From assembly GCF_012516375.2 (NCBI RefSeq), contig NZ_CP051204.2, positions 8,299,886 through 8,363,885 of the forward strand: a stretch of DNA of 64,000 nucleotides, given 5' to 3'. Below, in pieces: positions 1 through 64,000 of the stretch; position 1 is the first letter of the stretch; each line of letters starts with the position of its first letter. A program made the position numbers and the translations under genes. The notes under the pieces were generated by a model. It was not told the DNA's origin. It was given only the letters and a program-made list of their open reading frames with translations, and searched no databases. The DNA is from Chitinophaga oryzae (GTDB lineage: Bacteria; Bacteroidota; Bacteroidia; Chitinophagales; Chitinophagaceae).

Positions 1-1542
1 CCATCCTGCGATACCAGCCATCAGCAGGTAACAACAGCCGGTTTGCCATAAGCTCCACTGCAGGTTCTTTATCATGGCAAATGGTAGTTGTCCCAACCAG
101 GCCACACCGGTGTTCATGAGATGAATCAGCCACCAAAGGGCAGCTCCGGCCCATCCTGCCAGGGTGGTGAAAGGCGTCAGCAGCAACAAAAGGACCTCAC
201 CATAGATGACAACGGTGGATAGCGGCACCGCCACCAGGTTGGCCGGCAGAAAATAAACGGGGAACTGGTGAAAGTAGTAGATGGATGCCGGCAGCGTCAG
301 CACCTGCGCGGCAAGGGAAAGCGCCGTCAGTTGCCATACCGCCCTGGCCCATCGGGAGGAAAGCGGCCATAATGTGCAGATGGCATCATAAAAAAGCAGG
401 ATGCTCAGCACCGCCAGGTACGACAGCTGGAAGCCGGCATCAACGGCCAGCCAGGGCTGACAGCACAGCAACACGAAAGCCGAGGCGGCCAGCATGTTGT
501 AAGTACTGGCTTTTCTGCCCAGTAACAAACTACCGGTTGTGATACCGGAGAACATCACCGCCGCCCGCAATACTGATGCAGACGCGCCTGTCAGCAGGGC
601 AAAGCCCCATAACACGGCCAGCAGTACCACTGCCCGGATAACGTTTGCTGCGCGGCTGGAAGGCAGCCAGCGAAGCAACCATAACAGGGAGCCGTACAAC
701 AAAGCCAGGTGCATTCCTGAAATAGCGATGATATGTACAATACCTGTGTTGCTGTAGGCGGTGACGACTTCAGGGTCCAGGTCCTGGCGGTAACCGATCA
801 GCAAGGCTTCTGCCATACCTGCCTCCGGGCCTTTGCCAATATGGGCCTTTAGCTGACCGAGACAAAAATCGCGGGCCCGCAGCAGGAAAAAGGTGAAGTC
901 ACGCAGTGGCGGGCGTGGCAACTGCCGGTAGTCTTCCGCTTTCAGAAATACCTGGTGATACAATTGCTGCGTGGCGCAGTACCGCTGGTAATCGAACCCG
1001 CCGGGGTTGCCGCTGCCGGTGATTTTAACCGGCTTTTTAGCCAGCAATACTACCGCACCGTACACCAAACCCGATGAAGTACTATCCCGGCTAAAATAGG
1101 CCAATAAACGCCCTTCCGACGCCTTCCAGCGCCCCTGCGTGCAGGTAGCAGTGATCGTCAGCAACGTTTTACGGGAACGGGGTTTGTCCTGCAAAGGCGC
1201 TGCCACCCTGGCCAACCAATACACCTGGCTGTCCGGCGGTGCGGAAAAACACCTGTCGCCCTGCCGGATACCGGCAGAAACCGGCAACAGCGCTCCGCTG
1301 CAAAAGAGCAGGATAAAAACAGGGATGCCTGCCGCCCATGCATAATAATAACGGTATGCAACCGGTAGCCATCGTATGAGCAACAACGCCGAAAAAGCAG
1401 ACAGGATAAGGATATACAGGTACTGTACTGAAAGCGGGCAGGATAGCTGTATACAGATACCGGCCAGTAACGGAGGCGTTAAACGCAGAAAGGGCGCACG
1501 TTTCCAACATGCTGCAACAAACATGGATGATTCAAATTGCAT
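1..1542 (-). CDS. comEC: ComEC/Rec2 family competence protein (partial, runs off window)
   Basis: An open frame on the minus strand starts with ATG at 1542 and is still open at base 1, giving 514 codons of a longer gene. ComEC forms the inner-membrane channel that takes single-stranded DNA into the cell during natural transformation. The visible part has several hydrophobic segments near the N-terminus, a soluble OB-like stretch, and the family signature HIIAISGMHLALLYG, followed by TGASASVLRAAVMF and further membrane segments. This is the N-terminal and competence-domain portion; the usual C-terminal metallo-lactamase-like part would lie outside the window. An internal ATG at 1524 is an alternative start. 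A comF gene at 56354 is a second competence-type gene here, but far away. Identification is firm; function in this organism is inferred from the family. Confidence 0.9.
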   Translation of the reverse strand, partial: MQFESSMFVAACWKRAPFLRLTPPLLAGICIQLSCPLSVQYLYILILSAFSALLLIRWLPVAYRYYYAWAAGIPVFILLFCSGALLPVSAGIRQGDRCFSAPPDSQVYWLARVAAPLQDKPRSRKTLLTITATCTQGRWKASEGRLLAYFSRDSTSSGLVYGAVVLLAKKPVKITGSGNPGGFDYQRYCATQQLYHQVFLKAEDYRQLPRPPLRDFTFFLLRARDFCLGQLKAHIGKGPEAGMAEALLIGYRQDLDPEVVTAYSNTGIVHIIAISGMHLALLYGSLLWLLRWLPSSRAANVIRAVVLLAVLWGFALLTGASASVLRAAVMFSGITTGSLLLGRKASTYNMLAASAFVLLCCQPWLAVDAGFQLSYLAVLSILLFYDAICTLWPLSSRWARAVWQLTALSLAAQVLTLPASIYYFHQFPVYFLPANLVAVPLSTVVIYGEVLLLLLTPFTTLAGWAGAALWWLIHLMNTGVAWLGQLPFAMIKNLQWSLWQTGCCYLLMAGIAGW

Positions 1543-1866
1543 AAAAAAGGGTCAACTTTTAATGTTCTTACATCCGGAAATCAAACCGTCCAAAAAACGC
1601 AAAAACAGCATATCCGAAAAAGATATGATAACTAGGTAATTTTTGATTCAGGATGTGTTAAGATAATTTAGGTTAACAAAATCGTAATTGTTTAATTAAT
1701 TAAATATCAATATAATAAATATATTAACTTCTCGAATCTGTTATTGATTAGTTAACATCTTCTTTAAATATAATATTATTTGTAAAATGCATTACCGGTC
1801 ACGCTATTTGTGTCGTATCAAGATTCAATAGTCGTGTCTTTAATGGTTATTTTGAGGGAAAAGAAG
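1543..1866. other. AT-rich gap upstream of comEC
   Basis: This stretch separates the comEC start from the hairpins behind carB. It is very AT-rich, with runs of TTAATTAATTAAAT type. It should hold the comEC promoter, but I found no clean TAnnTTTG box on the minus strand. No credible gene is seen. Confidence 0.5.
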
Positions 1867-1888
1867 GAGCCTGATCTTTATCAGGCTC
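1867..1888 (-). terminator. Hairpin, probable second terminator behind carB
   Basis: GAGCCTGAT (1867-1875) and ATCAGGCTC (1880-1888) form a 9-bp stem with a 4-nt loop. Read on the minus strand it is followed by CTTCTTTT. It lies 39 bp beyond the first carB terminator and may act as a backup. Confidence 0.55.
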
Positions 1889-1926
1889 TGTTATTTTATA
1901 GCTGTCACACTTAAAAGATAAAACAA

Positions 1927-1959
1927 AAAAGCCCGTCAACACAATATTGACGGGCTTTT
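1927..1959 (-). terminator. Rho-independent terminator of carB
   Basis: AAAAGCCCGTCAA (1927-1939) pairs with TTGACGGGCTTTT (1947-1959), a 13-bp perfect stem with a 7-nt loop. On the minus strand a T-rich tail follows directly. It sits 20 bp after the carB stop. Confidence 0.85.
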
Positions 1960-1979
1960 GTTTTTATGTTGCGACCTGT

Positions 1980-4796
1980 TTATTTAGACAGGTACATGCT
2001 CTTCTCTTTATACAACTGACGGAAGTAAGGATCCCTCAGGTCTTTGATAAAGCGGATCGCTTCACCGGTGGACTTCATTTCAGGGCCCAGTTCTTTGTTC
2101 ACGCCCGGGAATTTATTGAAAGAGAACACGGGTTCCTTGATAGCAAAGCCGCTCAGTTTCTTCTCAATTTTGAAGTCTTTCAGTTTCTTATCTCCGATCA
2201 TCACTTTGGTAGCGATGTTGAGGTAAGGCACCTGGTAAGCTTTGGCGATAAACGGCGTGGTACGGGAAGCGCGTGGGTTGGCTTCGATAACATATACCTG
2301 GCCGTCTTTTACCGCGAACTGAATGTTGATCAGGCCACGGATGTTCAGCGCGCGGGCAATTTTTTCCGCGTAGTATTCCATGGTGGTCACTTCAATCGGA
2401 GTAAGGTTGAAGGCCGGCAGCAGCGCATGGCTGTCGCCGCTGTGGATACCTGCAGGCTCAATGTGCTCCATCACGCCCATCACGTGGAAATCCGTACCAT
2501 CAAAGATACCGTCGATTTCAGCCTCCTGGCAACGGTCCAGGAAGTGGTCGATCAGGATCTTATTACCAGGCAGGTGACGCAGCAGGCTTAACACTGATTG
2601 TTCCAGCTCTTCTTCGTTGATCACGATACGCATCCGCTGGCCGCCCAGTACATAAGACGGACGGACCAGTACCGGGTAACCCACTTCTTTCGCTACTTCG
2701 ATCGCATCGTCTGTATTGTAGGCGGTACCATATTTCGGATAAGGAATGCCCAGGTCTTTCAGCATATCGGAGAAACGGCCGCGGTCTTCGGCTATATCCA
2801 TGCTGTCGAAAGAAGTACCGATGATTTTGATACCTTTTTCTTCGAGGCGTTTCGCCAGCTTCAGCGCTGTCTGGCCACCCAGCTGAACGATCACCCCTTC
2901 CGGTTTTTCCAGCTCGATGATTTCCCACAGGTGCTCCCAGAACACCGGCTCGAAGTACAGCTTATCGGCCATGTCGAAGTCGGTGGACACGGTTTCAGGG
3001 TTACAGTTCACCATGATCGCTTCGTAGCCGCAATCCTGGATCGCCTGCAAACCGTGTGTGCAGCAGTAGTCGAACTCGATACCCTGGCCAATCCTGTTAG
3101 GACCGGAGCCCAGTACGATGATTTTTTTACGGTCGGTTACCTTGCTTTCGTTTTCAGTGTCGAAAGTAGAGTAGAAATAAGGCGTTTTCGCTTCAAACTC
3201 AGCGGAGCAGGTATCTACCATTTTGTAGGTACGTACAATGCCGTTGGCCTTTCTCTTTTCGTACACTTCCTCTTCTTCACAATTGCCGAAGATAACAGCC
3301 AGCTGCGCATCGGAGAAGCCCATCTTCTTGGCGTCGGCCAGCATATCAGCCGGAACGCTCTCCAGGTCATGTTCGCCCAGTTGTTTTTCCAGGTTAACAA
3401 TATCCTGTATCTGGTGGAGGAACCAGCGGTCGATGTAAGTCTGCTGGTGGATATGTTTTACAGAAGCGCCGGCCATCAGGGCATCTTTAATACGGAAGAT
3501 GCGGTCCCAGGTCGGACGTTTCAGTTTTTCGATGAGTTGTTCGGACTTCATCAGTGACTTGCCGTAGTAGCCGAGGCCGAGCGCATCGTTTTCGAGGCTC
3601 TGGCAGGCCTTCTGCAAGGCTTCAGGGAAGGTGCGGCCGATAGCCATTACTTCACCTACTGATTTCATCTGGAGGCCCAGCGTGTCGTCCGCGCCTTTAA
3701 ATTTATCGAAGTTCCAGCGGGGCATTTTTACGATAACGTAGTCCAGCGCCGGTTCAAAGAAAGCGGAAGTAGTTCTGGTAATCTGGTTTTCCAGTTCATC
3801 GAGGGTGTAACCGATCGCCAGTTTGGCGGCGATTTTCGCAATCGGATAACCGGTCGCTTTGGAAGCCAGCGCAGAAGAGCGGCTTACGCGCGGGTTAATT
3901 TCAATTGCGATCAGTTCTTCATTCTCCGGGTTCAGGGAGAACTGTACGTTACAACCGCCGGCGAAGTTACCCAGGTCGCGCATCATCATCATGGCTTTGT
4001 TACGCATGTCCTGGAAAGCGGTATCGCTCAGGGTCATGGCAGGCGCCACGGTGATGGAGTCGCCTGTGTGGATACCCATCGGGTCCAGGTTTTCCACCGT
4101 ACAGATGATCACTACGTTGTCGTTCTTGTCACGCAGCAGTTCCAGTTCGAATTCCTTCCACCCCAGCACCGCTTTCTCTACCAGTACTTCGTGGATAGGA
4201 GAAGCTTTCAGGCCACGGTCCAGCGCTTCGTCCAGCTCATCCTTGCTGTGTACGAAACCGCCGCCGGTACCACCGAGGGTGAAGGAAGGACGGATTACCA
4301 GCGGGAATCCAATCTCCTGTGCAAACTCTTTACCTTCCAGGAAGGAGTTGGCCGTTTTTGCAGGAGCCACCGGAACCCCGATCTTAATCATCCACTGGCG
4401 GAACTGTTCGCGGTCTTCCGCTTTGTCAATCGCTTTAATGTCTACCCCTATCAGGCGAACATTGAATTTCTCCCAAACTCCCAGCTCATCTACCTCTTTA
4501 CAAAGGTTCAGCGCTGTTTGACCACCCATGGTAGGTAATACGGCATCAATCTGGTTTTCTTCCAGAATCTGCTCAATGCTTTCCACGGTTAATGGGAGCA
4601 AATAAACCTTATCGGCCATCATAGGATCCGTCATGATGGTAGCCGGGTTGGAATTAATCAAAATCACTTTAATTCCTTCTTCCCGCAACGAACGTGCTGC
4701 CTGGGAACCAGAATAGTCAAATTCGCAAGCCTGACCAATAATAATGGGACCAGAACCGATAATGAGGACAGATTTGATAGATGAGTCTTTTGGCAT
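1980..4796 (-). CDS. carB: Carbamoyl-phosphate synthase large subunit, short form
   Basis: CarB makes carbamoyl phosphate from bicarbonate, glutamine-derived ammonia and two ATP, feeding pyrimidine and arginine synthesis. The 938-residue product begins [20 protein letters not shown] and has the two expected ATP-grasp halves, each with its own GSGP(I/N) nucleotide-fold start (second near residue 560, [12 protein letters not shown]) and glycine-rich ATP-grasp segment ([28 protein letters not shown]). Enterobacterial CarB is about 1070 residues; this one ends with [10 protein letters not shown]...SMYLSK soon after the second synthetase domain, so the C-terminal MGS-like allosteric domain is absent. 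The ending is followed by a good terminator, so this is not a frameshift artefact. carA is not in the window. Identification is very secure. Confidence 0.97.
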
Positions 4797-4865
4797 TTTT
4801 GTAATCTATTGAAAATGAAAAACCACATTGATTTTAATGCCGTACGAGGGACCAAAAAAATCGTG

Positions 4866-4873
4866 CAAAGTTA
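4866..4873 (-). promoter_or_regulatory. Putative -7 box for carB
   Basis: On the minus strand the sequence reads TAACTTTG, matching the Bacteroidota -7 consensus TAnnTTTG. It lies about 70 bp upstream of the carB ATG. No clear TTTG -33 box was found at the right distance. Confidence 0.5.
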
Positions 4874-5038
4874 CGTGATTTGAAATTTAATAATGGAATT
4901 AAATTTGATTTTTTATGAAAGAATTTTCCGGACGACATGATAGAATGCTTTTTTTACATACAATAATTGTTTTATAAAATACTACGGCAGAGGCGGATTT
5001 CAGGAGAAACACGCCGGCTTTTTTTCCGTACAAATACG

Positions 5039-5070
5039 TTGTGCTATCATCCCGGAATATCCTACCTTTG
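5039..5070 (+). promoter_or_regulatory. Putative promoter of the MNIO cassette
   Basis: TTG at 5039-5041 is followed after 21 bp by TACCTTTG at 5063-5070, a good Bacteroidota -33/-7 pair. Transcription would start near 5074, leaving a leader of about 100 nt before the ATG at 5177. The rest of the 4797-5176 gap shows no gene. Confidence 0.6.
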
Positions 5071-5176
5071 GTCCTGTTAGTACATACCCCAAAAGTGACC
5101 GGCACCGATCGAGCAGCATTTTCGTTTATATCTGTCGTTTTATATCTATCATTTATCACCCCAAAAACCACATGTC

Positions 5177-5416
5177 ATGCGTACAGCAGAAGTTCACTAT
5201 GGAACAGACGGCCACGTAAACCTCACCGTGCCTAAAGGCACGAAAATGGCCGAAATCGCCAGGTTACAGGAACTGGTAATTTCAAAAATTAACCCCCGTG
5301 GCTGTCAGGCCTGCCTGTCCGGCGTCCACTTCAACATCCGGGAACAACTGGAACATGTTATGAAAGTAGACCTCGACAAAATGGCGACCATCAAAGGTAC
5401 TGTCATCGGCCACTAA
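5177..5416 (+). CDS. Small protein with GCxxC motif, candidate MNIO substrate (RiPP precursor-like)
   Basis: A 79-residue protein with no signal peptide and no family I recognise by name. Its only two cysteines are C43 and C46, in RGCQACLSG, near the middle. The N-terminal part looks like a small folded region, while residues 56-79 are charged and mostly helical in character. It is directly followed by a DUF692/MNIO enzyme and its usual partner protein. In known MNIO systems (methanobactin, 3-thiaglutamate, chryseobasin, the HvfA and bufferin types) the enzyme-partner pair modifies Cys, Asp or other residues of a small peptide encoded beside it. By analogy this gene is the candidate substrate. 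That role is inference; it could instead be a small metal-binding or redox protein. A terminator-like hairpin separates it from the enzyme genes, which would give more transcript of this gene than of the enzymes. Confidence 0.7.
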   Translation: MRTAEVHYGTDGHVNLTVPKGTKMAEIARLQELVISKINPRGCQACLSGVHFNIREQLEHVMKVDLDKMATIKGTVIGH

Positions 5417-5425
5417 CGTATCACC

Positions 5426-5452
5426 GCCCCGTTCCCCGGAGCGGGGCTTTTT
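5426..5452 (+). terminator. Terminator/attenuator between candidate precursor and MNIO gene
   Basis: GCCCCG (5426-5431) pairs with CGGGGC (5442-5447), extended by two weaker pairs, and is followed by TTTTT. It lies 9 bp after the stop of the 79-residue gene and 14 bp before the MNIO start, so it probably acts as a leaky intra-operon terminator. Confidence 0.7.
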
Positions 5453-5466
5453 AAACATTCCCTGCC

Positions 5467-6393
5467 ATGTATCCTGCTACGCTTACCGGCCGCAGCAGCC
5501 GGTTGTATGAAAAAACTATTCCTCAACTGGGCGTGGGTTTATTGTACAATCCTTCCCTGGAACTGTACCTCGACAGCCCCGCTACCTGTTGCGATTACGT
5601 GGAAATTATTCCGGACATGTTCTGGACAGACCTGGGCAACGGCCACCCTGGCCGCTTTGAAGAAATAGACAGCTGGATGAACGTGCTCCATAAACTCGCC
5701 GCCCGCTATCCGCTCACCGCCCATAACATCTCCTACTCCCTCGGCAGCGCCGGCATCTTCGACATGGCTTATCTCCATAAAATGGAAGAATGGCACCGGC
5801 GCTTCCCGTTTGTATGGCACAGCGACCACCTCTCTTTCGTGAAAGTACATGATGAGCATCAGCAGGAACATAACGCCGGTATGGCCGTTCCCGTGCCCTA
5901 CGACTACGAAGTGCTGGACATGATCGACAGCCGCATCAACACTATCAGCCGCAGCATCAGGGCGCCTTTCCTGGTAGAAAACAACGTGTATTTCATTGAC
6001 CTGCCGGAACAGGAACTCTCCGAAACGGCTTTCCTCAATGAACTGTCGAAAGATACCGCCTGTGGCCTGCTGCTCGATATCCACAACGTATATACGAACG
6101 CGGTGAACCATGGGTTTGATGCCCGCAGCTTCATCGCCGCGCTGGACCTCGGCAAGGTGATAGAAATACACATCGCCGGCGGCAATGAAATGGCTGGCAT
6201 GTATACCGACTCCCACGCAGGGCCTTGTCCGGAAGCTGTATGGGAACTTCTCGAGTATACGTTACCGTTAGTGCCCAACCTCTGCGGCATCACTTTCGAA
6301 TTTCATGAATCGTACTTTCACCTGCTGCAGTTCGACGGGATCACCCGCGAACTGAACAGGGCCAAAGCAGTATGGAATCAATATCATAAGTAA
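5467..6393 (+). CDS. DUF692 / MNIO family multinuclear iron oxidative enzyme
   Basis: This 308-residue protein is a member of the DUF692 family, now called MNIO. These TIM-barrel enzymes use two or three iron ions and O2 to rework peptide side chains. Expected conserved positions are present: H86 in LTAHNISYSLG, D120 and H121 in WHSDHLSF, E171 in LVENNVYF, D204 and N207 in LLLDIHNVYTNAVNHG, H235 in EIHIAGG, D248 and H250 in DSHAG, and E278 in TFEFHE. The length is normal for the family. It lies between a 79-residue GCxxC protein and the partner gene, starting 7 bp before the partner, so a three-gene unit is likely. Which residue it modifies cannot be told from sequence. Confidence 0.92.
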   Translation: MYPATLTGRSSRLYEKTIPQLGVGLLYNPSLELYLDSPATCCDYVEIIPDMFWTDLGNGHPGRFEEIDSWMNVLHKLAARYPLTAHNISYSLGSAGIFDMAYLHKMEEWHRRFPFVWHSDHLSFVKVHDEHQQEHNAGMAVPVPYDYEVLDMIDSRINTISRSIRAPFLVENNVYFIDLPEQELSETAFLNELSKDTACGLLLDIHNVYTNAVNHGFDARSFIAALDLGKVIEIHIAGGNEMAGMYTDSHAGPCPEAVWELLEYTLPLVPNLCGITFEFHESYFHLLQFDGITRELNRAKAVWNQYHK

Positions 6394-6399
6394 ACAGCC

Positions 6400-7017
6400 A
6401 TGTCACTCCTCTCCTTTCAGCAGGCACTTGCCGCGCTCATCGCCTCTCCTGAGCGCTGCGTGGAAGCCAGGCAACAGCCGGACGCGGTCTTCGCATCCTA
6501 TGACCTCACCGATCGGGAAAGAAAACGGCTGGAGACGGTCGTGTTCCAGCGCGGCATGTCGGTCAACTGCACCCTGTACCGTGTGAACCGTATAACGCCT
6601 ATCTATACGTTGCTGCCCTACACCTGTCTGCTGCTGGGCGACCGGCTCATGCCGCTGGCCACCGCTTTCTGGGAGGCCTGCCGGCAGTCCGATCTTCAGT
6701 TCAAACGGGAAATTGAAGGTTTTGCCGGTTACCTGGAAAAACAAATAGCGCAGGGGCGCCTGCAGGTGCTTTACCTGCCGGAAATATTACGGATGGAAAC
6801 CGCCATCAATGCCCTGAAATTTTTACCGAAGCAGCAGGACGCCGCATCACATGTGAGGTATATTCCTTTTGAACACGAGCCAGGGCCACTGCTGGAAGCC
6901 TTATCGGCGCTGCGTATCCCTGAAGTGGCGCCAGCAATAGGCAACTGGCTGCTGATCATCGATTACAGCGGAGAAGAAATGTCTTTCAGCACAACCGCCA
7001 TACAGGAAGCGCCGTAG
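6400..7017 (+). CDS. MNIO partner protein (MbnC/TglI/ChrI-type)
   Basis: A 205-residue soluble protein starting 7 bp after the MNIO gene. Its N-terminus (SFQQALAALIASPE... YDLTDRERKRLETVV) has the helical pattern of the DUF2063-like domain found in partners of MNIO enzymes. These partners bind the substrate peptide leader and bring it to the enzyme. The middle part contains a helical stretch around FWEACRQSDLQFKREIEGFAGYL and the pattern LYLPEILRMETAIN, typical of the second half of such partners. No catalytic motif is visible. The gene position is the strongest evidence for function. Confidence 0.8.
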   Translation: MSLLSFQQALAALIASPERCVEARQQPDAVFASYDLTDRERKRLETVVFQRGMSVNCTLYRVNRITPIYTLLPYTCLLLGDRLMPLATAFWEACRQSDLQFKREIEGFAGYLEKQIAQGRLQVLYLPEILRMETAINALKFLPKQQDAASHVRYIPFEHEPGPLLEALSALRIPEVAPAIGNWLLIIDYSGEEMSFSTTAIQEAP

Positions 7018-7018
7018 C

Positions 7019-7036
7019 CCGGGGCCGAAGCCCCGG
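7019..7036. terminator. GC-rich hairpin after the MNIO cassette
   Basis: CCGGGGC (7019-7025) pairs with GCCCCGG (7030-7036) around a CGAA loop, just after the partner-gene stop. There is no T-run, so it may be an mRNA end-stabiliser rather than a classical terminator. The gap to 7124 shows nothing else. Confidence 0.45.
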
Positions 7037-7124
7037 AAACCGGAAAAGCGTGCCAGCAGCTATCGTTGAAGGCAGCGAAGCCGCGGCCTCCGTTGTATGA
7101 CGGGACCTAACAGACCGTAAGTTG

Positions 7125-8279
7125 TTATAGTTTAAGACGGGTGGACATAATAGCGATGGCAGCGCCCATAACGGCGATGAGCGAAAAAGACACTGCGAGG
7201 CTGGTAGCCTGCGCCACAAAACCAATCAGCGGCGGGCCAAAAAGGAAGCCCAGGTAACCAATAGTGGAAACCGCCGCCAGCGCCATTCCCGGCGACAGAA
7301 CAGCGGACTTGCCGGCAGCGCTGTATACCAGCGGCACCACCGCAGAAACACCGGCACCTACCAGCATGAAGCCCAGCGTAGCGCTCACCAGGTAAGGGAA
7401 AGCTACCGCTACCAGTAACCCGGCGGCTGTAAGTGTTCCGCTGATGATAAGCATTTTTCGTGTACCCAATCGCGTTATCATCCAGTCAGCCACAAAACGG
7501 CCGGAGGCCATAGTGCCCATAAAGGCGGCATAACCGGCGCCCCCCAGCCCTTCCTCCACTTTCACTACGCGGCGGAAATATACCCCGCTCCAGTCAAACA
7601 TAGTACCCTCGCATATCATGGAGCACATAGCGATAATGCCCAGCGTCAGCAAAAAGCGGTCAGGCTTAACAAACAGTGGCTGATTAGCCTGTACGTTATT
7701 ATCCTGCTGTACGATATGCCGCATCGTGAGCAGCACCAGCGTCCAGGAAATACCGGTGATCAGCAGGAAATGATACACCGGCTGCATATGCAGTCCGCTC
7801 ATTGCCGCGCCAATAGCCGCGCCGGTGAACCCTGCCACGCTCCACAGCCCATGAAAAGAGGCCATGATAGAACGGCCATACATCGCTTCCACCGCTACCG
7901 CCTGCGTGTTGACCGCAATATTGGCCAGGTTGCCGCAGAAGCCGAAAAACACAAGGAAAGAGATCAGTTCCCAGGGCGCTTTGGCCAGGCCCAGTACCGG
8001 CAGAATAGCGGCATACGCCACCGCGGCAATGATCAACACCTGCTTACTGCCGAAACGGGATACGAGGATACCTGCTACCGGCAGGGAAATCAGCGACCCT
8101 ACCGGCAGTGCCAGCAGCACGCTGCCCAGACCCGCATCGTTGAGGCGCAGGGATTGCTGTATGTCCGGGATGCGTGATGCCCAGCTGGCAAAACACAATC
8201 CGGTCAGAAAAAACAACGCGCTTACCGCAATGCGGGCGCCTCTCTTATGTATCACCGGTATCGATAAATCCTGTAACAT
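7125..8279 (-). CDS. MFS transporter, YbjJ-like
   Basis: A 384-residue membrane protein with about twelve hydrophobic segments and the major-facilitator pattern, including a loop 2-3 motif like VSRFGSKQVL and a second in the C-terminal half (ITRLGTRKML). The N-terminus RIAVSALFFLTGLCFASWASRIPDIQ resembles the YbjJ group of MFS proteins, whose substrates are not well established. It lies 38 bp downstream of a DeoR regulator on the same strand, so the regulator probably controls it. DeoR neighbours often handle sugars or nucleosides; the divergent gene is a deoxyribonucleotidase. Substrate assignment remains open. Confidence 0.85.
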   Translation of the reverse strand: MLQDLSIPVIHKRGARIAVSALFFLTGLCFASWASRIPDIQQSLRLNDAGLGSVLLALPVGSLISLPVAGILVSRFGSKQVLIIAAVAYAAILPVLGLAKAPWELISFLVFFGFCGNLANIAVNTQAVAVEAMYGRSIMASFHGLWSVAGFTGAAIGAAMSGLHMQPVYHFLLITGISWTLVLLTMRHIVQQDNNVQANQPLFVKPDRFLLTLGIIAMCSMICEGTMFDWSGVYFRRVVKVEEGLGGAGYAAFMGTMASGRFVADWMITRLGTRKMLIISGTLTAAGLLVAVAFPYLVSATLGFMLVGAGVSAVVPLVYSAAGKSAVLSPGMALAAVSTIGYLGFLFGPPLIGFVAQATSLAVSFSLIAVMGAAIAIMSTRLKL

Positions 8280-8317
8280 CGTTGTGTAGATTTCAGCGTA
8301 TGGTTTCCGTTTAACGT

Positions 8318-9064
8318 TTATATCACCTGTATGCCCAGGTCCTGGTAAGGCTTAAATAAAGGCAGTTCCGGTTTGTCCGTCACGATCACATCTATTCCCG
8401 TAATGTCGCAGACTTTAAACGGCTCTGCCGTATCCATTTTATCACTGGTGGCCAGCGCAACAATTTTATTGCCCGCTTCAATCATCACACTTTTTACATC
8501 TGCTTCCTCAAGGTCCAGGCCAGTTACGCCGGCTTCCGGATGCAGGCTGCAGATACCTACGAAGGCCAGGTCGGCCCGGATCTTCTGCATCGCGCGGATA
8601 GTATCCATACCGGTAGCTGTTTGTGAGTTTTTACCGATACGCCCGCCGGTAAAGATCACTTCTATGGTAGGGTGCTCTATCAGCTGGGTAACGATAGGTA
8701 CGCTGTTGGTAATGATGGTCAGCCGCAGCTGGGGAGGCAACAGTTTCACCAGCGCCAGCGTAGAGGTGCCGCCGTCCATCAGCACGGTCTGTCCGTCGTG
8801 CAGCAAGGTGAGGGCTTTACGGGCCATCAGCTGTTTATCGGCCGCATGGCGCTCTACCCGCTCTTTAAAGGAATAGGGATTGGGAGAATGGGGGATGGCG
8901 CCTCCCCGCACTTTGATCAGCTGCCCGCTTTGTGCCAGCGCTTCCAGGTCCCGGCGTACCGTATCTTCCGACACCTGCAGATCAGTACTCAGCTCCGTCT
9001 GTAACACCTTCTGATCTGTTTGCAGCTTCTTTAATATATAATCAAGTCTTTCCTCTTTCAGCAT
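8318..9064 (-). CDS. DeoR/GlpR family transcriptional regulator
   Basis: A 248-residue regulator when started at the ATG at 9064 (MLKEERLDYILKKL), the usual N-terminus of the family. The frame extends upstream to a TTG at 9112, but that part would be encoded by the 10-bp repeat array and is unlikely to be translated; the ATG at 9073 is a second option. Residues 1-60 form the winged helix (LSTDLQVSEDTVRRDLEALA), and the rest is the DeoRC effector domain with DGGTST, TNSVPIV and FTGGRIG motifs that bind phosphorylated sugars. It is adjacent to an MFS gene downstream and divergent from a deoxyribonucleotidase. The phased repeat array immediately upstream is the obvious candidate operator. Confidence 0.9.
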   Translation of the reverse strand: MLKEERLDYILKKLQTDQKVLQTELSTDLQVSEDTVRRDLEALAQSGQLIKVRGGAIPHSPNPYSFKERVERHAADKQLMARKALTLLHDGQTVLMDGGTSTLALVKLLPPQLRLTIITNSVPIVTQLIEHPTIEVIFTGGRIGKNSQTATGMDTIRAMQKIRADLAFVGICSLHPEAGVTGLDLEEADVKSVMIEAGNKIVALATSDKMDTAEPFKVCDITGIDVIVTDKPELPLFKPYQDLGIQVI

Positions 9065-9070
9065 ACTTGC

Positions 9071-9140
9071 CATTTTCTGCAATATTATGTAATATTCTGC
9101 AATATTCTGCAATTATTTGCATATCTTTGCAATAAACCGC
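9071..9140. repeat. Helically phased 10-bp tandem repeat array (candidate DeoR operator)
   Basis: Seven consecutive 10-bp units can be laid out from 9071: units ending in TGC or a close variant occur at exact 10-bp spacing (9078-9080, 9088-9090, 9098-9100, 9108-9110, 9118-9120, 9128-9130, 9138-9140). The best unit is AATATTCTGC, present identically at 9091-9100 and 9101-9110. It covers the divergent promoter region between the DeoR-type gene and the nucleotidase gene. Confidence 0.75.
9122..9129 (+). promoter_or_regulatory. Putative -7 box of the deoxyribonucleotidase gene
   Basis: TATCTTTG matches the TAnnTTTG consensus and lies 16 bp before the ATG at 9146. It is embedded in the phased repeat array, so a protein bound to the array would block it. 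Confidence 0.55.
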
Positions 9141-9145
9141 AAAAT

Positions 9146-9685
9146 ATGGCAAGAATAGCAATAGACATGGACAACGTAATGGCGGACATATACAGTCATT
9201 ACCTTCATTACTACGAAACATCGCACGGCATTAAGCTGGATTCGCGTGACTTACACGGCGTTCCTGAAGGGGAGATACTGCCTGACGGGCTGATAAGGAA
9301 ATTTTTATTGACGCCGGGCTTTTTCCGGACGGCGCCGGTGATGCCGGGCAGCCAGGAAGTGATCAAGGCCCTGATGGAGAAATATGAAGTCTTCATTGTA
9401 TCTGCGGCCATGGAATTTCCACAGTCACTCCGCGAAAAACTGGAATGGCTGCATGAACATTTCCCCTTCATCAGCTGGCACAATATTGTGCTCTGCGGCT
9501 CTAAAACCATTGTGAATGCCGACATCATGATTGACGACTACGACAAGAACCTGCGGCATTTTAAGGGAAGGCAGTTGTTGTTTACAGCCCCGCATAATGT
9601 TCATCTGACAGATTACGAGCGGGTACACAACTGGGAAGAAGTAGCAGCAGCGCTGGAGGTAGAAATTCCGGCTGCCCGGGTATAA
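9146..9685 (+). CDS. 5'(3')-deoxyribonucleotidase-like HAD phosphatase
   Basis: A 179-residue HAD-superfamily protein of the NT5C type, which removes phosphate from deoxyribonucleoside monophosphates. Motif I is IAIDMDNVMADI near the N-terminus, with the nucleophile and acid/base aspartates D7 and D9. Motif II is the IVSAA segment after EVFIVS, and the final motif is ADIMIDDYDKNL with the metal-binding aspartates. The length is usual. It is divergent from a DeoR regulator across a repeat array, suggesting shared control with nucleoside or sugar metabolism. Family assignment is good; the exact substrate is inferred. Confidence 0.85.
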   Translation: MARIAIDMDNVMADIYSHYLHYYETSHGIKLDSRDLHGVPEGEILPDGLIRKFLLTPGFFRTAPVMPGSQEVIKALMEKYEVFIVSAAMEFPQSLREKLEWLHEHFPFISWHNIVLCGSKTIVNADIMIDDYDKNLRHFKGRQLLFTAPHNVHLTDYERVHNWEEVAAALEVEIPAARV

Positions 9686-9725
9686 CCACAATGGGGGATA
9701 ACATGACCGGCTGGTTACAGGAGGC

Positions 9726-10334
9726 TTACCCCCTCTTCGCTTTTCCTTTACGGAGCGTGGCCAGCTCTTTCTTCATTTTAAGCACATCGTCTTTGAGGGC
9801 TGTATAGTTCTTCAGCAGTTGATTGTGCTCTTCCAGTATTTTATAATATTTCTCCCGCAGCACCATCATTTCCTCGCTGTCGGTCTGCCTTGTTTCCTGC
9901 GTGGTGCCGGGATTCAGAAAGGCTTCCGGGGTCATATCCAGTCCACGGGCTACCCGGTCCAGTTCATCCGGTGAGAAAGTCTCTTTTTCAAAAACATTAT
10001 ACATGGTGCGCCTGCTCATATTGAGGCGCTCTGCCAGTTTGCTCTTGTTGAGCCCTTTCTCCGCAATCAGGTGCTGAAGGCGGTTTCCATGGTGTATACT
10101 TTTCCCGTTGGCCAGCTGCATTGTGCCGTTCCAGCGGATAAACTCATCCGGCGTGATACCGATAATTTCACAGAAACGTTCCAGGTTGACCCGCTTCATA
10201 TCCCCGTTCCGCAAGTGATAGTGGGCGATCTGGTTGGTGAAGCCGGCCATTTTTGCAAAATCGATGATTTTGATTTTTTTCTGCTTCAGTATCTGCTTTA
10301 ATCGCTGGCCCATATGTATCAAACTCGACTGCAT
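9726..10334 (-). CDS. Transcriptional regulator with two XRE-type HTH domains and a coiled-coil tail
   Basis: This 202-residue protein has two consecutive helix-turn-helix segments, a layout less common than the single Cro/C1 domain. The first is around residues 8-65 (MGQRLKQILKQKKIKIIDFAK...), the second around 82-135 (RLQHLIAEKGLNKSKLAERL NMSRRTMYNVFEKE). Residues 150-195 are charged and heptad-like (LREKYYKILEEHNQLLKNY...), probably a dimerising coiled coil. An ATG at 10313 is an alternative start. The AT-rich gap upstream contains TGATC-type inverted repeats that could be its sites. The target genes are unknown. Confidence 0.8.
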   Translation of the reverse strand: MQSSLIHMGQRLKQILKQKKIKIIDFAKMAGFTNQIAHYHLRNGDMKRVNLERFCEIIGITPDEFIRWNGTMQLANGKSIHHGNRLQHLIAEKGLNKSKLAERLNMSRRTMYNVFEKETFSPDELDRVARGLDMTPEAFLNPGTTQETRQTDSEEMMVLREKYYKILEEHNQLLKNYTALKDDVLKMKKELATLRKGKAKRG

Positions 10335-10791
10335 CGTTTATGCTTTTTTATAAATAATTGTATAATATAACAATTAATCTTTCATTTCGTAAATAAAATT
10401 ATCAAATCGCGTTAAAAAATAATAAAATGATTACGGTAGGTAGCATAATGATCCGATGCGCTAACTTTTATGCCTATACGTAGGCTGAAAAAATTATTTC
10501 ACGATCATTTTGAGTAAAACCAGGATAAAATGATCTTAAAAATCGTACAGTAAACACTCAATTATCATAATGATAAATATCCGTTGAAACTGATCGGAAA
10601 TCTGTCCGGCAATCGCCCCAAAACCAATACCACAAAGGGTGGCATGAATTTTATATAACAAATAGTGTAATTTTATGCTGATAATTTTCACAGTTATAAT
10701 CCTATTTACTGACAGCTACAATTAATATCATTTTGCAACCGTCCGTACGGGATAACTGTGATTCCATTGTTCATCATAAAAGATTGTTGTT
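10335..10791. other. AT-rich gap with TGATC-type inverted repeats
   Basis: No gene is visible in this 457-bp stretch. It holds an inverted repeat GATCATTTT (10503-10511) / AAAATGATC (10527-10535) and another, TTATCA (10562-10567) / TGATAA (10571-10576). These are plausible regulator sites between the two-HTH regulator and the small gene at 10792. Confidence 0.45.
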
Positions 10792-11064
10792 ATGAGTAAG
10801 GAGTCACCCAACCTCTTATTTTCCATTCATGAAAAGTTTTCGGGCATGGCTGCCCTCTTCCGGGAAAGGGTATGTCAGGACTGTAACTGGAGCACGCCCA
10901 CCTTCTACCGGAAAATGCGCGCCAAAGAAGGACGCGGCAACGCTGAAACCTCCAGGCAGAGCGCCTTTCTGAGCAGTGCGGAGAAAAAACGCATTGTGGA
11001 AATCATGGATGAAGTGTACAATACCTTCTGGAAATCGGCGATCAAGTATCGTACCCCCAGGTAA
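10792..11064 (+). CDS. Small hypothetical protein
   Basis: A 90-residue charged protein, no signal peptide, no membrane segment. I do not recognise a family. The middle part TPTFYRKMRAKEG resembles a recognition-helix pattern, and the part before it (FRERVCQDCNWSTPTFYRK) could be a short HTH-like fold, so a DNA-binding role is possible but unproven. It follows the AT-rich gap and is followed by a long imperfect hairpin. Start chosen at the ATG 10792, which has no Shine-Dalgarno, as is usual here. Base composition resembles that of its neighbours. Confidence 0.6.
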   Translation: MSKESPNLLFSIHEKFSGMAALFRERVCQDCNWSTPTFYRKMRAKEGRGNAETSRQSAFLSSAEKKRIVEIMDEVYNTFWKSAIKYRTPR

Positions 11065-11117
11065 ACAGCCTGCTACAGGCCTTCCGGCGCCCTGCCTTGC
11101 CAACCTGTCCTTCTTTC

Positions 11118-11193
11118 AGCACCTTTAGCGGCATCCCTTTACCAGTCTGCCCCCGCGGGCAATGGCTATTGCTGTGCCCTAAAGGTGCTTTTA
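11118..11193 (+). terminator. Long imperfect inverted repeat ending in TTTT
   Basis: AGCACCTTTAG (11118-11128) pairs perfectly with CTAAAGGTGCT (11179-11189), extended inwards by GGCA/TGCC. The roughly 40-nt interior carries its own GCCC...GGGC hairpin. A TTTT run follows on the plus strand. It lies 53 bp after the small ORF and probably terminates it. Confidence 0.6.
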
Positions 11194-11338
11194 CCATGGC
11201 CTTTCTTCCAACCCATTTTGAAAAATAATCTGGTTTTAATATGATTTTTTAGATTTTTTCTAGCATACCGTCGGGTTTTTCTTAAATTTAAAGCCCGTTA
11301 GGAAAAAATCTACTTAACCAATAAACATTCATGGTGCT

Positions 11339-13252
11339 ATGTCGTACCCTTACCAGATCAAGACTATAGAAGATTATCAACAGGCTTATCAGCAGAGTGT
11401 AATAGACCCGGAAGGCTTCTGGGCCAATGTGGCAGACCACTTCCTGTGGCGCCGCAAGTGGGACAAAGTACTGGACTGGAACTTCAAGGACCCTGAAATC
11501 AAATGGTTCTCCGGTGCTAAAATGAATATTACCGAGAACTGTCTGGACCGCCACCTCGGCACCCTCGGCAACTCCCCGGCCATTATCTGGGAACCCAACG
11601 ACCCGGAAGAACGCCATCGCATCATCACCTATCGTGACTTGTTCAACAAAGTATGCCAGTTCGCCAACGTACTGAAAAACAACGGCGTTAAAAAAGGCGA
11701 CCGTGTTTGTATTTATATGGGTATGATCCCTGAACTGGCGATCGCTGTACTGGCCTGCGCCCGCATTGGCGCCGTCCACTCCGTGGTGTTCGGCGGTTTC
11801 AGCGCCCAGTCCATCGCCGACAGGATCCAGGACGCACAAGCCAGCCTCGTCATCACCTGCGACGGCGCTTACCGCGGCAATAAAGACATCCCCCTGAAGT
11901 CCGTGATCGACGACGCCCTCATGGCCTGTCCCACGGTAAAAAAAGTGATCGTATGCACCCGTACCCGCACTCCGGTGAGCATGCTCAAAGGAAGAGACGT
12001 ATGGTGGGAAGATGAAATCAAACAGGTGGAAACCATGGGCAACCCTCCCTGCGCGGCGGAAGAAATGGACGCGGAAGACATGCTCTTCATCCTGTACACT
12101 TCCGGCTCTACCGGCAAACCCAAAGGTGTAGTACACACCTGCGGCGGCTACATGGTATATGCCAACTACTCTTTCGTGAACACCTTCCAGTACCAGCCCG
12201 GCGAAGTATTTTTCTGTACTGCCGACATCGGCTGGATCACTGGTCACAGCTATATCGTATACGGCCCCCTCAGCGCCGGCGCCACCACCCTCATGTTTGA
12301 AGGTGTGCCCACCTACCCGGATGCCGGCCGCCTCTGGGAAATCGTCGACAAATTCCGTGTTGACACCCTGTATACCGCCCCCACCGCCATCCGCAGCCTG
12401 ATGGGCTATGGCCTCGGCCCTGTCAACCACAAAGACCTCAGCTCGCTCAAAAAGCTGGGTTCCGTCGGTGAACCGATCAACGAAGAAGCATGGCACTGGT
12501 TTAAAGACAATATCGGTAAAGGCCGCTGCCCCATCGTAGACACCTGGTGGCAGACAGAAACCGGCGGTATCATGATCACCCCCATCGCCGGCATCACCAA
12601 AGAGAAACCAGGCTTCGCCACCCTACCGCTGCCAGGCGTACAACCTATCCTGGTAGACGAAAACGGCCAGGAAATAAAAGGCAACGGCGTTAATGGTAAC
12701 CTCTGCATCAAATTCCCGTGGCCCGGCATGCTCCGTACTACCTACGGCGATCATGAACGCTTTCGCAAAACATACTTCTCCACTTACGAGAACCTGTACT
12801 TCACCGGCGACGGCTGTCAACGCGACGAAGACGGCTACTACCGCATCACCGGCCGCGTGGACGACGTACTCAACGTAAGCGGCCACCGTATCGGCACCGC
12901 TGAAGTGGAAAATGCGATCAATATGCACGCCGGCGTCATCGAAAGCGCCATAGTAGGTTATCCGCATGATATCAAAGGACAGGGCATCTATGCTTATGTG
13001 ATCATGGAAAGAATGTCACATGAACCGGAACTGACCAAAAAAGATATCGCTCAAACCGTTTCCCGCATTATCGGCCCCATCGCCAAACCGGATAAAATCC
13101 AGTTTGTAAGCGGCCTGCCCAAAACACGCTCCGGTAAGATCATGCGTCGCATCCTGCGCAAAATCGCGGAAAACGACCTCGACAACCTCGGCGATACCTC
13201 TACCCTCCTCGATCCGGCTGTGGTAGATGAAATCAAGAAAGGCAAGCTGTAA
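11339..13252 (+). CDS. acs: Acetyl-CoA synthetase
   Basis: A 637-residue AMP-forming acetate:CoA ligase. It activates acetate to acetyl-AMP and then acetyl-CoA. The AMP-binding loop YTSGSTGKPKGVVH is at about residues 250-263, WWQTETGG is the usual adenine-site motif around 400, and the C-terminal PKTRSGKIMRRILR contains the lysine that is acetylated in regulated enzymes. Length and start (MSYPYQIKTIEDYQQAYQQS) are normal. The gene stands alone on the plus strand. Its stop codon is followed after 3 bp by inverted-repeat element A, which fills the gap to the next gene. Confidence 0.96.
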   Translation: MSYPYQIKTIEDYQQAYQQSVIDPEGFWANVADHFLWRRKWDKVLDWNFKDPEIKWFSGAKMNITENCLDRHLGTLGNSPAIIWEPNDPEERHRIITYRDLFNKVCQFANVLKNNGVKKGDRVCIYMGMIPELAIAVLACARIGAVHSVVFGGFSAQSIADRIQDAQASLVITCDGAYRGNKDIPLKSVIDDALMACPTVKKVIVCTRTRTPVSMLKGRDVWWEDEIKQVETMGNPPCAAEEMDAEDMLFILYTSGSTGKPKGVVHTCGGYMVYANYSFVNTFQYQPGEVFFCTADIGWITGHSYIVYGPLSAGATTLMFEGVPTYPDAGRLWEIVDKFRVDTLYTAPTAIRSLMGYGLGPVNHKDLSSLKKLGSVGEPINEEAWHWFKDNIGKGRCPIVDTWWQTETGGIMITPIAGITKEKPGFATLPLPGVQPILVDENGQEIKGNGVNGNLCIKFPWPGMLRTTYGDHERFRKTYFSTYENLYFTGDGCQRDEDGYYRITGRVDDVLNVSGHRIGTAEVENAINMHAGVIESAIVGYPHDIKGQGIYAYVIMERMSHEPELTKKDIAQTVSRIIGPIAKPDKIQFVSGLPKTRSGKIMRRILRKIAENDLDNLGDTSTLLDPAVVDEIKKGKL

Positions 13253-13253
13253 A

Positions 13254-13377
13254 TCATTTACGGATTTTTTGATTTTGATATTTGGTTATTTAAAATGCAG
13301 CGGAGATCACATGATATTGTATGATCTTCGCTGCATTTTAAATATCAAAATCAAAAAATCACAAATCCGTAAATCCC
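13254..13377. repeat. Intergenic inverted-repeat element A
   Basis: The left arm from ATTTACGGATTTTTTGATTT (13256 on) is matched by the right arm ending at 13374, with small mismatches. The centre carries AAAATGCAGCGGAGATCA and GATCTTCGCTGCATTTT. The element fills the gap between the acs stop (13252) and the next ATG (13378). A 23-nt block at 13280-13302 is identical to 51263-51285 in element F. Confidence 0.9.
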
Positions 13378-14322
13378 ATGCGGCGTTTCTTCAAAAGAGC
13401 CCTTTATACCCTGCTGTTCTTCGTGCTGGTGTTCAACTGCATTGTGGCTTTCCATGCCTATAAATTCACCCACTTCTCAGAAAATAACCGCCACCGGAAC
13501 AAGCGGCCGGAGGAAATGAACATCGGGGAAAAACTCAACATGATCTTCTTCGGCGTGCGGCTCTCCAAATCCATTACCAGCGCAAAGCCCAACATCCCGT
13601 ACGATACCGTGCTGCTGCTCACTGCCAACGGATTACATCTCGAAGGCTGGTGGATGCCGGTACCAAAGCCCAAAGGCACCGTCCTCCTTTTCCACGGCTA
13701 TGGCGGCAATAAAGGCTCGCACCTGCCGGAAGCTTACTGGTTCCGCCAGCTGGGATACAATACTTTCCTGGTAGACTTCCGGGCCCATGGCAACAGTGAC
13801 GGCACCACCTGCACCATCGGCTATAAAGAAGCAGAAGATGTGAAGCTGGCATGGGACTACGCAAGGTCCCGTTGCGACAAGCCTATCGCTCTCTGGGGCA
13901 TGAGCATGGGCGCGGCTGCCATCATGAAAGCAGTGCCGGAATATCACCTCACACCGCAGAAAATTATCCTCGAATCCCCATTCGCCACCCTCCTAGATGC
14001 GGTGAAAAGCCGCATGCGGGCCGTACACCTGCCGGCTACGCCGTTCTCCCAGCTGCTTACCTTCTGGGGCGGCCTGGAACTGGGTTTCTGGGGCTTTGAT
14101 CATAACCCGCAGGACTATGCCCGCCGGATAAAGGTGCCGGTACTCTACTGCTGGGGCCAGCAGGACATCAGGGTTACACCCGATGAAACACAGCGCGTAT
14201 TCCGCCAACTGGCCACTCCGCAAAAACAACTGCATATTTTTAAAGACGCCGGGCATCAGTCCTTCTGCCAGAAAGACGGCTCCGTATGGAAACAGCTGGT
14301 AAAGGAATTTATGGCACAATAA
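13378..14322 (+). CDS. Alpha/beta hydrolase with N-terminal membrane anchor
   Basis: A 314-residue protein with an uncleaved-type signal or anchor at residues 5-27 (FKRALYTLLFFVLVFNCIVAF) and an alpha/beta hydrolase fold after it. HGYGGNKG is the oxyanion region, GMSMGAAA (near residue 180) is the nucleophile elbow with the catalytic serine, and DAGHQSF near the end holds the histidine. The acid is probably in the WGQQDIRVTPDE segment. Members of this group are annotated as serine aminopeptidase S33 or BAAT-like hydrolases; the substrate is unknown. The start codon directly abuts the right arm of inverted-repeat element A, so a read-through transcript would begin with a strong hairpin. Confidence 0.85.
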   Translation: MRRFFKRALYTLLFFVLVFNCIVAFHAYKFTHFSENNRHRNKRPEEMNIGEKLNMIFFGVRLSKSITSAKPNIPYDTVLLLTANGLHLEGWWMPVPKPKGTVLLFHGYGGNKGSHLPEAYWFRQLGYNTFLVDFRAHGNSDGTTCTIGYKEAEDVKLAWDYARSRCDKPIALWGMSMGAAAIMKAVPEYHLTPQKIILESPFATLLDAVKSRMRAVHLPATPFSQLLTFWGGLELGFWGFDHNPQDYARRIKVPVLYCWGQQDIRVTPDETQRVFRQLATPQKQLHIFKDAGHQSFCQKDGSVWKQLVKEFMAQ

Positions 14323-14325
14323 AAA

Positions 14326-14357
14326 AGCGCGCACCATCCGAGTGGAGCGCGCTCTTC
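14326..14357 (+). terminator. Terminator of the alpha/beta hydrolase gene
   Basis: AGCGCGC (14326-14332) pairs with GCGCGCT (14347-14353), extended inwards by CCA/TGG after one mismatch. A short T-rich stretch follows. It lies right after the stop at 14322. Confidence 0.7.
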
Positions 14358-14390
14358 ACAGGATCTGACCCGCCGTATATATTGGAGTCA

Positions 14391-14414
14391 TGGTACAGTA
14401 TTGAACCTGTACCA
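14391..14414. other. 8-bp hairpin in convergent gap
   Basis: TGGTACAG (14391-14398) pairs with CTGTACCA (14407-14414) around an 8-nt loop. Read on the minus strand the loop resembles a tRNA T-loop, but no full tRNA can be folded. The role is unknown. Confidence 0.4.
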
Positions 14415-14505
14415 CTAGATGCCGTACACAATGGTTGCAGTATAAAGTTACTTACTTGTGCTGCCATTGGAAAACACCTGCTGTCTCCACAAAAACCTTT
14501 CCTTT

Positions 14506-15075
14506 TTATCGGCGTATCACCACCGGTGTGCCTACTTTAACAATTTCATATAATTCGTTCACGTCCCCGTTTTTCATGCTCACACAGCCCAGCGTCCAGT
14601 TGATGCGGCTGTCCACGTAATTGTCGCGGATACCGGCACCATATTCCACACCGTGTATCCCGATACCGCCGCCCATACTTGCTCCCTGCGACAAGCTGCC
14701 GTCGCTTTGCCGCTGAAAAAATTTCTGTTTCGAATCTTCATTCGGGTAATCCAGCAACATAAAACGGCTCCATCGATTGTCCATGCGTTTGGTCTGAATA
14801 CGGAAGGTTCCTTCCGGTGTTTTGCGATCGCCTTCCACCAGCTTGTCTCCCTGGTCTTTGTTGCCAAAAACCACTTTGTAAATTTTGCGCAATGTTACAT
14901 CTTCATACAGATACATCCGGTAATCACTTTTGTCTACCAGGAGGAAAATCTTGTCCGGATTGATATTGCCGGGAGTCAGCCGTACACTGTACAGATCAGC
15001 GCTGCTCCCAACAAACCCGGACAACGGCATCAGCAACAGTAGCACTGCGTATCCGTAAATTCGATACATTTTCAT
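14506..15075 (-). CDS. L,D-transpeptidase (YkuD domain)
   Basis: A 189-residue secreted protein when started at the ATG at 15075 (MKMYRIYGYAVLLLLMPLSG, a signal peptide). The frame reaches back to 15147, but that extension would lie in the terminator hairpin of the upstream gene, so the shorter start is preferred. The YkuD catalytic region is present near the C-terminus: GIHGVEYG with the conserved His, and NWTLGCVSMKN with the nucleophilic Cys in the S/TxGC context. Such enzymes form 3-3 crosslinks in peptidoglycan or attach proteins to it. It is transcribed away from the M16 protease terminator. Function in wall remodelling is inferred from the family. Confidence 0.9.
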   Translation of the reverse strand: MKMYRIYGYAVLLLLMPLSGFVGSSADLYSVRLTPGNINPDKIFLLVDKSDYRMYLYEDVTLRKIYKVVFGNKDQGDKLVEGDRKTPEGTFRIQTKRMDNRWSRFMLLDYPNEDSKQKFFQRQSDGSLSQGASMGGGIGIHGVEYGAGIRDNYVDSRINWTLGCVSMKNGDVNELYEIVKVGTPVVIRR

Positions 15076-15137
15076 AGGGCGATTAAATAATCCTGATAAC
15101 GCCACAGGATAATTATTTATTGCAGTAAAATAAAAAA

Positions 15138-15170
15138 AGCGCAGCATACAAACAGGCTGTATGCTGCGCT
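15138..15170 (-). terminator. Rho-independent terminator of the M16 protease gene
   Basis: AGCGCAGCATACA (15138-15150) and TGTATGCTGCGCT (15158-15170) form a 13-bp perfect stem with a 7-nt loop. On the minus strand it is followed by a run of T. It lies 21 bp after the protease stop. Confidence 0.9.
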
Positions 15171-15190
15171 GGTATTCCTTCTATGTAATA

Positions 15191-18133
15191 TTAATAACCA
15201 AAAATGTCTTCGAGAGAAAGTGTTTTCACCTCACCGATTTTTTTCAGATCGTCCATGCTGACTTTCTTTCCGGAAGCCACCACACAGTATGTGTAAGGTT
15301 TGTGGGCGATGTTGGTATCGTGGAATTTCTTCACATCATCGAAATTCATTTTATCAATCGACTCATACACCTGTTTGCGGATGTCTGTGCTAAGGCCCAG
15401 TTTCTGCGCAGCCAGATAGCTGAAGATGATGCCATCATTGGTGATGCGTTCTGTTTCTATATCCTGCTTCATAGACTCCTTGGCGGTTTCCAGCAGTTTA
15501 TCTGAACGGGGAATATCGTTCAGCAGATCATTCATTCCCTTGATAGCCTCATTCATTTTATCTGCCTGGCTGCCTACATAAGCTATCTGGGAATAACGCT
15601 CTCCTTTTTTATCCGGAGAAACAAACATAGCGTAGGTAGAGTAAGCCAGCGCTTTAGATTCGCGGATAGTCTGGAATACGATAGAACCCATACCGCCGCC
15701 AAAGTAGTTATTGAACAGGGTAATGATACCGGTATTGGCAGGGTCATACACCGATTCATTGCCTACCCAGTTAACTTCTGTCTGCACCATATCGTAATCG
15801 GCAAACAGTACCTGGTTGGCTGACTGCGTGGTTTTGCTGAACTTCACAGCAGCGGGCGCTTCCTTAAAGCTGGCAGGCAGCGTATGCAGTTTCTGCACAT
15901 CAGCAGCGGCAGTAGCCAGCGGTTGAGGGCCGTAGTAAATGATGGTGTGTTTGTAGGAAGGCAGTTCATGCAGCAGATTTGTCAGCTCCGTAGCGGTAAC
16001 GCCATCGAGATCTGCCTGGCTCAGCTGATTGTTGAACGGATTGTTGGCGCCATACATGGCGTAATTGATCACCCCTTTCATGATGGCAGACTTGTTCAGT
16101 TTGGCATCCGCGCGGGATTTCTGCAACCTGCCTTTCAGTGCGGCCAGCGCTTCTTCGTTAGGCTTACAGTTTGTCAGTATGTGTTCGAACAGGGAAACCG
16201 CTTTGTCGAAATTTTCCTGTAACCCGGTAATGGTGATGGTGGTATTGTCTGTGGAAGTGGCTACGCTGAAGTTGCACGCGATATTGTAAAACTCCTTGCT
16301 GATCTGTTCGGAAGTGTACTTGTCTGTCCCGAGGAATTGCAGGTACTGTGCCGCCAGCGGCAGTTTCTTGTTATTCCAGGAGCCCATGTCGAAATGATAG
16401 TACAGACGGAACAGGCCATTATCCTTGTTCTGCACGTACATCATGTTGGTATTGCCTACCGGAGCAGTCTGGATATCTTTTTCGTAATCCAGCCATTGCG
16501 GTTTCACCGGGGTAGCCGGGATGGTCGCCACTTTCTGCAGGAAAGCGGATTGTGCTTCACGGTTCACTTCCACCGGGGTGATAGCTGGTTTCTCTACTTT
16601 CTCAATGTTTTTATCCTCGCCTTTGCGTTTGTACACCGCTACATAGTTGTCAGCGAGATATTTATTGGCGTAGTCTACGATCTGCTTTTTAGTGACTTTG
16701 CCCATGTCGTCCACGTAAGACACATCAAGTGCCCAGTTGGCGCCACGACTTTTGATGAAAGCGTCCATGATGGAAGTCGCGCGGTTGTTGTTGCTTTCCA
16801 GTCCTTGCAGTTCAGCCAGTTTGAAGTTGTTGACGATCGCTTTTACCAGTGACTCGTCAAACGTTCCTTTCTTCAGGATGTCCAGTTGCCCCAGGAGGAG
16901 GTTTTTCACGTCATCCAGGCTCTGGCCTTGTTTGGCTGTACCGGACAGCATCAGTACGGAGTAGTCTTTCAGTGCCAGCACCTGTGCGCCGGCGTTCAGG
17001 ACTTTTTGCTGTTTGTTGAGGTTCAGGTCCAGCAGGCCGGCTTTACCGTTCTGCAGAATGCTGGAGAGTACGCCGAGGATCAGGCTGGACCGGGTGTCGA
17101 GTGCGCCGGGCACACGGAAAGCCAGATTAATGCTTTCAGCGTCGGGGCCAAACACTTCTTTCACCACAGGTGCTTTGAAAGGTGCTTCCGGAGCGGGTTT
17201 ATATTCTTTTACAGGTTTAGCTTTCATGTAACCGAACTGCTGATCGATGGTTTTGATCACATAATCCGGATCAAAGTCGCCCGCCATTACGATGGCCATA
17301 TTGTTGGGCACATACCAGGTATTGTAGAAATCGCGGATAACCTTCAGGTTGGGGTTCTTCAGGTGTTCTACCGTACCGATGGTAGATTGCTGGCCGTAGT
17401 TATGCGTAGGGAACAGGGCCGCCAGCATGGTTTCGTATATCTTGCGGCCGTCGTTGTCCAGGCCGCGGTTTTTCTCCTCGTATACTGCCTCCAGCTCTGT
17501 GTGGAAGAGGCGGAATACGGGAGTACGGAATCTTTCCGCCTGTACGGTCAGGTATTTATCAATAGCATTGGAAGGGATGTCTTCTTCATAGATGGTTTCT
17601 TCCACCCAGGTATGTGCGTTGGTGCCCTGAGCGCCCATGCCGGTCATCATCTTATCGTATTCGTTGGCGATCGCATATTTAGCAGCGATGCCGGATACGC
17701 TGTCTATCTGGTGATACACTGTTTTACGGGCGGCGGGGTCTGTTGTTTTATTGTATTTGTCGTACAGGTTCTCGATCTGGTCGATATAGGGCTTTTCCTT
17801 GGCCCAGTCGAGCGAACCATACTGTTGGGTACCTTTAAAGAGCAGGTGTTCCAGGTAGTGGGCCAGGCCGGTATGATCTTTCGGGTCGTTGTTGCTACCG
17901 GCGCGGGTACCAATCAGGGTCTGGATTCTGGGTTCTTTTTTATTGACGCTCAAAATAACGGTCAGCCCGTTTTTCAGCGTATAGAAGCGGGCTTTCATGG
18001 GGTCGTCCGTTACATACCGGTAGGAATAACCGCCGGAAGTAGCTTCTTTCCACTGAAATTTGCCCTGAGCGAAGGCTGTTGGCAGGCTTCCTGCAAACAG
18101 CAACAGCGATACAGCGAGTTTACGCAGTTTCAT
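15191..18133 (-). CDS. M16 family zinc metalloprotease, two-domain, secreted
   Basis: A 980-residue protein with a signal peptide (MKLRKLAVSLLLFAGSLPTAFAQ, cleavage near 22). The inverted zinc motif HxxEH is visible as H92-Y-L-E95-H96, and the downstream glutamate ligand is in the ELEAVYEEKNRG segment. The second half (from about residue 530) repeats the M16 fold without the zinc motif, as is usual for pitrilysin/insulinase-type clamshell proteases. The gene has its own -7 box and terminator, so it is probably monocistronic. These enzymes degrade peptides in the periplasm; the particular substrates are not known. Confidence 0.93.
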   Translation of the reverse strand: MKLRKLAVSLLLFAGSLPTAFAQGKFQWKEATSGGYSYRYVTDDPMKARFYTLKNGLTVILSVNKKEPRIQTLIGTRAGSNNDPKDHTGLAHYLEHLLFKGTQQYGSLDWAKEKPYIDQIENLYDKYNKTTDPAARKTVYHQIDSVSGIAAKYAIANEYDKMMTGMGAQGTNAHTWVEETIYEEDIPSNAIDKYLTVQAERFRTPVFRLFHTELEAVYEEKNRGLDNDGRKIYETMLAALFPTHNYGQQSTIGTVEHLKNPNLKVIRDFYNTWYVPNNMAIVMAGDFDPDYVIKTIDQQFGYMKAKPVKEYKPAPEAPFKAPVVKEVFGPDAESINLAFRVPGALDTRSSLILGVLSSILQNGKAGLLDLNLNKQQKVLNAGAQVLALKDYSVLMLSGTAKQGQSLDDVKNLLLGQLDILKKGTFDESLVKAIVNNFKLAELQGLESNNNRATSIMDAFIKSRGANWALDVSYVDDMGKVTKKQIVDYANKYLADNYVAVYKRKGEDKNIEKVEKPAITPVEVNREAQSAFLQKVATIPATPVKPQWLDYEKDIQTAPVGNTNMMYVQNKDNGLFRLYYHFDMGSWNNKKLPLAAQYLQFLGTDKYTSEQISKEFYNIACNFSVATSTDNTTITITGLQENFDKAVSLFEHILTNCKPNEEALAALKGRLQKSRADAKLNKSAIMKGVINYAMYGANNPFNNQLSQADLDGVTATELTNLLHELPSYKHTIIYYGPQPLATAAADVQKLHTLPASFKEAPAAVKFSKTTQSANQVLFADYDMVQTEVNWVGNESVYDPANTGIITLFNNYFGGGMGSIVFQTIRESKALAYSTYAMFVSPDKKGERYSQIAYVGSQADKMNEAIKGMNDLLNDIPRSDKLLETAKESMKQDIETERITNDGIIFSYLAAQKLGLSTDIRKQVYESIDKMNFDDVKKFHDTNIAHKPYTYCVVASGKKVSMDDLKKIGEVKTLSLEDIFGY

Positions 18134-18166
18134 AGAAATCTGTTAGGTTGGTTTGAAAATAGTCTC

Positions 18167-18174
18167 CAAATATA
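18167..18174 (-). promoter_or_regulatory. Putative -7 box of the M16 protease gene
   Basis: The minus strand reads TATATTTG, a full match to TAnnTTTG, 34 bp before the ATG at 18133. The -33 box is not obvious. Confidence 0.55.
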
Positions 18175-18300
18175 ACGGAAGGGGAAAAATTACGGCAGTT
18201 TAGCAGCGGATAATTCTATGAGTGGTAACACAAGACAAGCTTCAACCGATTGAAAACCGGCAGGGGCAACAAGACAATAAATCTATTTATTTATTGATTA

Positions 18301-18633
18301 TTAGGGAGTTAAGTTGTTCATTAAGAAGGCGGCACGTTTTCCCAGCACGAGGCTGTTCCACATAGAATCCGCCTGAACGACAGCAGTATAGTGCTTCCTG
18401 GCTGTTGTTGGCCGTGCGGCTGGTTTATGAACGGTGGTCATTCGTTTTACCGAAGCGGTCACTACTTTTTGCGGAGCAACTACAGGAATGTTGCTGAAAG
18501 AAGGTACATCTACGGGGAGCTGCCGGTCGGCACCAGAGACTCCCGATACATTCACACCTAGTAGACGTTTATCACAGGAATGCACCCACGCAATACAACC
18601 AATGCACGCCAGCAGGGCGACAAAAGAACGCAT
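18301..18633 (-). CDS. Small secreted or lipid-anchored hypothetical protein
   Basis: A 110-residue protein with an N-terminal hydrophobic segment ending in WVHSC at residue 20, which could be a weak lipobox or a signal-peptide cleavage region. The rest is basic and Pro/Thr-rich, with no recognised domain. It is the last gene of the minus-strand unit sigma factor, anti-sigma factor, outer-membrane barrel and this gene, starting 28 bp after the barrel gene ends. A partner role in the envelope for that unit is a guess from position only. Confidence 0.6.
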   Translation of the reverse strand: MRSFVALLACIGCIAWVHSCDKRLLGVNVSGVSGADRQLPVDVPSFSNIPVVAPQKVVTASVKRMTTVHKPAARPTTARKHYTAVVQADSMWNSLVLGKRAAFLMNNLTP

Positions 18634-18661
18634 AGATAGAATTTTGGTCAGGTCAAAAAAT

Positions 18662-19627
18662 TTAGAAACCGTTTAACCGCAACCCAACAGAAAACGGATA
18701 CTGCTGCAAACCGTAATCATGCAAAGGCGTAAGGGCGAAGTTACCGTACAGCTTCACCGGGCCATAACCCAATTCGCTGGTAAGTCCGAAACGCCATTTG
18801 TTAAGGTTGAAATCATCGGTCTTCCTCACTTTTCCTCTCTCCTCACTGATCTGTTTGGTTCTGGATTTGATCAGATAACCACCAGAGACACCAAAGCTCG
18901 CCTGAAACGCGCGATTCGGGCGGGCCGGGTTAGAATTAAAGTTCAGCATCACCGGGATGGAGATATATTCAGCAAACAGCTTGTTTTTTGAAAACTCTAC
19001 TGTATCCCTGATTATTCTCGTGGCATAACCCGGCTGGTAAGTGATATTCCGGGCATACCTGAAATTATTCATTTCCAATCCCAAAGCATATAACAAGTTA
19101 AGTTTGTGTTTTGTTATATTAAGCCTTTGTTGAAACAACCAGATATTAAAATTGATCGATTTTCCGGTAACAAGTTTAAATTCCGCCGGTGTTAGTGGCT
19201 CGCTGCCTTCCCTTGGCGCAAAAGTGGAGAGTCCGACCGCGGAGTAATCATACGCCTTGGCGGCGGGCATAGCGCCGTTATAGAAGCCGCTCGTATTGGG
19301 ATAATAAGCGATATAGCTGGCGCCGCCGTATTCGCTTCTGTCGATGTAATTATTAAATCCTATATCGAAGACAAACCACCTGGTGTGCAGGTTTTTCTTC
19401 AGCCGGGCCCTTGCATAGGCGGTATCGCTGTATACTTTGTAGGTATTGCGTCCTTTTTCGTTCTTTCCTTTGATCAGGATCAGCCCCTTTATCCAGAAAG
19501 TGTCCGGAACCGGAGCTGCCGCAGGTGCTGCAGCCACATTGGCCTGATGGCTGGTGTCAACGTTTTGCCCCTGCGCCCATCCTATACACAATACCAATAT
19601 AAAACAGAGTAAAACTTTATGCTTCAT
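18662..19627 (-). CDS. Outer-membrane beta-barrel protein, sigma-operon associated
   Basis: A 321-residue protein with a clear signal peptide (MKHKVLLCFILVLCIGWAQG). The body has many alternating hydrophobic strands (WFVFDIGFNNYI, INFNIWLFQQRLNI, FQASFGVSGGYLI, PVKLYGNFALTPL) and ends in GLRLNGF, typical of barrels of the PorT/OmpA-like beta-barrel group. A Pro/Ala-rich linker follows the signal peptide. It starts 2 bp after the anti-sigma stop, so the two are co-transcribed and probably functionally linked, with the barrel perhaps being controlled by the ECF sigma factor. No ligand can be inferred. Confidence 0.75.
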   Translation of the reverse strand: MKHKVLLCFILVLCIGWAQGQNVDTSHQANVAAAPAAAPVPDTFWIKGLILIKGKNEKGRNTYKVYSDTAYARARLKKNLHTRWFVFDIGFNNYIDRSEYGGASYIAYYPNTSGFYNGAMPAAKAYDYSAVGLSTFAPREGSEPLTPAEFKLVTGKSINFNIWLFQQRLNITKHKLNLLYALGLEMNNFRYARNITYQPGYATRIIRDTVEFSKNKLFAEYISIPVMLNFNSNPARPNRAFQASFGVSGGYLIKSRTKQISEERGKVRKTDDFNLNKWRFGLTSELGYGPVKLYGNFALTPLHDYGLQQYPFSVGLRLNGF

Positions 19628-19629
19628 AA

Positions 19630-20739
19630 TTATTTATTCCTTTTACGGGAGAAAAATTTAGCAACGTTGGTGACCTTGTCCAGGATGCGGCTGTCACTTC
19701 CGCTGACAGACAGGATCAGCTCCCCTTTCACAGCGGCAGGAGCCGGAGCGGCAGCCACGGGGGCGGGCGCCTTGGCTGGCATGGCCGGCATGTTGGCTGC
19801 AATAACGGCTTCCTTAGCGTGCCCCGCAGCAGGGGTATTATCTGCCGGAGCGGCTGCTGCCAGCGTTGTATTCTGCTGCAGGTGTTTTTCCACCACTTCG
19901 TCCGAAGTGTTGCGCGGAGAAGGCAGGGCGGAAATTACCGGTGCATCGGCGGTTGCGGCCGCTGAGGCTACTGCGTTATTATTTTGCGGTTGTTGAGGGG
20001 CGGGTGTGGTGGGGATAACTTTAGCCCGGGCTGTTTCCTTTTTGCGGGAAGAGGCGGTGCGGCTGGCCGGCATATGCGCTGCTTCCGGGCGGGCAGCTTC
20101 CGCGTAGGGGGCTGCCGGCGTTTCCGTTTTTTCCGGGGCCGGAGCGGGAACAGCAGCCGTTTCCGGTTGACCGGCCTGTGGGGTCATTGCTTCCTTCGTC
20201 ACCGTACCGGCTATGGGCTGACTGTTATGACGGTCACCCGCGGGCAACAGCCAGATCAGCAACCCTGTCAGTACCGCGGCGGCGGTAGCTCCCCACCAGT
20301 AAGCCGCCATTCTGACGGTTTTACGGGAAGTGCGGTACAGGCTGGCCTTGTTGGCGAATACCACAGTGGTATCCGGCTCCAGTTTCACCACCTGCAGCAG
20401 CGCCATCTCCTTTTGCGCTTCGGGATGTTCCCGAAGCCAGGATTTCAGGCGGACAGTGTCTTCAGCAGGCAGTTCTCCGTCCACATAGCTCAGCATCATC
20501 GATTCATAGGCTTCAGTGGCGGCGGCGGGCGTATGACGGTACAAGGCTGCCTTCTGATCAAATACGACCTGTTCGTCCGGTACCACGCAGGCACCTTTCA
20601 GCAGCTCCAACTCGGCCCGTATATGAGGATGTTGTTGCAGGAACTGTTCCAGCGCGGCTTGTTCCGCGTCGTCCAGTTCGTTATCCACATAACTGAGCAG
20701 GTAAGATTCGTAATTCGATATGTCGATCTCTACAGCCAA
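19630..20739 (-). CDS. Membrane anti-sigma factor with duplicated N-terminal domain, TTG start
   Basis: A 369-residue protein downstream of an ECF sigma gene. Its cytoplasmic part is a tandem duplication: residues 10-68 (YESYLLSYVDNELDDAEQAA... QKAALYR) and about 77-135 (YESMMLSYVDGELPAEDTV... NKASLYR) align throughout. A membrane segment follows (WWGATAAAVLTGLLIWLLP, about 150-170), and then a long Ala/Pro/Thr-rich periplasmic region. The zinc HxxxCxxC motif of ZAS anti-sigma factors is lacking. The first codon is TTG at 20739; there is a stop four codons upstream and no ATG until residue 81, so TTG is forced if the first repeat is translated. Anti-sigma activity is inferred from position and layout. 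Confidence 0.8.
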   Translation of the reverse strand: MAVEIDISNYESYLLSYVDNELDDAEQAALEQFLQQHPHIRAELELLKGACVVPDEQVVFDQKAALYRHTPAAATEAYESMMLSYVDGELPAEDTVRLKSWLREHPEAQKEMALLQVVKLEPDTTVVFANKASLYRTSRKTVRMAAYWWGATAAAVLTGLLIWLLPAGDRHNSQPIAGTVTKEAMTPQAGQPETAAVPAPAPEKTETPAAPYAEAARPEAAHMPASRTASSRKKETARAKVIPTTPAPQQPQNNNAVASAAATADAPVISALPSPRNTSDEVVEKHLQQNTTLAAAAPADNTPAAGHAKEAVIAANMPAMPAKAPAPVAAAPAPAAVKGELILSVSGSDSRILDKVTNVAKFFSRKRNK

Positions 20740-20777
20740 AAATTATTTATTATTAACTTATTAACAATTATAAATAT

Positions 20778-21263
20778 TTATATCACGTTTTCCATCTTTA
20801 CCAGATAATTTTTTAAATGTATCCTGGCCCGATGGAGGTAAACCTTTACCTGGGAGGGGTTGAGCTGCATGATTTCGCCTATTTCCTCATAGCTGTAACC
20901 TTCATAATCTTTCAGCAGCACCAGTGACCGCTGCACCTCACTCAGATTAGCCAACGCCCTGGCAATCACCTCTTTGGCATTGTTGATCTTATGGTCCGCC
21001 ACTTTCATCTCGTCCTTGAACTCGTCTACCAGTGTCACCCGCTTTGTCTTACGTACATGATCGATCATATTATGGTACGCCACTGTAAACAGGTACGATT
21101 TTGCCTTTTCAAAAGGCACGTCCTGGCAGTGCTTCCACAATATTTCGAATGCGTTCTGTACTACGTCCCTGGCATCTTCCGCGTGGTCCAGGTTTTTGAT
21201 AATAAAGCGGAATATATTGTCCGAATACAGATCCACACATTTATTGTACTCCTTTTCCGTCAT
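20778..21263 (-). CDS. ECF RNA polymerase sigma factor
   Basis: A 161-residue sigma-70 family protein with regions 2 and 4 only. Region 2 is DNIFRFIIKNLDHAEDARDVVQNAFEILWKHC and contains the usual DARDVVQ core; region 4 is LSEVQRSLVLLKDYEGYSYEEIGEIMQLNPSQVKVYLHRAR, an HTH. It heads the minus-strand unit with an anti-sigma gene 38 bp downstream, an outer-membrane barrel and a small secreted protein. The target regulon is unknown; auto-regulation is usual. Start at ATG 21263 (MTEKEYNKCVDLYSDN) is well placed. Confidence 0.92.
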   Translation of the reverse strand: MTEKEYNKCVDLYSDNIFRFIIKNLDHAEDARDVVQNAFEILWKHCQDVPFEKAKSYLFTVAYHNMIDHVRKTKRVTLVDEFKDEMKVADHKINNAKEVIARALANLSEVQRSLVLLKDYEGYSYEEIGEIMQLNPSQVKVYLHRARIHLKNYLVKMENVI

Positions 21264-21648
21264 TCCGGTGGTGCGGGATTTTAGTGCTAAGTTCCGACTT
21301 TTACTTTAATACCTATCATGGTCACCATCCGCCTACCCACACCTAAATCATCAGCTTACACCGCTTTTTTCCGGTTTGCACAGCAGGAACAGTTTATATA
21401 AAACTGATCATCAACCCATTATCCAGCACATTATTTTTGTATCTCTCTTTCTCAGGTCAAATTCACAGTTTTCCACTACATGGCATCTTTAATCGTGATA
21501 GTATTATGACGGAGTGCTGCCGTTAAATGTTACACCTTGGTCAAACTTTTTACCCTCCGCGCCGTTAACTGTGGATGCGACAGAGATTCGTAATACTTTT
21601 ATTGCCTATAACTTTGCAAAAGCGTTATAATTAAATATTGTACTTACT
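21264..21648. promoter_or_regulatory. Divergent control region, with -7 box for kbl
   Basis: This 385-bp gap separates the ECF sigma gene from kbl. TAACTTTG at 21609-21616 matches TAnnTTTG 32 bp before the kbl ATG. No clear promoter for the sigma gene was found, and no other gene is seen. Confidence 0.5.
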
Positions 21649-22836
21649 ATGAATAAGAAGTTTACGTCCCGCTTACGGGAAGAACTGGAGGAAATCAACA
21701 AAGCCGGTCTGTATAAGAGAGAGCGTATCATTACATCTGAGCAGGGAGCTGAAATACAGGTTGGCGGTAAGACGGTCATAAATTTTTGCGCCAATAACTA
21801 TCTGGGACTGTCTTCTCATCCGGCTGTGGTGAAAGCGGCCAAAGATGCCATCGACACCCATGGCTACGGTATGAGCAGCGTCCGCTTTATCTGCGGCACC
21901 CAGGACATTCACCGGGAACTGGAAGAAAAAATCTCCAAATTCCTTGGCACGGAAGACACCATCCTGTACGTAGCCGCCTTCGACGCCAACGGTGGCGTGT
22001 TCGAGCCACTGTTCGGCGAACAGGACGCCATCATCTCCGATGCCCTGAACCATGCTTCCATCATCGACGGGGTGCGTTTGTGCAAAGCCAAACGTTTCCG
22101 TTATGAACATAACGACATGGCTGACCTGGAAGCCAAACTGAAAGAGGCCCAGGACTGCCGCAGCCGTATTATCGTAACAGACGGCTCCTTCAGCATGGAC
22201 GGTACGATTGCCCAGCTGGACAAGATCTGCGACCTGGCGGATAAATACGACGCCATCGTAATGTCCGACGAAAGCCACTCTTCCGGTTTCCTTGGCAAAA
22301 CAGGCCGTGGCACCCACGAATACCGCAACGTCATGGGCCGGGTAGACATCATCACCGGTACGCTGGGCAAAGCGCTCGGCGGCGCTTCCGGCGGCTTCAC
22401 CAGCGGCCCGAAAGAAGTGATCGATATCCTGCGTCAGCGCAGCCGTCCTTACCTGTTCTCCAACTCCGTGGCTCCCAGCATCGTAGGCGCTTCCATCGCC
22501 GTTCTCGACATGCTGAGCGAAACCACTGAGCTGCGCGACAAACTGGAATACAACACCCGCTATTTCCGCACGAAAATGACCGAAGCCGGCTTCGATATCA
22601 AACCCGGCGACCACCCGATTGTGCCGGTTATGCTGTACGACGCCGTACTGAGCCAGCAAATGGCGGAAAAACTGCTGGCAGAAGGCATCTACGTGATCGG
22701 CTTTTTCTTCCCGGTAGTGCCCAAAGGCCAGGCCCGTATCCGTGTACAGCTCAGCGCCGCCCACGAACAGGCCCATCTCGATAAAGCTATAGCCGCCTTC
22801 ACCAAAATAGGTAAGGAACTGGGCGTGATTAAATAA
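21649..22836 (+). CDS. kbl: Glycine C-acetyltransferase (2-amino-3-ketobutyrate CoA ligase)
   Basis: A 395-residue PLP enzyme of the alpha-oxoamine synthase family. It cleaves 2-amino-3-ketobutyrate with CoA to glycine and acetyl-CoA, the second step of threonine degradation. The PLP lysine is in [14 protein letters not shown], and the region SDESHSSG supplies the conserved PLP contacts. The start [23 protein letters not shown] and the length are typical. A threonine dehydrogenase gene is not in the window. The stop codon coincides with the beginning of inverted-repeat element B. Confidence 0.93.
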
Positions 22837-22963
22837 TTACGGATTACGGATTACGAATTACGAATGGAGGGCTCCCTTTTGGAAAGGTTATTAAGTAACC
22901 GACCTGTAAGGGAGCCCTCCATTCGTAATTCGTAATTCGTAATTCGTAATTGGATCCGTAATT
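22836..22963. repeat. Intergenic inverted-repeat element B
   Basis: Left arm: tandem ATTACGG/ATTACGA words leading to GAATGGAGGGCTCCC (to 22875). Right arm: GGGAGCCCTCCATTC followed by tandem GTAATTC words to 22963. The inner 22 bp match perfectly. The loop holds a second small hairpin, GGTTA/TAACC. It starts at the kbl stop and ends 24 bp before the beta-lactamase ATG. Confidence 0.9.
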
Positions 22964-22987
22964 TCGCACCTGACTATTTACTAAATC

Positions 22988-23800
22988 ATGATACTGATGA
23001 AACGATTTGGCTGGATGTTATCAGCACTGTGCCTTTTCATGGCCGCCTGCGCACCGAACAACGTTAAGGAAGAAAAAGGCTGGGAGAAATATTTCACCGA
23101 GTACAAGGTGGAAGGCACTTTTATGCTATTCAACAACGCACAGGGCACCTTCAAAGTGTATAACCTGGACCGCGCCAAAGAACGTTTCCTGCCGGCTTCC
23201 ACCTTCAAGATCTTTAACTCGCTGGTGGGCCTGCAGACCGGTGTAATCACCGATACCGGCATGGTAATCCCCTGGGATGGTGTTACCCGCAAATACCCGG
23301 CATGGAACCAGGACCTGAGCATGCAGCAGGCGTTTAAAGTATCTGCCGTTCCCTATTTCCAGGAAGTGGCACGCCGCATCGGCAAAACCAATATGCAGCT
23401 ATGGCTGGACTCCGTTAAATACGGCAACATGAAAATGAGCCGTGTGGATACTTTCTGGCTCGACAACTCCCTGCAGATCTCCGCAGACGAAGAGCTGGGT
23501 TTTGTCAAAAAACTGTATTTCGATCAGTTGCCCTTCGCCAAAACCAATATGCAAACAGTGCGCGACGTGATGCTGATGGAAAAAACCCCAAAATACGAGC
23601 TTTCCTATAAAACCGGCTGGGGCACCGCCGGCGCTAAACAAATTGGCTGGATCGTAGGCTGGGTGGAAGAAAACAGACACCCCTCCTTCTTTGTCCTGAA
23701 CATTGAAACAGAAGATCCCAACTTTGACATGGTCAAAAACCGGATGGCTATTCTCCGTAATATCCTCACCGAAGCCGGCTATTTCAAAGGAGAAATGTAG
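22988..23800 (+). CDS. Class D beta-lactamase (OXA-like), lipoprotein
   Basis: A 270-residue protein of the penicillin-binding transpeptidase superfamily, class D. A lipoprotein signal ends with MAAC at residue 21. The catalytic motif S-x-x-K is present as S71-T-F-K74 in LPASTFKIFN, the second motif S-A-V follows in FKVSAVPYFQE, YGN occurs in VKYGNMKMS, and the third motif KTG is in SYKTGWGTAG. A WDG motif (IPWDGVTR) is also in the expected place. The length is normal. It acts on beta-lactams in the periplasm; the spectrum cannot be told. No mobile element flanks it and its composition matches its neighbours, so it looks like a resident chromosomal gene. It lies between inverted-repeat elements B and C. 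Confidence 0.93.
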   Translation: MILMKRFGWMLSALCLFMAACAPNNVKEEKGWEKYFTEYKVEGTFMLFNNAQGTFKVYNLDRAKERFLPASTFKIFNSLVGLQTGVITDTGMVIPWDGVTRKYPAWNQDLSMQQAFKVSAVPYFQEVARRIGKTNMQLWLDSVKYGNMKMSRVDTFWLDNSLQISADEELGFVKKLYFDQLPFAKTNMQTVRDVMLMEKTPKYELSYKTGWGTAGAKQIGWIVGWVEENRHPSFFVLNIETEDPNFDMVKNRMAILRNILTEAGYFKGEM

Positions 23801-23803
23801 TTA

Positions 23804-24024
23804 TTAGGGTATTTTATTATTTGTTTATTGGGTTATTGGGTTATTGGATTTACGGATTTTGGAATTTTGGAATTTTGGAATTTAAAAATACTGCGAAGAT
23901 TACGCCCGGATACCTGATGCCAGGTCCCGGCGTCCTGTAGCAGGCTCTCCACTGCGTTTTAAATTCCAAAATCCCAAAATCCGTAAATCAAATAACTAAA
24001 TACTAAAATGTTAAAATATTAAAA
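23804..24024. repeat. Intergenic inverted-repeat element C
   Basis: GATTTACGGATTTTGGAATT from 23847, with three tandem TTTTGGAAT words, pairs with the right arm 23957-23989 (AAATTCCAAAATCCCAAAAT then CCGTAAATC). The outer flanks are weaker AT-rich mirror sequence. The centre has CTGCGAAGAT, related to the centre of A and F. The element fills the gap after the beta-lactamase stop. Confidence 0.85.
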
Positions 24025-24106
24025 TGCCCTGTTCCCGCTCTTGTAATACGTGACAAAAAAATTATTTTTGAGATCTTGCCAACCGCAAGCGATCTTAAAA
24101 CTGCAT

Positions 24107-25129
24107 ATGTTACGTTTTCAGCATAGTGAATATTTGTGGGCACTGACGTTGTTACTGGTATTGCAGCTGGCTTTCCTGGGAGTATCCTGGTGGAAACGCC
24201 GCTCCATACGCCGTATAGGTGATCCGGCCCTCGTGGAAAAACTGTTTGCCGGCTATTCCCGTAAACTGTTTGTATTCAAGTTTCTCCTGATTTTCCTGGC
24301 CTTTTTCTTCGGTGTGCTGGGACTTGCCAACCTCCAGAAAGGCAGCCGCATGGAGAAAATCACCCGGAAGGGCGTAGATGTGGTGATAGCGCTCGATGTG
24401 AGTAAAAGTATGCTGGCCAACGACATCCAGCCCGACAGGCTCACCCGCGCCAAACAACTCATCAGCAAACTAATGGACAAGCTGAACAACGATCGCGTAG
24501 GCCTCGTGGTGTTTGCCGGCAATGCTTACCTGCAGATGCCGCTTACCATCGATTATTCCGCCGCTAAAATGTACCTGAGCACCGTCTCCCCGGAGATGAT
24601 CCCCACACAGGGCACCGCTATCGGACAGGCCATCCAGGTGGCCGACGACGCTTTCAACAAAAAAGAACGTAAACACAAAGCACTGGTAGTCATCTCCGAT
24701 GGGGAAGACCATGACGAAACCGCGCTGCAAAAAACCAGGACCGCTTTCGATAACGGCGTGGTTACCAATACCATCGGTATCGGTTCTGTAGCCGGCTCCC
24801 CGCTTCCCGACCCGGAAACAGGCAGCTATAAAAAAGACCGGGAAGGTAATACCGTGATTTCCAAACTCAACGAAAATGAGCTCAAAGGAATCGCCGCTGC
24901 AGGAAAAGGTATCTATCAACACCTGGACAACAATACGGACGATGTGGTGAATTCGCTGGTCAGCAAGATCGACAGCATGGAGCAGAAAGAATTCGGCGAA
25001 AATGTATTCACAGACTATAACAGCTATTTCCAATATTTCCTGGGCATCTGCCTGGCGTTACTGCTGATTGAATTTTTCATACCGGAAGTGCGCCTGCCAC
25101 GCGAGCCCCGGGAAACGGCCGTAGCCTAA
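24107..25129 (+). CDS. BatB/BatA-type von Willebrand factor A membrane protein
   Basis: A 340-residue protein when started at ATG 24107 (MLRFQHSEYLWALTLLLVLQ); the frame is open back to 24050 but the extension looks unnatural. Two membrane segments lie near the N-terminus (9-30 and 55-75) and one near the C-terminus (YFQYFLGICLALLLIEFF). Between them is a VWA domain with a complete MIDAS: DVSKS, the threonine in TQGTAIG, and SDGEDHD. This matches the Bat aerotolerance proteins of Bacteroidota. A TPR protein of BatC type follows after 12 bp. Usual partners such as MoxR, DUF58 and BatD are not adjacent, so the set is reduced here. Its biological role is not settled. Confidence 0.85.
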   Translation: MLRFQHSEYLWALTLLLVLQLAFLGVSWWKRRSIRRIGDPALVEKLFAGYSRKLFVFKFLLIFLAFFFGVLGLANLQKGSRMEKITRKGVDVVIALDVSKSMLANDIQPDRLTRAKQLISKLMDKLNNDRVGLVVFAGNAYLQMPLTIDYSAAKMYLSTVSPEMIPTQGTAIGQAIQVADDAFNKKERKHKALVVISDGEDHDETALQKTRTAFDNGVVTNTIGIGSVAGSPLPDPETGSYKKDREGNTVISKLNENELKGIAAAGKGIYQHLDNNTDDVVNSLVSKIDSMEQKEFGENVFTDYNSYFQYFLGICLALLLIEFFIPEVRLPREPRETAVA

Positions 25130-25141
25130 TTTCAACAGATC

Positions 25142-25927
25142 ATGAACATTACTTTTATAAAACAGGGTTGCTTTATGGCTGCATTGCTGCTTACCGGCGT
25201 TACCGCGCTGGCGCAGAACGGCACCAATAAGTTTATCCGAAAAGGCAATGAACTGTATCAGAAGCAGCTGTTCAGCGACGCAGAGGCCAACTATAAGAAA
25301 GCCCTGGAGCAAAATGCCCAATCAGCCGTAGGCAGTTATAACCTGGGCAATTCCCTCTATCAGCAGAAAAGATTTGACGACGCCCGCACCCAATATGCCA
25401 ACAGCCTGAAAACAGCCGACAACAGCCGGATGAAAGCGGAAGCGGATTACAACATCGGCAACACTTTTATGGAAGCCAAAAAGTGGGAAGAGAGCATCAA
25501 GTCCTACAAGCAGGCACTGAAAATCAACCCGGCCGATGAAGATGCCCGCTACAACCTCGCCTACGCGCAGGCGATGCTGAAAAAACAACAGCAGGACAAC
25601 AAGGACAATAAAGACAACAAGGATAAAAACAAAGACAAGAACAAGGACAAGAACAAAGATCAGCATAAAGACCAGAACAAGGACCAGCAGGATAACGACA
25701 AAAAAGATCAGAATAAAGACCAGCAGGACAAAGACAAAGACAAAAACAAAGACCAGAACAAAGACAAAGACCAGCAGGAACAGCAGAAACCGGAACCACA
25801 GCCCAGCAAAATGAACAAACAGGAAGCAGAAAGGCTGTTACAGGCATTGTCCCAGGAAGAAAAGAAACTGCAGGACAAAGCCAGGAAAATGAAAGGGCAA
25901 CCGGTACCTGTGGAGAAAGACTGGTAA
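25142..25927 (+). CDS. BatC-type TPR protein with low-complexity Lys/Asp/Asn/Gln region
   Basis: A 261-residue secreted or periplasmic protein (signal peptide MNITFIKQGCFMAALLLTGVTALAQ). Residues 27-150 hold three tetratricopeptide repeats (KGNELYQKQLFSDAEANYKK; YNLGNSLYQQKRFDDARTQY; YNIGNTFMEAKKWEESIKSY). From about 150 to 215 the protein is almost only K, D, N and Q, in KDQNKD-type repeats, coded by near-tandem DNA. A short helical tail ends the protein. It is co-transcribed with the VWA gene. The repeat region could vary in length by slippage. Family assignment rests on TPRs plus the BatB neighbour. Confidence 0.82.
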   Translation: MNITFIKQGCFMAALLLTGVTALAQNGTNKFIRKGNELYQKQLFSDAEANYKKALEQNAQSAVGSYNLGNSLYQQKRFDDARTQYANSLKTADNSRMKAEADYNIGNTFMEAKKWEESIKSYKQALKINPADEDARYNLAYAQAMLKKQQQDNKDNKDNKDKNKDKNKDKNKDQHKDQNKDQQDNDKKDQNKDQQDKDKDKNKDQNKDKDQQEQQKPEPQPSKMNKQEAERLLQALSQEEKKLQDKARKMKGQPVPVEKDW

Positions 25928-25952
25928 TCTTCCCGTATACGCAGTAAACAGT

Positions 25953-25990
25953 AAAATCCGGCAGCATCGACGATACTGCCGGATTTTTTT
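25953..25990 (+). terminator. Terminator of the Bat-type pair
   Basis: AAAATCCGGCAG (25953-25964) pairs with CTGCCGGATTTT (25976-25987), a 12-bp stem, followed by more T. Confidence 0.88.
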
Positions 25991-26445
25991 ATCATAAAAA
26001 AACCGGAACATGATTATTCCGGCCATTTTACCTAAACCTACAACAGTTACGCATGGTAACAGTACTTTTTGCCAGTAATAAGGTAAGGGGAAGATGTTCG
26101 CCGCCTGACTGGTTACTCTTTACCTATTTGCCAGCCTAATGGTCTTGTATTCATCTTACATTTCCGGCAAACACCTCCCCGAACTTTAAAACACACTTAT
26201 TTTTAAGCAGTGCGCTTTCACGGCTGCTGGTATTTATTTGTTTTATCGCTGGCATTGACCAGAGGGCTTCCCGCCCATCCGGTCCCCTGTCTTGATTGGG
26301 TGACGGGAAGACTTACAGCACAGTTAACATTTTTAGCATCCTTGCATGATTTCCGGTTCAACGTCAGCGGGTATATAACAATTCAATACACAAAACTAAG
26401 TGCAGACGGAACAATCTACTAGGACAATTCAGCTATTAACTTGGA
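25991..26445. other. Convergent gap without recognised content
   Basis: About 455 bp between the Bat-pair terminator and the end of the AraC gene. I see no credible reading frame, no strong inverted repeat and no member of the A-H repeat family. A frame at 26210 starts with GTG and has no coding character. Confidence 0.5.
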
Positions 26446-27309
26446 CTATTTGAACATTATGTCCCGGAAGTCCTGGGGAGAGATGCCGGCGTTGTTTTTA
26501 AAAAACCGGCTGAAATAGGCAGGATCCTCAAAACCAAGCTCATAGCAGATTTCCTTTACGCTCTTGTGGCTGAAGGCCAGATTTCGTTTGGCTTCCAGGA
26601 CAATGCGGTCGTGCAGCAGTTCCGTGACGGTACGGCCGGTGGTTTCTTTCGTGATTTCATTCAACCGCTTGGGTGTCAGCGCAAAAGCGTTGGCGTAGAA
26701 GGCCACCTGATGTTCACGGGCATAATGTTTTTCCAGCAGGCGGCGGAGCTGGACCACCCGGGAATCGTGATGGAGCGGCCGCATGGTATCGGTAGCGTTG
26801 CGCTTTTTCTCTCTTTCCGCCAGCAACAGGAAGGCGTTGAGGTAATGTTTGACGATGCTGCGGCTGTTGGTGCCCGGCGAGCGGTGTTCCCGGCTCATCA
26901 GGTCTACCAGCCCCAGCAGTGCCGGGGCGGTGTTTTCACCGATATGGATCGGGCCGTAGCCGTGCCAGTTATCGAACAGGTTGGAAAAATCGTACAGCGT
27001 TTCTTTGTCGTGTTTATTGGCAAAATAAAAGCGTTCGGTGAAGAAAATCACATGGCCTTCCCGCTCACAGTCCAGCTGATGCACCTGTCCGGGCCTCAGC
27101 AGGAACAACATATTGTCTTCCATTTCATACCACACAAAATCGACCATATGCCGGCCTTTGGCTTTGGTAAACCATAAGATCTGGAAATGGTGATGCCGGT
27201 GTGGCTGGTGGGTGAAATCAGTAGCAGCCATCCCCAGTGGGGTGATGTTGAACTGTGATTTCAGCGGCCATTCCTGATAGGGGATGTCCAGACTTTTATT
27301 ATTCGACAT
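26446..27309 (-). CDS. AraC family transcriptional regulator
   Basis: A 287-residue regulator from the ATG at 27309 (MSNNKSLDIPYQEWPLKSQF); a longer frame to 27351 is less likely. The N-terminal half is a cupin-like sensing domain with HQPHRHHHFQILWF. The C-terminal half contains two HTH segments, the first around VAFYANAFALTPKRLNEITKE and the second around SVKEICYELGFEDPAYFSRFFKN NAGISPQDFR, the AraC signature. It is divergent from ispG with 128 bp between, but no sign of control of ispG is visible. The inducer is unknown. Confidence 0.9.
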   Translation of the reverse strand: MSNNKSLDIPYQEWPLKSQFNITPLGMAATDFTHQPHRHHHFQILWFTKAKGRHMVDFVWYEMEDNMLFLLRPGQVHQLDCEREGHVIFFTERFYFANKHDKETLYDFSNLFDNWHGYGPIHIGENTAPALLGLVDLMSREHRSPGTNSRSIVKHYLNAFLLLAEREKKRNATDTMRPLHHDSRVVQLRRLLEKHYAREHQVAFYANAFALTPKRLNEITKETTGRTVTELLHDRIVLEAKRNLAFSHKSVKEICYELGFEDPAYFSRFFKNNAGISPQDFRDIMFK

Positions 27310-27407
27310 AAGTAGTTCAAATTTAAGCGAATGGCTTCCTTTTGACGGCACCGTTCGTGGAATTTAATGTAGCTTTAAGGTGTGGGCTAATTGCCCTCCA
27401 GGTTTAT

Positions 27408-27415
27408 TAACTTTG
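27408..27415 (+). promoter_or_regulatory. Putative -7 box of ispG
   Basis: TAACTTTG, a full TAnnTTTG match, 22 bp before the ATG at 27438. Confidence 0.5.
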
Positions 27416-27437
27416 CACCTGCAGAAAACAAAAACGT

Positions 27438-29405
27438 ATGCAGCTTTATTGCAACTCATTAACAGAATATAAGCGACTGGCCACCCTGGAAGTAAAGGTA
27501 GGTGATCTTCTCATTGGCAACTTCAACCCTATCCGCATCCAGACGATGACCACCACCGACACCATGGACACCGCCGGCACCGTAGCCCAGGCCATCCGTT
27601 GTATCGAAGCGGGGGCTGAGCTGGTCCGCATTACCGCCCCCAGCAAAAAGGAGGCGGAGAACCTGTTGCTCATCAAAAACGAACTTCGTCGCCAGGGTTA
27701 CCACACACCGCTGGTAGCAGATATACACTTTACGCCCAATGCAGCCGAAATTGCGGCCCGCATCGTGGAAAAAGTCAGGATCAACCCCGGTAACTACATC
27801 GATAAAAAGAAGTTTGAAACCATCGAGTATACCGATGCCGAATACCTGGAGGAAATAGACCGTATCCGGGAACGTTTCACGCCGTTGGTGAGCATCTGTA
27901 AGGAATACGGTACCGCCATGCGTATCGGCACCAACCACGGCTCCCTGAGCGACCGTATCATGAGCCGCTACGGTGATACGCCCATGGGCATGGTGGAAAG
28001 CGCCATGGAATTCCTGCGTATCGCGGAAGACCTGCAGTACCGTAACATCGTACTGAGCATGAAAGCCAGCAACCCACAGGTGATGGTACAGGCATACCGA
28101 CTGCTGGTGCAAACCATGCACCAGGAGCTGGGTCACTGCTACCCGCTGCACCTCGGTGTTACAGAAGCCGGCGACGGGGAAGACGGCCGTATCAAATCCG
28201 CCATCGGTATCGGCACCCTGCTGGAAGACGGCGTGGGCGACACCATCCGGGTGTCCCTGACAGAAGACCCGGAGTTCGAACTGCCCGTATGCCGAGACAT
28301 CGTAAAACGCTACAGCGGCGCCCGTACGGAAAAACCAGCTACTTCCCGTCCGCTGGACACGCTTCCCTATTCCCCGTTCTCCTACAAACGCAGGGAAAGC
28401 ACCGCCGTAGACAATACCGGCGACAAACAGGTGCCCGTAGTAGTGGCAGACTACCGCAGCCTGGCCACTATACAACCTTCGGACCTTAACGCGATCGGCT
28501 ATACGTACGATGAACCCTCCGATAAATGGAACATCGCCGATGCCGCCGCCGACTATATTTACACCGGTACACAGGTGCCCTCCTTTGCCCTTCCCGGCAC
28601 GTTGCAGGTAGTGGCAGATGCCAGCCTGTGGCAGACGCTGGCCGACAAAGCCGCTTACATACCGTATTTCAGCACGCGCGCCTACCTGGACGCCGTGGCA
28701 GCCGGACAAACCGGTAAAAAGAACTTCGTGGCCGTTGATGCAGACGATCTCGATACCGCCGATATCAATGACCTGCTGAAACAGCTGGGACAGCCCGCTG
28801 CCACCGGCGCCGTTGTCCTGGCCGTTCATGCTACCGGCAGCAACGCCATGGCCAGTATTAGAAGATTCTTCATCCTGCTGACAGCCCAACAGCTGACGGT
28901 ACCAGTGATCATCCACAGCGTGAGTCCGCAGGCCACCGCAGACGAACACCTGATCCATCATGCCACGGAAGCCGGCGCCCTCCTGCTGGACGGCTTCGGC
29001 GACGGCCTCTGGCTGACCAACCAGGACCAGGCACCGGCGCAGGCAGCCCTGCTCAACAATATCGCTTTCGGTATCCTTCAGGCTACCCGCACCCGTATCT
29101 CCAAAACGGAGTATATCTCCTGCCCTTCCTGCGGCCGCACGCTGTTTGACCTCCAGGAAACCACGGCGCGCATCAGGGCGGTCACCCATCACCTGAAAGG
29201 CGTGAAAATCGCTATCATGGGCTGTATCGTCAACGGACCGGGAGAAATGGCTGATGCCGACTTCGGCTATGTGGGCAGCGGTGTCGGAAAAATCACCCTG
29301 TATAAAGGCAAAGAGGTGGTAAAACGCGGCCTGAACAGCGACGTGGCCGTGGACGAACTGATCAGCCTGATCCGTGAAAACGGCATGTGGGTGGACAAGA
29401 ACTGA
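27438..29405 (+). CDS. ispG: 4-hydroxy-3-methylbut-2-enyl-diphosphate synthase, long form
   Basis: IspG (GcpE) converts MEcPP to HMBPP in the non-mevalonate isoprenoid pathway, using a [4Fe-4S] cluster. The 655-residue length is that of the Bacteroidota/plant/Chlamydia type, which has an extra domain between the N-terminal TIM barrel (to about 290) and the C-terminal cluster domain. Cluster cysteines are seen in ISCPSCGRTLFD and in MGCIVNGPGEM. The barrel holds the expected IRIQTMTTTDT, LVRITAPS and VADIHFTP motifs. The inserted domain (about 300-540) is the least conserved part. It stands alone with its own promoter box. Confidence 0.95.
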   Translation: MQLYCNSLTEYKRLATLEVKVGDLLIGNFNPIRIQTMTTTDTMDTAGTVAQAIRCIEAGAELVRITAPSKKEAENLLLIKNELRRQGYHTPLVADIHFTPNAAEIAARIVEKVRINPGNYIDKKKFETIEYTDAEYLEEIDRIRERFTPLVSICKEYGTAMRIGTNHGSLSDRIMSRYGDTPMGMVESAMEFLRIAEDLQYRNIVLSMKASNPQVMVQAYRLLVQTMHQELGHCYPLHLGVTEAGDGEDGRIKSAIGIGTLLEDGVGDTIRVSLTEDPEFELPVCRDIVKRYSGARTEKPATSRPLDTLPYSPFSYKRRESTAVDNTGDKQVPVVVADYRSLATIQPSDLNAIGYTYDEPSDKWNIADAAADYIYTGTQVPSFALPGTLQVVADASLWQTLADKAAYIPYFSTRAYLDAVAAGQTGKKNFVAVDADDLDTADINDLLKQLGQPAATGAVVLAVHATGSNAMASIRRFFILLTAQQLTVPVIIHSVSPQATADEHLIHHATEAGALLLDGFGDGLWLTNQDQAPAQAALLNNIAFGILQATRTRISKTEYISCPSCGRTLFDLQETTARIRAVTHHLKGVKIAIMGCIVNGPGEMADADFGYVGSGVGKITLYKGKEVVKRGLNSDVAVDELISLIRENGMWVDKN

Positions 29406-29483
29406 TTATTAAATGTAGCTTAAAAATAAGGGCAGGCACGTTTATCATGTATAAAAAGCTTAATTTTTGGTAAAACATTTCTT

Positions 29484-29825
29484 ATGAAAAAGTTGCTTAC
29501 AGGTGTGCTGGCGATGTTCATGGGCTTCACTGTTGCCATGGCGCAGGCCCCTGCCACCACCCAAAAAGAAGCTAAAACCAAAGTAAAAACAGAGCAAAAG
29601 GCAGCTAAGAAAGAAGCCGCCACCGCTAAGAAAGATGCCGGTCAACCTGCTGCCCAGGCTTCACCTGCAGCCAAAACAGCGCACCTTACCAAAAGCGGAG
29701 CTCCTGACAAACGTTTCAAAGAAAATAAAGGCGCCTCTGAAACAGCAGGACCGAAAAAGAAAGACGGCACTCCTGACATGCGCTACAAATCAAATAATCC
29801 TGGCGCAGGCAAGAAAAAAGCCTGA
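29484..29825 (+). CDS. Small basic secreted protein with paired GxPDxR(F/Y)K motifs
   Basis: A 113-residue protein with a signal peptide (MKKLLTGVLAMFMGFTVAMAQ) and a mature part dominated by Lys, Ala, Thr and Pro. Two related motifs occur near the C-terminus: SGAPDKRFKENK and DGTPDMRYKSNN. I recall similar motifs in small secreted Bacteroidota proteins but know no function. High positive charge suggests binding to polyanions such as nucleic acid or lipopolysaccharide, as inference only. It has its own terminator. Confidence 0.7.
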   Translation: MKKLLTGVLAMFMGFTVAMAQAPATTQKEAKTKVKTEQKAAKKEAATAKKDAGQPAAQASPAAKTAHLTKSGAPDKRFKENKGASETAGPKKKDGTPDMRYKSNNPGAGKKKA

Positions 29826-29843
29826 TCCATAACATCTCTTCCC

Positions 29844-29887
29844 ATAAGGATTAAGCCGCCTCCCGTGGTTTAATCCTTATTTTTTTA
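29844..29887 (+). terminator. Rho-independent terminator
   Basis: ATAAGGATTAA (29844-29854) pairs with TTAATCCTTAT (29870-29880), followed by seven T. It lies 18 bp after the small basic protein gene. Confidence 0.85.
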
Positions 29888-29939
29888 CCTTTAGCCCCGA
29901 CAACCAACAACTGCCCTCTAAAAACCTTACTTTTATTAC

Positions 29940-30833
29940 ATGTTCGATTTCAGACTCAAAGTATTTCATACCGTTGCGAAGAGGCTCAGTTTCACCAAGG
30001 CCGCAGAAGAATTATACATTTCCCAGCCAGCCGTCACCAAACATATTCATGAGCTGGAGCAACAGCTGGGCATGGCCCTGTTTGAAAGGATCGGCAACCG
30101 TATCAAGCTTACCCGCGCCGGCCAGCTGGTGATGCATCACGCCGAAATTATTTTTACAGACTACCGCAACCTGGAGTATGAAATCAACCAGCTGAAACAC
30201 ACGCAGGGCGGACTGCTTGCCATTGGCGCCAGCACCACCATTGCACAATACCTCATTCCCCCGTTGCTGGCCAAATTCAACCAGCGTTACCCGGACGTGA
30301 AAACGTCGCTTACCAGTGGTAATACGGAGCAGATAGAACAGGCGCTTTTCGAAAAGAGTATTTTACTGGGTATTATCGAAGGCAGTTCCAAAAATCCGCT
30401 GCTGAAATATGTTGAGTTTGCCCGCGATGAAATAGTGCTCATCGGAAACCCACAGCATGCCTACGGCAGCGGCGAGCCGCTTACCGCCGCCGAGTTGCGG
30501 AACATTCCCCTGCTCATGCGGGAACACGGCTCCGGCACACTGGAGGTGATCACCGATGAGCTGAAGCGGCTGAAACTGAAAATTACTGACCTGAACGTAG
30601 CCATGTACATGGGCAGCACGGAGAGCATCAAATCCTACCTGCACCATTCCTCCTGCGCGGCATTTATCTCTTTGCAGGCGGTACAGCGGGAAGTGGAAGC
30701 CGGCGAGTTTGTAGTGCTTCCCATTAAAAATTTCAAGCTGATCAGGAAACTTCACTTTACCTATCTGCAAGGGCTGCAGGACAAGCTGGCGCAGCTTTTC
30801 ATCAAGTTTGCGCGCCAGCACATGACTCCCTGA
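29940..30833 (+). CDS. LysR family transcriptional regulator
   Basis: A 297-residue regulator. Residues 1-60 are the winged HTH (VFHTVAKRLSFTKAAEELYISQPAVTKHIHELEQQLGMALFER), followed by the two-lobed effector domain (LLAIGASTTIAQYLIPPLLAKF onwards). It resembles the CysB/YeiE-like group in general sequence but the effector is not predictable. Its stop TGA (30831-30833) directly touches the stop codon of the convergent acetyltransferase gene at 30834, with no room for a separate terminator. Regulated genes are not apparent. Confidence 0.9.
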   Translation: MFDFRLKVFHTVAKRLSFTKAAEELYISQPAVTKHIHELEQQLGMALFERIGNRIKLTRAGQLVMHHAEIIFTDYRNLEYEINQLKHTQGGLLAIGASTTIAQYLIPPLLAKFNQRYPDVKTSLTSGNTEQIEQALFEKSILLGIIEGSSKNPLLKYVEFARDEIVLIGNPQHAYGSGEPLTAAELRNIPLLMREHGSGTLEVITDELKRLKLKITDLNVAMYMGSTESIKSYLHHSSCAAFISLQAVQREVEAGEFVVLPIKNFKLIRKLHFTYLQGLQDKLAQLFIKFARQHMTP

Positions 30834-31352
30834 TTATAACAGGAAATCTTTTTCCAGCAGTTGCCAGCGAAGCATGTTGTCCTGCATGCCGGTTTGCCGC
30901 ATGCCCAGGCGCTGCAATACTTTCCGGGACGCGCTATTATCCACTGCACATTCAGCTTCGATACTTTTTACGAACGGCTGTTGAAAGGCCCATGTAATTA
31001 ATGCTGTGGCAGCTTCCTGCATATAACCCTGCTTACGGTATGGTGGCAGCAGCGAGTAGCCTATTTCCACCATCCCGTTTTCGTCGGGGCGGCCTTTAAA
31101 GCCGATGTTTCCCAATACGGTTTTGTCTGTTGCGGATACGATCGCCCATAATAACCAGGGGAATGATTTGGGATCATGTTGTAATAGTTCAATCAGGTGC
31201 GGCAACAGCTCTTTCAGTTCAGACATAGGCCATTCCGGCGGAATGTCGGCATTCAGCAGTGTGACCGCCTGCGGGTCCTGCAGATAAATCGCTGTGATCA
31301 GCGGCAGGCGGCAGGGACATACCAGTAAACGGGATGTAGTCAGGGGTAACAT
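30834..31352 (-). CDS. GNAT acetyltransferase, RimJ/RimL-like
   Basis: A 172-residue acetyl-CoA dependent N-acetyltransferase. The start MLPLTTSRLLVCPCRLPLI and the pattern VLGNIGFKGRPDENGMVEIGYSLLP match the RimJ/RimL group. The acetyl-CoA loop is PPYRKQGYMQEA, and the later ECAVDNSASRKVLQRLGM is the expected C-terminal helix motif. The substrate may be a protein N-terminus or a small amine; it is not predictable. It ends back-to-back with the LysR gene. Confidence 0.88.
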   Translation of the reverse strand: MLPLTTSRLLVCPCRLPLITAIYLQDPQAVTLLNADIPPEWPMSELKELLPHLIELLQHDPKSFPWLLWAIVSATDKTVLGNIGFKGRPDENGMVEIGYSLLPPYRKQGYMQEAATALITWAFQQPFVKSIEAECAVDNSASRKVLQRLGMRQTGMQDNMLRWQLLEKDFLL

Positions 31353-31387
31353 ATTCGGATGATTAAAGAAAAAATATCAGGAAACAG

Positions 31388-32143
31388 CTACGGTTTATGC
31401 AGCTGCAGCTGAGACATATCGAGTTCTTCACCGGCTTTCAGGGCATGAATCTGCAGCCGTTCCTGGTCCTGCGTGAGTTCTTTCAGTCGTTGAGGCGTGC
31501 CCGTGAGCGCCGGCATCGTACCGTAATGACAGGGGATCACATGTTTTACTTTCAGCAGGCGGATGGCGGCCGCAGCTTCGAGCGGTCCCATGGTAAAACG
31601 GTCGCCGATCGGCAGGATCGCTATGTCCGGTTCATAGATTTCTCCCAGCAGGGCCATATCGCCGAAAACGGAAGTATCTCCGGAATAATACACTGAGACA
31701 TCGTCGCTCATCCAGATGATAAAGCCGTTGGCCGCGTGGGTATAACCTATTTTTCCGTCCGGCAGCCATACCTGTGCAAAGTGGAAGGCGTTGGTCATGG
31801 TGACTTTTGTTTGCAGGATGGAGACGGTCCCGCCGGCGTTCATCTGTTCGAATACATGTTCCGGCACGCCCTGTTCCTGCAGGAACAGCCGGACGATAGG
31901 ATTGGCGATCACTTTAGGGGAGTGGGACCGGATCAGGTCAATGATTTTACTGTCCAGGTGGTCCCTGTGGCCGTGGGTGATCAGGATCAGGTCAATTTGT
32001 TCCGGGATGGTGTAATCGGCCGGCAGCGCCGGGTTACCGGTAAACCAGGGGTCTACGAGAATGATATGGCCTTCCGGTGTTGTAAGCTGAAAACTGGCAT
32101 GGCCAAGAAACTTGATGTTGGAATGCTGCGTGCTCATATTCAT
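31388..32143 (-). CDS. UPF0173-type metal-dependent hydrolase (metallo-beta-lactamase fold)
   Basis: A 251-residue protein with the metallo-beta-lactamase fold. The metal motif is HGHRDH (THGHRDHLDS), with further ligands likely in FHFAQVW, YYSGDTSVF and PCHYGTMP. The N-terminal KFLGHASFQLTTPEGHIILVDPW is typical of UPF0173/UlaG-like hydrolases. Length is slightly above the common 225-230 residues. The substrate is unknown. It is on the same strand as the acetyltransferase, 35 bp upstream of it, so the two may be co-transcribed. Confidence 0.88.
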   Translation of the reverse strand: MNMSTQHSNIKFLGHASFQLTTPEGHIILVDPWFTGNPALPADYTIPEQIDLILITHGHRDHLDSKIIDLIRSHSPKVIANPIVRLFLQEQGVPEHVFEQMNAGGTVSILQTKVTMTNAFHFAQVWLPDGKIGYTHAANGFIIWMSDDVSVYYSGDTSVFGDMALLGEIYEPDIAILPIGDRFTMGPLEAAAAIRLLKVKHVIPCHYGTMPALTGTPQRLKELTQDQERLQIHALKAGEELDMSQLQLHKP

Positions 32144-32200
32144 CTGGTTTTTTAACCTTATCTAAATATACTATTATCTATGAACACCGGTAAATGAAAA

Positions 32201-32228
32201 ATCCTGCCCGGAGATGGCCGGGCAGGAT
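32201..32228 (-). terminator. Terminator of the downstream-facing lipoprotein gene
   Basis: ATCCTGCCCG (32201-32210) pairs with CGGGCAGGAT (32219-32228), loop of 8 nt. On the minus strand TTTTTCATTT follows. Confidence 0.85.
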
Positions 32229-32253
32229 GTCTTTTTGTATAAAACGATAAAAA

Positions 32254-32745
32254 TTATTTCCGCTGTAAAGTGTAGATGATGGAGGCTGTTTTACCTTCGA
32301 AATTTACATTGGCTCTCCATGTCATGGAGCTGCCGGCTTCTGTACATTCCATCAGGTAGCCGTCTGCTACGTTTTTAGCTTTTACGCCGGAGTACAATTT
32401 TTTGAAACCGAACATGGTAACATTTCCCTGTTTGCTGAGTGTCCAGACAATTTTTTGTGTGGCCGGGCTGCAGCCGTCTGCAGTGGAGGATAATGTATAG
32501 GAACCATTTGCATTATTGTCTGGCAATACCCACTGGCTGCCAATAAAGCATTTGGCATTGGCCTCGTCAAAAACGGTTACTTTGGCGTTTTCGGGAATAC
32601 CTTCATAACGGATGTCTGTCAGTACCCAGTTGCCTTTTACGGCACCTTTGTTAATGTTGGTAGTTACGCCCTGTTTGGGAGAGCAGGAAGTACCCAGGAT
32701 TGCGACCAGAGCCAAAAACAATGCTGCGAATGATAAATTTTTCAT
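32254..32745 (-). CDS. Lipocalin-like lipoprotein
   Basis: A 163-residue lipoprotein started at ATG 32745 (MKNLSFAALFLALVAILGTS), with a lipobox GTSC at about residue 22. The frame runs back to 32841 but the extension lacks coding character. After the lipobox comes KGNWVLTDIRYEG, typical of lipocalin-like/META-type small Bacteroidota lipoproteins, followed by short beta-strand blocks (GSQWVLPDNNANGSYTL; QKIVWTLSKQGNVTMFGF). A beta-barrel fold binding a small hydrophobic molecule is plausible but not shown. It has its own terminator. Confidence 0.8.
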   Translation of the reverse strand: MKNLSFAALFLALVAILGTSCSPKQGVTTNINKGAVKGNWVLTDIRYEGIPENAKVTVFDEANAKCFIGSQWVLPDNNANGSYTLSSTADGCSPATQKIVWTLSKQGNVTMFGFKKLYSGVKAKNVADGYLMECTEAGSSMTWRANVNFEGKTASIIYTLQRK

Positions 32746-32875
32746 GGAATAATAATTTGTATGTTTTAATGCCTTCTCTGCATTCAACAGCTGTACTGCA
32801 ATAAGGTTTAAACAGCCTGAATACTGCGGCAAGTTCAGCATTTACAAGAAACGTACCAAATGAATATGCGAAAGG

Positions 32876-33367
32876 CTAGCGGCCGGCCGGCAAAAGGGCT
32901 TCTGCCGGGGTTTTGAGCCGGATCAATACTTCCTCCAGCTGATTGGTCCGTTTGAAGAGGTACCAGGTACTGGCCGCCAGCGACATGGTCAATACGCAGA
33001 GGGCCAGGAATGCGCAGCGCCACCAGATGCTGACGGTGATCTGACGGTTCCATCCGGGCCTGATATTGATGTAAACGGGATCTTGCGGCGGCTGTTGCCC
33101 GCCCTGGCCGTTATCTTGTTTGAAGTAGTATTCCTGGTGCTTATGGCGCCGGGCGCCTTCCATGATTTTGTCTTTCAGCTGAACGGGCGGGGGTACGGCT
33201 TCAGCCATGATATTGTTTTCGATGCGCAGTTCAGCTGCAGCTATTTCCTGTTCCAGTATAGGATGCAGCCTTCTCATGTACGTTAGCTCCCTCTCCTGCT
33301 CAGGTGTGGCAAGGCCGAGTAAATAACGTTCAATTACTCCACTGTCAATATAGTTTTTTAAGTCCAA
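32876..33367 (-). CDS. Anti-sigma-like membrane protein 2 of tandem pair, TTG start
   Basis: A 163-residue protein with an N-terminal domain of the RskA-like pattern (KNYIDSGVIERYLLGLATPEQERELTYMRRLHP), a membrane segment (WWRCAFLALCVLTMSLAASTWYL) at about 114-138 and a short coiled tail. It is paralogous to the upstream gene at 33495 (same YI(D/E)SG(V/I)IE.Y.LGLA start). The codon at its beginning is TTG (33367), with an in-frame stop four codons upstream and no nearby ATG. It is the third gene after an ECF sigma factor. It probably modulates that sigma factor, alone or with its paralogue. Confidence 0.72.
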   Translation of the reverse strand: MDLKNYIDSGVIERYLLGLATPEQERELTYMRRLHPILEQEIAAAELRIENNIMAEAVPPPVQLKDKIMEGARRHKHQEYYFKQDNGQGGQQPPQDPVYINIRPGWNRQITVSIWWRCAFLALCVLTMSLAASTWYLFKRTNQLEEVLIRLKTPAEALLPAGR

Positions 33368-33494
33368 AGCAATGATTTAAAAAACCGCATACCCATCAAA
33401 CATGATTGATAAACAAAATATCTACGAACCGGAACGGCCGGTTGGATTGTAAAATTGAGAAAATAATTTAAATAACGGCTTGCCACAGGTTATA

Positions 33495-33971
33495 TTATAT
33501 ATAAAAATTATTTGCTTTTTGCTCATGTATAAGCACTGTAGCAGCAGGGACTTCTTCCTGTTTTTCTTTCTCCTGACGGTATTTCAGGTAATAGAATATG
33601 GCAAAAAAGAGAAAGATTTTGGACAGGATAAAAATAATGATGAAGAATATTTTCCACCAGCGATGTACCGAGATATGGCTTCCGTCTTTTGGCTGGATGT
33701 TGATAAATGTATAGTTGGACTGTGCGTCTGCCTGGGCGCCGGCATACTCCCAGCGTACTTTCTGGAGTACCCGTTCCCGTATTTCCACCGGCGGCAGTAC
33801 CGCTTCGTCGAAGCAGGCTTTTTCCAGCCGGCGTTCCGCCAGTTCCACCTCTGTGTCCAGTTCAGGAAACAGTTTTCTCATGTGTTCCAGCTCCTCCACC
33901 TCCGTTTCGGAAGCGAGGCCCAGCACATAAGACTCGATGATGCCGCTTTCGATATAAAATTTTAGTTCCAA
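33495..33971 (-). CDS. Anti-sigma-like membrane protein 1 of tandem pair, TTG start
   Basis: A 158-residue protein that begins with LKFYIESGIIESYVLGLASE and carries EELEHMRKLFPELDTEVELAE, as in putative anti-sigma factors of Chitinophagaceae. A membrane segment (FFIIIFILSKIFLFFAIFYY) lies at about 112-131. The TTG start at 33971 overlaps the last codons of the sigma gene, whose stop is 33962-33964, so translational coupling is likely. The overlap and position make it the primary anti-sigma candidate. No zinc-binding motif is present. Confidence 0.78.
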   Translation of the reverse strand: MELKFYIESGIIESYVLGLASETEVEELEHMRKLFPELDTEVELAERRLEKACFDEAVLPPVEIRERVLQKVRWEYAGAQADAQSNYTFINIQPKDGSHISVHRWWKIFFIIIFILSKIFLFFAIFYYLKYRQEKEKQEEVPAATVLIHEQKANNFYI

Positions 33972-34474
33972 TGTTCTTTTAAGAATTTTCGGAAGGCTTT
34001 CATTGCTTCCCCCAGTATTTCATTTACCTGCCCTTCTGGTATGGCCAGCATACGGGCTATAGTTGTGATCGATAAACCTTTAAAATAACTCAGCCGGAAT
34101 ACCTGCTGTTCCGAAGCCGGTAGTAAGATATAGAACTGCTGCAGGATACCTTCTTCTTTCTTCATCAGCTCTGTCCCTGTGAGCGCCGTTTCCGGGATGG
34201 CTTCCTTAATGGCCAGCTCCCTCGTTTTACGTAATAACCAGGCAAATAAAGTGCGGAAGCCTGAAGAGTGGAACGCATTGATATGATGGAACGCCCACGC
34301 AAAAACCTTTACGATAACATCATTGGCCCTGTCTTTTACAGGCACCAATTGTAAGACAACTCCATACAGTGCCCCGGCGTATCGGTCATATAACAACTCT
34401 TTTGCCGCGGGATCACCTAACGTCAGTCGTTCTATAAGCATTTGCTCACTTATATGTGTCAGATCTCTCCGCAA
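33962..34474 (-). CDS. ECF-type RNA polymerase sigma factor
   Basis: A sigma-70 family protein of 170 residues from a TTG at 34474, or 159 from the ATG at 34441 (MLIERLTLGDPAAKELLYDRY), which is a natural ECF beginning. Region 2 includes VKDRANDVIVKVFAWAFHHINAF, and region 4 is LPASEQQVFRLSYFKGLSITTIARMLAIPEGQVNEIL, an HTH. Region 2 is more divergent than in the sigma factor at 20778. It overlaps the following anti-sigma-like gene by 10 bp. Regulated genes are unknown. Confidence 0.82.
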   Translation of the reverse strand: MRRDLTHISEQMLIERLTLGDPAAKELLYDRYAGALYGVVLQLVPVKDRANDVIVKVFAWAFHHINAFHSSGFRTLFAWLLRKTRELAIKEAIPETALTGTELMKKEEGILQQFYILLPASEQQVFRLSYFKGLSITTIARMLAIPEGQVNEILGEAMKAFRKFLKEHWN

Positions 34475-34569
34475 ACAGTTGTGCTTACATTTAAGCTTGC
34501 TAATTTATGAAATATGTACATTCAGCCGGCCGCGAGTTATTCACATTGAAAGCTGAAATGGACAACTTT

Positions 34570-35070
34570 TTACAACGTCATTTTGTACAGCCAGTATTGC
34601 TGCCCCAGTATCGGCTGCAGCTCTTTCATCAGCGCAAAGCCCAGCTCATCATACATTTTCCGGGCAGCCGGCATCATCGTGCTGGTATGGAGCCCCAGTA
34701 TCTTTTCACCTGAACGCCGGGCTTCTTCGATAGCCAGCTCCATCAGCCGGCGGCCAATACCCATGCGGCGGAAGGCCGGGTCCACGCCCAAACGGCGGAT
34801 ATAGGCCCAGTCTGCCGGGTAGATAGCGGTAGCCTGGCCGGAAGGTACCAGGAACACCACGCCTACCAGTCTTTCGCCGGACCGGCATACGAAAGTTCCC
34901 GCCTGCTCCATCAGTGCCTTCAGGTTATCCATATCCGACTGGTTTTTATGCATGGCACGCCAGTATTCCGGCTCCATGACGGCGGCATACTCACCGTAAC
35001 TTAACAGGGACAGATCGCGGATAGCCGCTGCATCTGCCGGGATAGCCATTTCGTAAACAAGTGTGTCCAT
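34570..35070 (-). CDS. GNAT family N-acetyltransferase
   Basis: A 166-residue acetyltransferase from ATG 35070 (MDTLVYEMAIPADAAAIRDL); the longer frame to 35139 is not convincing. The acetyl-CoA binding motif is LGVDPAFRRMGIGRRLM (V/I-x-x-x-x-R/Q-x-x-G-x-G/A), followed by the conserved EEARRSGEKILGLHTSTMMPAARKMYDELGF. The substrate is not predictable. It is divergent from the CoA-transferase gene with 146 bp between. Confidence 0.87.
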   Translation of the reverse strand: MDTLVYEMAIPADAAAIRDLSLLSYGEYAAVMEPEYWRAMHKNQSDMDNLKALMEQAGTFVCRSGERLVGVVFLVPSGQATAIYPADWAYIRRLGVDPAFRRMGIGRRLMELAIEEARRSGEKILGLHTSTMMPAARKMYDELGFALMKELQPILGQQYWLYKMTL

Positions 35071-35188
35071 TTGTTTTTCTGCGCTGGTGTCAGGTATCCA
35101 ACAAATAAACAGGGCCGGTTGTTGGATAGATACCAGCATATAAAGTTACAACATGATATTACTCATAAATTATCTATAAAACGCTCGA

Positions 35189-35196
35189 TAAATTTG
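35189..35196 (+). promoter_or_regulatory. Putative -7 box of the CoA-transferase gene
   Basis: TAAATTTG matches TAnnTTTG, 20 bp before the ATG at 35217. Confidence 0.5.
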
Positions 35197-35216
35197 CTCA
35201 ACCAATACCAACGACA

Positions 35217-36488
35217 ATGCCTTACACCACTATCCAGGATGCGATACAACAGGTCCGGTCCGGCCAAACCGTTTTTATTCACACTGCAGCAGCCACTCCG
35301 CGGGAACTGGTAAAGGCCATGTCTCTCCGCAGCCATGAACTCAGGAATGTCCGGCTGGTAAGTATCCATACCGAATGGGATGCTCCCTATGCTTCCCCTG
35401 AACATGCCCATGCTTTTGAAATCGATACTTTCTTTGTCGGTAAGAATATCCGTCAGGCCGTTAACGAAGGAAGGGCCAACTATATACCCATGTTTCTCAG
35501 TGAAGTGCCCCGGTACTTCCGTACCCTGGAACCTGCGATCGATGTGGCGCTCATTACCGTGTCTCCGCCGGACAGGAACGGCTACTGCACGCTCGGCGTA
35601 TCCTGCGATGTGTCCAAAGCCGCCATTGACACCGCCCGCGTCATCATCGCGGAGGTGAATCCCAATATGCCCCGCGTACTCGGCGACGGCGTGATCCATA
35701 TATCCCGCATCACCGCAGCCGTGACCACCGACTATCCCATTTACGCACAGGCCGTACGCCCGCCCAGCCCCACTGAACTGGCCATCGGCGAACATGTGGC
35801 CTCCCTGATAGAAGACCGCGCCACCCTGCAGATGGGCATCGGCGGTATCCCCAACGCCGTGCTGCAATGCCTGCACAGCCACAAGGACCTTGGCATCCAC
35901 ACGGAAATGTTTTCCGACGGCGTCATCGACCTGGTAGAAAAAGGTGTTATCAACAACCGCTACAAAGCCATCCACCCTGGCCTGATGGTATCCAGCTTTG
36001 CCATGGGCAGCCGCCGCCTGTACGACTTTATGGATAACAATCTTATCATCCGCCTGATGGACGTGGAATACGTCAATAACCCCACGACTATACGTAAAAA
36101 TCCAAGAGTGACCGCTATCAATAGTGCTATAGAAATCGATATCTTTGGACAGGTATGCGCCGATTCCATCGGGTTCCGGCAATACAGCGGCGTAGGCGGC
36201 CAGATGGATTTCATGCGGGGCGCCGCCCTCTCTGCCGGCGGTAAACCGATCATTGCCATTCCATCCGTGACGTCCGGAGGTGTCTCCCGTATCGCTTCCC
36301 GCCTGCAACCCGGCGCCAGCGTTGTCACCACCCGCGCCCACGTGCATTATGTGGTAACAGAATACGGAATCGCACACCTGCTCGGAAAAAACCTGAAACA
36401 ACGCGCACAGGCGCTTATCAACATAGCACACCCCGATCACCGGGAACAGCTGCAGAAAGACGCTTTTGAAATATTCAAAGTGTTTTGA
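35217..36488 (+). CDS. Acetyl-CoA hydrolase/transferase family protein (class I CoA-transferase)
   Basis: A 423-residue protein of the acetyl-CoA hydrolase/4-hydroxybutyrate CoA-transferase group. It moves CoA between acyl groups, probably using acetate or acetyl-CoA as one partner. The family catalytic glutamate is expected in LGIHTEMFSDG. GIGGIPNAVL is the glycine loop near it, and the C-terminal GGVSRIASRLQPGASVVTTRAHVHYVVTEYG is the classical end signature. The start and length are normal. It is followed after 33 bp by lpxR, but the link is probably only positional. Confidence 0.9.
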   Translation: MPYTTIQDAIQQVRSGQTVFIHTAAATPRELVKAMSLRSHELRNVRLVSIHTEWDAPYASPEHAHAFEIDTFFVGKNIRQAVNEGRANYIPMFLSEVPRYFRTLEPAIDVALITVSPPDRNGYCTLGVSCDVSKAAIDTARVIIAEVNPNMPRVLGDGVIHISRITAAVTTDYPIYAQAVRPPSPTELAIGEHVASLIEDRATLQMGIGGIPNAVLQCLHSHKDLGIHTEMFSDGVIDLVEKGVINNRYKAIHPGLMVSSFAMGSRRLYDFMDNNLIIRLMDVEYVNNPTTIRKNPRVTAINSAIEIDIFGQVCADSIGFRQYSGVGGQMDFMRGAALSAGGKPIIAIPSVTSGGVSRIASRLQPGASVVTTRAHVHYVVTEYGIAHLLGKNLKQRAQALINIAHPDHREQLQKDAFEIFKVF

Positions 36489-36510
36489 CTCAGATAACTG
36501 TCAGGATTAA

Positions 36511-36517
36511 AAGGAGG
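36511..36517 (+). promoter_or_regulatory. Strong Shine-Dalgarno before the lpxR-like gene
   Basis: AAGGAGG lies four bases before the ATG at 36522. Such a sequence is rare in Bacteroidota, where the anti-SD of 16S rRNA is reported to be sequestered. It supports this start but its use is uncertain. Confidence 0.5.
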
Positions 36518-36521
36518 GCCT

Positions 36522-37532
36522 ATGAAAGTTTTTTTATGGGGAATATTCATTTGTCTCGGCACGCTGACTATCGCACAGGCACAGATCACCCAGAATGCCA
36601 CCAGACAGCTACGCATATACGAAGATGACGACTTCTTCAACGTATGGGGAAGGGGAACCGACCGGGGCTACAGTAACGGCACCGCTATCGGTTACGTATA
36701 TATGAAGAAGAAAAAATCCACTTTCCTTGACAAGTGGCTCTTTCCCAAAGCAGGGCCCTCCGCCATCAATGTTTTCGAATGGCAGCTCATGCAGGTCATG
36801 ATCACGCCCAATCAGATTGCAGATACCTCCTTTCATCCTAATGACTTTTACTACGCCGGGGCCCTGTTCGCCACGCATGGACTGACCTCCTACAACCCGG
36901 TCAAAAAGTACTCCTTCCATTCCGAACTGGTGTTCGGCGTATTAGGGCCGTGGGCCGGCGCAGAACAGACCCAGCGTCTCTTTCACCGGCTGATTCACTA
37001 CCAGGAACCGGAAGGCTGGGGTAACCAGGTACCTAACGCGCCCCTGCTGAACTATAACTTTTCCTTTGAGGCCATGTTATGGAACCCGGTCAAAAGCCTT
37101 GAAACAACGGGGGAAATCGGCATTCACGCCGGCACCATGATGACTTCCGCAGGCGCGTCCCTGTACGGCAGGTATGGCCTCATCAACCCGTATTTTGGGG
37201 GAACAGACCTGGACGCCGCCACCCGGCGGAAGTTCCAGCTGTATGTGTTCGCCCGGCCGCAGTTTGCCCTCAACCTGTTCAACGCGCTGCTGCAGGGCGG
37301 CATCTTCCGCTCCACCGATACCAACTTCGAAGAGCTGACCGACCGGCAAACCTCGCATATGCGCCGTTTTACCATCGGGATGGACTATGGCATCGGTATC
37401 GGCATCGGCCGCACGACCATCCGTTATACCCAGCAGACAGCCACCGCCTGGATGAGTGGTACCGGCAAACACTCCGTCGGTAACATTACCTTGTTAATTC
37501 CCCTCTCCAGGGCAACCTATTTCCCGCAATGA
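36522..37532 (+). CDS. LpxR-family outer-membrane lipid A deacylase (DUF2219)
   Basis: A 336-residue outer-membrane protein with a signal peptide (MKVFLWGIFICLGTLTIAQA). LpxR removes the 3'-acyloxyacyl chain from lipid A. The family N-terminal active-site region is visible as YEDDDFFNVWGRGTDRGYSNG, with the acidic and asparagine ligands, and the later segment SFHSELVFGVLGPWAGAEQTQ with EGWGNQ is the second conserved block. The rest is a 12-strand beta barrel pattern. The real specificity in this organism, which probably has a different lipid A, is not known. Confidence 0.85.
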   Translation: MKVFLWGIFICLGTLTIAQAQITQNATRQLRIYEDDDFFNVWGRGTDRGYSNGTAIGYVYMKKKKSTFLDKWLFPKAGPSAINVFEWQLMQVMITPNQIADTSFHPNDFYYAGALFATHGLTSYNPVKKYSFHSELVFGVLGPWAGAEQTQRLFHRLIHYQEPEGWGNQVPNAPLLNYNFSFEAMLWNPVKSLETTGEIGIHAGTMMTSAGASLYGRYGLINPYFGGTDLDAATRRKFQLYVFARPQFALNLFNALLQGGIFRSTDTNFEELTDRQTSHMRRFTIGMDYGIGIGIGRTTIRYTQQTATAWMSGTGKHSVGNITLLIPLSRATYFPQ

Positions 37533-37561
37533 TGTTATCTTATTAAAAAAAAGAAAATCAC

Positions 37562-38101
37562 ATGAACAGCCGTCTGTCTTTTTCCGCAGCTATCCTTCTG
37601 TTGCTGGCCTCCTGTGGAGGCGCTACCCGTAACAACGCCGCCGATAGCGCCGTTGTCAATGATACCGCACTGAACGTACAGGCCGATAGCGGCAGCAGTC
37701 TCGATGTACAGCCGCTGAACGGCTATTTTGTCAAAAACAATATCCAGGTGAAAGACAGCCTTACCTTCTGGCTGATCGATAATCCTGCTGCTTTCGACAG
37801 CCTCTTTGGCGTAGCCAAAACCATGAACAACAAAATTGACCGTCCCGATTTTGGTACACAGGTGGTCGTTGCCGCTACCATGCCATCCACCTATTATGGC
37901 ACGCAGATACAGCTGGCATCCGCTACTACCGATAATCTGACCAACGATGCGGAGATGCATTTTGTGGCCACTGCCCAGGCAGAGAAGAATTCTTACAGCA
38001 CTACGCCGCTGTGGGTAGGCAGTATCCCGAAAACCGGCCGGACCAGCATTAAGGTGTATACCGGCGATCAGCTTTCCACGACCCTGACCACCAAAGAATA
38101 A
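37562..38101 (+). CDS. Hypothetical lipoprotein
   Basis: A 179-residue lipoprotein with a lipobox LLASC at about residue 17-21 (MNSRLSFSAAILLLLASCGG). The mature part starts with an Asp/Ala/Asn-rich linker and continues with mixed alpha/beta sequence (FWLIDNPAAFDSLFGVAKTM; TQVVVAATMPSTYYG). I do not recognise the family. It lies 29 bp after the lpxR-like gene on the same strand, so co-transcription is likely. The stop is only 3 bp from the stop of the convergent gene. Confidence 0.7.
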   Translation: MNSRLSFSAAILLLLASCGGATRNNAADSAVVNDTALNVQADSGSSLDVQPLNGYFVKNNIQVKDSLTFWLIDNPAAFDSLFGVAKTMNNKIDRPDFGTQVVVAATMPSTYYGTQIQLASATTDNLTNDAEMHFVATAQAEKNSYSTTPLWVGSIPKTGRTSIKVYTGDQLSTTLTTKE

Positions 38102-38104
38102 CGT

Positions 38105-38566
38105 TTACCCAAAGCGCTCCGCTACCACCCGGTACCGGTAAGCGAAGAGGTTTTCCAGCTGGCGCCGTACAAACATGGTATGCGCCAGGCGGCCCAGCCA
38201 TCCCAGTGGCAGCCGGTAATGGATCGTGTCTGTCATCTCCACCCCTCCCGGCACCTCCCTGAAATGGTGTTGATGATGCCAGAGCCGGTAAGGGCCTGCC
38301 CGTTGTTCATCCACGAAATACTCGCCGTCCCGCACGTGTACAATTTCTGTCATCCATTCCAGCGGGATGCCCAACAGCGGACAAACGGTATAGGTGATCA
38401 CCTGCCCGGGATATATCTTCCTGTCATCCTGCGGAGAGGTAACCCTGAAGCGCATATAGGGCGGCGTGATCTTCGCCAGGTTGCCGGGATCGGAAAAGAA
38501 GTCCCACACCTGTTGCAGTGGTGCGGGTATAAACTGGGTACGTTGCAATAGAAAGACACTGGCCAT
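38105..38566 (-). CDS. SRPBCC (START-like) family protein
   Basis: A 153-residue soluble protein of the Bet v1/SRPBCC type, related to the ligand-binding part of cyclase/dehydrase-like proteins. QFIPAPLQQVWDFFSDPGNLAKITPPYMRF at the N-terminus is typical, and GGVEMTDTIHYRLPLGWLGRLAH is the conserved C-terminal part, followed by a helix (RRQLENLFAYRYR). It binds an unknown hydrophobic ligand. It is convergent with the lipoprotein gene and divergent from the next gene. Confidence 0.85.
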   Translation of the reverse strand: MASVFLLQRTQFIPAPLQQVWDFFSDPGNLAKITPPYMRFRVTSPQDDRKIYPGQVITYTVCPLLGIPLEWMTEIVHVRDGEYFVDEQRAGPYRLWHHQHHFREVPGGVEMTDTIHYRLPLGWLGRLAHTMFVRRQLENLFAYRYRVVAERFG

Positions 38567-38639
38567 GAACTAAAGTTACGTCATTGCTACCCATCCCGGC
38601 GGGAGGTTAAAAGAAAAGCGAAGCTTTCCGCCGTTTTCG

Positions 38640-38647
38640 TAAGTTTG
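38640..38647 (+). promoter_or_regulatory. Putative -7 box of the Ig-like lipoprotein gene
   Basis: TAAGTTTG matches TAnnTTTG, 27 bp before the ATG at 38675. Confidence 0.5.
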
Positions 38648-38674
38648 CAACATATTTTTAATCCGACCGGAAAT

Positions 38675-40162
38675 ATGTATCAATATATCAGGAGCTGGGC
38701 ATTCTGGCTGATATCCTTTATGATCGCTGTTTCAATGACCCGCTGTGCCAACATTGTGCCGCCTGGCGGAGGACCGCGCGACAGTCTCCCTCCTTCCCTT
38801 GCGGCGGTGAATCCTCCGGATTCTTCCCTGCATTTCAAGAACAGGAAGGTATATTTTGTGTTTGACGAGTTTGTGGAGCTGGACAACGTGAACGATAAGC
38901 TGATCGTGTCGCCGACGCTGAAACGCACACCTATCATCACCGCCAAGCTGCGTACGGTGACCATGGAGCTGAAGGATACCCTGCAGGAAAACACCACCTA
39001 TACGTTCAATTTTTCGGACGCCATCCGGGACATCAACGAGCGCAATGCCATCCCCGAGTTTCAGTATGTGGTGTCTACCGGTAATTACCTGGACAGCCTC
39101 CAGCTCACGGGCCGTATGATAGATGCCGAAAACGGCGTTCCGGACAGTAACATCGCCGTGATGCTGTACCGCAACCTGGAAGACTCCATTGTATCCAAGG
39201 AGAAACCGGTGTACTACGCCAAAACCCGTCCTGACGGCTCCTTCCGGTTTAAAAATATGGCTCCCGGCACTTACAAGCTTTTTGCACTGAAAGAAGAAGA
39301 CCGTGACCTCCAGTACAACCAGCCTTCTGAGATGATCGCTTTTGTTGAAAAACCGATTGTGATGAAAGAGCAGAATGTGGAGGGGGTCAACCTCCTGCTT
39401 TTCATGGAGCGTGATAGTACGATCAAAGAGCCGCTTTCTCCGCAGGATTCGCTGGACCGGGCCAACCAGGAGGCGGAAGAACAGGAAAGAGAGAAAGAGA
39501 AGGAAAAAGATAAAAAGAAAAAAACGCCTAAGCTTCAGATAACGCCCACGCTGGACGGCGGCTTGCAGGAGTTGCCGGCGCCATTGCAGCTGACATTTAA
39601 TCTTCCGCTGAGAACGCTGGACAGCGCCCGTGTGATTCTGGGAGAAGACAGCACTTTTGCCCCGGTCACTTTCCATACCAATATGGACAGCACCCATACC
39701 AAACTGACCGTGTTTTATCCGTGGAAAGAAGGCACCGCTTACCGGATGATCTTCCCGGCTGATGCCGCTACTGACACCACAGGGCAGCAACTGCCCAAAC
39801 CGGACACTATCAGCTTTAAGTCCAAAAAAGCAAGTGATTACGCCATTTTCGGGGTCACGCTGAAGATCAGTGACAGTACACGGCAGGCCATCAATGACGA
39901 CTCCATGCATTACGTGATACAACTGGTACAGGATAAGGCCATTAAATACTCCGGCACAGCTGTTAACGGCACCTGGCTGCAGAAGTTCATTACACCCGGT
40001 GAATATGAAGTAAGGGTGCTGCTGGACGCCAATGGCAACGGCAAATGGGACCGCGGCCAGTACTACAAAGAGCCCAAGCGGCAGCCCGAACGGGTGATCC
40101 TGGTGCCAGGCAAACAGAACCTGAAGGCTTACTGGACGCTCCGGCCAACGATAGAAATATAA
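38675..40162 (+). CDS. Ig-like domain lipoprotein
   Basis: A 495-residue lipoprotein started at ATG 38675 (MYQYIRSWAFWLISFMIAVS), with a lipobox SMTRC before ANIVPPGGGPRD. The next part, PPSLAAVNPPDSSLHFKNRKVYFVFDEFVELDN, is the Ig-like (Big_5) domain pattern of Bacteroidota surface lipoproteins. A carboxypeptidase-like segment follows (RPDGSFRFKNMAPGTYKLFALKE), then a charged stretch EQEREKEKEKDKKKK and a second beta-rich domain. It is widespread in the phylum; function is unknown, probably structural at the cell surface. Confidence 0.83.
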   Translation: MYQYIRSWAFWLISFMIAVSMTRCANIVPPGGGPRDSLPPSLAAVNPPDSSLHFKNRKVYFVFDEFVELDNVNDKLIVSPTLKRTPIITAKLRTVTMELKDTLQENTTYTFNFSDAIRDINERNAIPEFQYVVSTGNYLDSLQLTGRMIDAENGVPDSNIAVMLYRNLEDSIVSKEKPVYYAKTRPDGSFRFKNMAPGTYKLFALKEEDRDLQYNQPSEMIAFVEKPIVMKEQNVEGVNLLLFMERDSTIKEPLSPQDSLDRANQEAEEQEREKEKEKDKKKKTPKLQITPTLDGGLQELPAPLQLTFNLPLRTLDSARVILGEDSTFAPVTFHTNMDSTHTKLTVFYPWKEGTAYRMIFPADAATDTTGQQLPKPDTISFKSKKASDYAIFGVTLKISDSTRQAINDDSMHYVIQLVQDKAIKYSGTAVNGTWLQKFITPGEYEVRVLLDANGNGKWDRGQYYKEPKRQPERVILVPGKQNLKAYWTLRPTIEI

Positions 40163-40208
40163 TTATTGCCGCAGTGCGGCCCTGTGGCCTGTACAGCGGC
40201 AATATTCC

Positions 40209-40216
40209 TAACTTTG
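40209..40216 (+). promoter_or_regulatory. Putative -7 box directly at the recR start (leaderless mRNA)
   Basis: TAACTTTG ends only four bases before the recR ATG (40221). With transcription starting about 4-5 nt after the box, the mRNA would begin at or next to the A of ATG. Confidence 0.5.
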
Positions 40217-40220
40217 CATT

Positions 40221-40838
40221 ATGGTATTCTCTTCCGCTCTGATAGAAAACGCTGTCAATGAATTTGCCAAGCTGCCGGGCATCGGTAAAAAAACGGCCCT
40301 GCGGCTGGTGTTGCACCTGCTGAAGCAGGAAACTGTGCAGGTACAGCAGTTTGGTGAGGCGATAGCCCGTATGCGGCAACAGATCCGCTTCTGCAAAGTA
40401 TGCCATAATGTTTCCGATGAAGAAATATGTGGTATCTGCAGCAACCATTCCCGGCAGCGGCAGGTGGTTTGCCTGGTAGAAAGCATCCGGGACGTGATGG
40501 CCATTGAAAATACACAGCAGTTCAACGGCCTGTATCATGTGCTGGGAGGTATTATCTCCCCTATTGACGGTATCGGCCCGGAACAACTGAATATCCAGTC
40601 GCTCGTAGAGCGGGTGAAACACCAGGGCGTGGAAGAGGTGATTATGGCCTTAAGTCCTACCATTGAAGGGGATACCACCATATATTTCCTGTCTAAAAAA
40701 CTGAAGGAATATCCCGTGAAAATCACCACTATTGCGCGGGGGATTGCTTTTGGCGGCGAACTGGAATATGCCGACGAGATGACGCTGGCCCGGTCTATTT
40801 CCAACCGGCTCCCGCTGGACAGTTATGTTAAACCATAA
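40221..40838 (+). CDS. recR: Recombination mediator RecR
   Basis: A 205-residue RecR, which with RecO and RecF loads RecA onto gapped DNA. The N-terminal HhH region is KLPGIGKKTALRLVLHLL, the four-cysteine zinc finger is CKVCHNVSDEEICGIC, and the Toprim domain carries VCLVESIRDVMAIE and LSPTIEGDTTIYFL. Length and start are normal. Downstream, after 5 bp, comes inverted-repeat element D. The possible leaderless start is noted separately. Confidence 0.96.
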   Translation: MVFSSALIENAVNEFAKLPGIGKKTALRLVLHLLKQETVQVQQFGEAIARMRQQIRFCKVCHNVSDEEICGICSNHSRQRQVVCLVESIRDVMAIENTQQFNGLYHVLGGIISPIDGIGPEQLNIQSLVERVKHQGVEEVIMALSPTIEGDTTIYFLSKKLKEYPVKITTIARGIAFGGELEYADEMTLARSISNRLPLDSYVKP

Positions 40839-40843
40839 CATTT

Positions 40844-40971
40844 GGGGATTTTGGAATTTACGGATTTTGGAATTTATTTGATAATTTCTTCAGGGAGAAC
40901 TTTCAAATAGCAAAATGTCCGAATCAATGCTGAAACCTCAAAATTTCAAAATCCGTAAATCAAAAAATCTA
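40844..40971. repeat. Intergenic inverted-repeat element D
   Basis: Left arm GGGGATTTTGGAATTTACGG and on (40844-40874) pairs imperfectly with the right arm TTTCAAAATCCGTAAATC and on (40944-40971). The centre (40875-40943) has diverged and no longer shows GCGAAGA. It starts 5 bp after the recR stop. Confidence 0.75.
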
Positions 40972-40981
40972 TAAATAAAAT

Positions 40982-41003
40982 ACGGGCGTTCAATAACGCC
41001 CGT
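40982..41003 (-). terminator. Terminator of the small minus-strand gene
   Basis: ACGGGCGTT (40982-40990) pairs with AACGCCCGT (40995-41003) around CAAT. On the minus strand an AT-rich tail with T runs follows. It lies 36 bp after the stop of the gene at 41040. Confidence 0.75.
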
Positions 41004-41039
41004 CTTCGTTTAACCTGTAATTCCACGTTATGAAAAAGG

Positions 41040-41255
41040 TCAGTGTACGTCTTTTTCAGGCGTACCCTGAAATATGGTATGATTGGTTTTTGATTCCTGT
41101 TCACGCAGCTCTTTCCAGCGCTGCATTTCGTATTTGTTAAGAAAACATACCTTAAAAACCGCTGGCTCACTTCCATCATTCATCTCCGGAACCGGTTGCA
41201 GGCCCAGACCTGCCAGGTGTTCCCTGAGCGCATGGATATGTTCTGCTATCGTCAT
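41040..41255 (-). CDS. Small hypothetical protein downstream of the cysteine-cluster ORF
   Basis: A 71-residue protein from the ATG at 41255 (MTIAEHIHALREHLAGLGLQ). The same frame is open back to an ATG at 41354 (104 residues), but that extension overlaps the 30-codon ORF at 41320-41412 in another frame. The protein is helical and charged (FKVCFLNKYEMQRWKELREQ) with one cysteine. I do not recognise a family. It shares a strong promoter with the 30-codon ORF and has its own terminator, so the transcription unit is complete: promoter, mini-ORF, this gene, terminator. Confidence 0.6.
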   Translation of the reverse strand: MTIAEHIHALREHLAGLGLQPVPEMNDGSEPAVFKVCFLNKYEMQRWKELREQESKTNHTIFQGTPEKDVH

Positions 41256-41319
41256 GACAAAACGCTTTTTTTGTTGTAATAAAAACCGGGAGAACTCAAT
41301 GAGAATATAAGGCGCCGTT

Positions 41320-41412
41320 TTAACAGCAACAGCGTCCCGAAAGACAGCAGGCATAGGACTGGTGGGGGGCTACCGCCGGGTTCAACAGTATGTTCAGCTT
41401 TTGTTGTTGCAT
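41320..41412 (-). CDS. 30-codon ORF with C-terminal cysteine cluster (leader-peptide or peptide-precursor candidate)
   Basis: An ATG at 41412 opens a 30-residue frame beginning MQQQKLNILLNP and ending ACCLSGRCCC, then TAA at 41320-41322. Five of the last ten residues are cysteine and the stop follows directly. A strong promoter (TTTG at 41465-41462, 21 bp, TATATTTG at 41440-41433) would start transcription about 14 nt before the ATG. The next gene on the same strand begins at 41255, and its longer frame starts inside this ORF. Opposite and close by is the metH control region. Possibilities are a cysteine-sensing leader peptide, a metal-binding peptide or a peptide-product precursor. Translation is unproven. 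Confidence 0.5.
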   Translation of the reverse strand: MQQQKLNILLNPAVAPHQSYACCLSGRCCC

Positions 41413-41432
41413 GGTGTTTTTCTATTACCCTA

Positions 41433-41465
41433 CAAATATAGTAGACTTTATAGACTTCTACCAAA
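41433..41465 (-). promoter_or_regulatory. Consensus promoter for the cysteine-cluster ORF
   Basis: On the minus strand TTTG (41465-41462) and TATATTTG (41440-41433) are spaced by 21 bp, a full Bacteroidota promoter. It points away from metH. Confidence 0.7.
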
Positions 41466-41600
41466 TAAAAGTTTTGATATAGACAAAATCTATATAAAAC
41501 ATGGTTAATATCAACACCGGAAGAAAGGCCGTCCCATACAGTGCGGGACAGGCAAATAAGCTGTTTTTACATATTAAAATAGCGTATCTTTACAGGATAT

Positions 41601-41665
41601 TACGGGGTGGATTTGTTTATTGTTCGACCCTGTTAGACTTTAACAGCAACTAATAAACAGCAAAG
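41601..41665 (+). ncRNA. Probable SAM-II riboswitch upstream of split metH
   Basis: The leader just before metH can form an H-type pseudoknot. P1 is CGGGGT (41603-41608) with ACCCTG (41627-41632). The P1 loop sequence TGTTTATT (41614-41621) is exactly complementary to AATAAACA (41652-41659). A small hairpin using GTTA/TAAC lies between. The loop includes GGATTTG and the 3' side has AACTAATAAACAGC, as in SAM-II-type aptamers. Its end is 7-12 nt from the metH ATG, as expected for translational control by S-adenosylmethionine. The assignment is from memory of the motif; no covariance search was possible. Confidence 0.65.
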
Positions 41666-41671
41666 AAAATC

Positions 41672-42688
41672 ATGAAATCTTTACAAGACTGCGCTAATGA
41701 GCGTGTGCTCATCATTGACGGTGCCATGGGCACCATGATCCAGCGATACAAACTCCAGGAAGCTGATTACAGAGGTACCCGTTTTGCCGACTATCATATG
41801 GACCTCAAAGGCAACAATGACCTGCTCAACCTCACCCAACCACAGATCATAGAAGCCATCCACAAGGAATACCTGGAAGCGGGCGCCGATATCATCGAGA
41901 CCAATACTTTCAGCAGCACTTCCATTGCGATGGCCGACTACGACATGCAGGCCCTGGCTTACGAGTTGAACGTGGCTGCAGCCCGGCTCGCGAAGAAAGC
42001 GGCTGCGGAGTATACCGCCAAAAATCCGGACAGGCCCCGCTTTGTTGCAGGCGCCATCGGACCGCTGAACAAAACCTTGTCGCTCTCCCCGGACGTAAAC
42101 AATCCCGGGTACCGCTCCGTGTCCTTCGATGAAGTGGCCGAAGCCTATGAAGAGCAGATAAAAGGCCTTTCAGACGGCGGTGTGGACATCCTGCTGATTG
42201 AAACGATTTTCGATACGCTCAACTGTAAGGCGGCTATCTATGCCATCAAAAAGTACTTCCGTGAATCCGGTAAACCGGAGCTGCCGGTGATGATTTCCGG
42301 TACCATTACGGATGCATCCGGCCGGACGCTGAGCGGTCAGACCCTGGAAGCTTTCTACATTTCCGTGATGCACGCCAACCCTTTCTCCATAGGCCTCAAC
42401 TGCGCCCTGGGCGGTCAGCAGATGCGCCCTTATGTGGAAGAGCTGTCCAATATCGCCAGCTGCTATGTCAGCTGTTACCCTAACGCAGGCCTGCCCAACG
42501 CATTCGGTGAATACGATGAGGAACCGGAAGATACCGCCTGTATCATTGAAGATTTTGCCAGTTCAGGCTTTGTGAATATTGTGGGCGGCTGCTGCGGCAC
42601 CACGCCAGACCATATCCGCCATATTGCACAGCATGTAAAAAACATCGCACCGCGCCGGAAACCGGAGCTGGTAAACACCCTGGCATAA
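41672..42688 (+). CDS. metH: Methionine synthase, homocysteine-binding module (split MetH, part 1)
   Basis: A 338-residue protein corresponding to the N-terminal homocysteine-binding barrel of cobalamin-dependent MetH. The start [20 protein letters not shown] is typical, and the zinc ligands are in GLNCALGG and [10 protein letters not shown]. It ends at residue 338 with a stop, and the remaining domains are encoded by a separate gene 20 bp downstream. In most bacteria both are one polypeptide of about 1200 residues. The stop is followed by a new ATG with normal spacing, so this is a true split and not a frameshift. Probably controlled by the preceding SAM-II element. Confidence 0.93.
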
Positions 42689-42708
42689 TCCTAAACACAA
42701 ATGCAACC

Positions 42709-45480
42709 ATGAGCGCAAGCACACATTCCCATACAAGCAACGAAACGATAGCGATGGAACCGGAAACTGCCCAGCAACGGGTAATCCGGCCGTTTATGCG
42801 GCTGAGCGGCCTTGAACCACTGGTAGTAAGGCCCGAAACCAACTTTATCAACGTCGGTGAACGTACCAACGTTACCGGCTCCAAAAAATTCGCCCGCCTT
42901 ATACGGGAAGGCCACTATGAAGAAGCCCTGTCCGTAGCCCGGCAGCAGGTAGAGAACGGCGCCCAGATCCTGGACGTGAACATGGACGACGCCCTGCTCG
43001 ACGGGGAACAAGCTATGTCCACTTTCCTGAAACTGCTGGCAGCCGAACCGGACATCTCCCGTATTCCCATCATGATCGACTCCAGTAAATTCAGTGTGAT
43101 TGAAGCCGGTCTGAAGTGCGTACAGGGCAAATGCGTGGTAAACTCCATCAGCCTCAAGGAAGGGGAAGCCAAATTCATCGAACAAGCCCATATCTGCAAA
43201 AGCTTCGGCGCCGCAGTCGTGGTGATGGCATTTGACGAACACGGTCAGGCCGACACCGAAGAAAAAAGGGTGTCCTTCAGCCACCGCGCCTATAAAATAC
43301 TGACAGAAAAAGTAGGATATGATCCGCAGGACATCATCTTCGACCCCAATATCTTCGCTATCGCTACCGGTATAGAAGAGCACAATAACTATGCGGTGGA
43401 ATTCATCAACGCCACCCGCCGGATCAAAGAACTGATGCCCCTGACTAAAGTCAGCGGCGGCGTCAGCAACGTGTCTTTCTCTTTCCGCGGTAATGAAACC
43501 GTCCGTGAAGCCATGCACTCCGTATTCCTTTTCCACGCCATCAAGGCGGGTATGGACATGGGCATCGTTAACGCCGGTATGCTGCAGATATATGACGATA
43601 TCGAACCACAGCTCCGTGAGCTCTGTGAGGACGCCATACTAAACCGTCGTGATGACGCCACCGAACGCCTGATACAATTTGCCGATACGGTAAAAGCCAA
43701 AGGCAAAGTGGTGGAAAAAGACGAAACCTGGCGCCAGGGCACCGTGGAAGAAAGACTCAGCCACGCACTGGTAAACGGTATTACAGAATATATCGACGCC
43801 GACACCGAAGAGGCCCGCCAGAAATATGCCCGTCCGCTCGACGTGATCGAAGGACCGCTGATGGACGGTATGAACATCGTCGGCGACCTGTTTGGCAGTG
43901 GTAAGATGTTCCTCCCGCAGGTAGTGAAAAGCGCCCGCGTGATGAAAAAATCGGTAGCCATCCTTACTCCTTATATAGAAGAAGAAAAACTGCGCAACCA
44001 GGCACTTCACGGCGGAGAGATAAAATCTGCCGGGAAAATCCTGCTGGCTACCGTAAAAGGCGACGTGCACGATATCGGTAAAAACATCGTTGGCGTAGTA
44101 CTGGCCTGTAACGGGTATGAAATCATCGACCTGGGCGTCATGGTGCCTGCTGAGAAAATACTGCAGACCGCCCGCCAGGAGAACGTGGACATCATCGGCC
44201 TCAGCGGCCTGATCACCCCCAGCCTGGACGAAATGGTACACGTAGCCCGCGAGCTGCGGCGCCAGGAGTTCGATATTCCGCTGATCATCGGCGGCGCCAC
44301 CACTTCCCGTACCCATACGGCGGTGAAAATAGCGCAGGAATACGCCCACGGCGTGGTACACGTGCTGGACGCCTCCCGCAGCGTGACCGTTACCGGCAGC
44401 CTGCTCAACAAAGCATTGAAAAAGGACTTCCTGGCCTCCGTGAAAACAGAGTATGAGAAGCTGAACGAGTCGTTCAGGAATAAAAAACCGGTTAAACAAT
44501 ACCTTCCTATTGCCGCTGCCCAGGAGAACAAAACAGTGATCAACTGGGACGCTTTCACCCCGGTAAAGCCAAAGTTCACCGGCGTAAAAGTTTTCGAAGA
44601 CTATGATCTCGCCGAAATCGCTCAATATATTGACTGGCAACCCTTCTTCATTGCCTGGGAGCTGCATGGTAAATTCCCGCAGATCCTGACAGATGAAGTG
44701 GTGGGAACCGAAGCCACCCGCCTGTACAACGATGCACAGGAACTGCTGGCGAAAGTGGTGCGGGAGAAATGGCTGGGCGCCAAAGCCGTTATCGGACTTT
44801 TCCCCGCCAATGCCATCGCTGCCGACAGCGTACGGGTCACCCCCGAACAAGCTGATATTGCGCCGGTGACGCTCGAATTCCTCCGCCAGCAGATCAAAAA
44901 AGCGCCCGGACAACCCAACCAGTCCCTTGCGGATTATATCGCTCCTGCTTCCACCGGCAAAACCGACTATATCGGCGGATTTGCCGTTACTGCCGGTATC
45001 GGCATCGAAAAATGGCTGGAGAAATTCAAGGCAGAGCATGACGACTATAACAGCATTATGCTGAAAGCCCTGGCAGACAGGCTGGCGGAAGCATTTACAG
45101 AGCTGATGCACGAACGTGTACGTAAAGAGTTCTGGGGCTATGCCAGCGAAGAGCACCTCAGCAACGAAGCCCTTATCCGGGAAGAATACATGGGTATACG
45201 CCCGGCACCGGGCTATCCCGCCTGTCCGGAGCATACCGAGAAATACAAGCTGTTTGACCTCCTGAATGCTACGGAAAACACCGGTATCACGCTGACCGAA
45301 TCGCTGGCCATGTACCCCGCCGCCAGTGTAAGCGGCTGGTATTTCGCCAACCCGGAAGCCCGGTATTTCGGTCTCGGTAAAATAGAAAAAGACCAGGTGA
45401 CGGACTATGCCGCCCGCAAAGGCTGGACAGTGGAAGAAGCCGAAAAATGGCTCCGTCCCAATCTGGAATACGACATTTAA
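42709..45480 (+). CDS. metH: Methionine synthase, pterin/cobalamin/activation modules (split MetH, part 2)
   Basis: A 923-residue protein. Domains in order: pterin-binding barrel (about 20-320; [30 protein letters not shown]), cobalamin cap helices, cobalamin-binding Rossmann domain with [15 protein letters not shown] (the histidine coordinates cobalt), and the AdoMet-dependent reactivation domain ending in [22 protein letters not shown] and [12 protein letters not shown]. It takes the methyl group from methyl-tetrahydrofolate to cobalamin and then to the homocysteine module encoded just upstream. The exonuclease gene follows after 7 bp. Full complement of domains, no defect seen. Confidence 0.95.
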
Positions 45481-45487
45481 GCAACAC

Positions 45488-46252
45488 ATGAGAATCATAT
45501 CGTACAATGTGAACGGCCTCCGTTCCGCTATGACCAAAGGTTTCACCGAGTGGCTGCAAACTGACCCTGCAGACATTATCTGTCTGCAGGAGATCAAAGC
45601 CCACCAGGATAATGTGGACTTCAAACAATTTGAAGCGCTGGGTTACGAACATTACTGGTTTCCCGCACAGAAGAAAGGATACAGCGGCGTGGCCGTGCTG
45701 ACGCGTATTACACCAGACAAGGTGTATTACGGCAGCGGCCACACACAAAGCGATGAAGAGGGCCGCTTTATCCGCCTGGATTTCGGCGATCTGACGCTGA
45801 TCAATACCTACTTCCCTTCCGGTACCAGCGGAGACCTCCGTCAGACCTATAAATACCAGTGGCTGGAAGAGCTTTTCGCTCATCTCGGCGAGCTCAAACA
45901 AACGCGGCCAAACCTGGTGCTGTGCGGCGATTACAACATCTGCCACAAGGCGATCGATATCCACGATCCTGTCAGCAATAAGAATTCCACCGGGTTTCTT
46001 CCCGAGGAGAGAGCCTGGATGGACCGGTTCTTCGAAAGCGGCTTCGTAGACAGTTTCCGGCATTTTAACCCGGACCCGCACCAGTACAGCTGGTGGAGCT
46101 TCCGCGCCAATGCCCGGAACAATAACAAAGGCTGGCGTATTGACTATATCAATGTGACCGCTCCCTTAAAGGAGAAGCTGAAACACGCCACCATCTACCA
46201 GCAAGTGAAACATTCAGACCATTGCCCGGTGTTCGTGGAGCTGTCTTTATAG
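45488..46252 (+). CDS. xth: Exodeoxyribonuclease III
   Basis: A 254-residue AP endonuclease/exonuclease III from ATG 45488 (MRIISYNVNGLRSAMTKGFT). It cleaves at abasic sites and removes 3' blocking groups. Catalytic blocks are visible: ICLQEIKAH (metal Glu), YSGVAVLTR, NTYFPSG, LCGDYNICHKAIDIHDP (Asp and Asn), SWWSFR and the C-terminal SDHCPVFVEL (catalytic Asp-His). It starts 7 bp after metH part 2, so it may share the transcript, though a functional link is not evident. Length normal. Confidence 0.94.
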   Translation: MRIISYNVNGLRSAMTKGFTEWLQTDPADIICLQEIKAHQDNVDFKQFEALGYEHYWFPAQKKGYSGVAVLTRITPDKVYYGSGHTQSDEEGRFIRLDFGDLTLINTYFPSGTSGDLRQTYKYQWLEELFAHLGELKQTRPNLVLCGDYNICHKAIDIHDPVSNKNSTGFLPEERAWMDRFFESGFVDSFRHFNPDPHQYSWWSFRANARNNNKGWRIDYINVTAPLKEKLKHATIYQQVKHSDHCPVFVELSL

Positions 46253-46300
46253 GCGGTTTGCCGCATCCGTACACATGGATTTTATACCTGCACGAAACTT

Positions 46301-46603
46301 ATGATCATATACAACGTAACGGCCAAAGTGGCCACAGATGTGCATTCCGACTGGTTACAGTGGATGAGGGAAGAGCATATTCCCGCCATATTGAGCACCG
46401 GTCTTTTCACCGATTACCGTATGTGCCGGCTGCTGGAGCAGGATGACTCGGAAGGTCCTACCTATGTAGTACAGTTCTTTGCTACCAGCCCGGAGCACTA
46501 TCAGACCTATCAGGCCGTACAGGCAAATACGCTCCGGCAAAGGGGTTACGACCTGTTTGGCGACCGTTTTGTGGCCTTTCACACCGTTATGGAGGTCATC
46601 TGA
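46301..46603 (+). CDS. DUF4286 family protein
   Basis: A 100-residue protein that begins MIIYNVTAKVATDVHSDWLQWMREEHIPAIL, matching the small DUF4286 family found in Bacteroidota. The fold looks like a dimeric ferredoxin-like barrel (ABM-type) with FTDYRMCRLLEQ and TYVVQFFATSPEHY strands and helices. No catalytic residue can be named. It lies 48 bp after xth on the same strand, so co-transcription is possible. Function unknown. Confidence 0.8.
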   Translation: MIIYNVTAKVATDVHSDWLQWMREEHIPAILSTGLFTDYRMCRLLEQDDSEGPTYVVQFFATSPEHYQTYQAVQANTLRQRGYDLFGDRFVAFHTVMEVI

Positions 46604-46743
46604 ACCATGCTTAACAATTAAACTTATCCACAGGAAATTCACTATTTTCAAGGCCTCCGGACTTTGGTACAATACTTGGAAAAGCCCGCCTTTTACAGCT
46701 TAAAAGCCCGGAAATCCGCTATGGGACAATGTTTTACGAGAGT

Positions 46744-46768
46744 CTGCTAAAGTTCATGTCTTTAGCAG
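46744..46768. other. 9-bp perfect hairpin in the gap before HU
   Basis: CTGCTAAAG (46744-46752) pairs with CTTTAGCAG (46760-46768), loop TTCATGT. No T-run follows. It lies in the 46604-46919 gap, about 140 bp after the DUF4286 gene. Apart from the HU promoter, nothing else was seen in this gap. Confidence 0.45.
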
Positions 46769-46847
46769 GCATCCCTCCAATCAGCTGTAACCGTTACCAG
46801 CAGGCTTTTTCAGCCGATAAAAATTTCTATAAAAAAATTGTGAAAAA

Positions 46848-46878
46848 TTTGGTAATCTGATAAAACGCGCTATATTTG
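46848..46878 (+). promoter_or_regulatory. Consensus promoter of the HU gene
   Basis: TTTG (46848-46851), 19 bp, TATATTTG (46871-46878): an ideal Bacteroidota promoter. Transcription starts near 46882, giving a leader of about 38 nt before the ATG at 46920. Confidence 0.75.
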
Positions 46879-46919
46879 CTCACATCAAACATTTTTTCAC
46901 TAGTTAAATCTTACTAACT

Positions 46920-47189
46920 ATGAACAAAGCCGAATTAATCGACAAACTTGCTAAAGACGCAGGAATCACTAAAACCCAAGCTAACGAAGCGCTGGACTCT
47001 TTCACTAAAGCTGTTGCTGATACCCTGAAAAAAGGTGGTAAAGTAACACTGGTAGGTTTCGGTACTTTCTCTGTTTCTAAACGTGCTGCACGTAACGGTA
47101 GAAACCCGCAGACTGGCCAGATCATCAAGATCAAAGCTAAGAAAGTTGCTAAGTTCAAAGCTGGTAAAGCTTTATCCGACAAGCTCTAA
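46920..47189 (+). CDS. HU family DNA-binding protein
   Basis: An 89-residue histone-like protein. MNKAELIDKLAKDAGITKTQANEALDSF is the dimerisation helix pair, and TLVGFGTFSVSKRAARNGRNPQTGQIIKIKAKK is the beta arm with the DNA-intercalating proline in RNPQTG. Length and sequence are classic for HU. It compacts DNA and assists recombination and replication. It has a strong promoter and terminator and uses AT-ending codons more than its neighbours, consistent with high expression. Confidence 0.95.
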   Translation: MNKAELIDKLAKDAGITKTQANEALDSFTKAVADTLKKGGKVTLVGFGTFSVSKRAARNGRNPQTGQIIKIKAKKVAKFKAGKALSDKL

Positions 47190-47209
47190 TCAGTTAGCAC
47201 AACTTATTC

Positions 47210-47247
47210 AAGCAAGGAACAATCATGTTTCTTGCTTTTTTTTTATA
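47210..47247 (+). terminator. Terminator of the HU gene
   Basis: AAGCAAGGAAC (47210-47220) pairs with GTTTCTTGCTT (47227-47237), one G-T pair, then a long T-run. Confidence 0.9.
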
Positions 47248-47342
47248 TAGAAGTCCGACTGTATGCTATTTCCGCGATTTAGCGTAATTTGCAGCCTGAT
47301 AACATCCTTTTAATAAAAACAACAAACTTCAAATTATTCGTT

Positions 47343-47468
47343 ATGGGTAGAGGAGATGTAAAAACCAAAAGAGGTAAGATCTTCAACAAATCTTTCGGTA
47401 AAACAAGACCAGCAAGAACAAGGAAAGCCGCTGCTGCAGCTGCTCCTAAAGCTGAGAAAAAAGCATAA
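47343..47468 (+). CDS. Ribosomal protein bTHX
   Basis: A 41-residue basic protein beginning MGRGDVKTKRGKIFNKSFGK and ending in a Lys/Ala-rich tail. This is the short 30S subunit protein THX (bTHX), first seen in Thermus, which packs in the 30S head. It is too short for most gene finders. The beginning MGRGD.KTKRGKI is the family hallmark, so identification is good. Its stop is followed after 6 bp by inverted-repeat element E. Confidence 0.88.
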   Translation: MGRGDVKTKRGKIFNKSFGKTRPARTRKAAAAAAPKAEKKA

Positions 47469-47474
47469 ATATTC

Positions 47475-47557
47475 AGGGATTTTCTGATTTACGATTTTTT
47501 GATGTTGGGTATGTCTGACCTCCCTGCAATCAAAAAATCGTAAATCAGAAAATCCCT
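47475..47557. repeat. Intergenic inverted-repeat element E (29-bp perfect arms)
   Basis: Arms 47475-47503 (AGGGATTTTCTGATTTACGA and on) and 47529-47557 are perfect inverted repeats of 29 bp around a 25-nt loop. It lies between the bTHX stop (47468) and the pdxH stop (47564). The arm words are shared with element H. Confidence 0.95.
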
Positions 47558-47563
47558 CAATGA

Positions 47564-48211
47564 TCACGGGGCCAGCCTTTCTATCTTCCAGCTGCCGCCG
47601 GTGATATGCGTATACAGGATACGGTCGTGCAGGCGGCTGCTCCTTCCCTGCCAGAACTCCATCGCTACGGGTTTCACGATATATCCGCCCCAGTATTCCG
47701 GCCTTTGCGGCATTTCCTTTTCATATTTTACGGCTATCTCATTTACTTTTTCCTCCAGAAAATGACGGTTCGGGATCACCTGGCTTTGTGGTGATGCGAT
47801 GGCGCCTATCCTGCTGCCCAGCGGACGGCTGTTATAGTATTCATCGCTTACGTTCTCTCCTGCCCTGGACACGATCCCTTCTATCCTGACCTGGCGTTCC
47901 AGTTCGCGCCAGAAAAACAGCAGTGTCACGTAAGGATTTTGGGCCAGTTCATGGCCTTTACGGCTTTCATAGTTGGTAAAGAACATAAATCCCTCTTCAT
48001 CAAAACTCTTCAGCAACACAATTCTGGCAGAGGGCCGTCCATCCGGTGTGCTGGTGGCCAGCGTCATGGCATTGGGCTCATCTGTTTCGCTGGAAATGGC
48101 GTCGTTCCACCATTTCCCGAATTGCTGCAAGGGTGACGGGGCTACATCCTGCTCGTCGAGCGAAGCCAGCTTATAGTCTTTCCGCAGGTCTGCTACTTTC
48201 TGGTTTAACAT
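47564..48211 (-). CDS. pdxH: Pyridoxamine 5'-phosphate oxidase
   Basis: A 215-residue FMN enzyme that oxidises pyridoxamine or pyridoxine phosphate to PLP. Conserved blocks are RIVLLKSFDEEGFMFFTNYESRKG (FMN and substrate contacts), VRIEGIVSRAG, SRPLGSRIGAIASPQSQVI, PEYWGGYIVKPVAMEFWQGRSSRLHDR (substrate and FMN). Length and start MLNQKVADLRKDY are normal. The gene is divergent from a DUF3298 lipoprotein gene across an 87-bp promoter region, and convergent with bTHX. Confidence 0.95.
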   Translation of the reverse strand: MLNQKVADLRKDYKLASLDEQDVAPSPLQQFGKWWNDAISSETDEPNAMTLATSTPDGRPSARIVLLKSFDEEGFMFFTNYESRKGHELAQNPYVTLLFFWRELERQVRIEGIVSRAGENVSDEYYNSRPLGSRIGAIASPQSQVIPNRHFLEEKVNEIAVKYEKEMPQRPEYWGGYIVKPVAMEFWQGRSSRLHDRILYTHITGGSWKIERLAP

Positions 48212-48245
48212 GATCGTAATTATTTAATTGGTTGAAACCTGTAAA

Positions 48246-48275
48246 CAAAGGTATGGAAGGATAATAGTAATTTTG
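48246..48275. promoter_or_regulatory. Divergent -7 boxes for pdxH and the DUF3298 gene
   Basis: Minus strand: TACCTTTG (48253-48246), 35 bp before pdxH. Plus strand: TAATTTTG (48268-48275), 23 bp before the ATG at 48299. Both match TAnnTTTG. Confidence 0.55.
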
Positions 48276-48298
48276 GGAGACCTGATATAAATCATAGT

Positions 48299-49408
48299 AT
48301 GAAAAGAGTGCTTCTATTACTCGCCCTGGCTGGCGGCCTGCTACCGGCCTGTCACAGCGGTAACCGGGAAAAAGACCTGCAAGATACGGCCAGTGTGGTA
48401 GTTCCCCTGTTGAGTACGCCCTATTATTATACACAGTTAAAAGGCGCAGTGGGTGGCAGGCAGATCACCATGGAGTTACTGAAAACGGCGCCCAATCTGT
48501 TCCGTGGTTATTATTACTATGACAGTACCGGTCAGCCGATCAGTATCTGGGGCAGCCAGGAAGCCGATCAGGTCAAGATTTACGAAGACAACGGCAGCCG
48601 GGAGGAAGAGCGTTTCTTTGGCGGCATGCTGAGCGACGACGGCATTTTCAAAGGGGTATGGCATGGCGACAGTACCTCGCATCATTTTGAGCTGCATACA
48701 GACCTGCGGAAGGCGCAGGCGCTGAAAGTATATTACGCTGCAGACTCCGTACAACTGTTGCCTTCTTTCACCGGTTCTCCGCTGGGCATTGCGTCCAACA
48801 GTATCCTCTGGCCGGACCCGGCTACGGATTCCGCCACGGCTGCTTTCCTGCGGAAGGCGATCACCGGCGACGTCAGGGTTACGGTCCCGGAGCAGTTTGT
48901 GAAAAGGGCTATCGATTCTTTTGTGACCAGTTATCGTATCGCCGCAAAGGATGCAGACAGCAGCGACATAGCCGACGGCCAGTCCGCCTCCTGGAACTGG
49001 ACGACCGAAAGCGACATGAAGGTGGTATATAATACGTGGCCGTTGCTGGTGATAGAAAAGTATGCCTACGACTTTACCGGCGGCGCCCATGGCAATTCCG
49101 GGGCGTTCTACCAGACGCTGGACCTGGCCACGCGCAAGGTGATAACACCGGATGAATTTTTTAAGCCTGGTTATAAAGAGGTCTTGTCTCCTTTGCTGGA
49201 CAAGGCGTTCCGGAAGAAGTTCCACATCGACGAGGATGAGTCGCTGGACCAGAGCCTGCTGGTGAAGACGATCGTGCCGAACAACAATTTTATTGTCACC
49301 CACAAGGGCGTAGCGTTCAGTTATGTGCCTTATGAGATCGGGCCTTATGCCCTGGGGCAGGTGACGTTGTTTCTTCCGTTTACGGAGCTGAAAAGCGTTT
49401 TAAAATAA
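48299..49408 (+). CDS. DUF3298 domain lipoprotein
   Basis: A 369-residue lipoprotein (MKRVLLLLALAGGLLPACHS, lipobox LPAC at 15-18). The C-terminal third has the DUF3298 pattern: YAYDFTGGAHGNSGAFYQTLDLATRKVITPDEFFKPG and LFLPFTELKSVLK. The N-terminal region (YYYTQLKGAVGGRQITMELLK) is a beta-rich domain of its own. Related proteins (RsiV-type, DUF3298) are envelope proteins and sometimes lysozyme-binding; here no such role can be claimed. Its stop codon overlaps the left arm of inverted-repeat element G. Confidence 0.82.
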   Translation: MKRVLLLLALAGGLLPACHSGNREKDLQDTASVVVPLLSTPYYYTQLKGAVGGRQITMELLKTAPNLFRGYYYYDSTGQPISIWGSQEADQVKIYEDNGSREEERFFGGMLSDDGIFKGVWHGDSTSHHFELHTDLRKAQALKVYYAADSVQLLPSFTGSPLGIASNSILWPDPATDSATAAFLRKAITGDVRVTVPEQFVKRAIDSFVTSYRIAAKDADSSDIADGQSASWNWTTESDMKVVYNTWPLLVIEKYAYDFTGGAHGNSGAFYQTLDLATRKVITPDEFFKPGYKEVLSPLLDKAFRKKFHIDEDESLDQSLLVKTIVPNNNFIVTHKGVAFSYVPYEIGPYALGQVTLFLPFTELKSVLK

Positions 49409-49487
49409 TTACGAATTACGAATTACGAAAAAGAGCGAAGATCAACTGGTGGTCTTCGCTCTTTTTCGTAATTCGTAATTCGTAATT
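49407..49487. repeat. Intergenic inverted-repeat element G (35-bp perfect arms)
   Basis: Arms 49407-49441 and 49453-49487 are a perfect 35-bp inverted repeat: tandem ATTACGA words, then AAAAGAGCGAAGA, an 11-nt loop, and the mirror TCTTCGCTCTTTT with GTAATTC tandems. It takes in the last bases of the DUF3298 stop and ends 4 bp before the pyrH stop. Confidence 0.97.
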
Positions 49488-49490
49488 GAA

Positions 49491-50204
49491 TTAGTCCTTT
49501 ACCAGGGTACCTACATTTTTGCCCATGATCACGTTCAGAAGGTTTCCTGGTTTGTTCATGTCAAACACGATGATCGGCAGTTTATTTTCCTGACAGAGGG
49601 TAAAGGCTGTCATGTCCATGACGTTGAGTGATTTCTGGTATACCTCAGAGAAGGTGATGGTTTCGAACCGGGTGGCGGTGGCGTCTTTTTCCGGGTCGGC
49701 GGTATAGATACCGTCTACGCGGGTTCCTTTCAGGATGACGTCTGCCTGGATTTCGATAGCACGGAGGGAGGCGGCGGTATCAGTCGTAAAGTACGGGTTA
49801 CCGGTGCCGGCTCCGAATATAACCACGCGACCTTTTTCCACGTGGCGGATGGCGCGGCGGCGGATGTAAGGTTCTGCGATTTGTTCCATTTTAATAGCTG
49901 ATTGGAGGCGGGTATAGAGCCCTATTTTCTCCAGTCCGCTCTGCAGGGCCATTCCGTTGATCACGGTGGCCAGCATGCCCATATAATCTCCCTGGGCTCT
50001 TTCGATGCCGGTTTCGGCTTCATTCATTCCACGGTAGATATTACCGCCGCCGATCACGATGGCTACCTGTACTCCGAGGTCGGTAACCGCTTTGATATCG
50101 TAGGCATACTGGGTAATTACCTTATGATCAATACCATAATTTGCATCCCCCATAAGGGCCTCACCGCTCAATTTGAGCAAAATACGCTTATACTTTGGCA
50201 ACAT
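49491..50204 (-). CDS. pyrH: UMP kinase
   Basis: A 237-residue hexameric UMP kinase of the amino-acid kinase fold, phosphorylating UMP with ATP. Motifs: [14 protein letters not shown] at the N-terminus, [66 protein letters not shown]. All are as expected. Its gap to the upstream tsf gene (201 bp) carries the tsf terminator, so pyrH is likely to have its own promoter. With carB it belongs to pyrimidine synthesis, but the genes are far apart. Confidence 0.96.
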
Positions 50205-50355
50205 GACGCTATAAAATATTGTAAGATTGTGATTTGCTAATGTAATTACGGTATCCTAAGATACAATTTAAAAGCAAAAACCTGCAAGAGAAAGCAAAAT
50301 GCCGGGTGATTTTGTTGTAAGCAGGTGATTGCGGGCGACTGATTTTGCAGTGCGC

Positions 50356-50393
50356 AAAAAAAAGGAGAGAACCAAAATTCTCTCCTTTTTTTT
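50356..50393 (-). terminator. Terminator of the rplM-rpsI-rpsB-tsf operon
   Basis: AAAAAAAAGGAGAGAA (50356-50371) and its mirror (50378-50393) form a 16-bp perfect stem with a 6-nt loop and T-run on the minus strand. Confidence 0.92.
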
Positions 50394-50405
50394 AATATGA
50401 TGGTA

Positions 50406-51230
50406 TTAACCTAAAGCGATTCGCTTAAAGCCGGATACTTTCAGATCAGCGTCTACAGATTTCAGGTAATCCGCAACGGATTTGTTGTTGTCTTTCACGA
50501 AAGCCTGAGCGAGCAGGGTGCTTTCTTTGAAGAACTTGTTTACTTTACCGACAGCGATTTTTTCAGCCATTTCAGCAGGTTTGCCTTCAGCTTTCACCTG
50601 TTCAACAGCGATTTCTTTTTCGCGGGCGATAACGTCAGCAGGAACGCTGTCAGCGTCTACTGCGATCGGGTTCATGGCAGCGATCTGCATAGCCACGTCT
50701 TTACCTACTTCTTCAGAAACAGGTTTGGAGAAGGCAACGAGAACGCCCATACGGTAGTTACCGTGGATGTAGGCAGTTACACCGCCGGCTTCCACGAATT
50801 CGAATTTATTCAGGGAGATTTTTTCGCCGATTTTAGCTACCTGGTCGTTTACTTTGTCAGCAACGGTTACACCGTCCAGCTCAGCAGCGTTCAGTTCGTC
50901 GATGGTTTTGATACCTTTAGCCAGGGCCAGGTCAACGATAGACTGTGCAAATTTCACGAAGTCTTCGTTTTTGGCCACGAAGTCGGTTTCGCAACCCAGA
51001 CCTACGATAACGCCGGATTTACCATCAGCAGCAACTTTAGCGATGATAACACCTTCTTTAGTTTCGCGGTCGGAACGCAGCGCAGCTACTTTCTGACCTT
51101 TCTTACGCAGGTAGTCTACTGCTTTTTCGAAATCGCCATCACTTTCCACGAGTGCTTTTCTGCAATCCATCATACCCGCACCAGTTTGCTGACGCAGTTT
51201 GTTTACATCAGCTGCTGTAATTGTTGCCAT
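50406..51230 (-). CDS. tsf: Elongation factor Ts
   Basis: A 274-residue nucleotide exchange factor for EF-Tu. The N-terminal UBA-like domain is ITAADVNKLRQQTGAGMMDCRKALVESDGDFEKAVDYLRKKG. Then GVIVGLGCETDFVAKNEDFV is the conserved core that contacts EF-Tu. The C-terminus QAFVKDNNKSVADYLKS is usual. It follows rpsB, a common arrangement, but inverted-repeat element F fills the 117-bp gap. Confidence 0.97.
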   Translation of the reverse strand: MATITAADVNKLRQQTGAGMMDCRKALVESDGDFEKAVDYLRKKGQKVAALRSDRETKEGVIIAKVAADGKSGVIVGLGCETDFVAKNEDFVKFAQSIVDLALAKGIKTIDELNAAELDGVTVADKVNDQVAKIGEKISLNKFEFVEAGGVTAYIHGNYRMGVLVAFSKPVSEEVGKDVAMQIAAMNPIAVDADSVPADVIAREKEIAVEQVKAEGKPAEMAEKIAVGKVNKFFKESTLLAQAFVKDNNKSVADYLKSVDADLKVSGFKRIALG

Positions 51231-51245
51231 GAGAGTTATTTTTTT

Positions 51246-51331
51246 TATTTTATTATTTGGTCATTTGGTTATTTAAAATGCAGCGAAGGCAATCTTCGCT
51301 GCATTTTAAATAACCAAATAATTAAATATCA
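51246..51331. repeat. Intergenic inverted-repeat element F, between rpsB and tsf
   Basis: Core: TTTGGTTATTTAAAATGCAG and on (51264-51288) and its mirror 51294-51318, a 25-bp perfect inverted repeat around GCAAT. Outer AT-rich flanks pair more loosely. The block 51263-51285 is identical to one in element A. Here it lies inside an operon. Confidence 0.95.
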
Positions 51332-51347
51332 AAATCAGAAGATGATA

Positions 51348-52331
51348 TTATTTGCCGGCTGGTTTTCTGGGACCGCCGCCGCCAGCGTTGGAAGGACGAC
51401 GTTGTCCGCCACCCTGGCCACCGCCACGGTTGCCACCGCCGCGATTACCGCCGCCCTGGCCGCCACGGTTACCACCCTGGCCACCGCCACGGTTAGCACC
51501 TGCGCCCTGGCCACGACCACCGCCGCTGTTGCTGCCTGGTTTACGGCCTCTTTCGCGGTCTTCGCCACCTTCTACGTCAAATCTGCGTGCTTTATCTTCT
51601 GCTTCTTCTTCCTCTTCTACTTCTTCAGATTTTTCAGTAGCTCTTTCAGACAGACCTTCTGCGATTGCTGCGCAGATGTAGCTGGTGATGATAGCGATGG
51701 ATTTGGTAGCATCGTCGTTCGCAGGGATTGCGAAGTCAACTTTGCTCGGATCGGAGTTGGTATCCACCATACCGAAAGTAACGATGCCCAGGCGTTTAGC
51801 TTCTGCCAGTGCAATATGTTCGTGGCTGATGTCTACCATGAACAGAGCGGCCGGAACACGTGCCAGTTGAGCGATACCACCCAGCACTTTTTCCATTTTC
51901 TCTTTATCACGGCTTAAAGTCAGACGTTCTTTTTTGGTGATGTTGTCGAAAGTTCCGTCCTGCAGCATTTTTTCAATGCTCTGCATTTTCTTCACGCTCT
52001 TACGGATGGTAGAGAAGTTGGTGAGCATACCACCTAACCACCTTTCAGTAACGTAAGGCATGTTGATGTTACGCGCAGCATCTGCTACGATTTCTTTCGC
52101 TTGCTTTTTAGTAGCAACGAACATGATCTTTTTACCGCTTTTAGCGATAGATTTCAGGGCAGCTGCTGCTTCCTGTAAACCTTCTACGGTTTTGTTCAGA
52201 TCGATGATATGAATACCTTTCTTTTCTGCGAAAATATAAGGCAGCATTTTAGGATTCCATTTCTTCTTCAGGTGACCGAAGTGAACACCTGCCTCCAGTA
52301 ACTGCTGCTGCAATGAGGTATTATTTTCCAT
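51348..52331 (-). CDS. rpsB: Ribosomal protein uS2 with Gly/Arg/Asn/Gln-rich C-terminal extension
   Basis: A 327-residue S2 from ATG 52331 ([20 protein letters not shown]); the longer frame would start with TTG at 52346. Up to about residue 235 it is a normal S2 ([72 protein letters not shown] end). Then come an acidic stretch ([17 protein letters not shown]) and about 70 residues made mostly of G, R, N and Q, including RGGGQGG units. Typical S2 has about 230-260 residues. The tail is coded by a repetitive GC-rich DNA stretch at about 51350-51550 but stays in frame to a normal stop. Co-transcribed with rpsI and rplM. Confidence 0.94.
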
Positions 52332-52393
52332 GTTTATATTGCTCAATTAAAAGGATCAAATAATGTTTAGCGATAATTGCTAAGTACTCAAAA

Positions 52394-52783
52394 TTAGCGT
52401 TTAGAGAACTGGAAGCTTCTTCTTGCTTTCGCTTTACCTGGTTTCTTACGTTCTACGCTTCTCGGATCACGTTTCAGCAGACCGGCTGCTTTCAGTGCAG
52501 GACGGAACTCGATGTTCACTTCGCACAGTGCACGTGCAATACCCAGTTTAATCGCTTCTGCCTGTCCTTTGATACCACCGCCCTGTGCATTGATCTTCAC
52601 GTCAAATTTATCCAGCGCGTCGATGGTTTTGAAGGGCAGTTCCACCTGGTTTTGCAGGTAGATCAGAGAAAAGTAGTTTTTATAATCCTTGTCGTTTACG
52701 GTAATGTTACCGGTACCCTTGTTGATATACACACGGGCAACAGCTTCCTTACGACGACCAATTGTATTTTTTTGCTTTTCCAT
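52394..52783 (-). CDS. rpsI: Ribosomal protein uS9
   Basis: A 129-residue 30S protein. The N-terminus NTIGRRKEAVARVYINKGTGNITVNDKDYKNYF and the C-terminal KAGLLKRDPRSVERKKPGKAKARRSFQFSKR are standard; the final KR tail reaches the decoding site. It is 14 bp downstream of rplM, the usual pair, and 62 bp upstream of rpsB. Confidence 0.98.
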   Translation of the reverse strand: MEKQKNTIGRRKEAVARVYINKGTGNITVNDKDYKNYFSLIYLQNQVELPFKTIDALDKFDVKINAQGGGIKGQAEAIKLGIARALCEVNIEFRPALKAAGLLKRDPRSVERKKPGKAKARRSFQFSKR

Positions 52784-52797
52784 GTATCAGAGAAAAA

Positions 52798-53241
52798 TTA
52801 GAAAGTTAATGGTTTTGGTTTCTGCGCTGCATGAGGATGCTCTGCACCTGCGTATACAAACAGTTTTTTGTACATTTTACGACCGAGACGGTTTTTAGGC
52901 AGCATGCCTTTGATAGCCTTCTCAATCATAACCTCAGGACGGCGACGGATCAGGTCCTTAGCCAGTTCAACTCTCTGACCACCTGGGTAACCAGTGTAGT
53001 GCATGTATTCTTTTTCCGCCATTTTATTGCCGGTCAAAGCGATTTTTTCCGCATTGATCACGATGATATAATCACCACAATCAGTATGAGGCGTATAGTA
53101 AGGCTTGTTCTTACCTCTCAGGATCGCTGCCATTTTCGCACATACTCTTCCCAGAGTCAGGTTAGTAGCGTCTACTATATGCCAGTCACGCTTTACGTAA
53201 GCGTCGTTAGCCGATTTAGTTTTAAAGCTTAATGTGTTCAT
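52798..53241 (-). CDS. rplM: Ribosomal protein uL13
   Basis: A 147-residue 50S protein. Typical blocks: WHIVDATNLTLGRVCAKMAAILRGKNKPYYTPHTDCGDYIIVINAEKIALTGNKMAEK and MLPKNRLGRKMYKKLFVYAGAEHPHAAQKP. It is the first gene of the minus-strand unit rplM-rpsI-rpsB-tsf. Product and start are certain. Confidence 0.98.
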   Translation of the reverse strand: MNTLSFKTKSANDAYVKRDWHIVDATNLTLGRVCAKMAAILRGKNKPYYTPHTDCGDYIIVINAEKIALTGNKMAEKEYMHYTGYPGGQRVELAKDLIRRRPEVMIEKAIKGMLPKNRLGRKMYKKLFVYAGAEHPHAAQKPKPLTF

Positions 53242-53297
53242 TGTTGTATACGATAAAAATTACGTCTTGTAAACAATTCCCCCTGTAACGGGGAGTG

Positions 53298-53305
53298 CAA
53301 AGGTA
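53298..53305 (-). promoter_or_regulatory. Putative -7 box of the rplM operon
   Basis: The minus strand reads TACCTTTG here, 57 bp before the rplM ATG. A small CCCC/GGGG hairpin (53280-53293) follows in the leader and could be a regulatory site, but is too short to be sure. The remaining gap to 53664 shows no gene. Confidence 0.6.
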
Positions 53306-53664
53306 CATTCACTATTCTGAATAACCATACATTTTAGGTTATTTTTTGGAAGACACCTTTGCAATTAATTGATTTTCAATAAAAAATTTGAATAAAAGTT
53401 ATTAACACAATGAAAAGAAGCTCCCGCGGGGCATTACAGCAACCACCGCCCTGGTGCGCCTCCCGGACGCCCCTTCTCCCTTGCTTTTCGAAGTGTTGGC
53501 TGCTTTTTAAAGGCTTATACAAATATTTTATTTATATGTTAAAAATACCTAAGGCGAATCGCGTAAGGAAAAAACAGAAAGGGCTGCAAAGGACGCAATA
53601 CAGAGAATGAACGGAGGGACGGTAAGCAACCGCGGTACTTCCCGGGCCGAAAAACCATTAAAAA

Positions 53665-53686
53665 GGGCTTCCCTTCCGGAAAGCCC
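53665..53686 (-). terminator. Terminator of the zinc peptidase gene
   Basis: GGGCTT (53665-53670) pairs with AAGCCC (53681-53686), extended by three more pairs inwards. On the minus strand TTTTT follows. It lies 23 bp after the stop at 53710. Confidence 0.8.
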
Positions 53687-53709
53687 CCCATCATTTCAGC
53701 TAAGTACAG

Positions 53710-54399
53710 TTATCGCCTGTCCCGGGCGCCCATATATAATAAAATATACTGGAAGAGGGTGACCAGCGAGGCCAGCGCCGCTACCACATAGGTCATAGCC
53801 GCCCACCAAAGGGCATTTTTAGCCTTGTCATGCTCCTGCGGACGCATCAGCTGACTGCGGTCGAGCCACGCCAGCGCACGCCGGGAAGCGTCAAATTCCA
53901 CGGGGAGGGTGATCAGGGAGAACACGGTGGTAATACCGAAAAGGACAATCCCCGCCAGCAGCAGCTGCGGAAATACATTAATCAGCAGGATACCGCCCAG
54001 CAACACCCACTGTACCAGCGAGGCGCTGAACTGCACCGCCGGCACCAGCCGGGAACGCAGGCCCAGCCACGGGTAAGCTGCCGCATGCTGCACAGCGTGC
54101 CCGCATTCGTGCGCCGCTACGGCCGCGGCCGCCACATTGGCCCCCGCATATACGTCAGGGCTGAGGTTGACCGTCTTGTTCGCCGGATTATAGTGATCCG
54201 ATAAAAATCCGTCTACAGACAGTACCTGGACATCATAAATGTTGTTGTCCCTCAACATTTTCTCCGCGATCTGCTTACCTGTAAGCCCGGATGAGGTCGG
54301 TACCTCACTGTAGGCCCGGAACTTACTCTTTAATACATAACTGACAAGAAAGCTGATCCCCACAAAAATCAGCGAAACAAACATGATTCCTGGTGTCAT
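53710..54399 (-). CDS. Zinc-dependent membrane metallopeptidase, YugP-like
   Basis: A 229-residue membrane protein of the neutral zinc metallopeptidase type (YugP, PF04298). An N-terminal segment (MFVSLIFVGISFLVSYVL) and two or three further membrane segments surround the zinc motif AAHECGHAVQH at about residue 95-105. VEFDASRRALAWL, further on, carries the likely third ligand Glu (ExxxxxxxA). LSPDVYAGANVAAAAVA before the motif is the usual substrate strand. Function in the envelope is unknown. The gene is monocistronic. Confidence 0.9.
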   Translation of the reverse strand: MTPGIMFVSLIFVGISFLVSYVLKSKFRAYSEVPTSSGLTGKQIAEKMLRDNNIYDVQVLSVDGFLSDHYNPANKTVNLSPDVYAGANVAAAAVAAHECGHAVQHAAAYPWLGLRSRLVPAVQFSASLVQWVLLGGILLINVFPQLLLAGIVLFGITTVFSLITLPVEFDASRRALAWLDRSQLMRPQEHDKAKNALWWAAMTYVVAALASLVTLFQYILLYMGARDRR

Positions 54400-54957
54400 A
54401 CTTATACATTTGATGCCTCTGCACGCACAAATTTCTGTCCAGATGCCCCGTTTTAAGTTTTATTTAAGAGTTTTCCTGCCAACCTCGCCCCTTACCTTTC
54501 ATCCAGAAATTTAACACTGCCACTTTGTCTTTTTTAAAGAATTTTACCTGAAAAAACGGCCGGTTTGGCAGAAGTCCACACAGATCTTATGTTAATTTTT
54601 TCATATGCAAAAATCCTCAACATCAATCCTATTTATCAACATTTTACGAGTTGCCAATGAAAGTAATATTGGACAATTTATGGCCTGAAACAGGCGTTGG
54701 CAGCCACTTTCTTACATTACGAAAATCAATCAAAAGTTATTCACATCAATCAAATAAACTTTTTTATTCTGAAGCCATTTTGTAATTTAGACCTGAATTT
54801 AATGGGTTAGTAAGTAGAAAGAGTCAACGGAATCTTCCGTTTGGCTCTTTTCTCTTTTAAGCACCCGATAACCCCCTTTTTTAACCCTTTACCTTAACAT
54901 TTCACCCCTGTTTTTTTCCAAAACAACTTACTTTGTAACATCCTGTTTCAAAAAATT
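54400..54957. other. Large divergent gap with an orphan hairpin and radA promoter
   Basis: About 558 bp between the zinc peptidase and radA starts. No gene is seen. AAAGAG at 54818 begins a long stem with one bulge, closing at CTCTTT (54845-54850) and followed by TCTCTTTT on the plus strand. TTACTTTG at 54929-54936 is a near-match to the -7 box, 21 bp before the radA ATG. Confidence 0.5.
54818..54850 (+). terminator. Orphan terminator-like hairpin (possible small RNA end)
   Basis: The stem pairs AAAGAGTCAACGGAA with TTCCGTTTGGCTCTTT, with one bulged T, and has a T-rich tail. No plus-strand gene precedes it: the nearest upstream gene reads the other way. It could end a short RNA starting in the gap or attenuate a long radA leader. 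Confidence 0.45.
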
Positions 54958-56334
54958 ATGAGTAAAATAAGAACCGCTTTTTTTTGCCAGCAATGTGGAT
55001 ACGAATCTGCAAAATGGAATGGTAAATGTCCGAGTTGCGGACAATGGAACACCTTCGTTGAAGAAAGAGTGCAGAAAGATATTCCCGGCAAACAGCATGA
55101 CTGGAAAAACAACGATGGCGGCAACAGCCGCACCCAGAAAATAGTCAACCTCTCTGAAGTAGTCACCAACGAAGAGAAACGGCTGCTGACACCCGACAAT
55201 GAACTGAATCGCGTACTCGGCGGCGGTATCGTTGCCGGCTCGCTCGTACTCGTAGGCGGAGAACCCGGCATCGGCAAATCCACGCTGTTCCTGCAAAACG
55301 CCCTGCAGCTGAAACAAATAAAAACACTTTATATCAGCGGAGAAGAAAGCGAACAACAGATAAAAATGCGGGCCGACCGCATCAAAAATACCAATGATCA
55401 GTTTTACCTGCTCACGGAAACATCTACACAAACCATCTTCGCTGAAATAAAAAAACTACAGCCGCAACTGGTGATCGTAGACTCCATCCAGACACTGCAC
55501 ACGCCGCTGATAGAATCTGCGCCGGGCAGCGTGTCGCAGATCAGGGAAACAACTGCGGAATTACAACGCTTCGCCAAAGAAAGCAACACCCCCGTCTTCC
55601 TCATCGGCCACATCACCAAAGACGGCTCCATTGCAGGCCCTAAAGTACTGGAACATATGGTGGACACCGTGCTGCAGTTCGAAGGCGATCAGCACTATGC
55701 ATACCGTATACTGCGCACCATCAAAAACAGGTTCGGCTCTACCGCTGAACTGGGCATTTATGAGATGACCGGCACCGGTCTCCGGCAGGTGACCAACCCT
55801 TCTGAAATACTGATCTCCCAGCGGGACGACCTGCTGAGCGGCGTCGCTATCGCCGCTACCATGGAAGGCCTTCGCCCCCTGCTGGTAGAAGTACAGGCGC
55901 TCGTGACCCAGTCTGTCTACGGCACACCGCAACGTACCGCCACCGGCTTCGACCTGCGCCGGTTACAACTGCTGCTGGCCGTACTGGAAAAACGCGGCGG
56001 CTTCCACTTCGGCGTGAAAGACGTATTCCTCAACATCGCCGGCGGCATCCGCGTGGAAGACCCGGCCATCGACCTCGCCGTACTTTGTGCACTGCTCTCC
56101 TCTTATGAAGACAATGCCATCGCCAATAAAATATGCTTCGCCGGAGAAGTAGGCCTGAGCGGAGAAATCAGGGCTGTCAACCGTATCGAGCAACGTATTG
56201 CGGAAGCGGAAAAACTCGGTTTTCATAAAATATTCATCTCCCGTTATAACAAAAAAGGAATAGATCTCAGTAAATTCAATATAGAAGTAGTACCGGTAGG
56301 AAGAGTGGAAGAAGTATATCAACAGTTATTCTGA
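54958..56334 (+). CDS. radA: DNA repair protein RadA
   Basis: A 458-residue RecA-like helicase that helps branch migration during recombination. The N-terminal zinc finger is CQQCGYESAKWNGKCPSCG, Walker A is GGEPGIGKST (about 100-110), Walker B-like is LVIVDSIQTLH, and the RadA signature KNRFGS is present. The C-terminal Lon-like domain (GGIRVEDPAIDLAVLCALLSSYEDN and FAGEVGLSGEIRAVNRI) is complete. Length and start are normal. comF follows after 19 bp on the same strand. Confidence 0.97.
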   Translation: MSKIRTAFFCQQCGYESAKWNGKCPSCGQWNTFVEERVQKDIPGKQHDWKNNDGGNSRTQKIVNLSEVVTNEEKRLLTPDNELNRVLGGGIVAGSLVLVGGEPGIGKSTLFLQNALQLKQIKTLYISGEESEQQIKMRADRIKNTNDQFYLLTETSTQTIFAEIKKLQPQLVIVDSIQTLHTPLIESAPGSVSQIRETTAELQRFAKESNTPVFLIGHITKDGSIAGPKVLEHMVDTVLQFEGDQHYAYRILRTIKNRFGSTAELGIYEMTGTGLRQVTNPSEILISQRDDLLSGVAIAATMEGLRPLLVEVQALVTQSVYGTPQRTATGFDLRRLQLLLAVLEKRGGFHFGVKDVFLNIAGGIRVEDPAIDLAVLCALLSSYEDNAIANKICFAGEVGLSGEIRAVNRIEQRIAEAEKLGFHKIFISRYNKKGIDLSKFNIEVVPVGRVEEVYQQLF

Positions 56335-56353
56335 CACACCTCATATTAACCCG

Positions 56354-57043
56354 ATGTTTACCCGTTTGTTATCCCCGCTGGTACAGCTGTTTTATCCGCA
56401 CTGTTGCGAGATTTGCGGCGCAGAACTGCCTGCAGCAGGCAACCTTTTGTGCCTGCATTGCCACGATAGCCTGCCACTGACAGGCTTTCAACATTATGCG
56501 GCCAACCCGGTGGCGGACATTTTCCGCGGGCGCCTTCCGGTGGCATATGCCGTGGCTGTCTATTATTACAGTCAGCAGTCGGGGTTGCAACAGCTGGTCC
56601 ACCAGTTCAAATATCATCAGCGAAAAGACATCGCCGGCTGGCTGGGAAAACAAGCCGGTTATATATTACAGGCCAGCCACCTGTCGAAGGCTGCCGACTG
56701 CCTCGTGCCGGTGCCGCTCTTTCCCGGGAAAGAAAAAGAAAGGGGCTATAACCAGGCGGCACTGCTGGCAGAAGGCATCGGTGCCGTAATTGACAAACCG
56801 GTGCTTTCCCATGCGCTGCAACGGGTACAGTACACCGGCACACAAACCCGCAAAAGCAGGACCAGCCGCTGGGAAAATGTAAAAACGGTATTTAAAGCAA
56901 ACACTGCGCTGCTAACGGGCAGGCATGTATTACTGATAGACGACGTTATTACCACCGGCGCTACTACGGAAGCCGCCGGGCAGGCTTTGCTGGAGGCCGG
57001 CGCAACTGTCAGCATCTGTTGCCTGGCCTGGACTTCGGGCTAA
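56354..57043 (+). CDS. comF: ComF family phosphoribosyltransferase-like protein
   Basis: A 229-residue protein of the ComF family, needed for DNA uptake in several naturally competent bacteria. The N-terminal zinc-binding part is PHCCEICGAELPAAGNLLCLHCHDSL, the middle has QLVHQFKYHQRKDIAGWLGK and VPVPLFPGKEKERGYNQA, and the PRTase loop is VLLIDDVITTGATTEAAG. All typical elements are there. It follows radA closely, so it may be co-transcribed. comEC at the window's other end is the second competence-type gene. Confidence 0.92.
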   Translation: MFTRLLSPLVQLFYPHCCEICGAELPAAGNLLCLHCHDSLPLTGFQHYAANPVADIFRGRLPVAYAVAVYYYSQQSGLQQLVHQFKYHQRKDIAGWLGKQAGYILQASHLSKAADCLVPVPLFPGKEKERGYNQAALLAEGIGAVIDKPVLSHALQRVQYTGTQTRKSRTSRWENVKTVFKANTALLTGRHVLLIDDVITTGATTEAAGQALLEAGATVSICCLAWTSG

Positions 57044-57148
57044 CAAAAAGTTAATTCTTTTTGTTCCTGCGGATGTGTATCTTTACACCGTAAAGTCCGC
57101 TATGTGCTGACTTACCACCACCGATCATTCCCTCTAAAAATATTATTT

Positions 57149-57670
57149 ATGTTGAGACTGGCCATACTTTCGGTCCTTCTGTTATTTGTAGGTCCGCGCA
57201 TCTACGAGTTTAAAGTAGATGCAGTTGACGGGGGCAAAATAGACTTCTCCCGTTTCAAGGGTAAAAAAATAATGATTGTCAACACTGCTTCCCTTTGTGG
57301 CAATACCCCACAATATGCAGGTTTGGAGAAAATATATAAGAAATACCAGGATAAACTCGTGATCGTAGGTTTCCCTGCGAATAATTTCGGCTCACAGGAG
57401 CCAGGCACCAATGCAGAAATCAAATCGTTCTGCACCAAAGAATATGCTGTCACCTTTCCCATGGCCGCCAAAATATCAGTAAAAGGGGATGATATCCACC
57501 CGCTGTATAAATGGCTGCTGGAAGAAAGTAAAGCCAAACACCTGGAGCCGGCAGACGTTAAGTGGAATTTCCAGAAATATTTACTGGATGAAAAAGGGAA
57601 TCTCATTGCTGTGTTTTCACCCAAAACACAACCGGATGCGCCGGAAGTTATTGCTGCCATAGAAAAGTAG
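57149..57670 (+). CDS. Glutathione peroxidase-family thiol peroxidase
   Basis: A 173-residue protein from ATG 57149, with a short hydrophobic N-terminus (MLRLAILSVLLLFVG) that may be a signal anchor. The peroxidatic Cys50 is in IVNTASLCGNTPQYAGLE, the conserved Gln83 is in FPANNFGSQEPG, and the tryptophan of the catalytic tetrad is in DVKWNFQKYL. The enzyme reduces peroxides, most likely with thioredoxin. An upstream ATG at 57104 is in frame but less convincing. It is a single gene after comF. Confidence 0.9.
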   Translation: MLRLAILSVLLLFVGPRIYEFKVDAVDGGKIDFSRFKGKKIMIVNTASLCGNTPQYAGLEKIYKKYQDKLVIVGFPANNFGSQEPGTNAEIKSFCTKEYAVTFPMAAKISVKGDDIHPLYKWLLEESKAKHLEPADVKWNFQKYLLDEKGNLIAVFSPKTQPDAPEVIAAIEK

Positions 57671-57782
57671 CATTACCTCCCTACCTTTTGCCAGCTTAGT
57701 GTAATAAAATGCCGCACGCCTGCGTATATACCTATACGTTAGCGTGCCTGAGAACATTACAACAAGTGGATACACAATACAG

Positions 57783-58331
57783 ATGAAAAACCAACATTCC
57801 GTACACCGAAAAAAAACCATAGTACTGGTTTCTATGGTGATGATGTTGTGCATGGCCGCCTGCCAGCGCAACATCGACACACCCACTCTTTCATGCCCCG
57901 AAATGATGATGACAGGCACCGTTCAGAACACCACCCGTTCCATGAACCTCTCTACCAGCACCTTGTTCAGGCAACAGCTGGACAGCGGCGGTGTTAAATT
58001 CCTGAGCATCGAGGCGGTAAGCGACAGCTTTAAACTCGTACTGAACCTGATGGACGGCCCTTACGGCGATCATGCCATCGGCAACGACAGCCTGAAGCTC
58101 AAAACATACGTGTACTCCCAGGCCCGCCGGCTGCAGGGAGGCCTGGTGGTGGCGGCCATCAACAATTCCGCAGACTTTAATTACCTGCGTACCGACACCT
58201 CGAGCATCACCATTACTTTTATCAATACCAAACTGAAAAAAGTAAGCGGCAACTTTTATTTTGAGGCGGAAAACCACAAGGTTACCGGCTCCGGCACGTT
58301 CCAGAATGCCTGTTATGTGACATTACCCTAA
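57783..58331 (+). CDS. Hypothetical lipoprotein
   Basis: A 182-residue lipoprotein from ATG 57783 (MKNQHSVHRKKTIVLVSMVM), with the lipobox CMAACQR at about residues 23-29. The mature protein is beta-rich: FLSIEAVSDSFKLVLNLMDG, GLVVAAINNSADF, SSITITFINTKLKKVSGNFYFEAE. No family is recognised; the pattern is that of the small lipid-anchored beta-sandwich proteins frequent in the phylum. It lies 34 bp ahead of holB on the same strand. Confidence 0.72.
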   Translation: MKNQHSVHRKKTIVLVSMVMMLCMAACQRNIDTPTLSCPEMMMTGTVQNTTRSMNLSTSTLFRQQLDSGGVKFLSIEAVSDSFKLVLNLMDGPYGDHAIGNDSLKLKTYVYSQARRLQGGLVVAAINNSADFNYLRTDTSSITITFINTKLKKVSGNFYFEAENHKVTGSGTFQNACYVTLP

Positions 58332-58365
58332 CCGGTGATTAGCCCCTTTTCAGTATCTTGCGTCC

Positions 58366-59505
58366 ATGCTTTTTTCGGAGATCATAGGACAGGCAGCGGC
58401 GCAACAGCAGCTGATACAATCCATACAACAGAACCGCCTCAGTCATGCGATGATATTGCTGGCCCCCGAAGGCGCCGGCGGCTTACCACTGGGTCTGGCC
58501 TTCACCCAGTACCTGGTATGTGAAAACAAGCAGGCGCACGATGCCTGCGGCCAGTGTTCATCCTGCCTGAAAGCGGCACAGCATATACACCCCGATATTC
58601 ACTACTCCTATCCGGTGATACCCCGAAAACCAGGTGACAAACCTGTCAGCACGGATTATATTTCCGAATGGCGGGAGTTTGTGACCACCAATCCATATGG
58701 CAATGCCTATGACTGGCTGCAGTTTATCGGGGCAGAAAACAAGCAGGGGAATATTACGGCCAACGAATGCCAGGATATTATCCGGAAGCTGAACCTGAAG
58801 AGTTTTGAAAGCGGTTATAAGATCCTGCTGATGTGGATGCCGGAATACCTCGGCAACGAGGGCAACCGGCTGCTAAAACTGATAGAGGAGCCACCCGCCA
58901 ATACGCTGTTTATCCTGATTGCGGAAAACCAGGAACAGATCCTGGCCACTATCCTGTCCCGTACGCATCTGGTGAAGATAAACCCGCTGACACGGGAGGA
59001 TATGGAAAAGGCCCTGACCGAAAGAGCGAAAGTTCCGGCTGCCAAAGCCCGGCAGATTGCTACCATCGCGGCAGGCAACTACCGGGAGGCTATCCTTTTG
59101 CTCCAAAATTCCGATGATGACTACCATGAACTGCTGCGTAACTGGCTCAACTACCTGTTTACCGGCAACCGGGTGGCCCTCCAGGAATGGATTGAAGCGA
59201 TCTCCAGCGCCAAAACAGGCCGCGAAAACCAGAAACAGTTCCTCCGGTACTTCATCAATCTGCTGGAACATACCATTCGTCTTCAGTATATAGACAAGGC
59301 ACAACTCGCTTTTTCAGACGAAGAAGTGGACTTCGCCGGCAAACTGGCAAAACTGGCCAACCTGGAACAAACCCGGCTGATTGCCGATGAGCTGGACAAC
59401 GCATATTATCACATCGAGCGAAATGCCAATGCAAAAATGTTATTTCATGCATTGTCTATCAAGCTACAATATATATTCAAAAAGAAACCTTTACCCGTTC
59501 TGTGA
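58366..59505 (+). CDS. holB: DNA polymerase III subunit delta'
   Basis: A 379-residue clamp-loader subunit. The N-terminus FSEIIGQAAAQQQLIQSIQQNRLSHAMILLAPEGAGG is typical. The position of the P-loop reads APEGAGGLPLGLA, lacking the Lys-Ser/Thr of a working Walker A, as expected for the non-hydrolysing delta' subunit. The zinc module is CGQCSSC, with the fourth cysteine slightly upstream. The sensor region ATILSRTHLV holds the conserved Ser-Arg. ricT follows 147 bp downstream, as in many Bacteroidota. Confidence 0.93.
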   Translation: MLFSEIIGQAAAQQQLIQSIQQNRLSHAMILLAPEGAGGLPLGLAFTQYLVCENKQAHDACGQCSSCLKAAQHIHPDIHYSYPVIPRKPGDKPVSTDYISEWREFVTTNPYGNAYDWLQFIGAENKQGNITANECQDIIRKLNLKSFESGYKILLMWMPEYLGNEGNRLLKLIEEPPANTLFILIAENQEQILATILSRTHLVKINPLTREDMEKALTERAKVPAAKARQIATIAAGNYREAILLLQNSDDDYHELLRNWLNYLFTGNRVALQEWIEAISSAKTGRENQKQFLRYFINLLEHTIRLQYIDKAQLAFSDEEVDFAGKLAKLANLEQTRLIADELDNAYYHIERNANAKMLFHALSIKLQYIFKKKPLPVL

Positions 59506-59544
59506 TAACCGGAAAGCCGCTCTCCTCTTGTCATTGCATTTCCT

Positions 59545-59552
59545 TACCTTTG
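59545..59552 (+). promoter_or_regulatory. Putative -7 box of ricT
   Basis: TACCTTTG matches TAnnTTTG, 100 bp before the ATG at 59653, between holB and ricT. Confidence 0.45.
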
Positions 59553-59652
59553 TCATCTCCCGTCCTTTTTGTTTTTCTGAAGGGAAAAGCGTATTTTAAA
59601 GGATTGGAGTAACCTGAAATGCTTATTTATAAAATTTAAACTAATTACTAAT

Positions 59653-61122
59653 ATGGCTTGTGCCGGATGTGGTACGGGTGTGGAGGGAAAGCCGTCAGGA
59701 TGTAAGAGTAATGGAGGATGCAGTACGGGAGGTTGTAACCGACTGAATGTATTTGACTGGCTGTCCAATATTCCGCTTGGCGATAGCTTAGCACCATTCG
59801 ATATTATAGAAGTAAGTTTCAACAACGGCAGCCGTAAGGACTTCTTCCGCAATGTCACCAAACAGCACCTTGACAAAGGTGAGATGGTGACCGTGGAAGG
59901 TGTTAGCGGCTTTGATGTTGGTACAGTGAGCCTTACAGGCGAACTGGTAAAACTTCAGATGAAGAAGAGGCGCGCAGAAGACACCCCCGAGATCAAAAAA
60001 GTATTACGTCGTTCGAGTAACGACGACCTGCAGAGGATGGCCGATAACAAGGCCCGCGAAAAAGACGCCCTGATAAAATCCAGGGCCATCGCCCGGAATC
60101 TGGGCCTCGAAATGAAACTGGCAGAAGTGGAAATACAGGCCGACGGCCGGAAAGCCACTTTCTTCTACACGGCAGACGATCGTGTGGATTTCCGTGAACT
60201 GATCAAGGTATATGCCTCCGAATTCCGCGCCAAGGTGGAAATGCGCCAGATAGGCGCCCGCCAGGAAGCCGGGAAAGTAGGCGGTATCGGCAGTTGCGGC
60301 CGCGAACTCTGCTGTTCTACCTGGCTGTCTGACTTTAAAAGTGTCAACACCACCGCCGCCAGGTACCAGAACCTGTCCATCAATCAGGCAAAACTGTCCG
60401 GTCAGTGCGGCCGCCTGAAATGTTGCCTCAACTACGAGCTGGACACCTACCTCGACGCATTAAAAGAATTCCCTGAAGATGCCGACACCATCGAAACTTC
60501 CTCCGGTGTCGCCAATCTGCAGAAAAGGGACATCTTCAAAAGCCTCATGTGGTATTCCTACGAGGGCAGCAACAAACAGTATCCGCTGACCATTACCAGG
60601 GTTAAGGAAATCCGCCAGCTCAACCGTCAGGGCATTAAACCCGAAGAACTGAAGGCAGTGGAAGTGGTGACTGCCAAGCCCAAGGAAGCCGACCTCGGCT
60701 TTGCGGACGTGGTAGGCCAGATCAGCCTTAAATCACTGGAAAAAACGGTACAGAAGCGCAAACAGAAGGATAAAGACCGTCAGAAACAGCAGAAAGCTAC
60801 CGATCAGCAGCAGAAGCAGGGCGGTCATCCTAAAAACGAGCCGAAGCAGGAACAAAAATCTGCCCAGCAGCGCCATGAACGCCACGAACGTCACCATCCT
60901 GACCGTAAAAACAAACAGGAAGGACGCGGCGGCGGAGGCAATCAGCAACGCCAGGGGCAAGGACAGCAGGGCGGACAGCCCAAACAGGGCCGTGAACAAC
61001 AGCCACGGCAGGAACAGGGGCCAAAGCCTCAAAATCAGGGACAAGGCGGACAACCCAAACAGGACCGCCGCCCTCCAAGGCACAAACCCAGACCCAAACC
61101 TGATAATAACAACAAAGGATAA
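59653..61122 (+). CDS. ricT: RicT-type PSP1-domain protein with Cys-rich N-terminus and Q/K/G-rich C-terminal tail
   Basis: A 489-residue protein of the PSP1/RicT (YaaT) family, a subunit of a complex that in Bacillus carries iron-sulfur clusters and affects RNA processing. The PSP1 core (about 45-330) includes GMEMKLAEVEIQADGRKATFFYTADDRVDF-like sequence and the cysteine motifs IGSCGRELCCSTWL and SGQCGRLKCCLNYEL. The first 30 residues carry six cysteines (ACAGC, SGCKSNGGC, TGGC). From about 365 to the end the sequence is disordered, rich in Q, K, R, G, N and H, longer than in the core family. Its usual follower gldH is absent; a terminator follows instead. Confidence 0.9.
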   Translation: MACAGCGTGVEGKPSGCKSNGGCSTGGCNRLNVFDWLSNIPLGDSLAPFDIIEVSFNNGSRKDFFRNVTKQHLDKGEMVTVEGVSGFDVGTVSLTGELVKLQMKKRRAEDTPEIKKVLRRSSNDDLQRMADNKAREKDALIKSRAIARNLGLEMKLAEVEIQADGRKATFFYTADDRVDFRELIKVYASEFRAKVEMRQIGARQEAGKVGGIGSCGRELCCSTWLSDFKSVNTTAARYQNLSINQAKLSGQCGRLKCCLNYELDTYLDALKEFPEDADTIETSSGVANLQKRDIFKSLMWYSYEGSNKQYPLTITRVKEIRQLNRQGIKPEELKAVEVVTAKPKEADLGFADVVGQISLKSLEKTVQKRKQKDKDRQKQQKATDQQQKQGGHPKNEPKQEQKSAQQRHERHERHHPDRKNKQEGRGGGGNQQRQGQGQQGGQPKQGREQQPRQEQGPKPQNQGQGGQPKQDRRPPRHKPRPKPDNNNKG

Positions 61123-61126
61123 AAAG

Positions 61127-61157
61127 AAAAAGACAACCGTAACTGGTTGTCTTTTTT
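61127..61157 (+). terminator. Terminator of ricT
   Basis: AAAAAGACAACC (61127-61138) pairs with GGTTGTCTTTTT (61145-61156), loop GTAACT, with a T-run. Confidence 0.9.
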
Positions 61158-61310
61158 GCTTCATTAAGTAGATATATAAAAAACTAAAAGGCCGCCCAGA
61201 CGAGGCAGCCTTTGTTAACAATTGGTTTTTGCTTATGAGAAAAACTTAATAAACACTTTGATTATCTCTTTCACCAATTCAACAACACGGCTACCTGTGA
61301 CCTACTGCGC

Positions 61311-62363
61311 CTACGACTCACTTTCAAACATCAACTTATAGTAGTTCAGATTGGTAGCTTCATCATATCCGCGCTCGATCATCTCGCGGTTACCATGAAT
61401 ATACACATGGAAATTGCGGTCCAGTTTCAGTATACTCTTAAAAACTTTCTGTTGTTTTTTCACTGCCGGGGCCGAAATCTCAAATTCGTCAGGGATCTCC
61501 TGCTGATATGTTTGCTGGTACTCATTTCTGAACTCCTTGAAAGAAGCGATCGCGTCCGGATGTCCTAATACTTCCTGTGCAAAATCTTCCAGCTGAAACT
61601 GTTCTTTCTCTTTAAAGTAGGCAGCTGATTTGTTTAACAAATCCACCTGGTCTACACGGTCCATTTCATATTCGGTTGGCAGCTTGTTGTGAATAAACTG
61701 TTTACACATATTCACCGCAGTCTCTGTCTGATGGTAGCTGTCTTCACGGCGCTGCACCTGTAAAAACGCGTCTTTCCAATAAACTGCTTCTGTTTGCTTG
61801 CTGATGCTGTCAACTATGCTGACCTTATACCCGTTTTCTTCTTCTGTATTGAAGATCAGACAACCTTTGTCAAGCTTGTTAATATTGATGCCATCTTCAT
61901 AGTCCACCTGATAATTCTCATCAGACAAAAACACTTTCAGATAGGTATCCCGGTTTTCCGATTTAAAAATGCCAATGGCCGCCACTTCTTCTCCATCCAC
62001 CTGACATTTGCTAAAGTATGCTATATAAAGCTCTCCACCTTTGACTTTGGGATGGGTGGAATGTTTATATAGATGTTTGGCTATATTAACAGATTGCTCC
62101 TGAAATTCATTCTCGTCAGTAAATATACGTCGACAATATTGAAATATTTCATTCAATTGTAAATCTGCCTCGTGATAAAAGCGGAAATATTCCGCCGAAT
62201 TCGCAAACGGCTGTATAAAATAGGTGACCAGCAACTGGGCAATGGTCTCATCTTCCAGCTTCAACGGAGCCTTCGAAAAAAGAAGCGGCTCGTCATTGGC
62301 GGCATTGCCTACCTTATGAATCGTAAGCTGAGCAAGGTCTTTGAACTCCGAAACATGAATCAT
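61311..62363 (-). CDS. Nucleoid-associated protein, NdpA/YejK-like
   Basis: A 350-residue protein of the NA37/YejK-like nucleoid-associated family. It begins IHVSEFKDLAQLTIHKVGNAANDEPLLFSKAPLKL, and the middle has GGELYIAYFSKCQVDGEEVAAIGIFKSE, a typical core. The C-terminal part ends in VHIYIHGNRE-like sequence (HVYIHGNREMIERGYDE). It probably binds DNA; the role is poorly known. It is a single gene on the minus strand, with a -7 box almost touching its ATG. Confidence 0.85.
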   Translation of the reverse strand: MIHVSEFKDLAQLTIHKVGNAANDEPLLFSKAPLKLEDETIAQLLVTYFIQPFANSAEYFRFYHEADLQLNEIFQYCRRIFTDENEFQEQSVNIAKHLYKHSTHPKVKGGELYIAYFSKCQVDGEEVAAIGIFKSENRDTYLKVFLSDENYQVDYEDGININKLDKGCLIFNTEEENGYKVSIVDSISKQTEAVYWKDAFLQVQRREDSYHQTETAVNMCKQFIHNKLPTEYEMDRVDQVDLLNKSAAYFKEKEQFQLEDFAQEVLGHPDAIASFKEFRNEYQQTYQQEIPDEFEISAPAVKKQQKVFKSILKLDRNFHVYIHGNREMIERGYDEATNLNYYKLMFESES

Positions 62364-62368
62364 GGGCG

Positions 62369-62376
62369 CAAAATTA
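62369..62376 (-). promoter_or_regulatory. Putative -7 box directly at the nucleoid-associated gene (leaderless mRNA)
   Basis: The minus strand reads TAATTTTG five bases before the ATG at 62363, so the mRNA would start at, or next to, the start codon. Confidence 0.5.
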
Positions 62377-62491
62377 AGAAATAAGTTGACAGTCCGTTTG
62401 GCCTATCCTGCAACACCTGCCTCCCTCCTTTCCTTCTTCGTTAAAAAATCGGTAATTCTTGAGTAACTTAACCCTTCAAATATTCTAGCTC

Positions 62492-63385
62492 ATGAAAAGA
62501 CACCTCTATCTGATGGCGCTGATGGCCTGCCATGGCCTCTCCACGTTGGCCCAGCAAACAGAACGCCTGCTCTATCAGGCCCGTGACCTCACCGCCGAGA
62601 ACATGTTCTCTGTCAATATTGAAGGCCCTAATTTCGATAAAGCCGGTAACTTCTACGTGGTCAACTTCCAGAAAGACGGTACCGTGGGCAGGATCAACAC
62701 CCAAACCGGCGCAGGGGAAATCTTCATCACCCTCCCCGACAGCAGCGTAGTCAACAGCGTCAATTTCAACAGCAAAGGAGATATGTTTCTCCCCGATTTC
62801 AAAGGACATAATGTGCTGCGGGTAGACATGAAAACCCGCAAAATCAGCGTATACGTGCATTCCGGCCAATTCAACCAGCCCAATGACCTCTGCATCAATA
62901 AAAAAGATCAGATCTTCGCTTCAGATCCCGCCTGGGGCACCAACGGTGGCCAGATCTGGCGCATAGACCCCAACCGCAAGGCAGTACTGCTCGAAACCGG
63001 CATGGGCACCACCAACGGCATTGAACTGAGCCCCGATGAAAAAACATTATACGTCAACGAAAGTGTCCAACGCAAAGTGTGGAAATACGACGTGGACAAA
63101 AACGGGAACGTGTCCAACAAAACCCTGTTCACATCCTTCCCCGACTTCGGCCTCGACGGCATGAAATGCGATAAGGCCGGCAACCTGCACATCGCCCGCT
63201 GGGGCAAAGGCGTGATCGCCGTATTCACCCCAAAAGGGGAACTGATCCGCGAAGTGCCGCTCAAAGGCAAAAACTGCAGCAACCTCATCTTCGGCGACAA
63301 AGACGGTAAAACCGTGTACGTGACCCTGCAGGACCGCAAATGCGTGGAAACCTATCGTACGGATACCCCTGGCAAACGCTACTAA
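62492..63385 (+). CDS. SMP-30/gluconolactonase-like secreted beta-propeller
   Basis: A 297-residue protein with a signal peptide (MKRHLYLMALMACHGLSTLAQ). It has the six-bladed beta-propeller pattern of the SMP-30/gluconolactonase/LRE family: IEGPNFDKAGNFYVVNFQ, PNDLCINKKDQIFASDPAWG, GTTNGIELSPDEKTLYVNES and DGMKCDKAGNLHIARWGKG. The Asn and Asp residues in NDL, TNGIELS and DGM are the expected metal ligands. It probably hydrolyses a lactone such as an aldonolactone in the periplasm. It is a single plus-strand gene followed by inverted-repeat element H. Confidence 0.88.
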   Translation: MKRHLYLMALMACHGLSTLAQQTERLLYQARDLTAENMFSVNIEGPNFDKAGNFYVVNFQKDGTVGRINTQTGAGEIFITLPDSSVVNSVNFNSKGDMFLPDFKGHNVLRVDMKTRKISVYVHSGQFNQPNDLCINKKDQIFASDPAWGTNGGQIWRIDPNRKAVLLETGMGTTNGIELSPDEKTLYVNESVQRKVWKYDVDKNGNVSNKTLFTSFPDFGLDGMKCDKAGNLHIARWGKGVIAVFTPKGELIREVPLKGKNCSNLIFGDKDGKTVYVTLQDRKCVETYRTDTPGKRY

Positions 63386-63387
63386 GC

Positions 63388-63538
63388 ATTTAGGGATTTT
63401 TTGATTTACGATTTTTTGATTTTATTTATTGATAAAAACGAATTATTGATAAAAGCGAAGACCAAAGCAGCTATATAAATGTTCGCTTTGGTCTTCGCTC
63501 TTTTATTCGCAAAATCGTAAATCAAAAAATCCCTAAAT
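63388..63538. repeat. Intergenic inverted-repeat element H
   Basis: Outer arms 63388-63415 (ATTTAGGGATTTTTTGATTT and on) and 63511-63538 are a perfect 28-bp inverted repeat. An inner stem, AGCGAAGACCAAAGC (63454-63468) and its mirror (63485-63499), is 15 bp. It starts 3 bp after the SMP-30 stop and ends 11 bp before the convergent stop. Confidence 0.95.
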
Positions 63539-63548
63539 CTCTAAATCC

Positions 63549-64000
63549 TTATTTGATAATAAGGATCCAGCCTTTATTTTTTGCCACCGGTATAGGCGCA
63601 TCTTTCCCGAACGTACGGCCGTCCTGGAAATTACGTACGGGCGGCGCTGTGATCACCGCCCTCGCAGGATCTATCCCCAGCGCTTTCCAGTCGATGCTCA
63701 GCTGCACGGTAGTATCCTCTTTTGCCCAGCTGGCAAGAGAAACCAACACCGCCCCGTCTTTTCTGTAAATGGTGGCAGGCACCTGCGGGTTGTTGGTTTT
63801 CACCGGGTTATTCTCCACCCAGTAACCGATCATTTTAGCGCCCTGCATTCCAAAATCGTCCCACACTTTCCAGATGGGCCGGGGATCGGCATTGTCAGAC
63901 CAGGGCATCCGGTTGGTCATGCCGTATACCATGCCTCTCCACGGATTACCGCCGTCCTGCAGCATTTCGCCCATCAGACCGAAAGGAATGCCGCTCACTT
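63549..64000 (-). CDS. C-terminal part of a large secreted protein, probably glycoside hydrolase-like (partial)
   Basis: The frame runs from the window end to a stop at 63549, giving about 149 residues of the C-terminus. Near its beginning it reads GLMGEMLQDGGNPWRGMVYGMTNRMPWSDNADPRPIWKVWDDFGM and GAKMIGYWVENNPVKT, a pattern of catalytic-type barrel ends in glycoside hydrolase-like secreted proteins of the phylum. The last 70 residues form a beta-sandwich-like domain (AVLVSLASWAKEDTTVQLSIDWKALGID). The start and signal peptide lie outside. I cannot name the family with certainty. Confidence 0.55.
   Translation of the reverse strand, partial: VSGIPFGLMGEMLQDGGNPWRGMVYGMTNRMPWSDNADPRPIWKVWDDFGMQGAKMIGYWVENNPVKTNNPQVPATIYRKDGAVLVSLASWAKEDTTVQLSIDWKALGIDPARAVITAPPVRNFQDGRTFGKDAPIPVAKNKGWILIIK

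What the first reader, a model, noticed from the sequence alone, without database searches (positions are those of the whole stretch)
13254..63538. A family of at least eight long inverted repeats (A-H) in gaps next to stop codons
Elements at 13254, 22836, 23804, 40844, 47475, 49407, 51246 and 63388 share arm words and mostly a centre of GCGAAGA/TCTTCGC. Each begins within 0-20 bp of a stop codon, and several fill the full gap (A, F, G, E, H). Stems reach 35 bp without mismatch (G), 29 (E), 28 (H) and 25 (F). That is far longer than the terminators of 9-16 bp found elsewhere in the same window. I know no described family with this arrangement in Chitinophagaceae. Roles could be gene-end punctuation, RNA-end protection, chromosomal protein sites, or a mobile palindrome with preference for stop-codon contexts.
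Basis: partly seen in the sequence, partly recalled or inferred. Interest (0 to 1): 0.8.

Follow-up and report, generated by a model that had tools for sequence, protein, structure and literature searches.

The report
Gene-end palindromes tied to helix-bundle gene
The eight long mirror-image sequences at gene ends look like gene-less members of a class of palindromic elements whose full copies carry a small four-helix-bundle protein gene between arms made of 7- or 8-letter repeats, which gives a testable protein link for repeats that have lacked an explanation.

Summary
In detail: at the thresholds used, the eight palindromes are the only long inverted repeats in the window; sampled gaps hold 75, each of ten shuffles none. 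They avoid divergent gaps and hug stop codons. Arms are tandem words: (AATTACG)n in B and F, (ATTTNNNN)n in the other six. In relatives the same gaps usually keep a hairpin while arms change.

The genome has two PF05635/TIGR02436 "four helix bundle" genes, and each lies in the loop of such a palindrome, one with each word. Around related genes, 64 of 80 loci from about ten phyla and 19 of 20 plasmid loci show palindromes, mostly period 7, against 2 of 248 ordinary genes. In 79 genus genomes each word's abundance tracks its own protein subtype, uncorrected for relatedness.

So A-H are best read as gene-less members of four-helix-bundle palindromes, related to 23S rRNA intervening sequences. Spread in trans is inferred. 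Similar heptamer repeats at stop codons are known in Xanthomonas and Nostoc (PMC4692102); my ten paper searches found no protein link.

The parts
13256..13373 (.). Element A: ATTTNNNN arms around core GCAGCGGAGATC...GATCTTCGCTGC; tandem gap ++
   Evidence: longest perfect stem 21 bp
22835..22951 (.). Element B: (AATTACG)n arms, core GGAGGGCTCCCTT..AAGGGAGCCCTCC similar to that of dispersed copies; overlaps the stop codon by 2 bp
   Evidence: longest perfect stem 29 bp
23806..24030 (.). Element C: long imperfect ATTTNNNN arms
   Evidence: arms 70 nt at 80%, longest perfect stem 16 bp
40840..40976 (.). Element D: ATTTNNNN arms directly after the stop codon of a RecR-domain gene
   Evidence: longest perfect stem 14 bp
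47471..47561 (.). Element E: ATTTNNNN arms, next to the stop of a short ORF on the left and of a PNPOx-domain gene on the right
   Evidence: longest perfect stem 29 bp
49407..49487 (.). Element F: (AATTACG)3 arms around terminator-like core AAAAAGAGCGAAGA..TCTTCGCTCTTTTT; fills a convergent gap stop to stop
   Evidence: longest perfect stem 35 bp; RNA fold z -16.4
51242..51340 (.). Element G: ATTTNNNN arms around AAAATGCAGCGAAG..CTTCGCTGCATTTT, in a tandem gap upstream of an EF-Ts gene
   Evidence: longest perfect stem 26 bp
63388..63538 (.). Element H: ATTTNNNN arms, inner core GCGAAGACCAAAGC..GCTTTGGTCTTCGC; convergent gap
   Evidence: longest perfect stem 28 bp

Best explanation
A-H are gene-less (MITE-like) members of a class of gene-end palindromes. 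Full members carry a small gene for a four-helix-bundle protein (PF05635/TIGR02436, same fold as the retroelement protein Avd) in the loop. Their arms are tandem 7- or 8-bp words, and protein subtype and arm word go together: AATT-type heptamers with the subtype found in the secA-deoC gap, ATTTNNNN with the subtype found in the hemF-hemB gap. Shown: the architecture, the association of subtype and word, the placement at stop codons, the substitution for plain terminators, and gene-bearing, gene-broken, gene-less and empty alleles at one site. Inferred: the protein is made from read-through transcripts of the upstream gene, recognises its own word in the folded hairpin (DNA or RNA), and promotes copying or extension of such arms around other gene-end hairpins. 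Gene-less copies persist because they work as bidirectional terminators or 3'-end hairpins.
For: Both PF05635 genes of the genome sit inside a palindrome with one of the two arm words of the window. Related proteins across about ten phyla: 64 of 80 loci palindromic, versus 2 of 248 ordinary own genes and 0 of 18 neighbouring ORFs. Plasmid loci, nearly all cyanobacterial: 19 of 20, versus 19 of 380 mismatched pairs. Best arm period is 7 in 101 and 8 in 7 of 112 palindromic loci. AATT-type heptamers: 49 of 64 alpha palindromes versus 1 of 21 non-alpha, Fisher 4e-9. Genus: octamer hits >=50 in 8 of 8 genomes with the hemF-hemB (beta) gene and 2 of 71 others, p 1.7e-9; AATTACG hits higher with the alpha gene, p 9e-6. 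secA-deoC site: gene-bearing, stop-bearing, deleted, gene-less and empty alleles. Fold matches 2rld, 2gsc and Avd 4dwl.
Against: No movement was observed and no target-site duplication was found: flanking bases of 55 type-1 elements are mixed. The native secA terminator lies inside the arms of the filled alleles, which simple cut-and-paste insertion does not explain. AATTACG repeats occur in 18 of 71 genus genomes lacking the alpha gene, up to 63 hits, and one alpha genome has none (its arms are AATTATG). Only 8 of 30 best-scoring PF05635 loci of the phylum sample, and 4 of 7 beta loci, reach the palindrome threshold. A third word class (CGCAAAG) in this genome has no cognate gene. All 8 beta genes are at one site and one (G368) is broken; a distant beta-like protein (41-45% identity) occurs in G338, which has no octamer hit. 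Associations are not corrected for phylogeny. Cyanobacterial alpha-like proteins have varied words.
Confidence: 0.62

Rival explanations
1. Ordinary host terminators whose arms grow by replication slippage and hairpin template switching. The four-helix-bundle genes merely sit in such gaps and play no part.
For: Site-stable hairpins with changing arms; similar cores kept while arms change at sites A, F, G and secA-deoC; the loop of F is exactly inverted between this genome and G372 with arms unchanged.
Against: Words recur across phyla and track protein subtypes; ordinary genes are not enclosed in such palindromes (2 of 248); type-1 and type-3 cores are shared between many loci.
Confidence: 0.17
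2. A host-useful 3'-end system: the four-helix-bundle protein binds word arrays in 3' UTRs to control termination or mRNA decay, and the arrays are selected binding sites.
For: ATTT arrays lie in sense within 60 nt after a stop codon 49 times versus 10 in antisense, of 85; strict period 8 with variable NNNN, 85 arrays versus 0-1 at other periods; strong avoidance of divergent gaps.
Against: Patchy presence: the family is found in 22 of 79 genus genomes; arrays persist where the beta gene is absent (G314). Functions of neighbouring genes were not tested.
Confidence: 0.15
3. REPINs moved by a RAYT (Y1) transposase.
For: One Y1 transposase gene is present; REPs are palindromic intergenic repeats thought to be moved by RAYTs (PMC3733652, passages read).
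Against: That gene lies next to its own, different 48-bp palindrome and in the element-poor half of the genome.
Confidence: 0.03
4. Chance or assembly artefact.
For: None found.
Against: 0 in each of 10 shuffles; hairpins at the same sites in other genomes.
Confidence: 0.01

Closest known systems
23S rRNA intervening sequences (IVS) with the S23/IVP ORF
   Same: Stem made by terminal inverted repeats (28 bp in Coxiella), an ORF of the S23 kind between them, sporadic distribution (PMC4990558, passages read).
   Different: Here between protein genes next to stop codons, arms are tandem 7/8-bp words, and this genome has 277 (AATTACG)3 and 292 octamer pattern hits (overlapping hits counted) for one gene-bearing copy of each type.
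GGGAATC / GGGGA(C/T)T heptamer repeats of Xanthomonas and Nostoc (PMC4692102: discussion read, other passages seen)
   Same: Heptamers, in part as convergent inverted pairs, near or overlapping stop codons on the sense strand, rare in divergent gaps, mostly the same gaps but variable sequence between two species, function unknown.
   Different: G-rich and studied there as G-quadruplexes; no protein linked in the parts I read. Xanthomonas campestris encodes a family member (Xcc0516, PDB 2gsc), whose surroundings could not be examined here.
TAACTGA heptamer repeats of Beggiatoaceae, Cyanobacteria and Bacteroidetes (PMC4679880: abstract and passages read)
   Same: Intergenic period-7 repeats in some of the same phyla.
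   Different: Described as direct repeats, in the Beggiatoaceae genome mostly just before start codons; one inverted pair only.
RAYT/REPtron and REP repeats (PMC3733652: passages read)
   Same: Logic: one protein gene flanked by the repeat, many gene-less copies between genes.
   Different: No Y1 transposase; tandem-word arms; the protein is a four-helix bundle with no nuclease activity known to me.
DGR accessory protein Avd
   Same: Same fold (4dwl, TM by query length 0.70-0.77); PF05635 was noted to resemble Avd (PMC10053308, passage read).
   Different: Sequence match to the Avd model is below its cut-off in the two of six proteins that match it at all; no DGR was looked for here.

Membership tests
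23S rRNA intervening sequence (IVS) | Terminal inverted repeats forming a long stem | tested here: met
   A-H and both gene-bearing copies; five strands of four elements (A, B, F, G) folded
23S rRNA intervening sequence (IVS) | S23/IVP (PF05635) ORF in the loop | tested here: inconclusive
   Met in L154 and L155; the loops of A-H (5-111 bp) are too short to hold it
23S rRNA intervening sequence (IVS) | Location inside a 23S rRNA gene | tested here: not met
   A-H and both gene-bearing copies lie between protein genes; no Rfam match in the window
23S rRNA intervening sequence (IVS) | Excision by RNase III | not testable with these tools
   Needs RNA experiments
REP/REPIN moved by RAYT | RAYT gene flanked by the same repeat | tested here: not met
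   The single Y1_Tnp has another palindrome beside it
REP/REPIN moved by RAYT | GTAG or CGTC tag at one end | not tested
   No formal scan was made
MITE of a DDE transposon | Target-site duplication of fixed length | tested here: inconclusive
   Flanking one and two bases of 55 type-1 elements are mixed; no length-by-length test was made
Intrinsic terminator | Stable stem followed by U-tract on both strands | tested here: inconclusive
   Stem with A/T tracts seen in F and G and strong folds; transcript ends not available
Xanthomonas/Nostoc-type heptamer repeats | Period-7 repeats as inverted pairs next to stop codons, rare in divergent gaps | tested here: met
   for the AATTACG class; period is 8 for the ATTTNNNN class; four type-1 clusters were called in divergent gaps
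Xanthomonas/Nostoc-type heptamer repeats | G-tracts able to form quadruplexes | tested here: not met
   AATTACG has no G-tract; some ATTTNNNN units have runs of up to four G, but no quadruplex scan was made (seen in the sequence)
TIGR02436 four helix bundle family (the cognate protein) | Score above the curated cut-off and four-helix fold | tested here: met
   79-116 bits versus 24 for six proteins; model of a named alpha relative, pLDDT 94.5, four helices

The most novel reading that the evidence does not exclude
A transposase-free, cross-phylum class of mobile palindromes: each four-helix-bundle protein reads its own 7- or 8-bp word and, possibly with a reverse transcriptase or the replication machinery, rewrites the flanks of gene-end hairpins into word-coded arms. 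This would explain the heptamer repeats of Xanthomonas, Nostoc, Beggiatoaceae and Bacteroidota, and would make the 23S rRNA intervening sequences one branch of the same class.
Probability: 0.4. Interest if true: 0.93.

Novelty: new variant of a known kind. Interest (0 to 1): 0.85.

Why it matters
Tandem heptamer repeats near genes have been reported in several phyla without a cause (PMC4692102, PMC4679880), and the four-helix-bundle/IVP family is common (232 of 296 sampled genomes of the window's phylum) without a job known to me outside DGRs. Linking the two gives both a direct test: does the protein bind or spread its own word? If so, it is a way of spreading DNA without a classical transposase that remodels transcript ends across bacteria.

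Tried and rejected
RAYT/REPIN origin: one Y1_Tnp with another palindrome. A genus-wide RAYT test was sent four times and never answered, so it is untested. Rfam at gathering thresholds: no match in the window. Exact three-unit AATTACG strings in papers: none. Simple insertion with a fixed target duplication: flanking bases mixed. A vertical family of fixed copies: rejected, since arms differ at the same site. Mobile-copy origin of the site-F core: rejected, since the exact core occurs only at that site in this genome and its G372 ortholog among 79 genomes. The third word class (CGCAAAG) got no cognate gene. The palindrome threshold (score 15) was chosen after seeing genus data; controls used the same threshold. 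Gene calls are from my own simple ORF caller, so starts are approximate.

Papers: passages or named sections only: PMC4679880 (with abstract), PMC10053308, PMC5524665, PMC8700078, PMC4990558, PMC4692102 (whole discussion), PMC3733652; outline and abstract only: PMC4596501. Ten searches (listings capped at 20-30) showed no paper joining four-helix-bundle genes with heptamer palindromes; subscription journals are largely not held.
Full report
OBSERVATION. The window is 64 kb at one end of a single 8.36-Mb contig. A mechanical search for inverted repeats (arms >=20, >=85% paired, loop <=160) gives exactly the eight reported elements in it. The same search in 60 evenly spaced 20-kb stretches gives 74 more. 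Of the 82, 76 could be assigned to gaps between predicted genes: 28 convergent, 47 tandem, 1 divergent, against 89, 340 and 149 gaps of 40 bp or more (chi-square p 8e-11). In stretches chosen for their AATTACG hits, four further clusters fell in gaps called divergent. Searching the 578 gap sequences alone gives 75, and each of 10 shuffles gives none. The nearest facing stop codon is within 5 bp for 43 of 75 elements, against a mean of 30.8 and a maximum of 38 in 500 random placements in the same gaps; where the gap leaves at least 30 bp of slack, 16 of 39 against 4.2, maximum 10. Elements are commoner in the half around the origin as judged by GC skew: 58 in 30 stretches versus 16 in 30.

ANATOMY. 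The arms are tandem words. B and F carry (AATTACG)n, period 7; A, C, D, E, G and H carry ATTT plus four variable bases, period 8. Outside the elements the window has 6 period-8 ATTT pairs and no period-7 ATTACG pair. A third word (CGCAAAG-type) occurs elsewhere in the genome. In gaps of this genome's stretches and ten relatives, ATTT arrays of four or more units occur 85 times at period 8 and 0 or 1 time at each other period from 5 to 12; 49 lie in sense within 60 nt after a stop codon, 10 in antisense. In A, F, G and H the middle is a terminator-like core (AAAAAGAGCGAAGA...TCTTCGCTCTTTTT in F). RNA folds are far stronger than shuffles (z -11.6 to -16.4 for the five strands tried). Seventeen type-1 elements among the 82 share one kind of core, so sequence is copied between loci.

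ORTHOLOGOUS SITES. All 58 gaps of the window were found in the five nearest relatives and 26 to 53 in five others. In the gaps of A-H, 60 of 77 relative sequences have a stem of 16 bp or more (D only 3 of 10), against 18 of 333 in 40 other gaps. Arms and lengths differ. Sporadic large gains occur elsewhere, for example an 83-bp perfect palindrome in G345 where eight other genomes, this one included, have a plain terminator. At F this genome and G372 have AATTACG arms, the closest relative G308 has ATTTNNNN arms, and G314 has neither around a recognisably similar core. The exact F core occurs in 79 genus genomes only here and at the G372 ortholog, in opposite orientation: an inversion in place. 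Gap length stays similar while arms change at A (100-125 bp) and B (173-228), and at F between the AATTACG form and G314, G355, G313 (79-85), though it is 120-158 with ATTTNNNN arms; at C and H it varies widely. So arms look at least partly overwritten rather than simply inserted.

THE PROTEIN LINK. A 549-bp AATTACG palindrome proved to contain an ORF. PF05635 has exactly two matches in the genome. One is this ORF, in the gap I read as secA-deoC; the other lies in the gap I read as hemF-hemB, inside ATTTNNNN arms that begin right after the upstream stop codon. Both are TIGR02436 four-helix-bundle proteins. Within the genus, 22 of 79 genomes have the family (35 match rows, 30 loci fetched then, four more rows typed later). 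The ORF could be located in 27 of the 30 loci, and 21 of these 27 reach palindrome score 15. Subtypes are distinct by BLAST: within alpha 41-91% identity and within beta 65-98%, against at most 36% between them. They carry different words among palindromes that reach the threshold: alpha AATT-type (8 of 8 loci), beta ATTTNNNN (4 of 7; three below threshold), gamma AAAGCNN (3 of 5), delta TTAGCNN (3 of 3). In 28 of the 30 loci the match runs in the direction of both predicted neighbours (exceptions L159 and L165).

BEYOND THE GENUS. Of these, 64 of 80 have a palindrome of score 15 or more around the ORF, nearly all with period 7 and mostly AATTNNN. Flanks of different loci paired at random reach that score in 15% of cases; I read this as words shared between loci. 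Random genes of this genome do so in 2 of 248 and neighbouring ORFs in 0 of 18. AATT-type heptamers: 49 of 64 alpha versus 1 of 21 non-alpha palindromes. Of the 64, 50 follow a co-directional gene with a median distance of -0.5 bp from its stop codon to the arm, 6 are divergent and 8 unclear. Against this, only 8 of 30 best-scoring phylum loci (other subtypes) pass the threshold. As an independent set, tblastn against plasmids gave 29 and 24 records, some in both lists; I fetched 20 of the 53 rows, 19 cyanobacterial and one Bernardetia. Nineteen of 20 have such palindromes, against 19 of 380 mismatched pairs. Two delta-like cyanobacterial genes carry TTAGCNN arms like delta of the window's genus; cyanobacterial alpha-like genes have varied words. 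Over the three sets 112 of 157 loci are palindromic: 101 with period 7, 7 with period 8, 4 weak. In 13 of the 20 plasmid loci the upstream annotated gene is co-directional.

DOSE AND SPECIFICITY. In 79 genus genomes, the five-word ATTT pattern is hit 106-616 times in all 8 genomes with the beta gene, and 145, 55, 18 and at most 5 times in the 71 others. All 8 beta genes lie at the one hemF-hemB site, and the G368 copy is broken and below the Pfam cut-off. G338 has a protein 41-45% identical to beta and no octamer hit. (AATTACG)3 hits are 277, 170, 100, 45, 16, 10, 3 and 0 in the 8 alpha genomes; 18 of 71 others have some, at most 63. Six of the 8 alpha genes are at secA-deoC; two of the 8 have an in-frame stop. 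Crosswise, alpha-only genomes have octamer counts of 0, 0, 0, 0 and 55; beta-only genomes have AATTACG counts of 1, 1, 3, 11 and 42. Relatedness is not corrected for, so the effective number of independent cases is small within the genus.

ALLELES. At secA-deoC this genome, G345 and G360 have an open gene; G308 has one with its frame disturbed near the start; G372 has one with an in-frame stop; G371 has a remnant with part of the gene deleted but both arms kept; G318 has a gene-less AATTACG palindrome; G314, G335, G313, G355 and others have a plain terminator. That terminator is still recognisable by eye inside the arms of filled alleles, so arms bracket the native hairpin. At hemF-hemB only about 55 bp separate the two gene matches in G314, G372 and G313.

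MECHANISM. Shown: a unit of gene plus word-coded palindrome, many gene-less copies of the same word in the same genomes, preference for gene ends, and substitution for plain terminators. Inferred: expression by read-through; recognition of the word by the protein; spread by copying or extension at gene-end hairpins. The fold (model of a named relative, pLDDT 94.5) matches 2rld, Xcc0516 (2gsc) and the retroelement protein Avd, which makes a reverse-transcriptase partner a reasonable but untested idea.

COMPARISON. The nearest known things are the 23S rRNA intervening sequences, which share stem and ORF but sit in rRNA (PMC4990558), and the Xanthomonas/Nostoc heptamer repeats, which share placement and inverted pairs but had no protein in what I read (PMC4692102). 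RAYT/REP systems share the logic, not the protein (PMC3733652). I rate it a new variant of a known kind on what is shown, with a real chance of a new class.

Noticed in passing
G000:C1:5971449-5971793 (L063): The only Y1_Tnp (RAYT-like) match of the genome, next to a perfect 48-bp palindrome of another sequence (CCCAGGGCTCACGCCCTGGGCTAC type).
   Followed up: partly
L005, L015, L016, L017, L045, L048, L053, L056, L060: Third palindrome class with CGCAAAG-type arms, often with a core like GGAGCGGAGATCAAATTTGATCTCCGCTCC; no cognate PF05635 gene in this genome.
   Followed up: partly
G345 synteny block, element at 27449: 116-bp arms at 99%: an AATTACG palindrome nested in the centre of an ATTTNNNN/terminator palindrome.
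   Followed up: no
window 49441-49453 and the G372 ortholog: Loop of element F exactly inverted between two species, arms identical.
   Followed up: yes
window 40985-41671: Non-coding stretch after element D whose start (about ACGGGCGTTCAATAACGCCCGTCTTCG) is conserved in the ten relatives as far as printed; no Rfam match.
   Followed up: no
window 53242-53450: About 200 bp strongly conserved non-coding DNA upstream of a minus-strand gene in the nine relatives where the gap was aligned.
   Followed up: no
window 25616-25771: Degenerate AACAAAGACAAG-type tandem repeat inside an ORF (25142-25927).
   Followed up: no
L328, L330, L331, L338, L340 (cyanobacterial plasmids): Four-helix-bundle genes inside CRISPR-cas gene clusters (cas6/cas4, cas10/cmr3, cas2/cas1), four of the five with a palindrome of score 15 or more.
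   Followed up: no
G000 genome-wide: Elements concentrate in the origin half: 58 in 30 stretches versus 16 in 30 around the terminus.
   Followed up: partly
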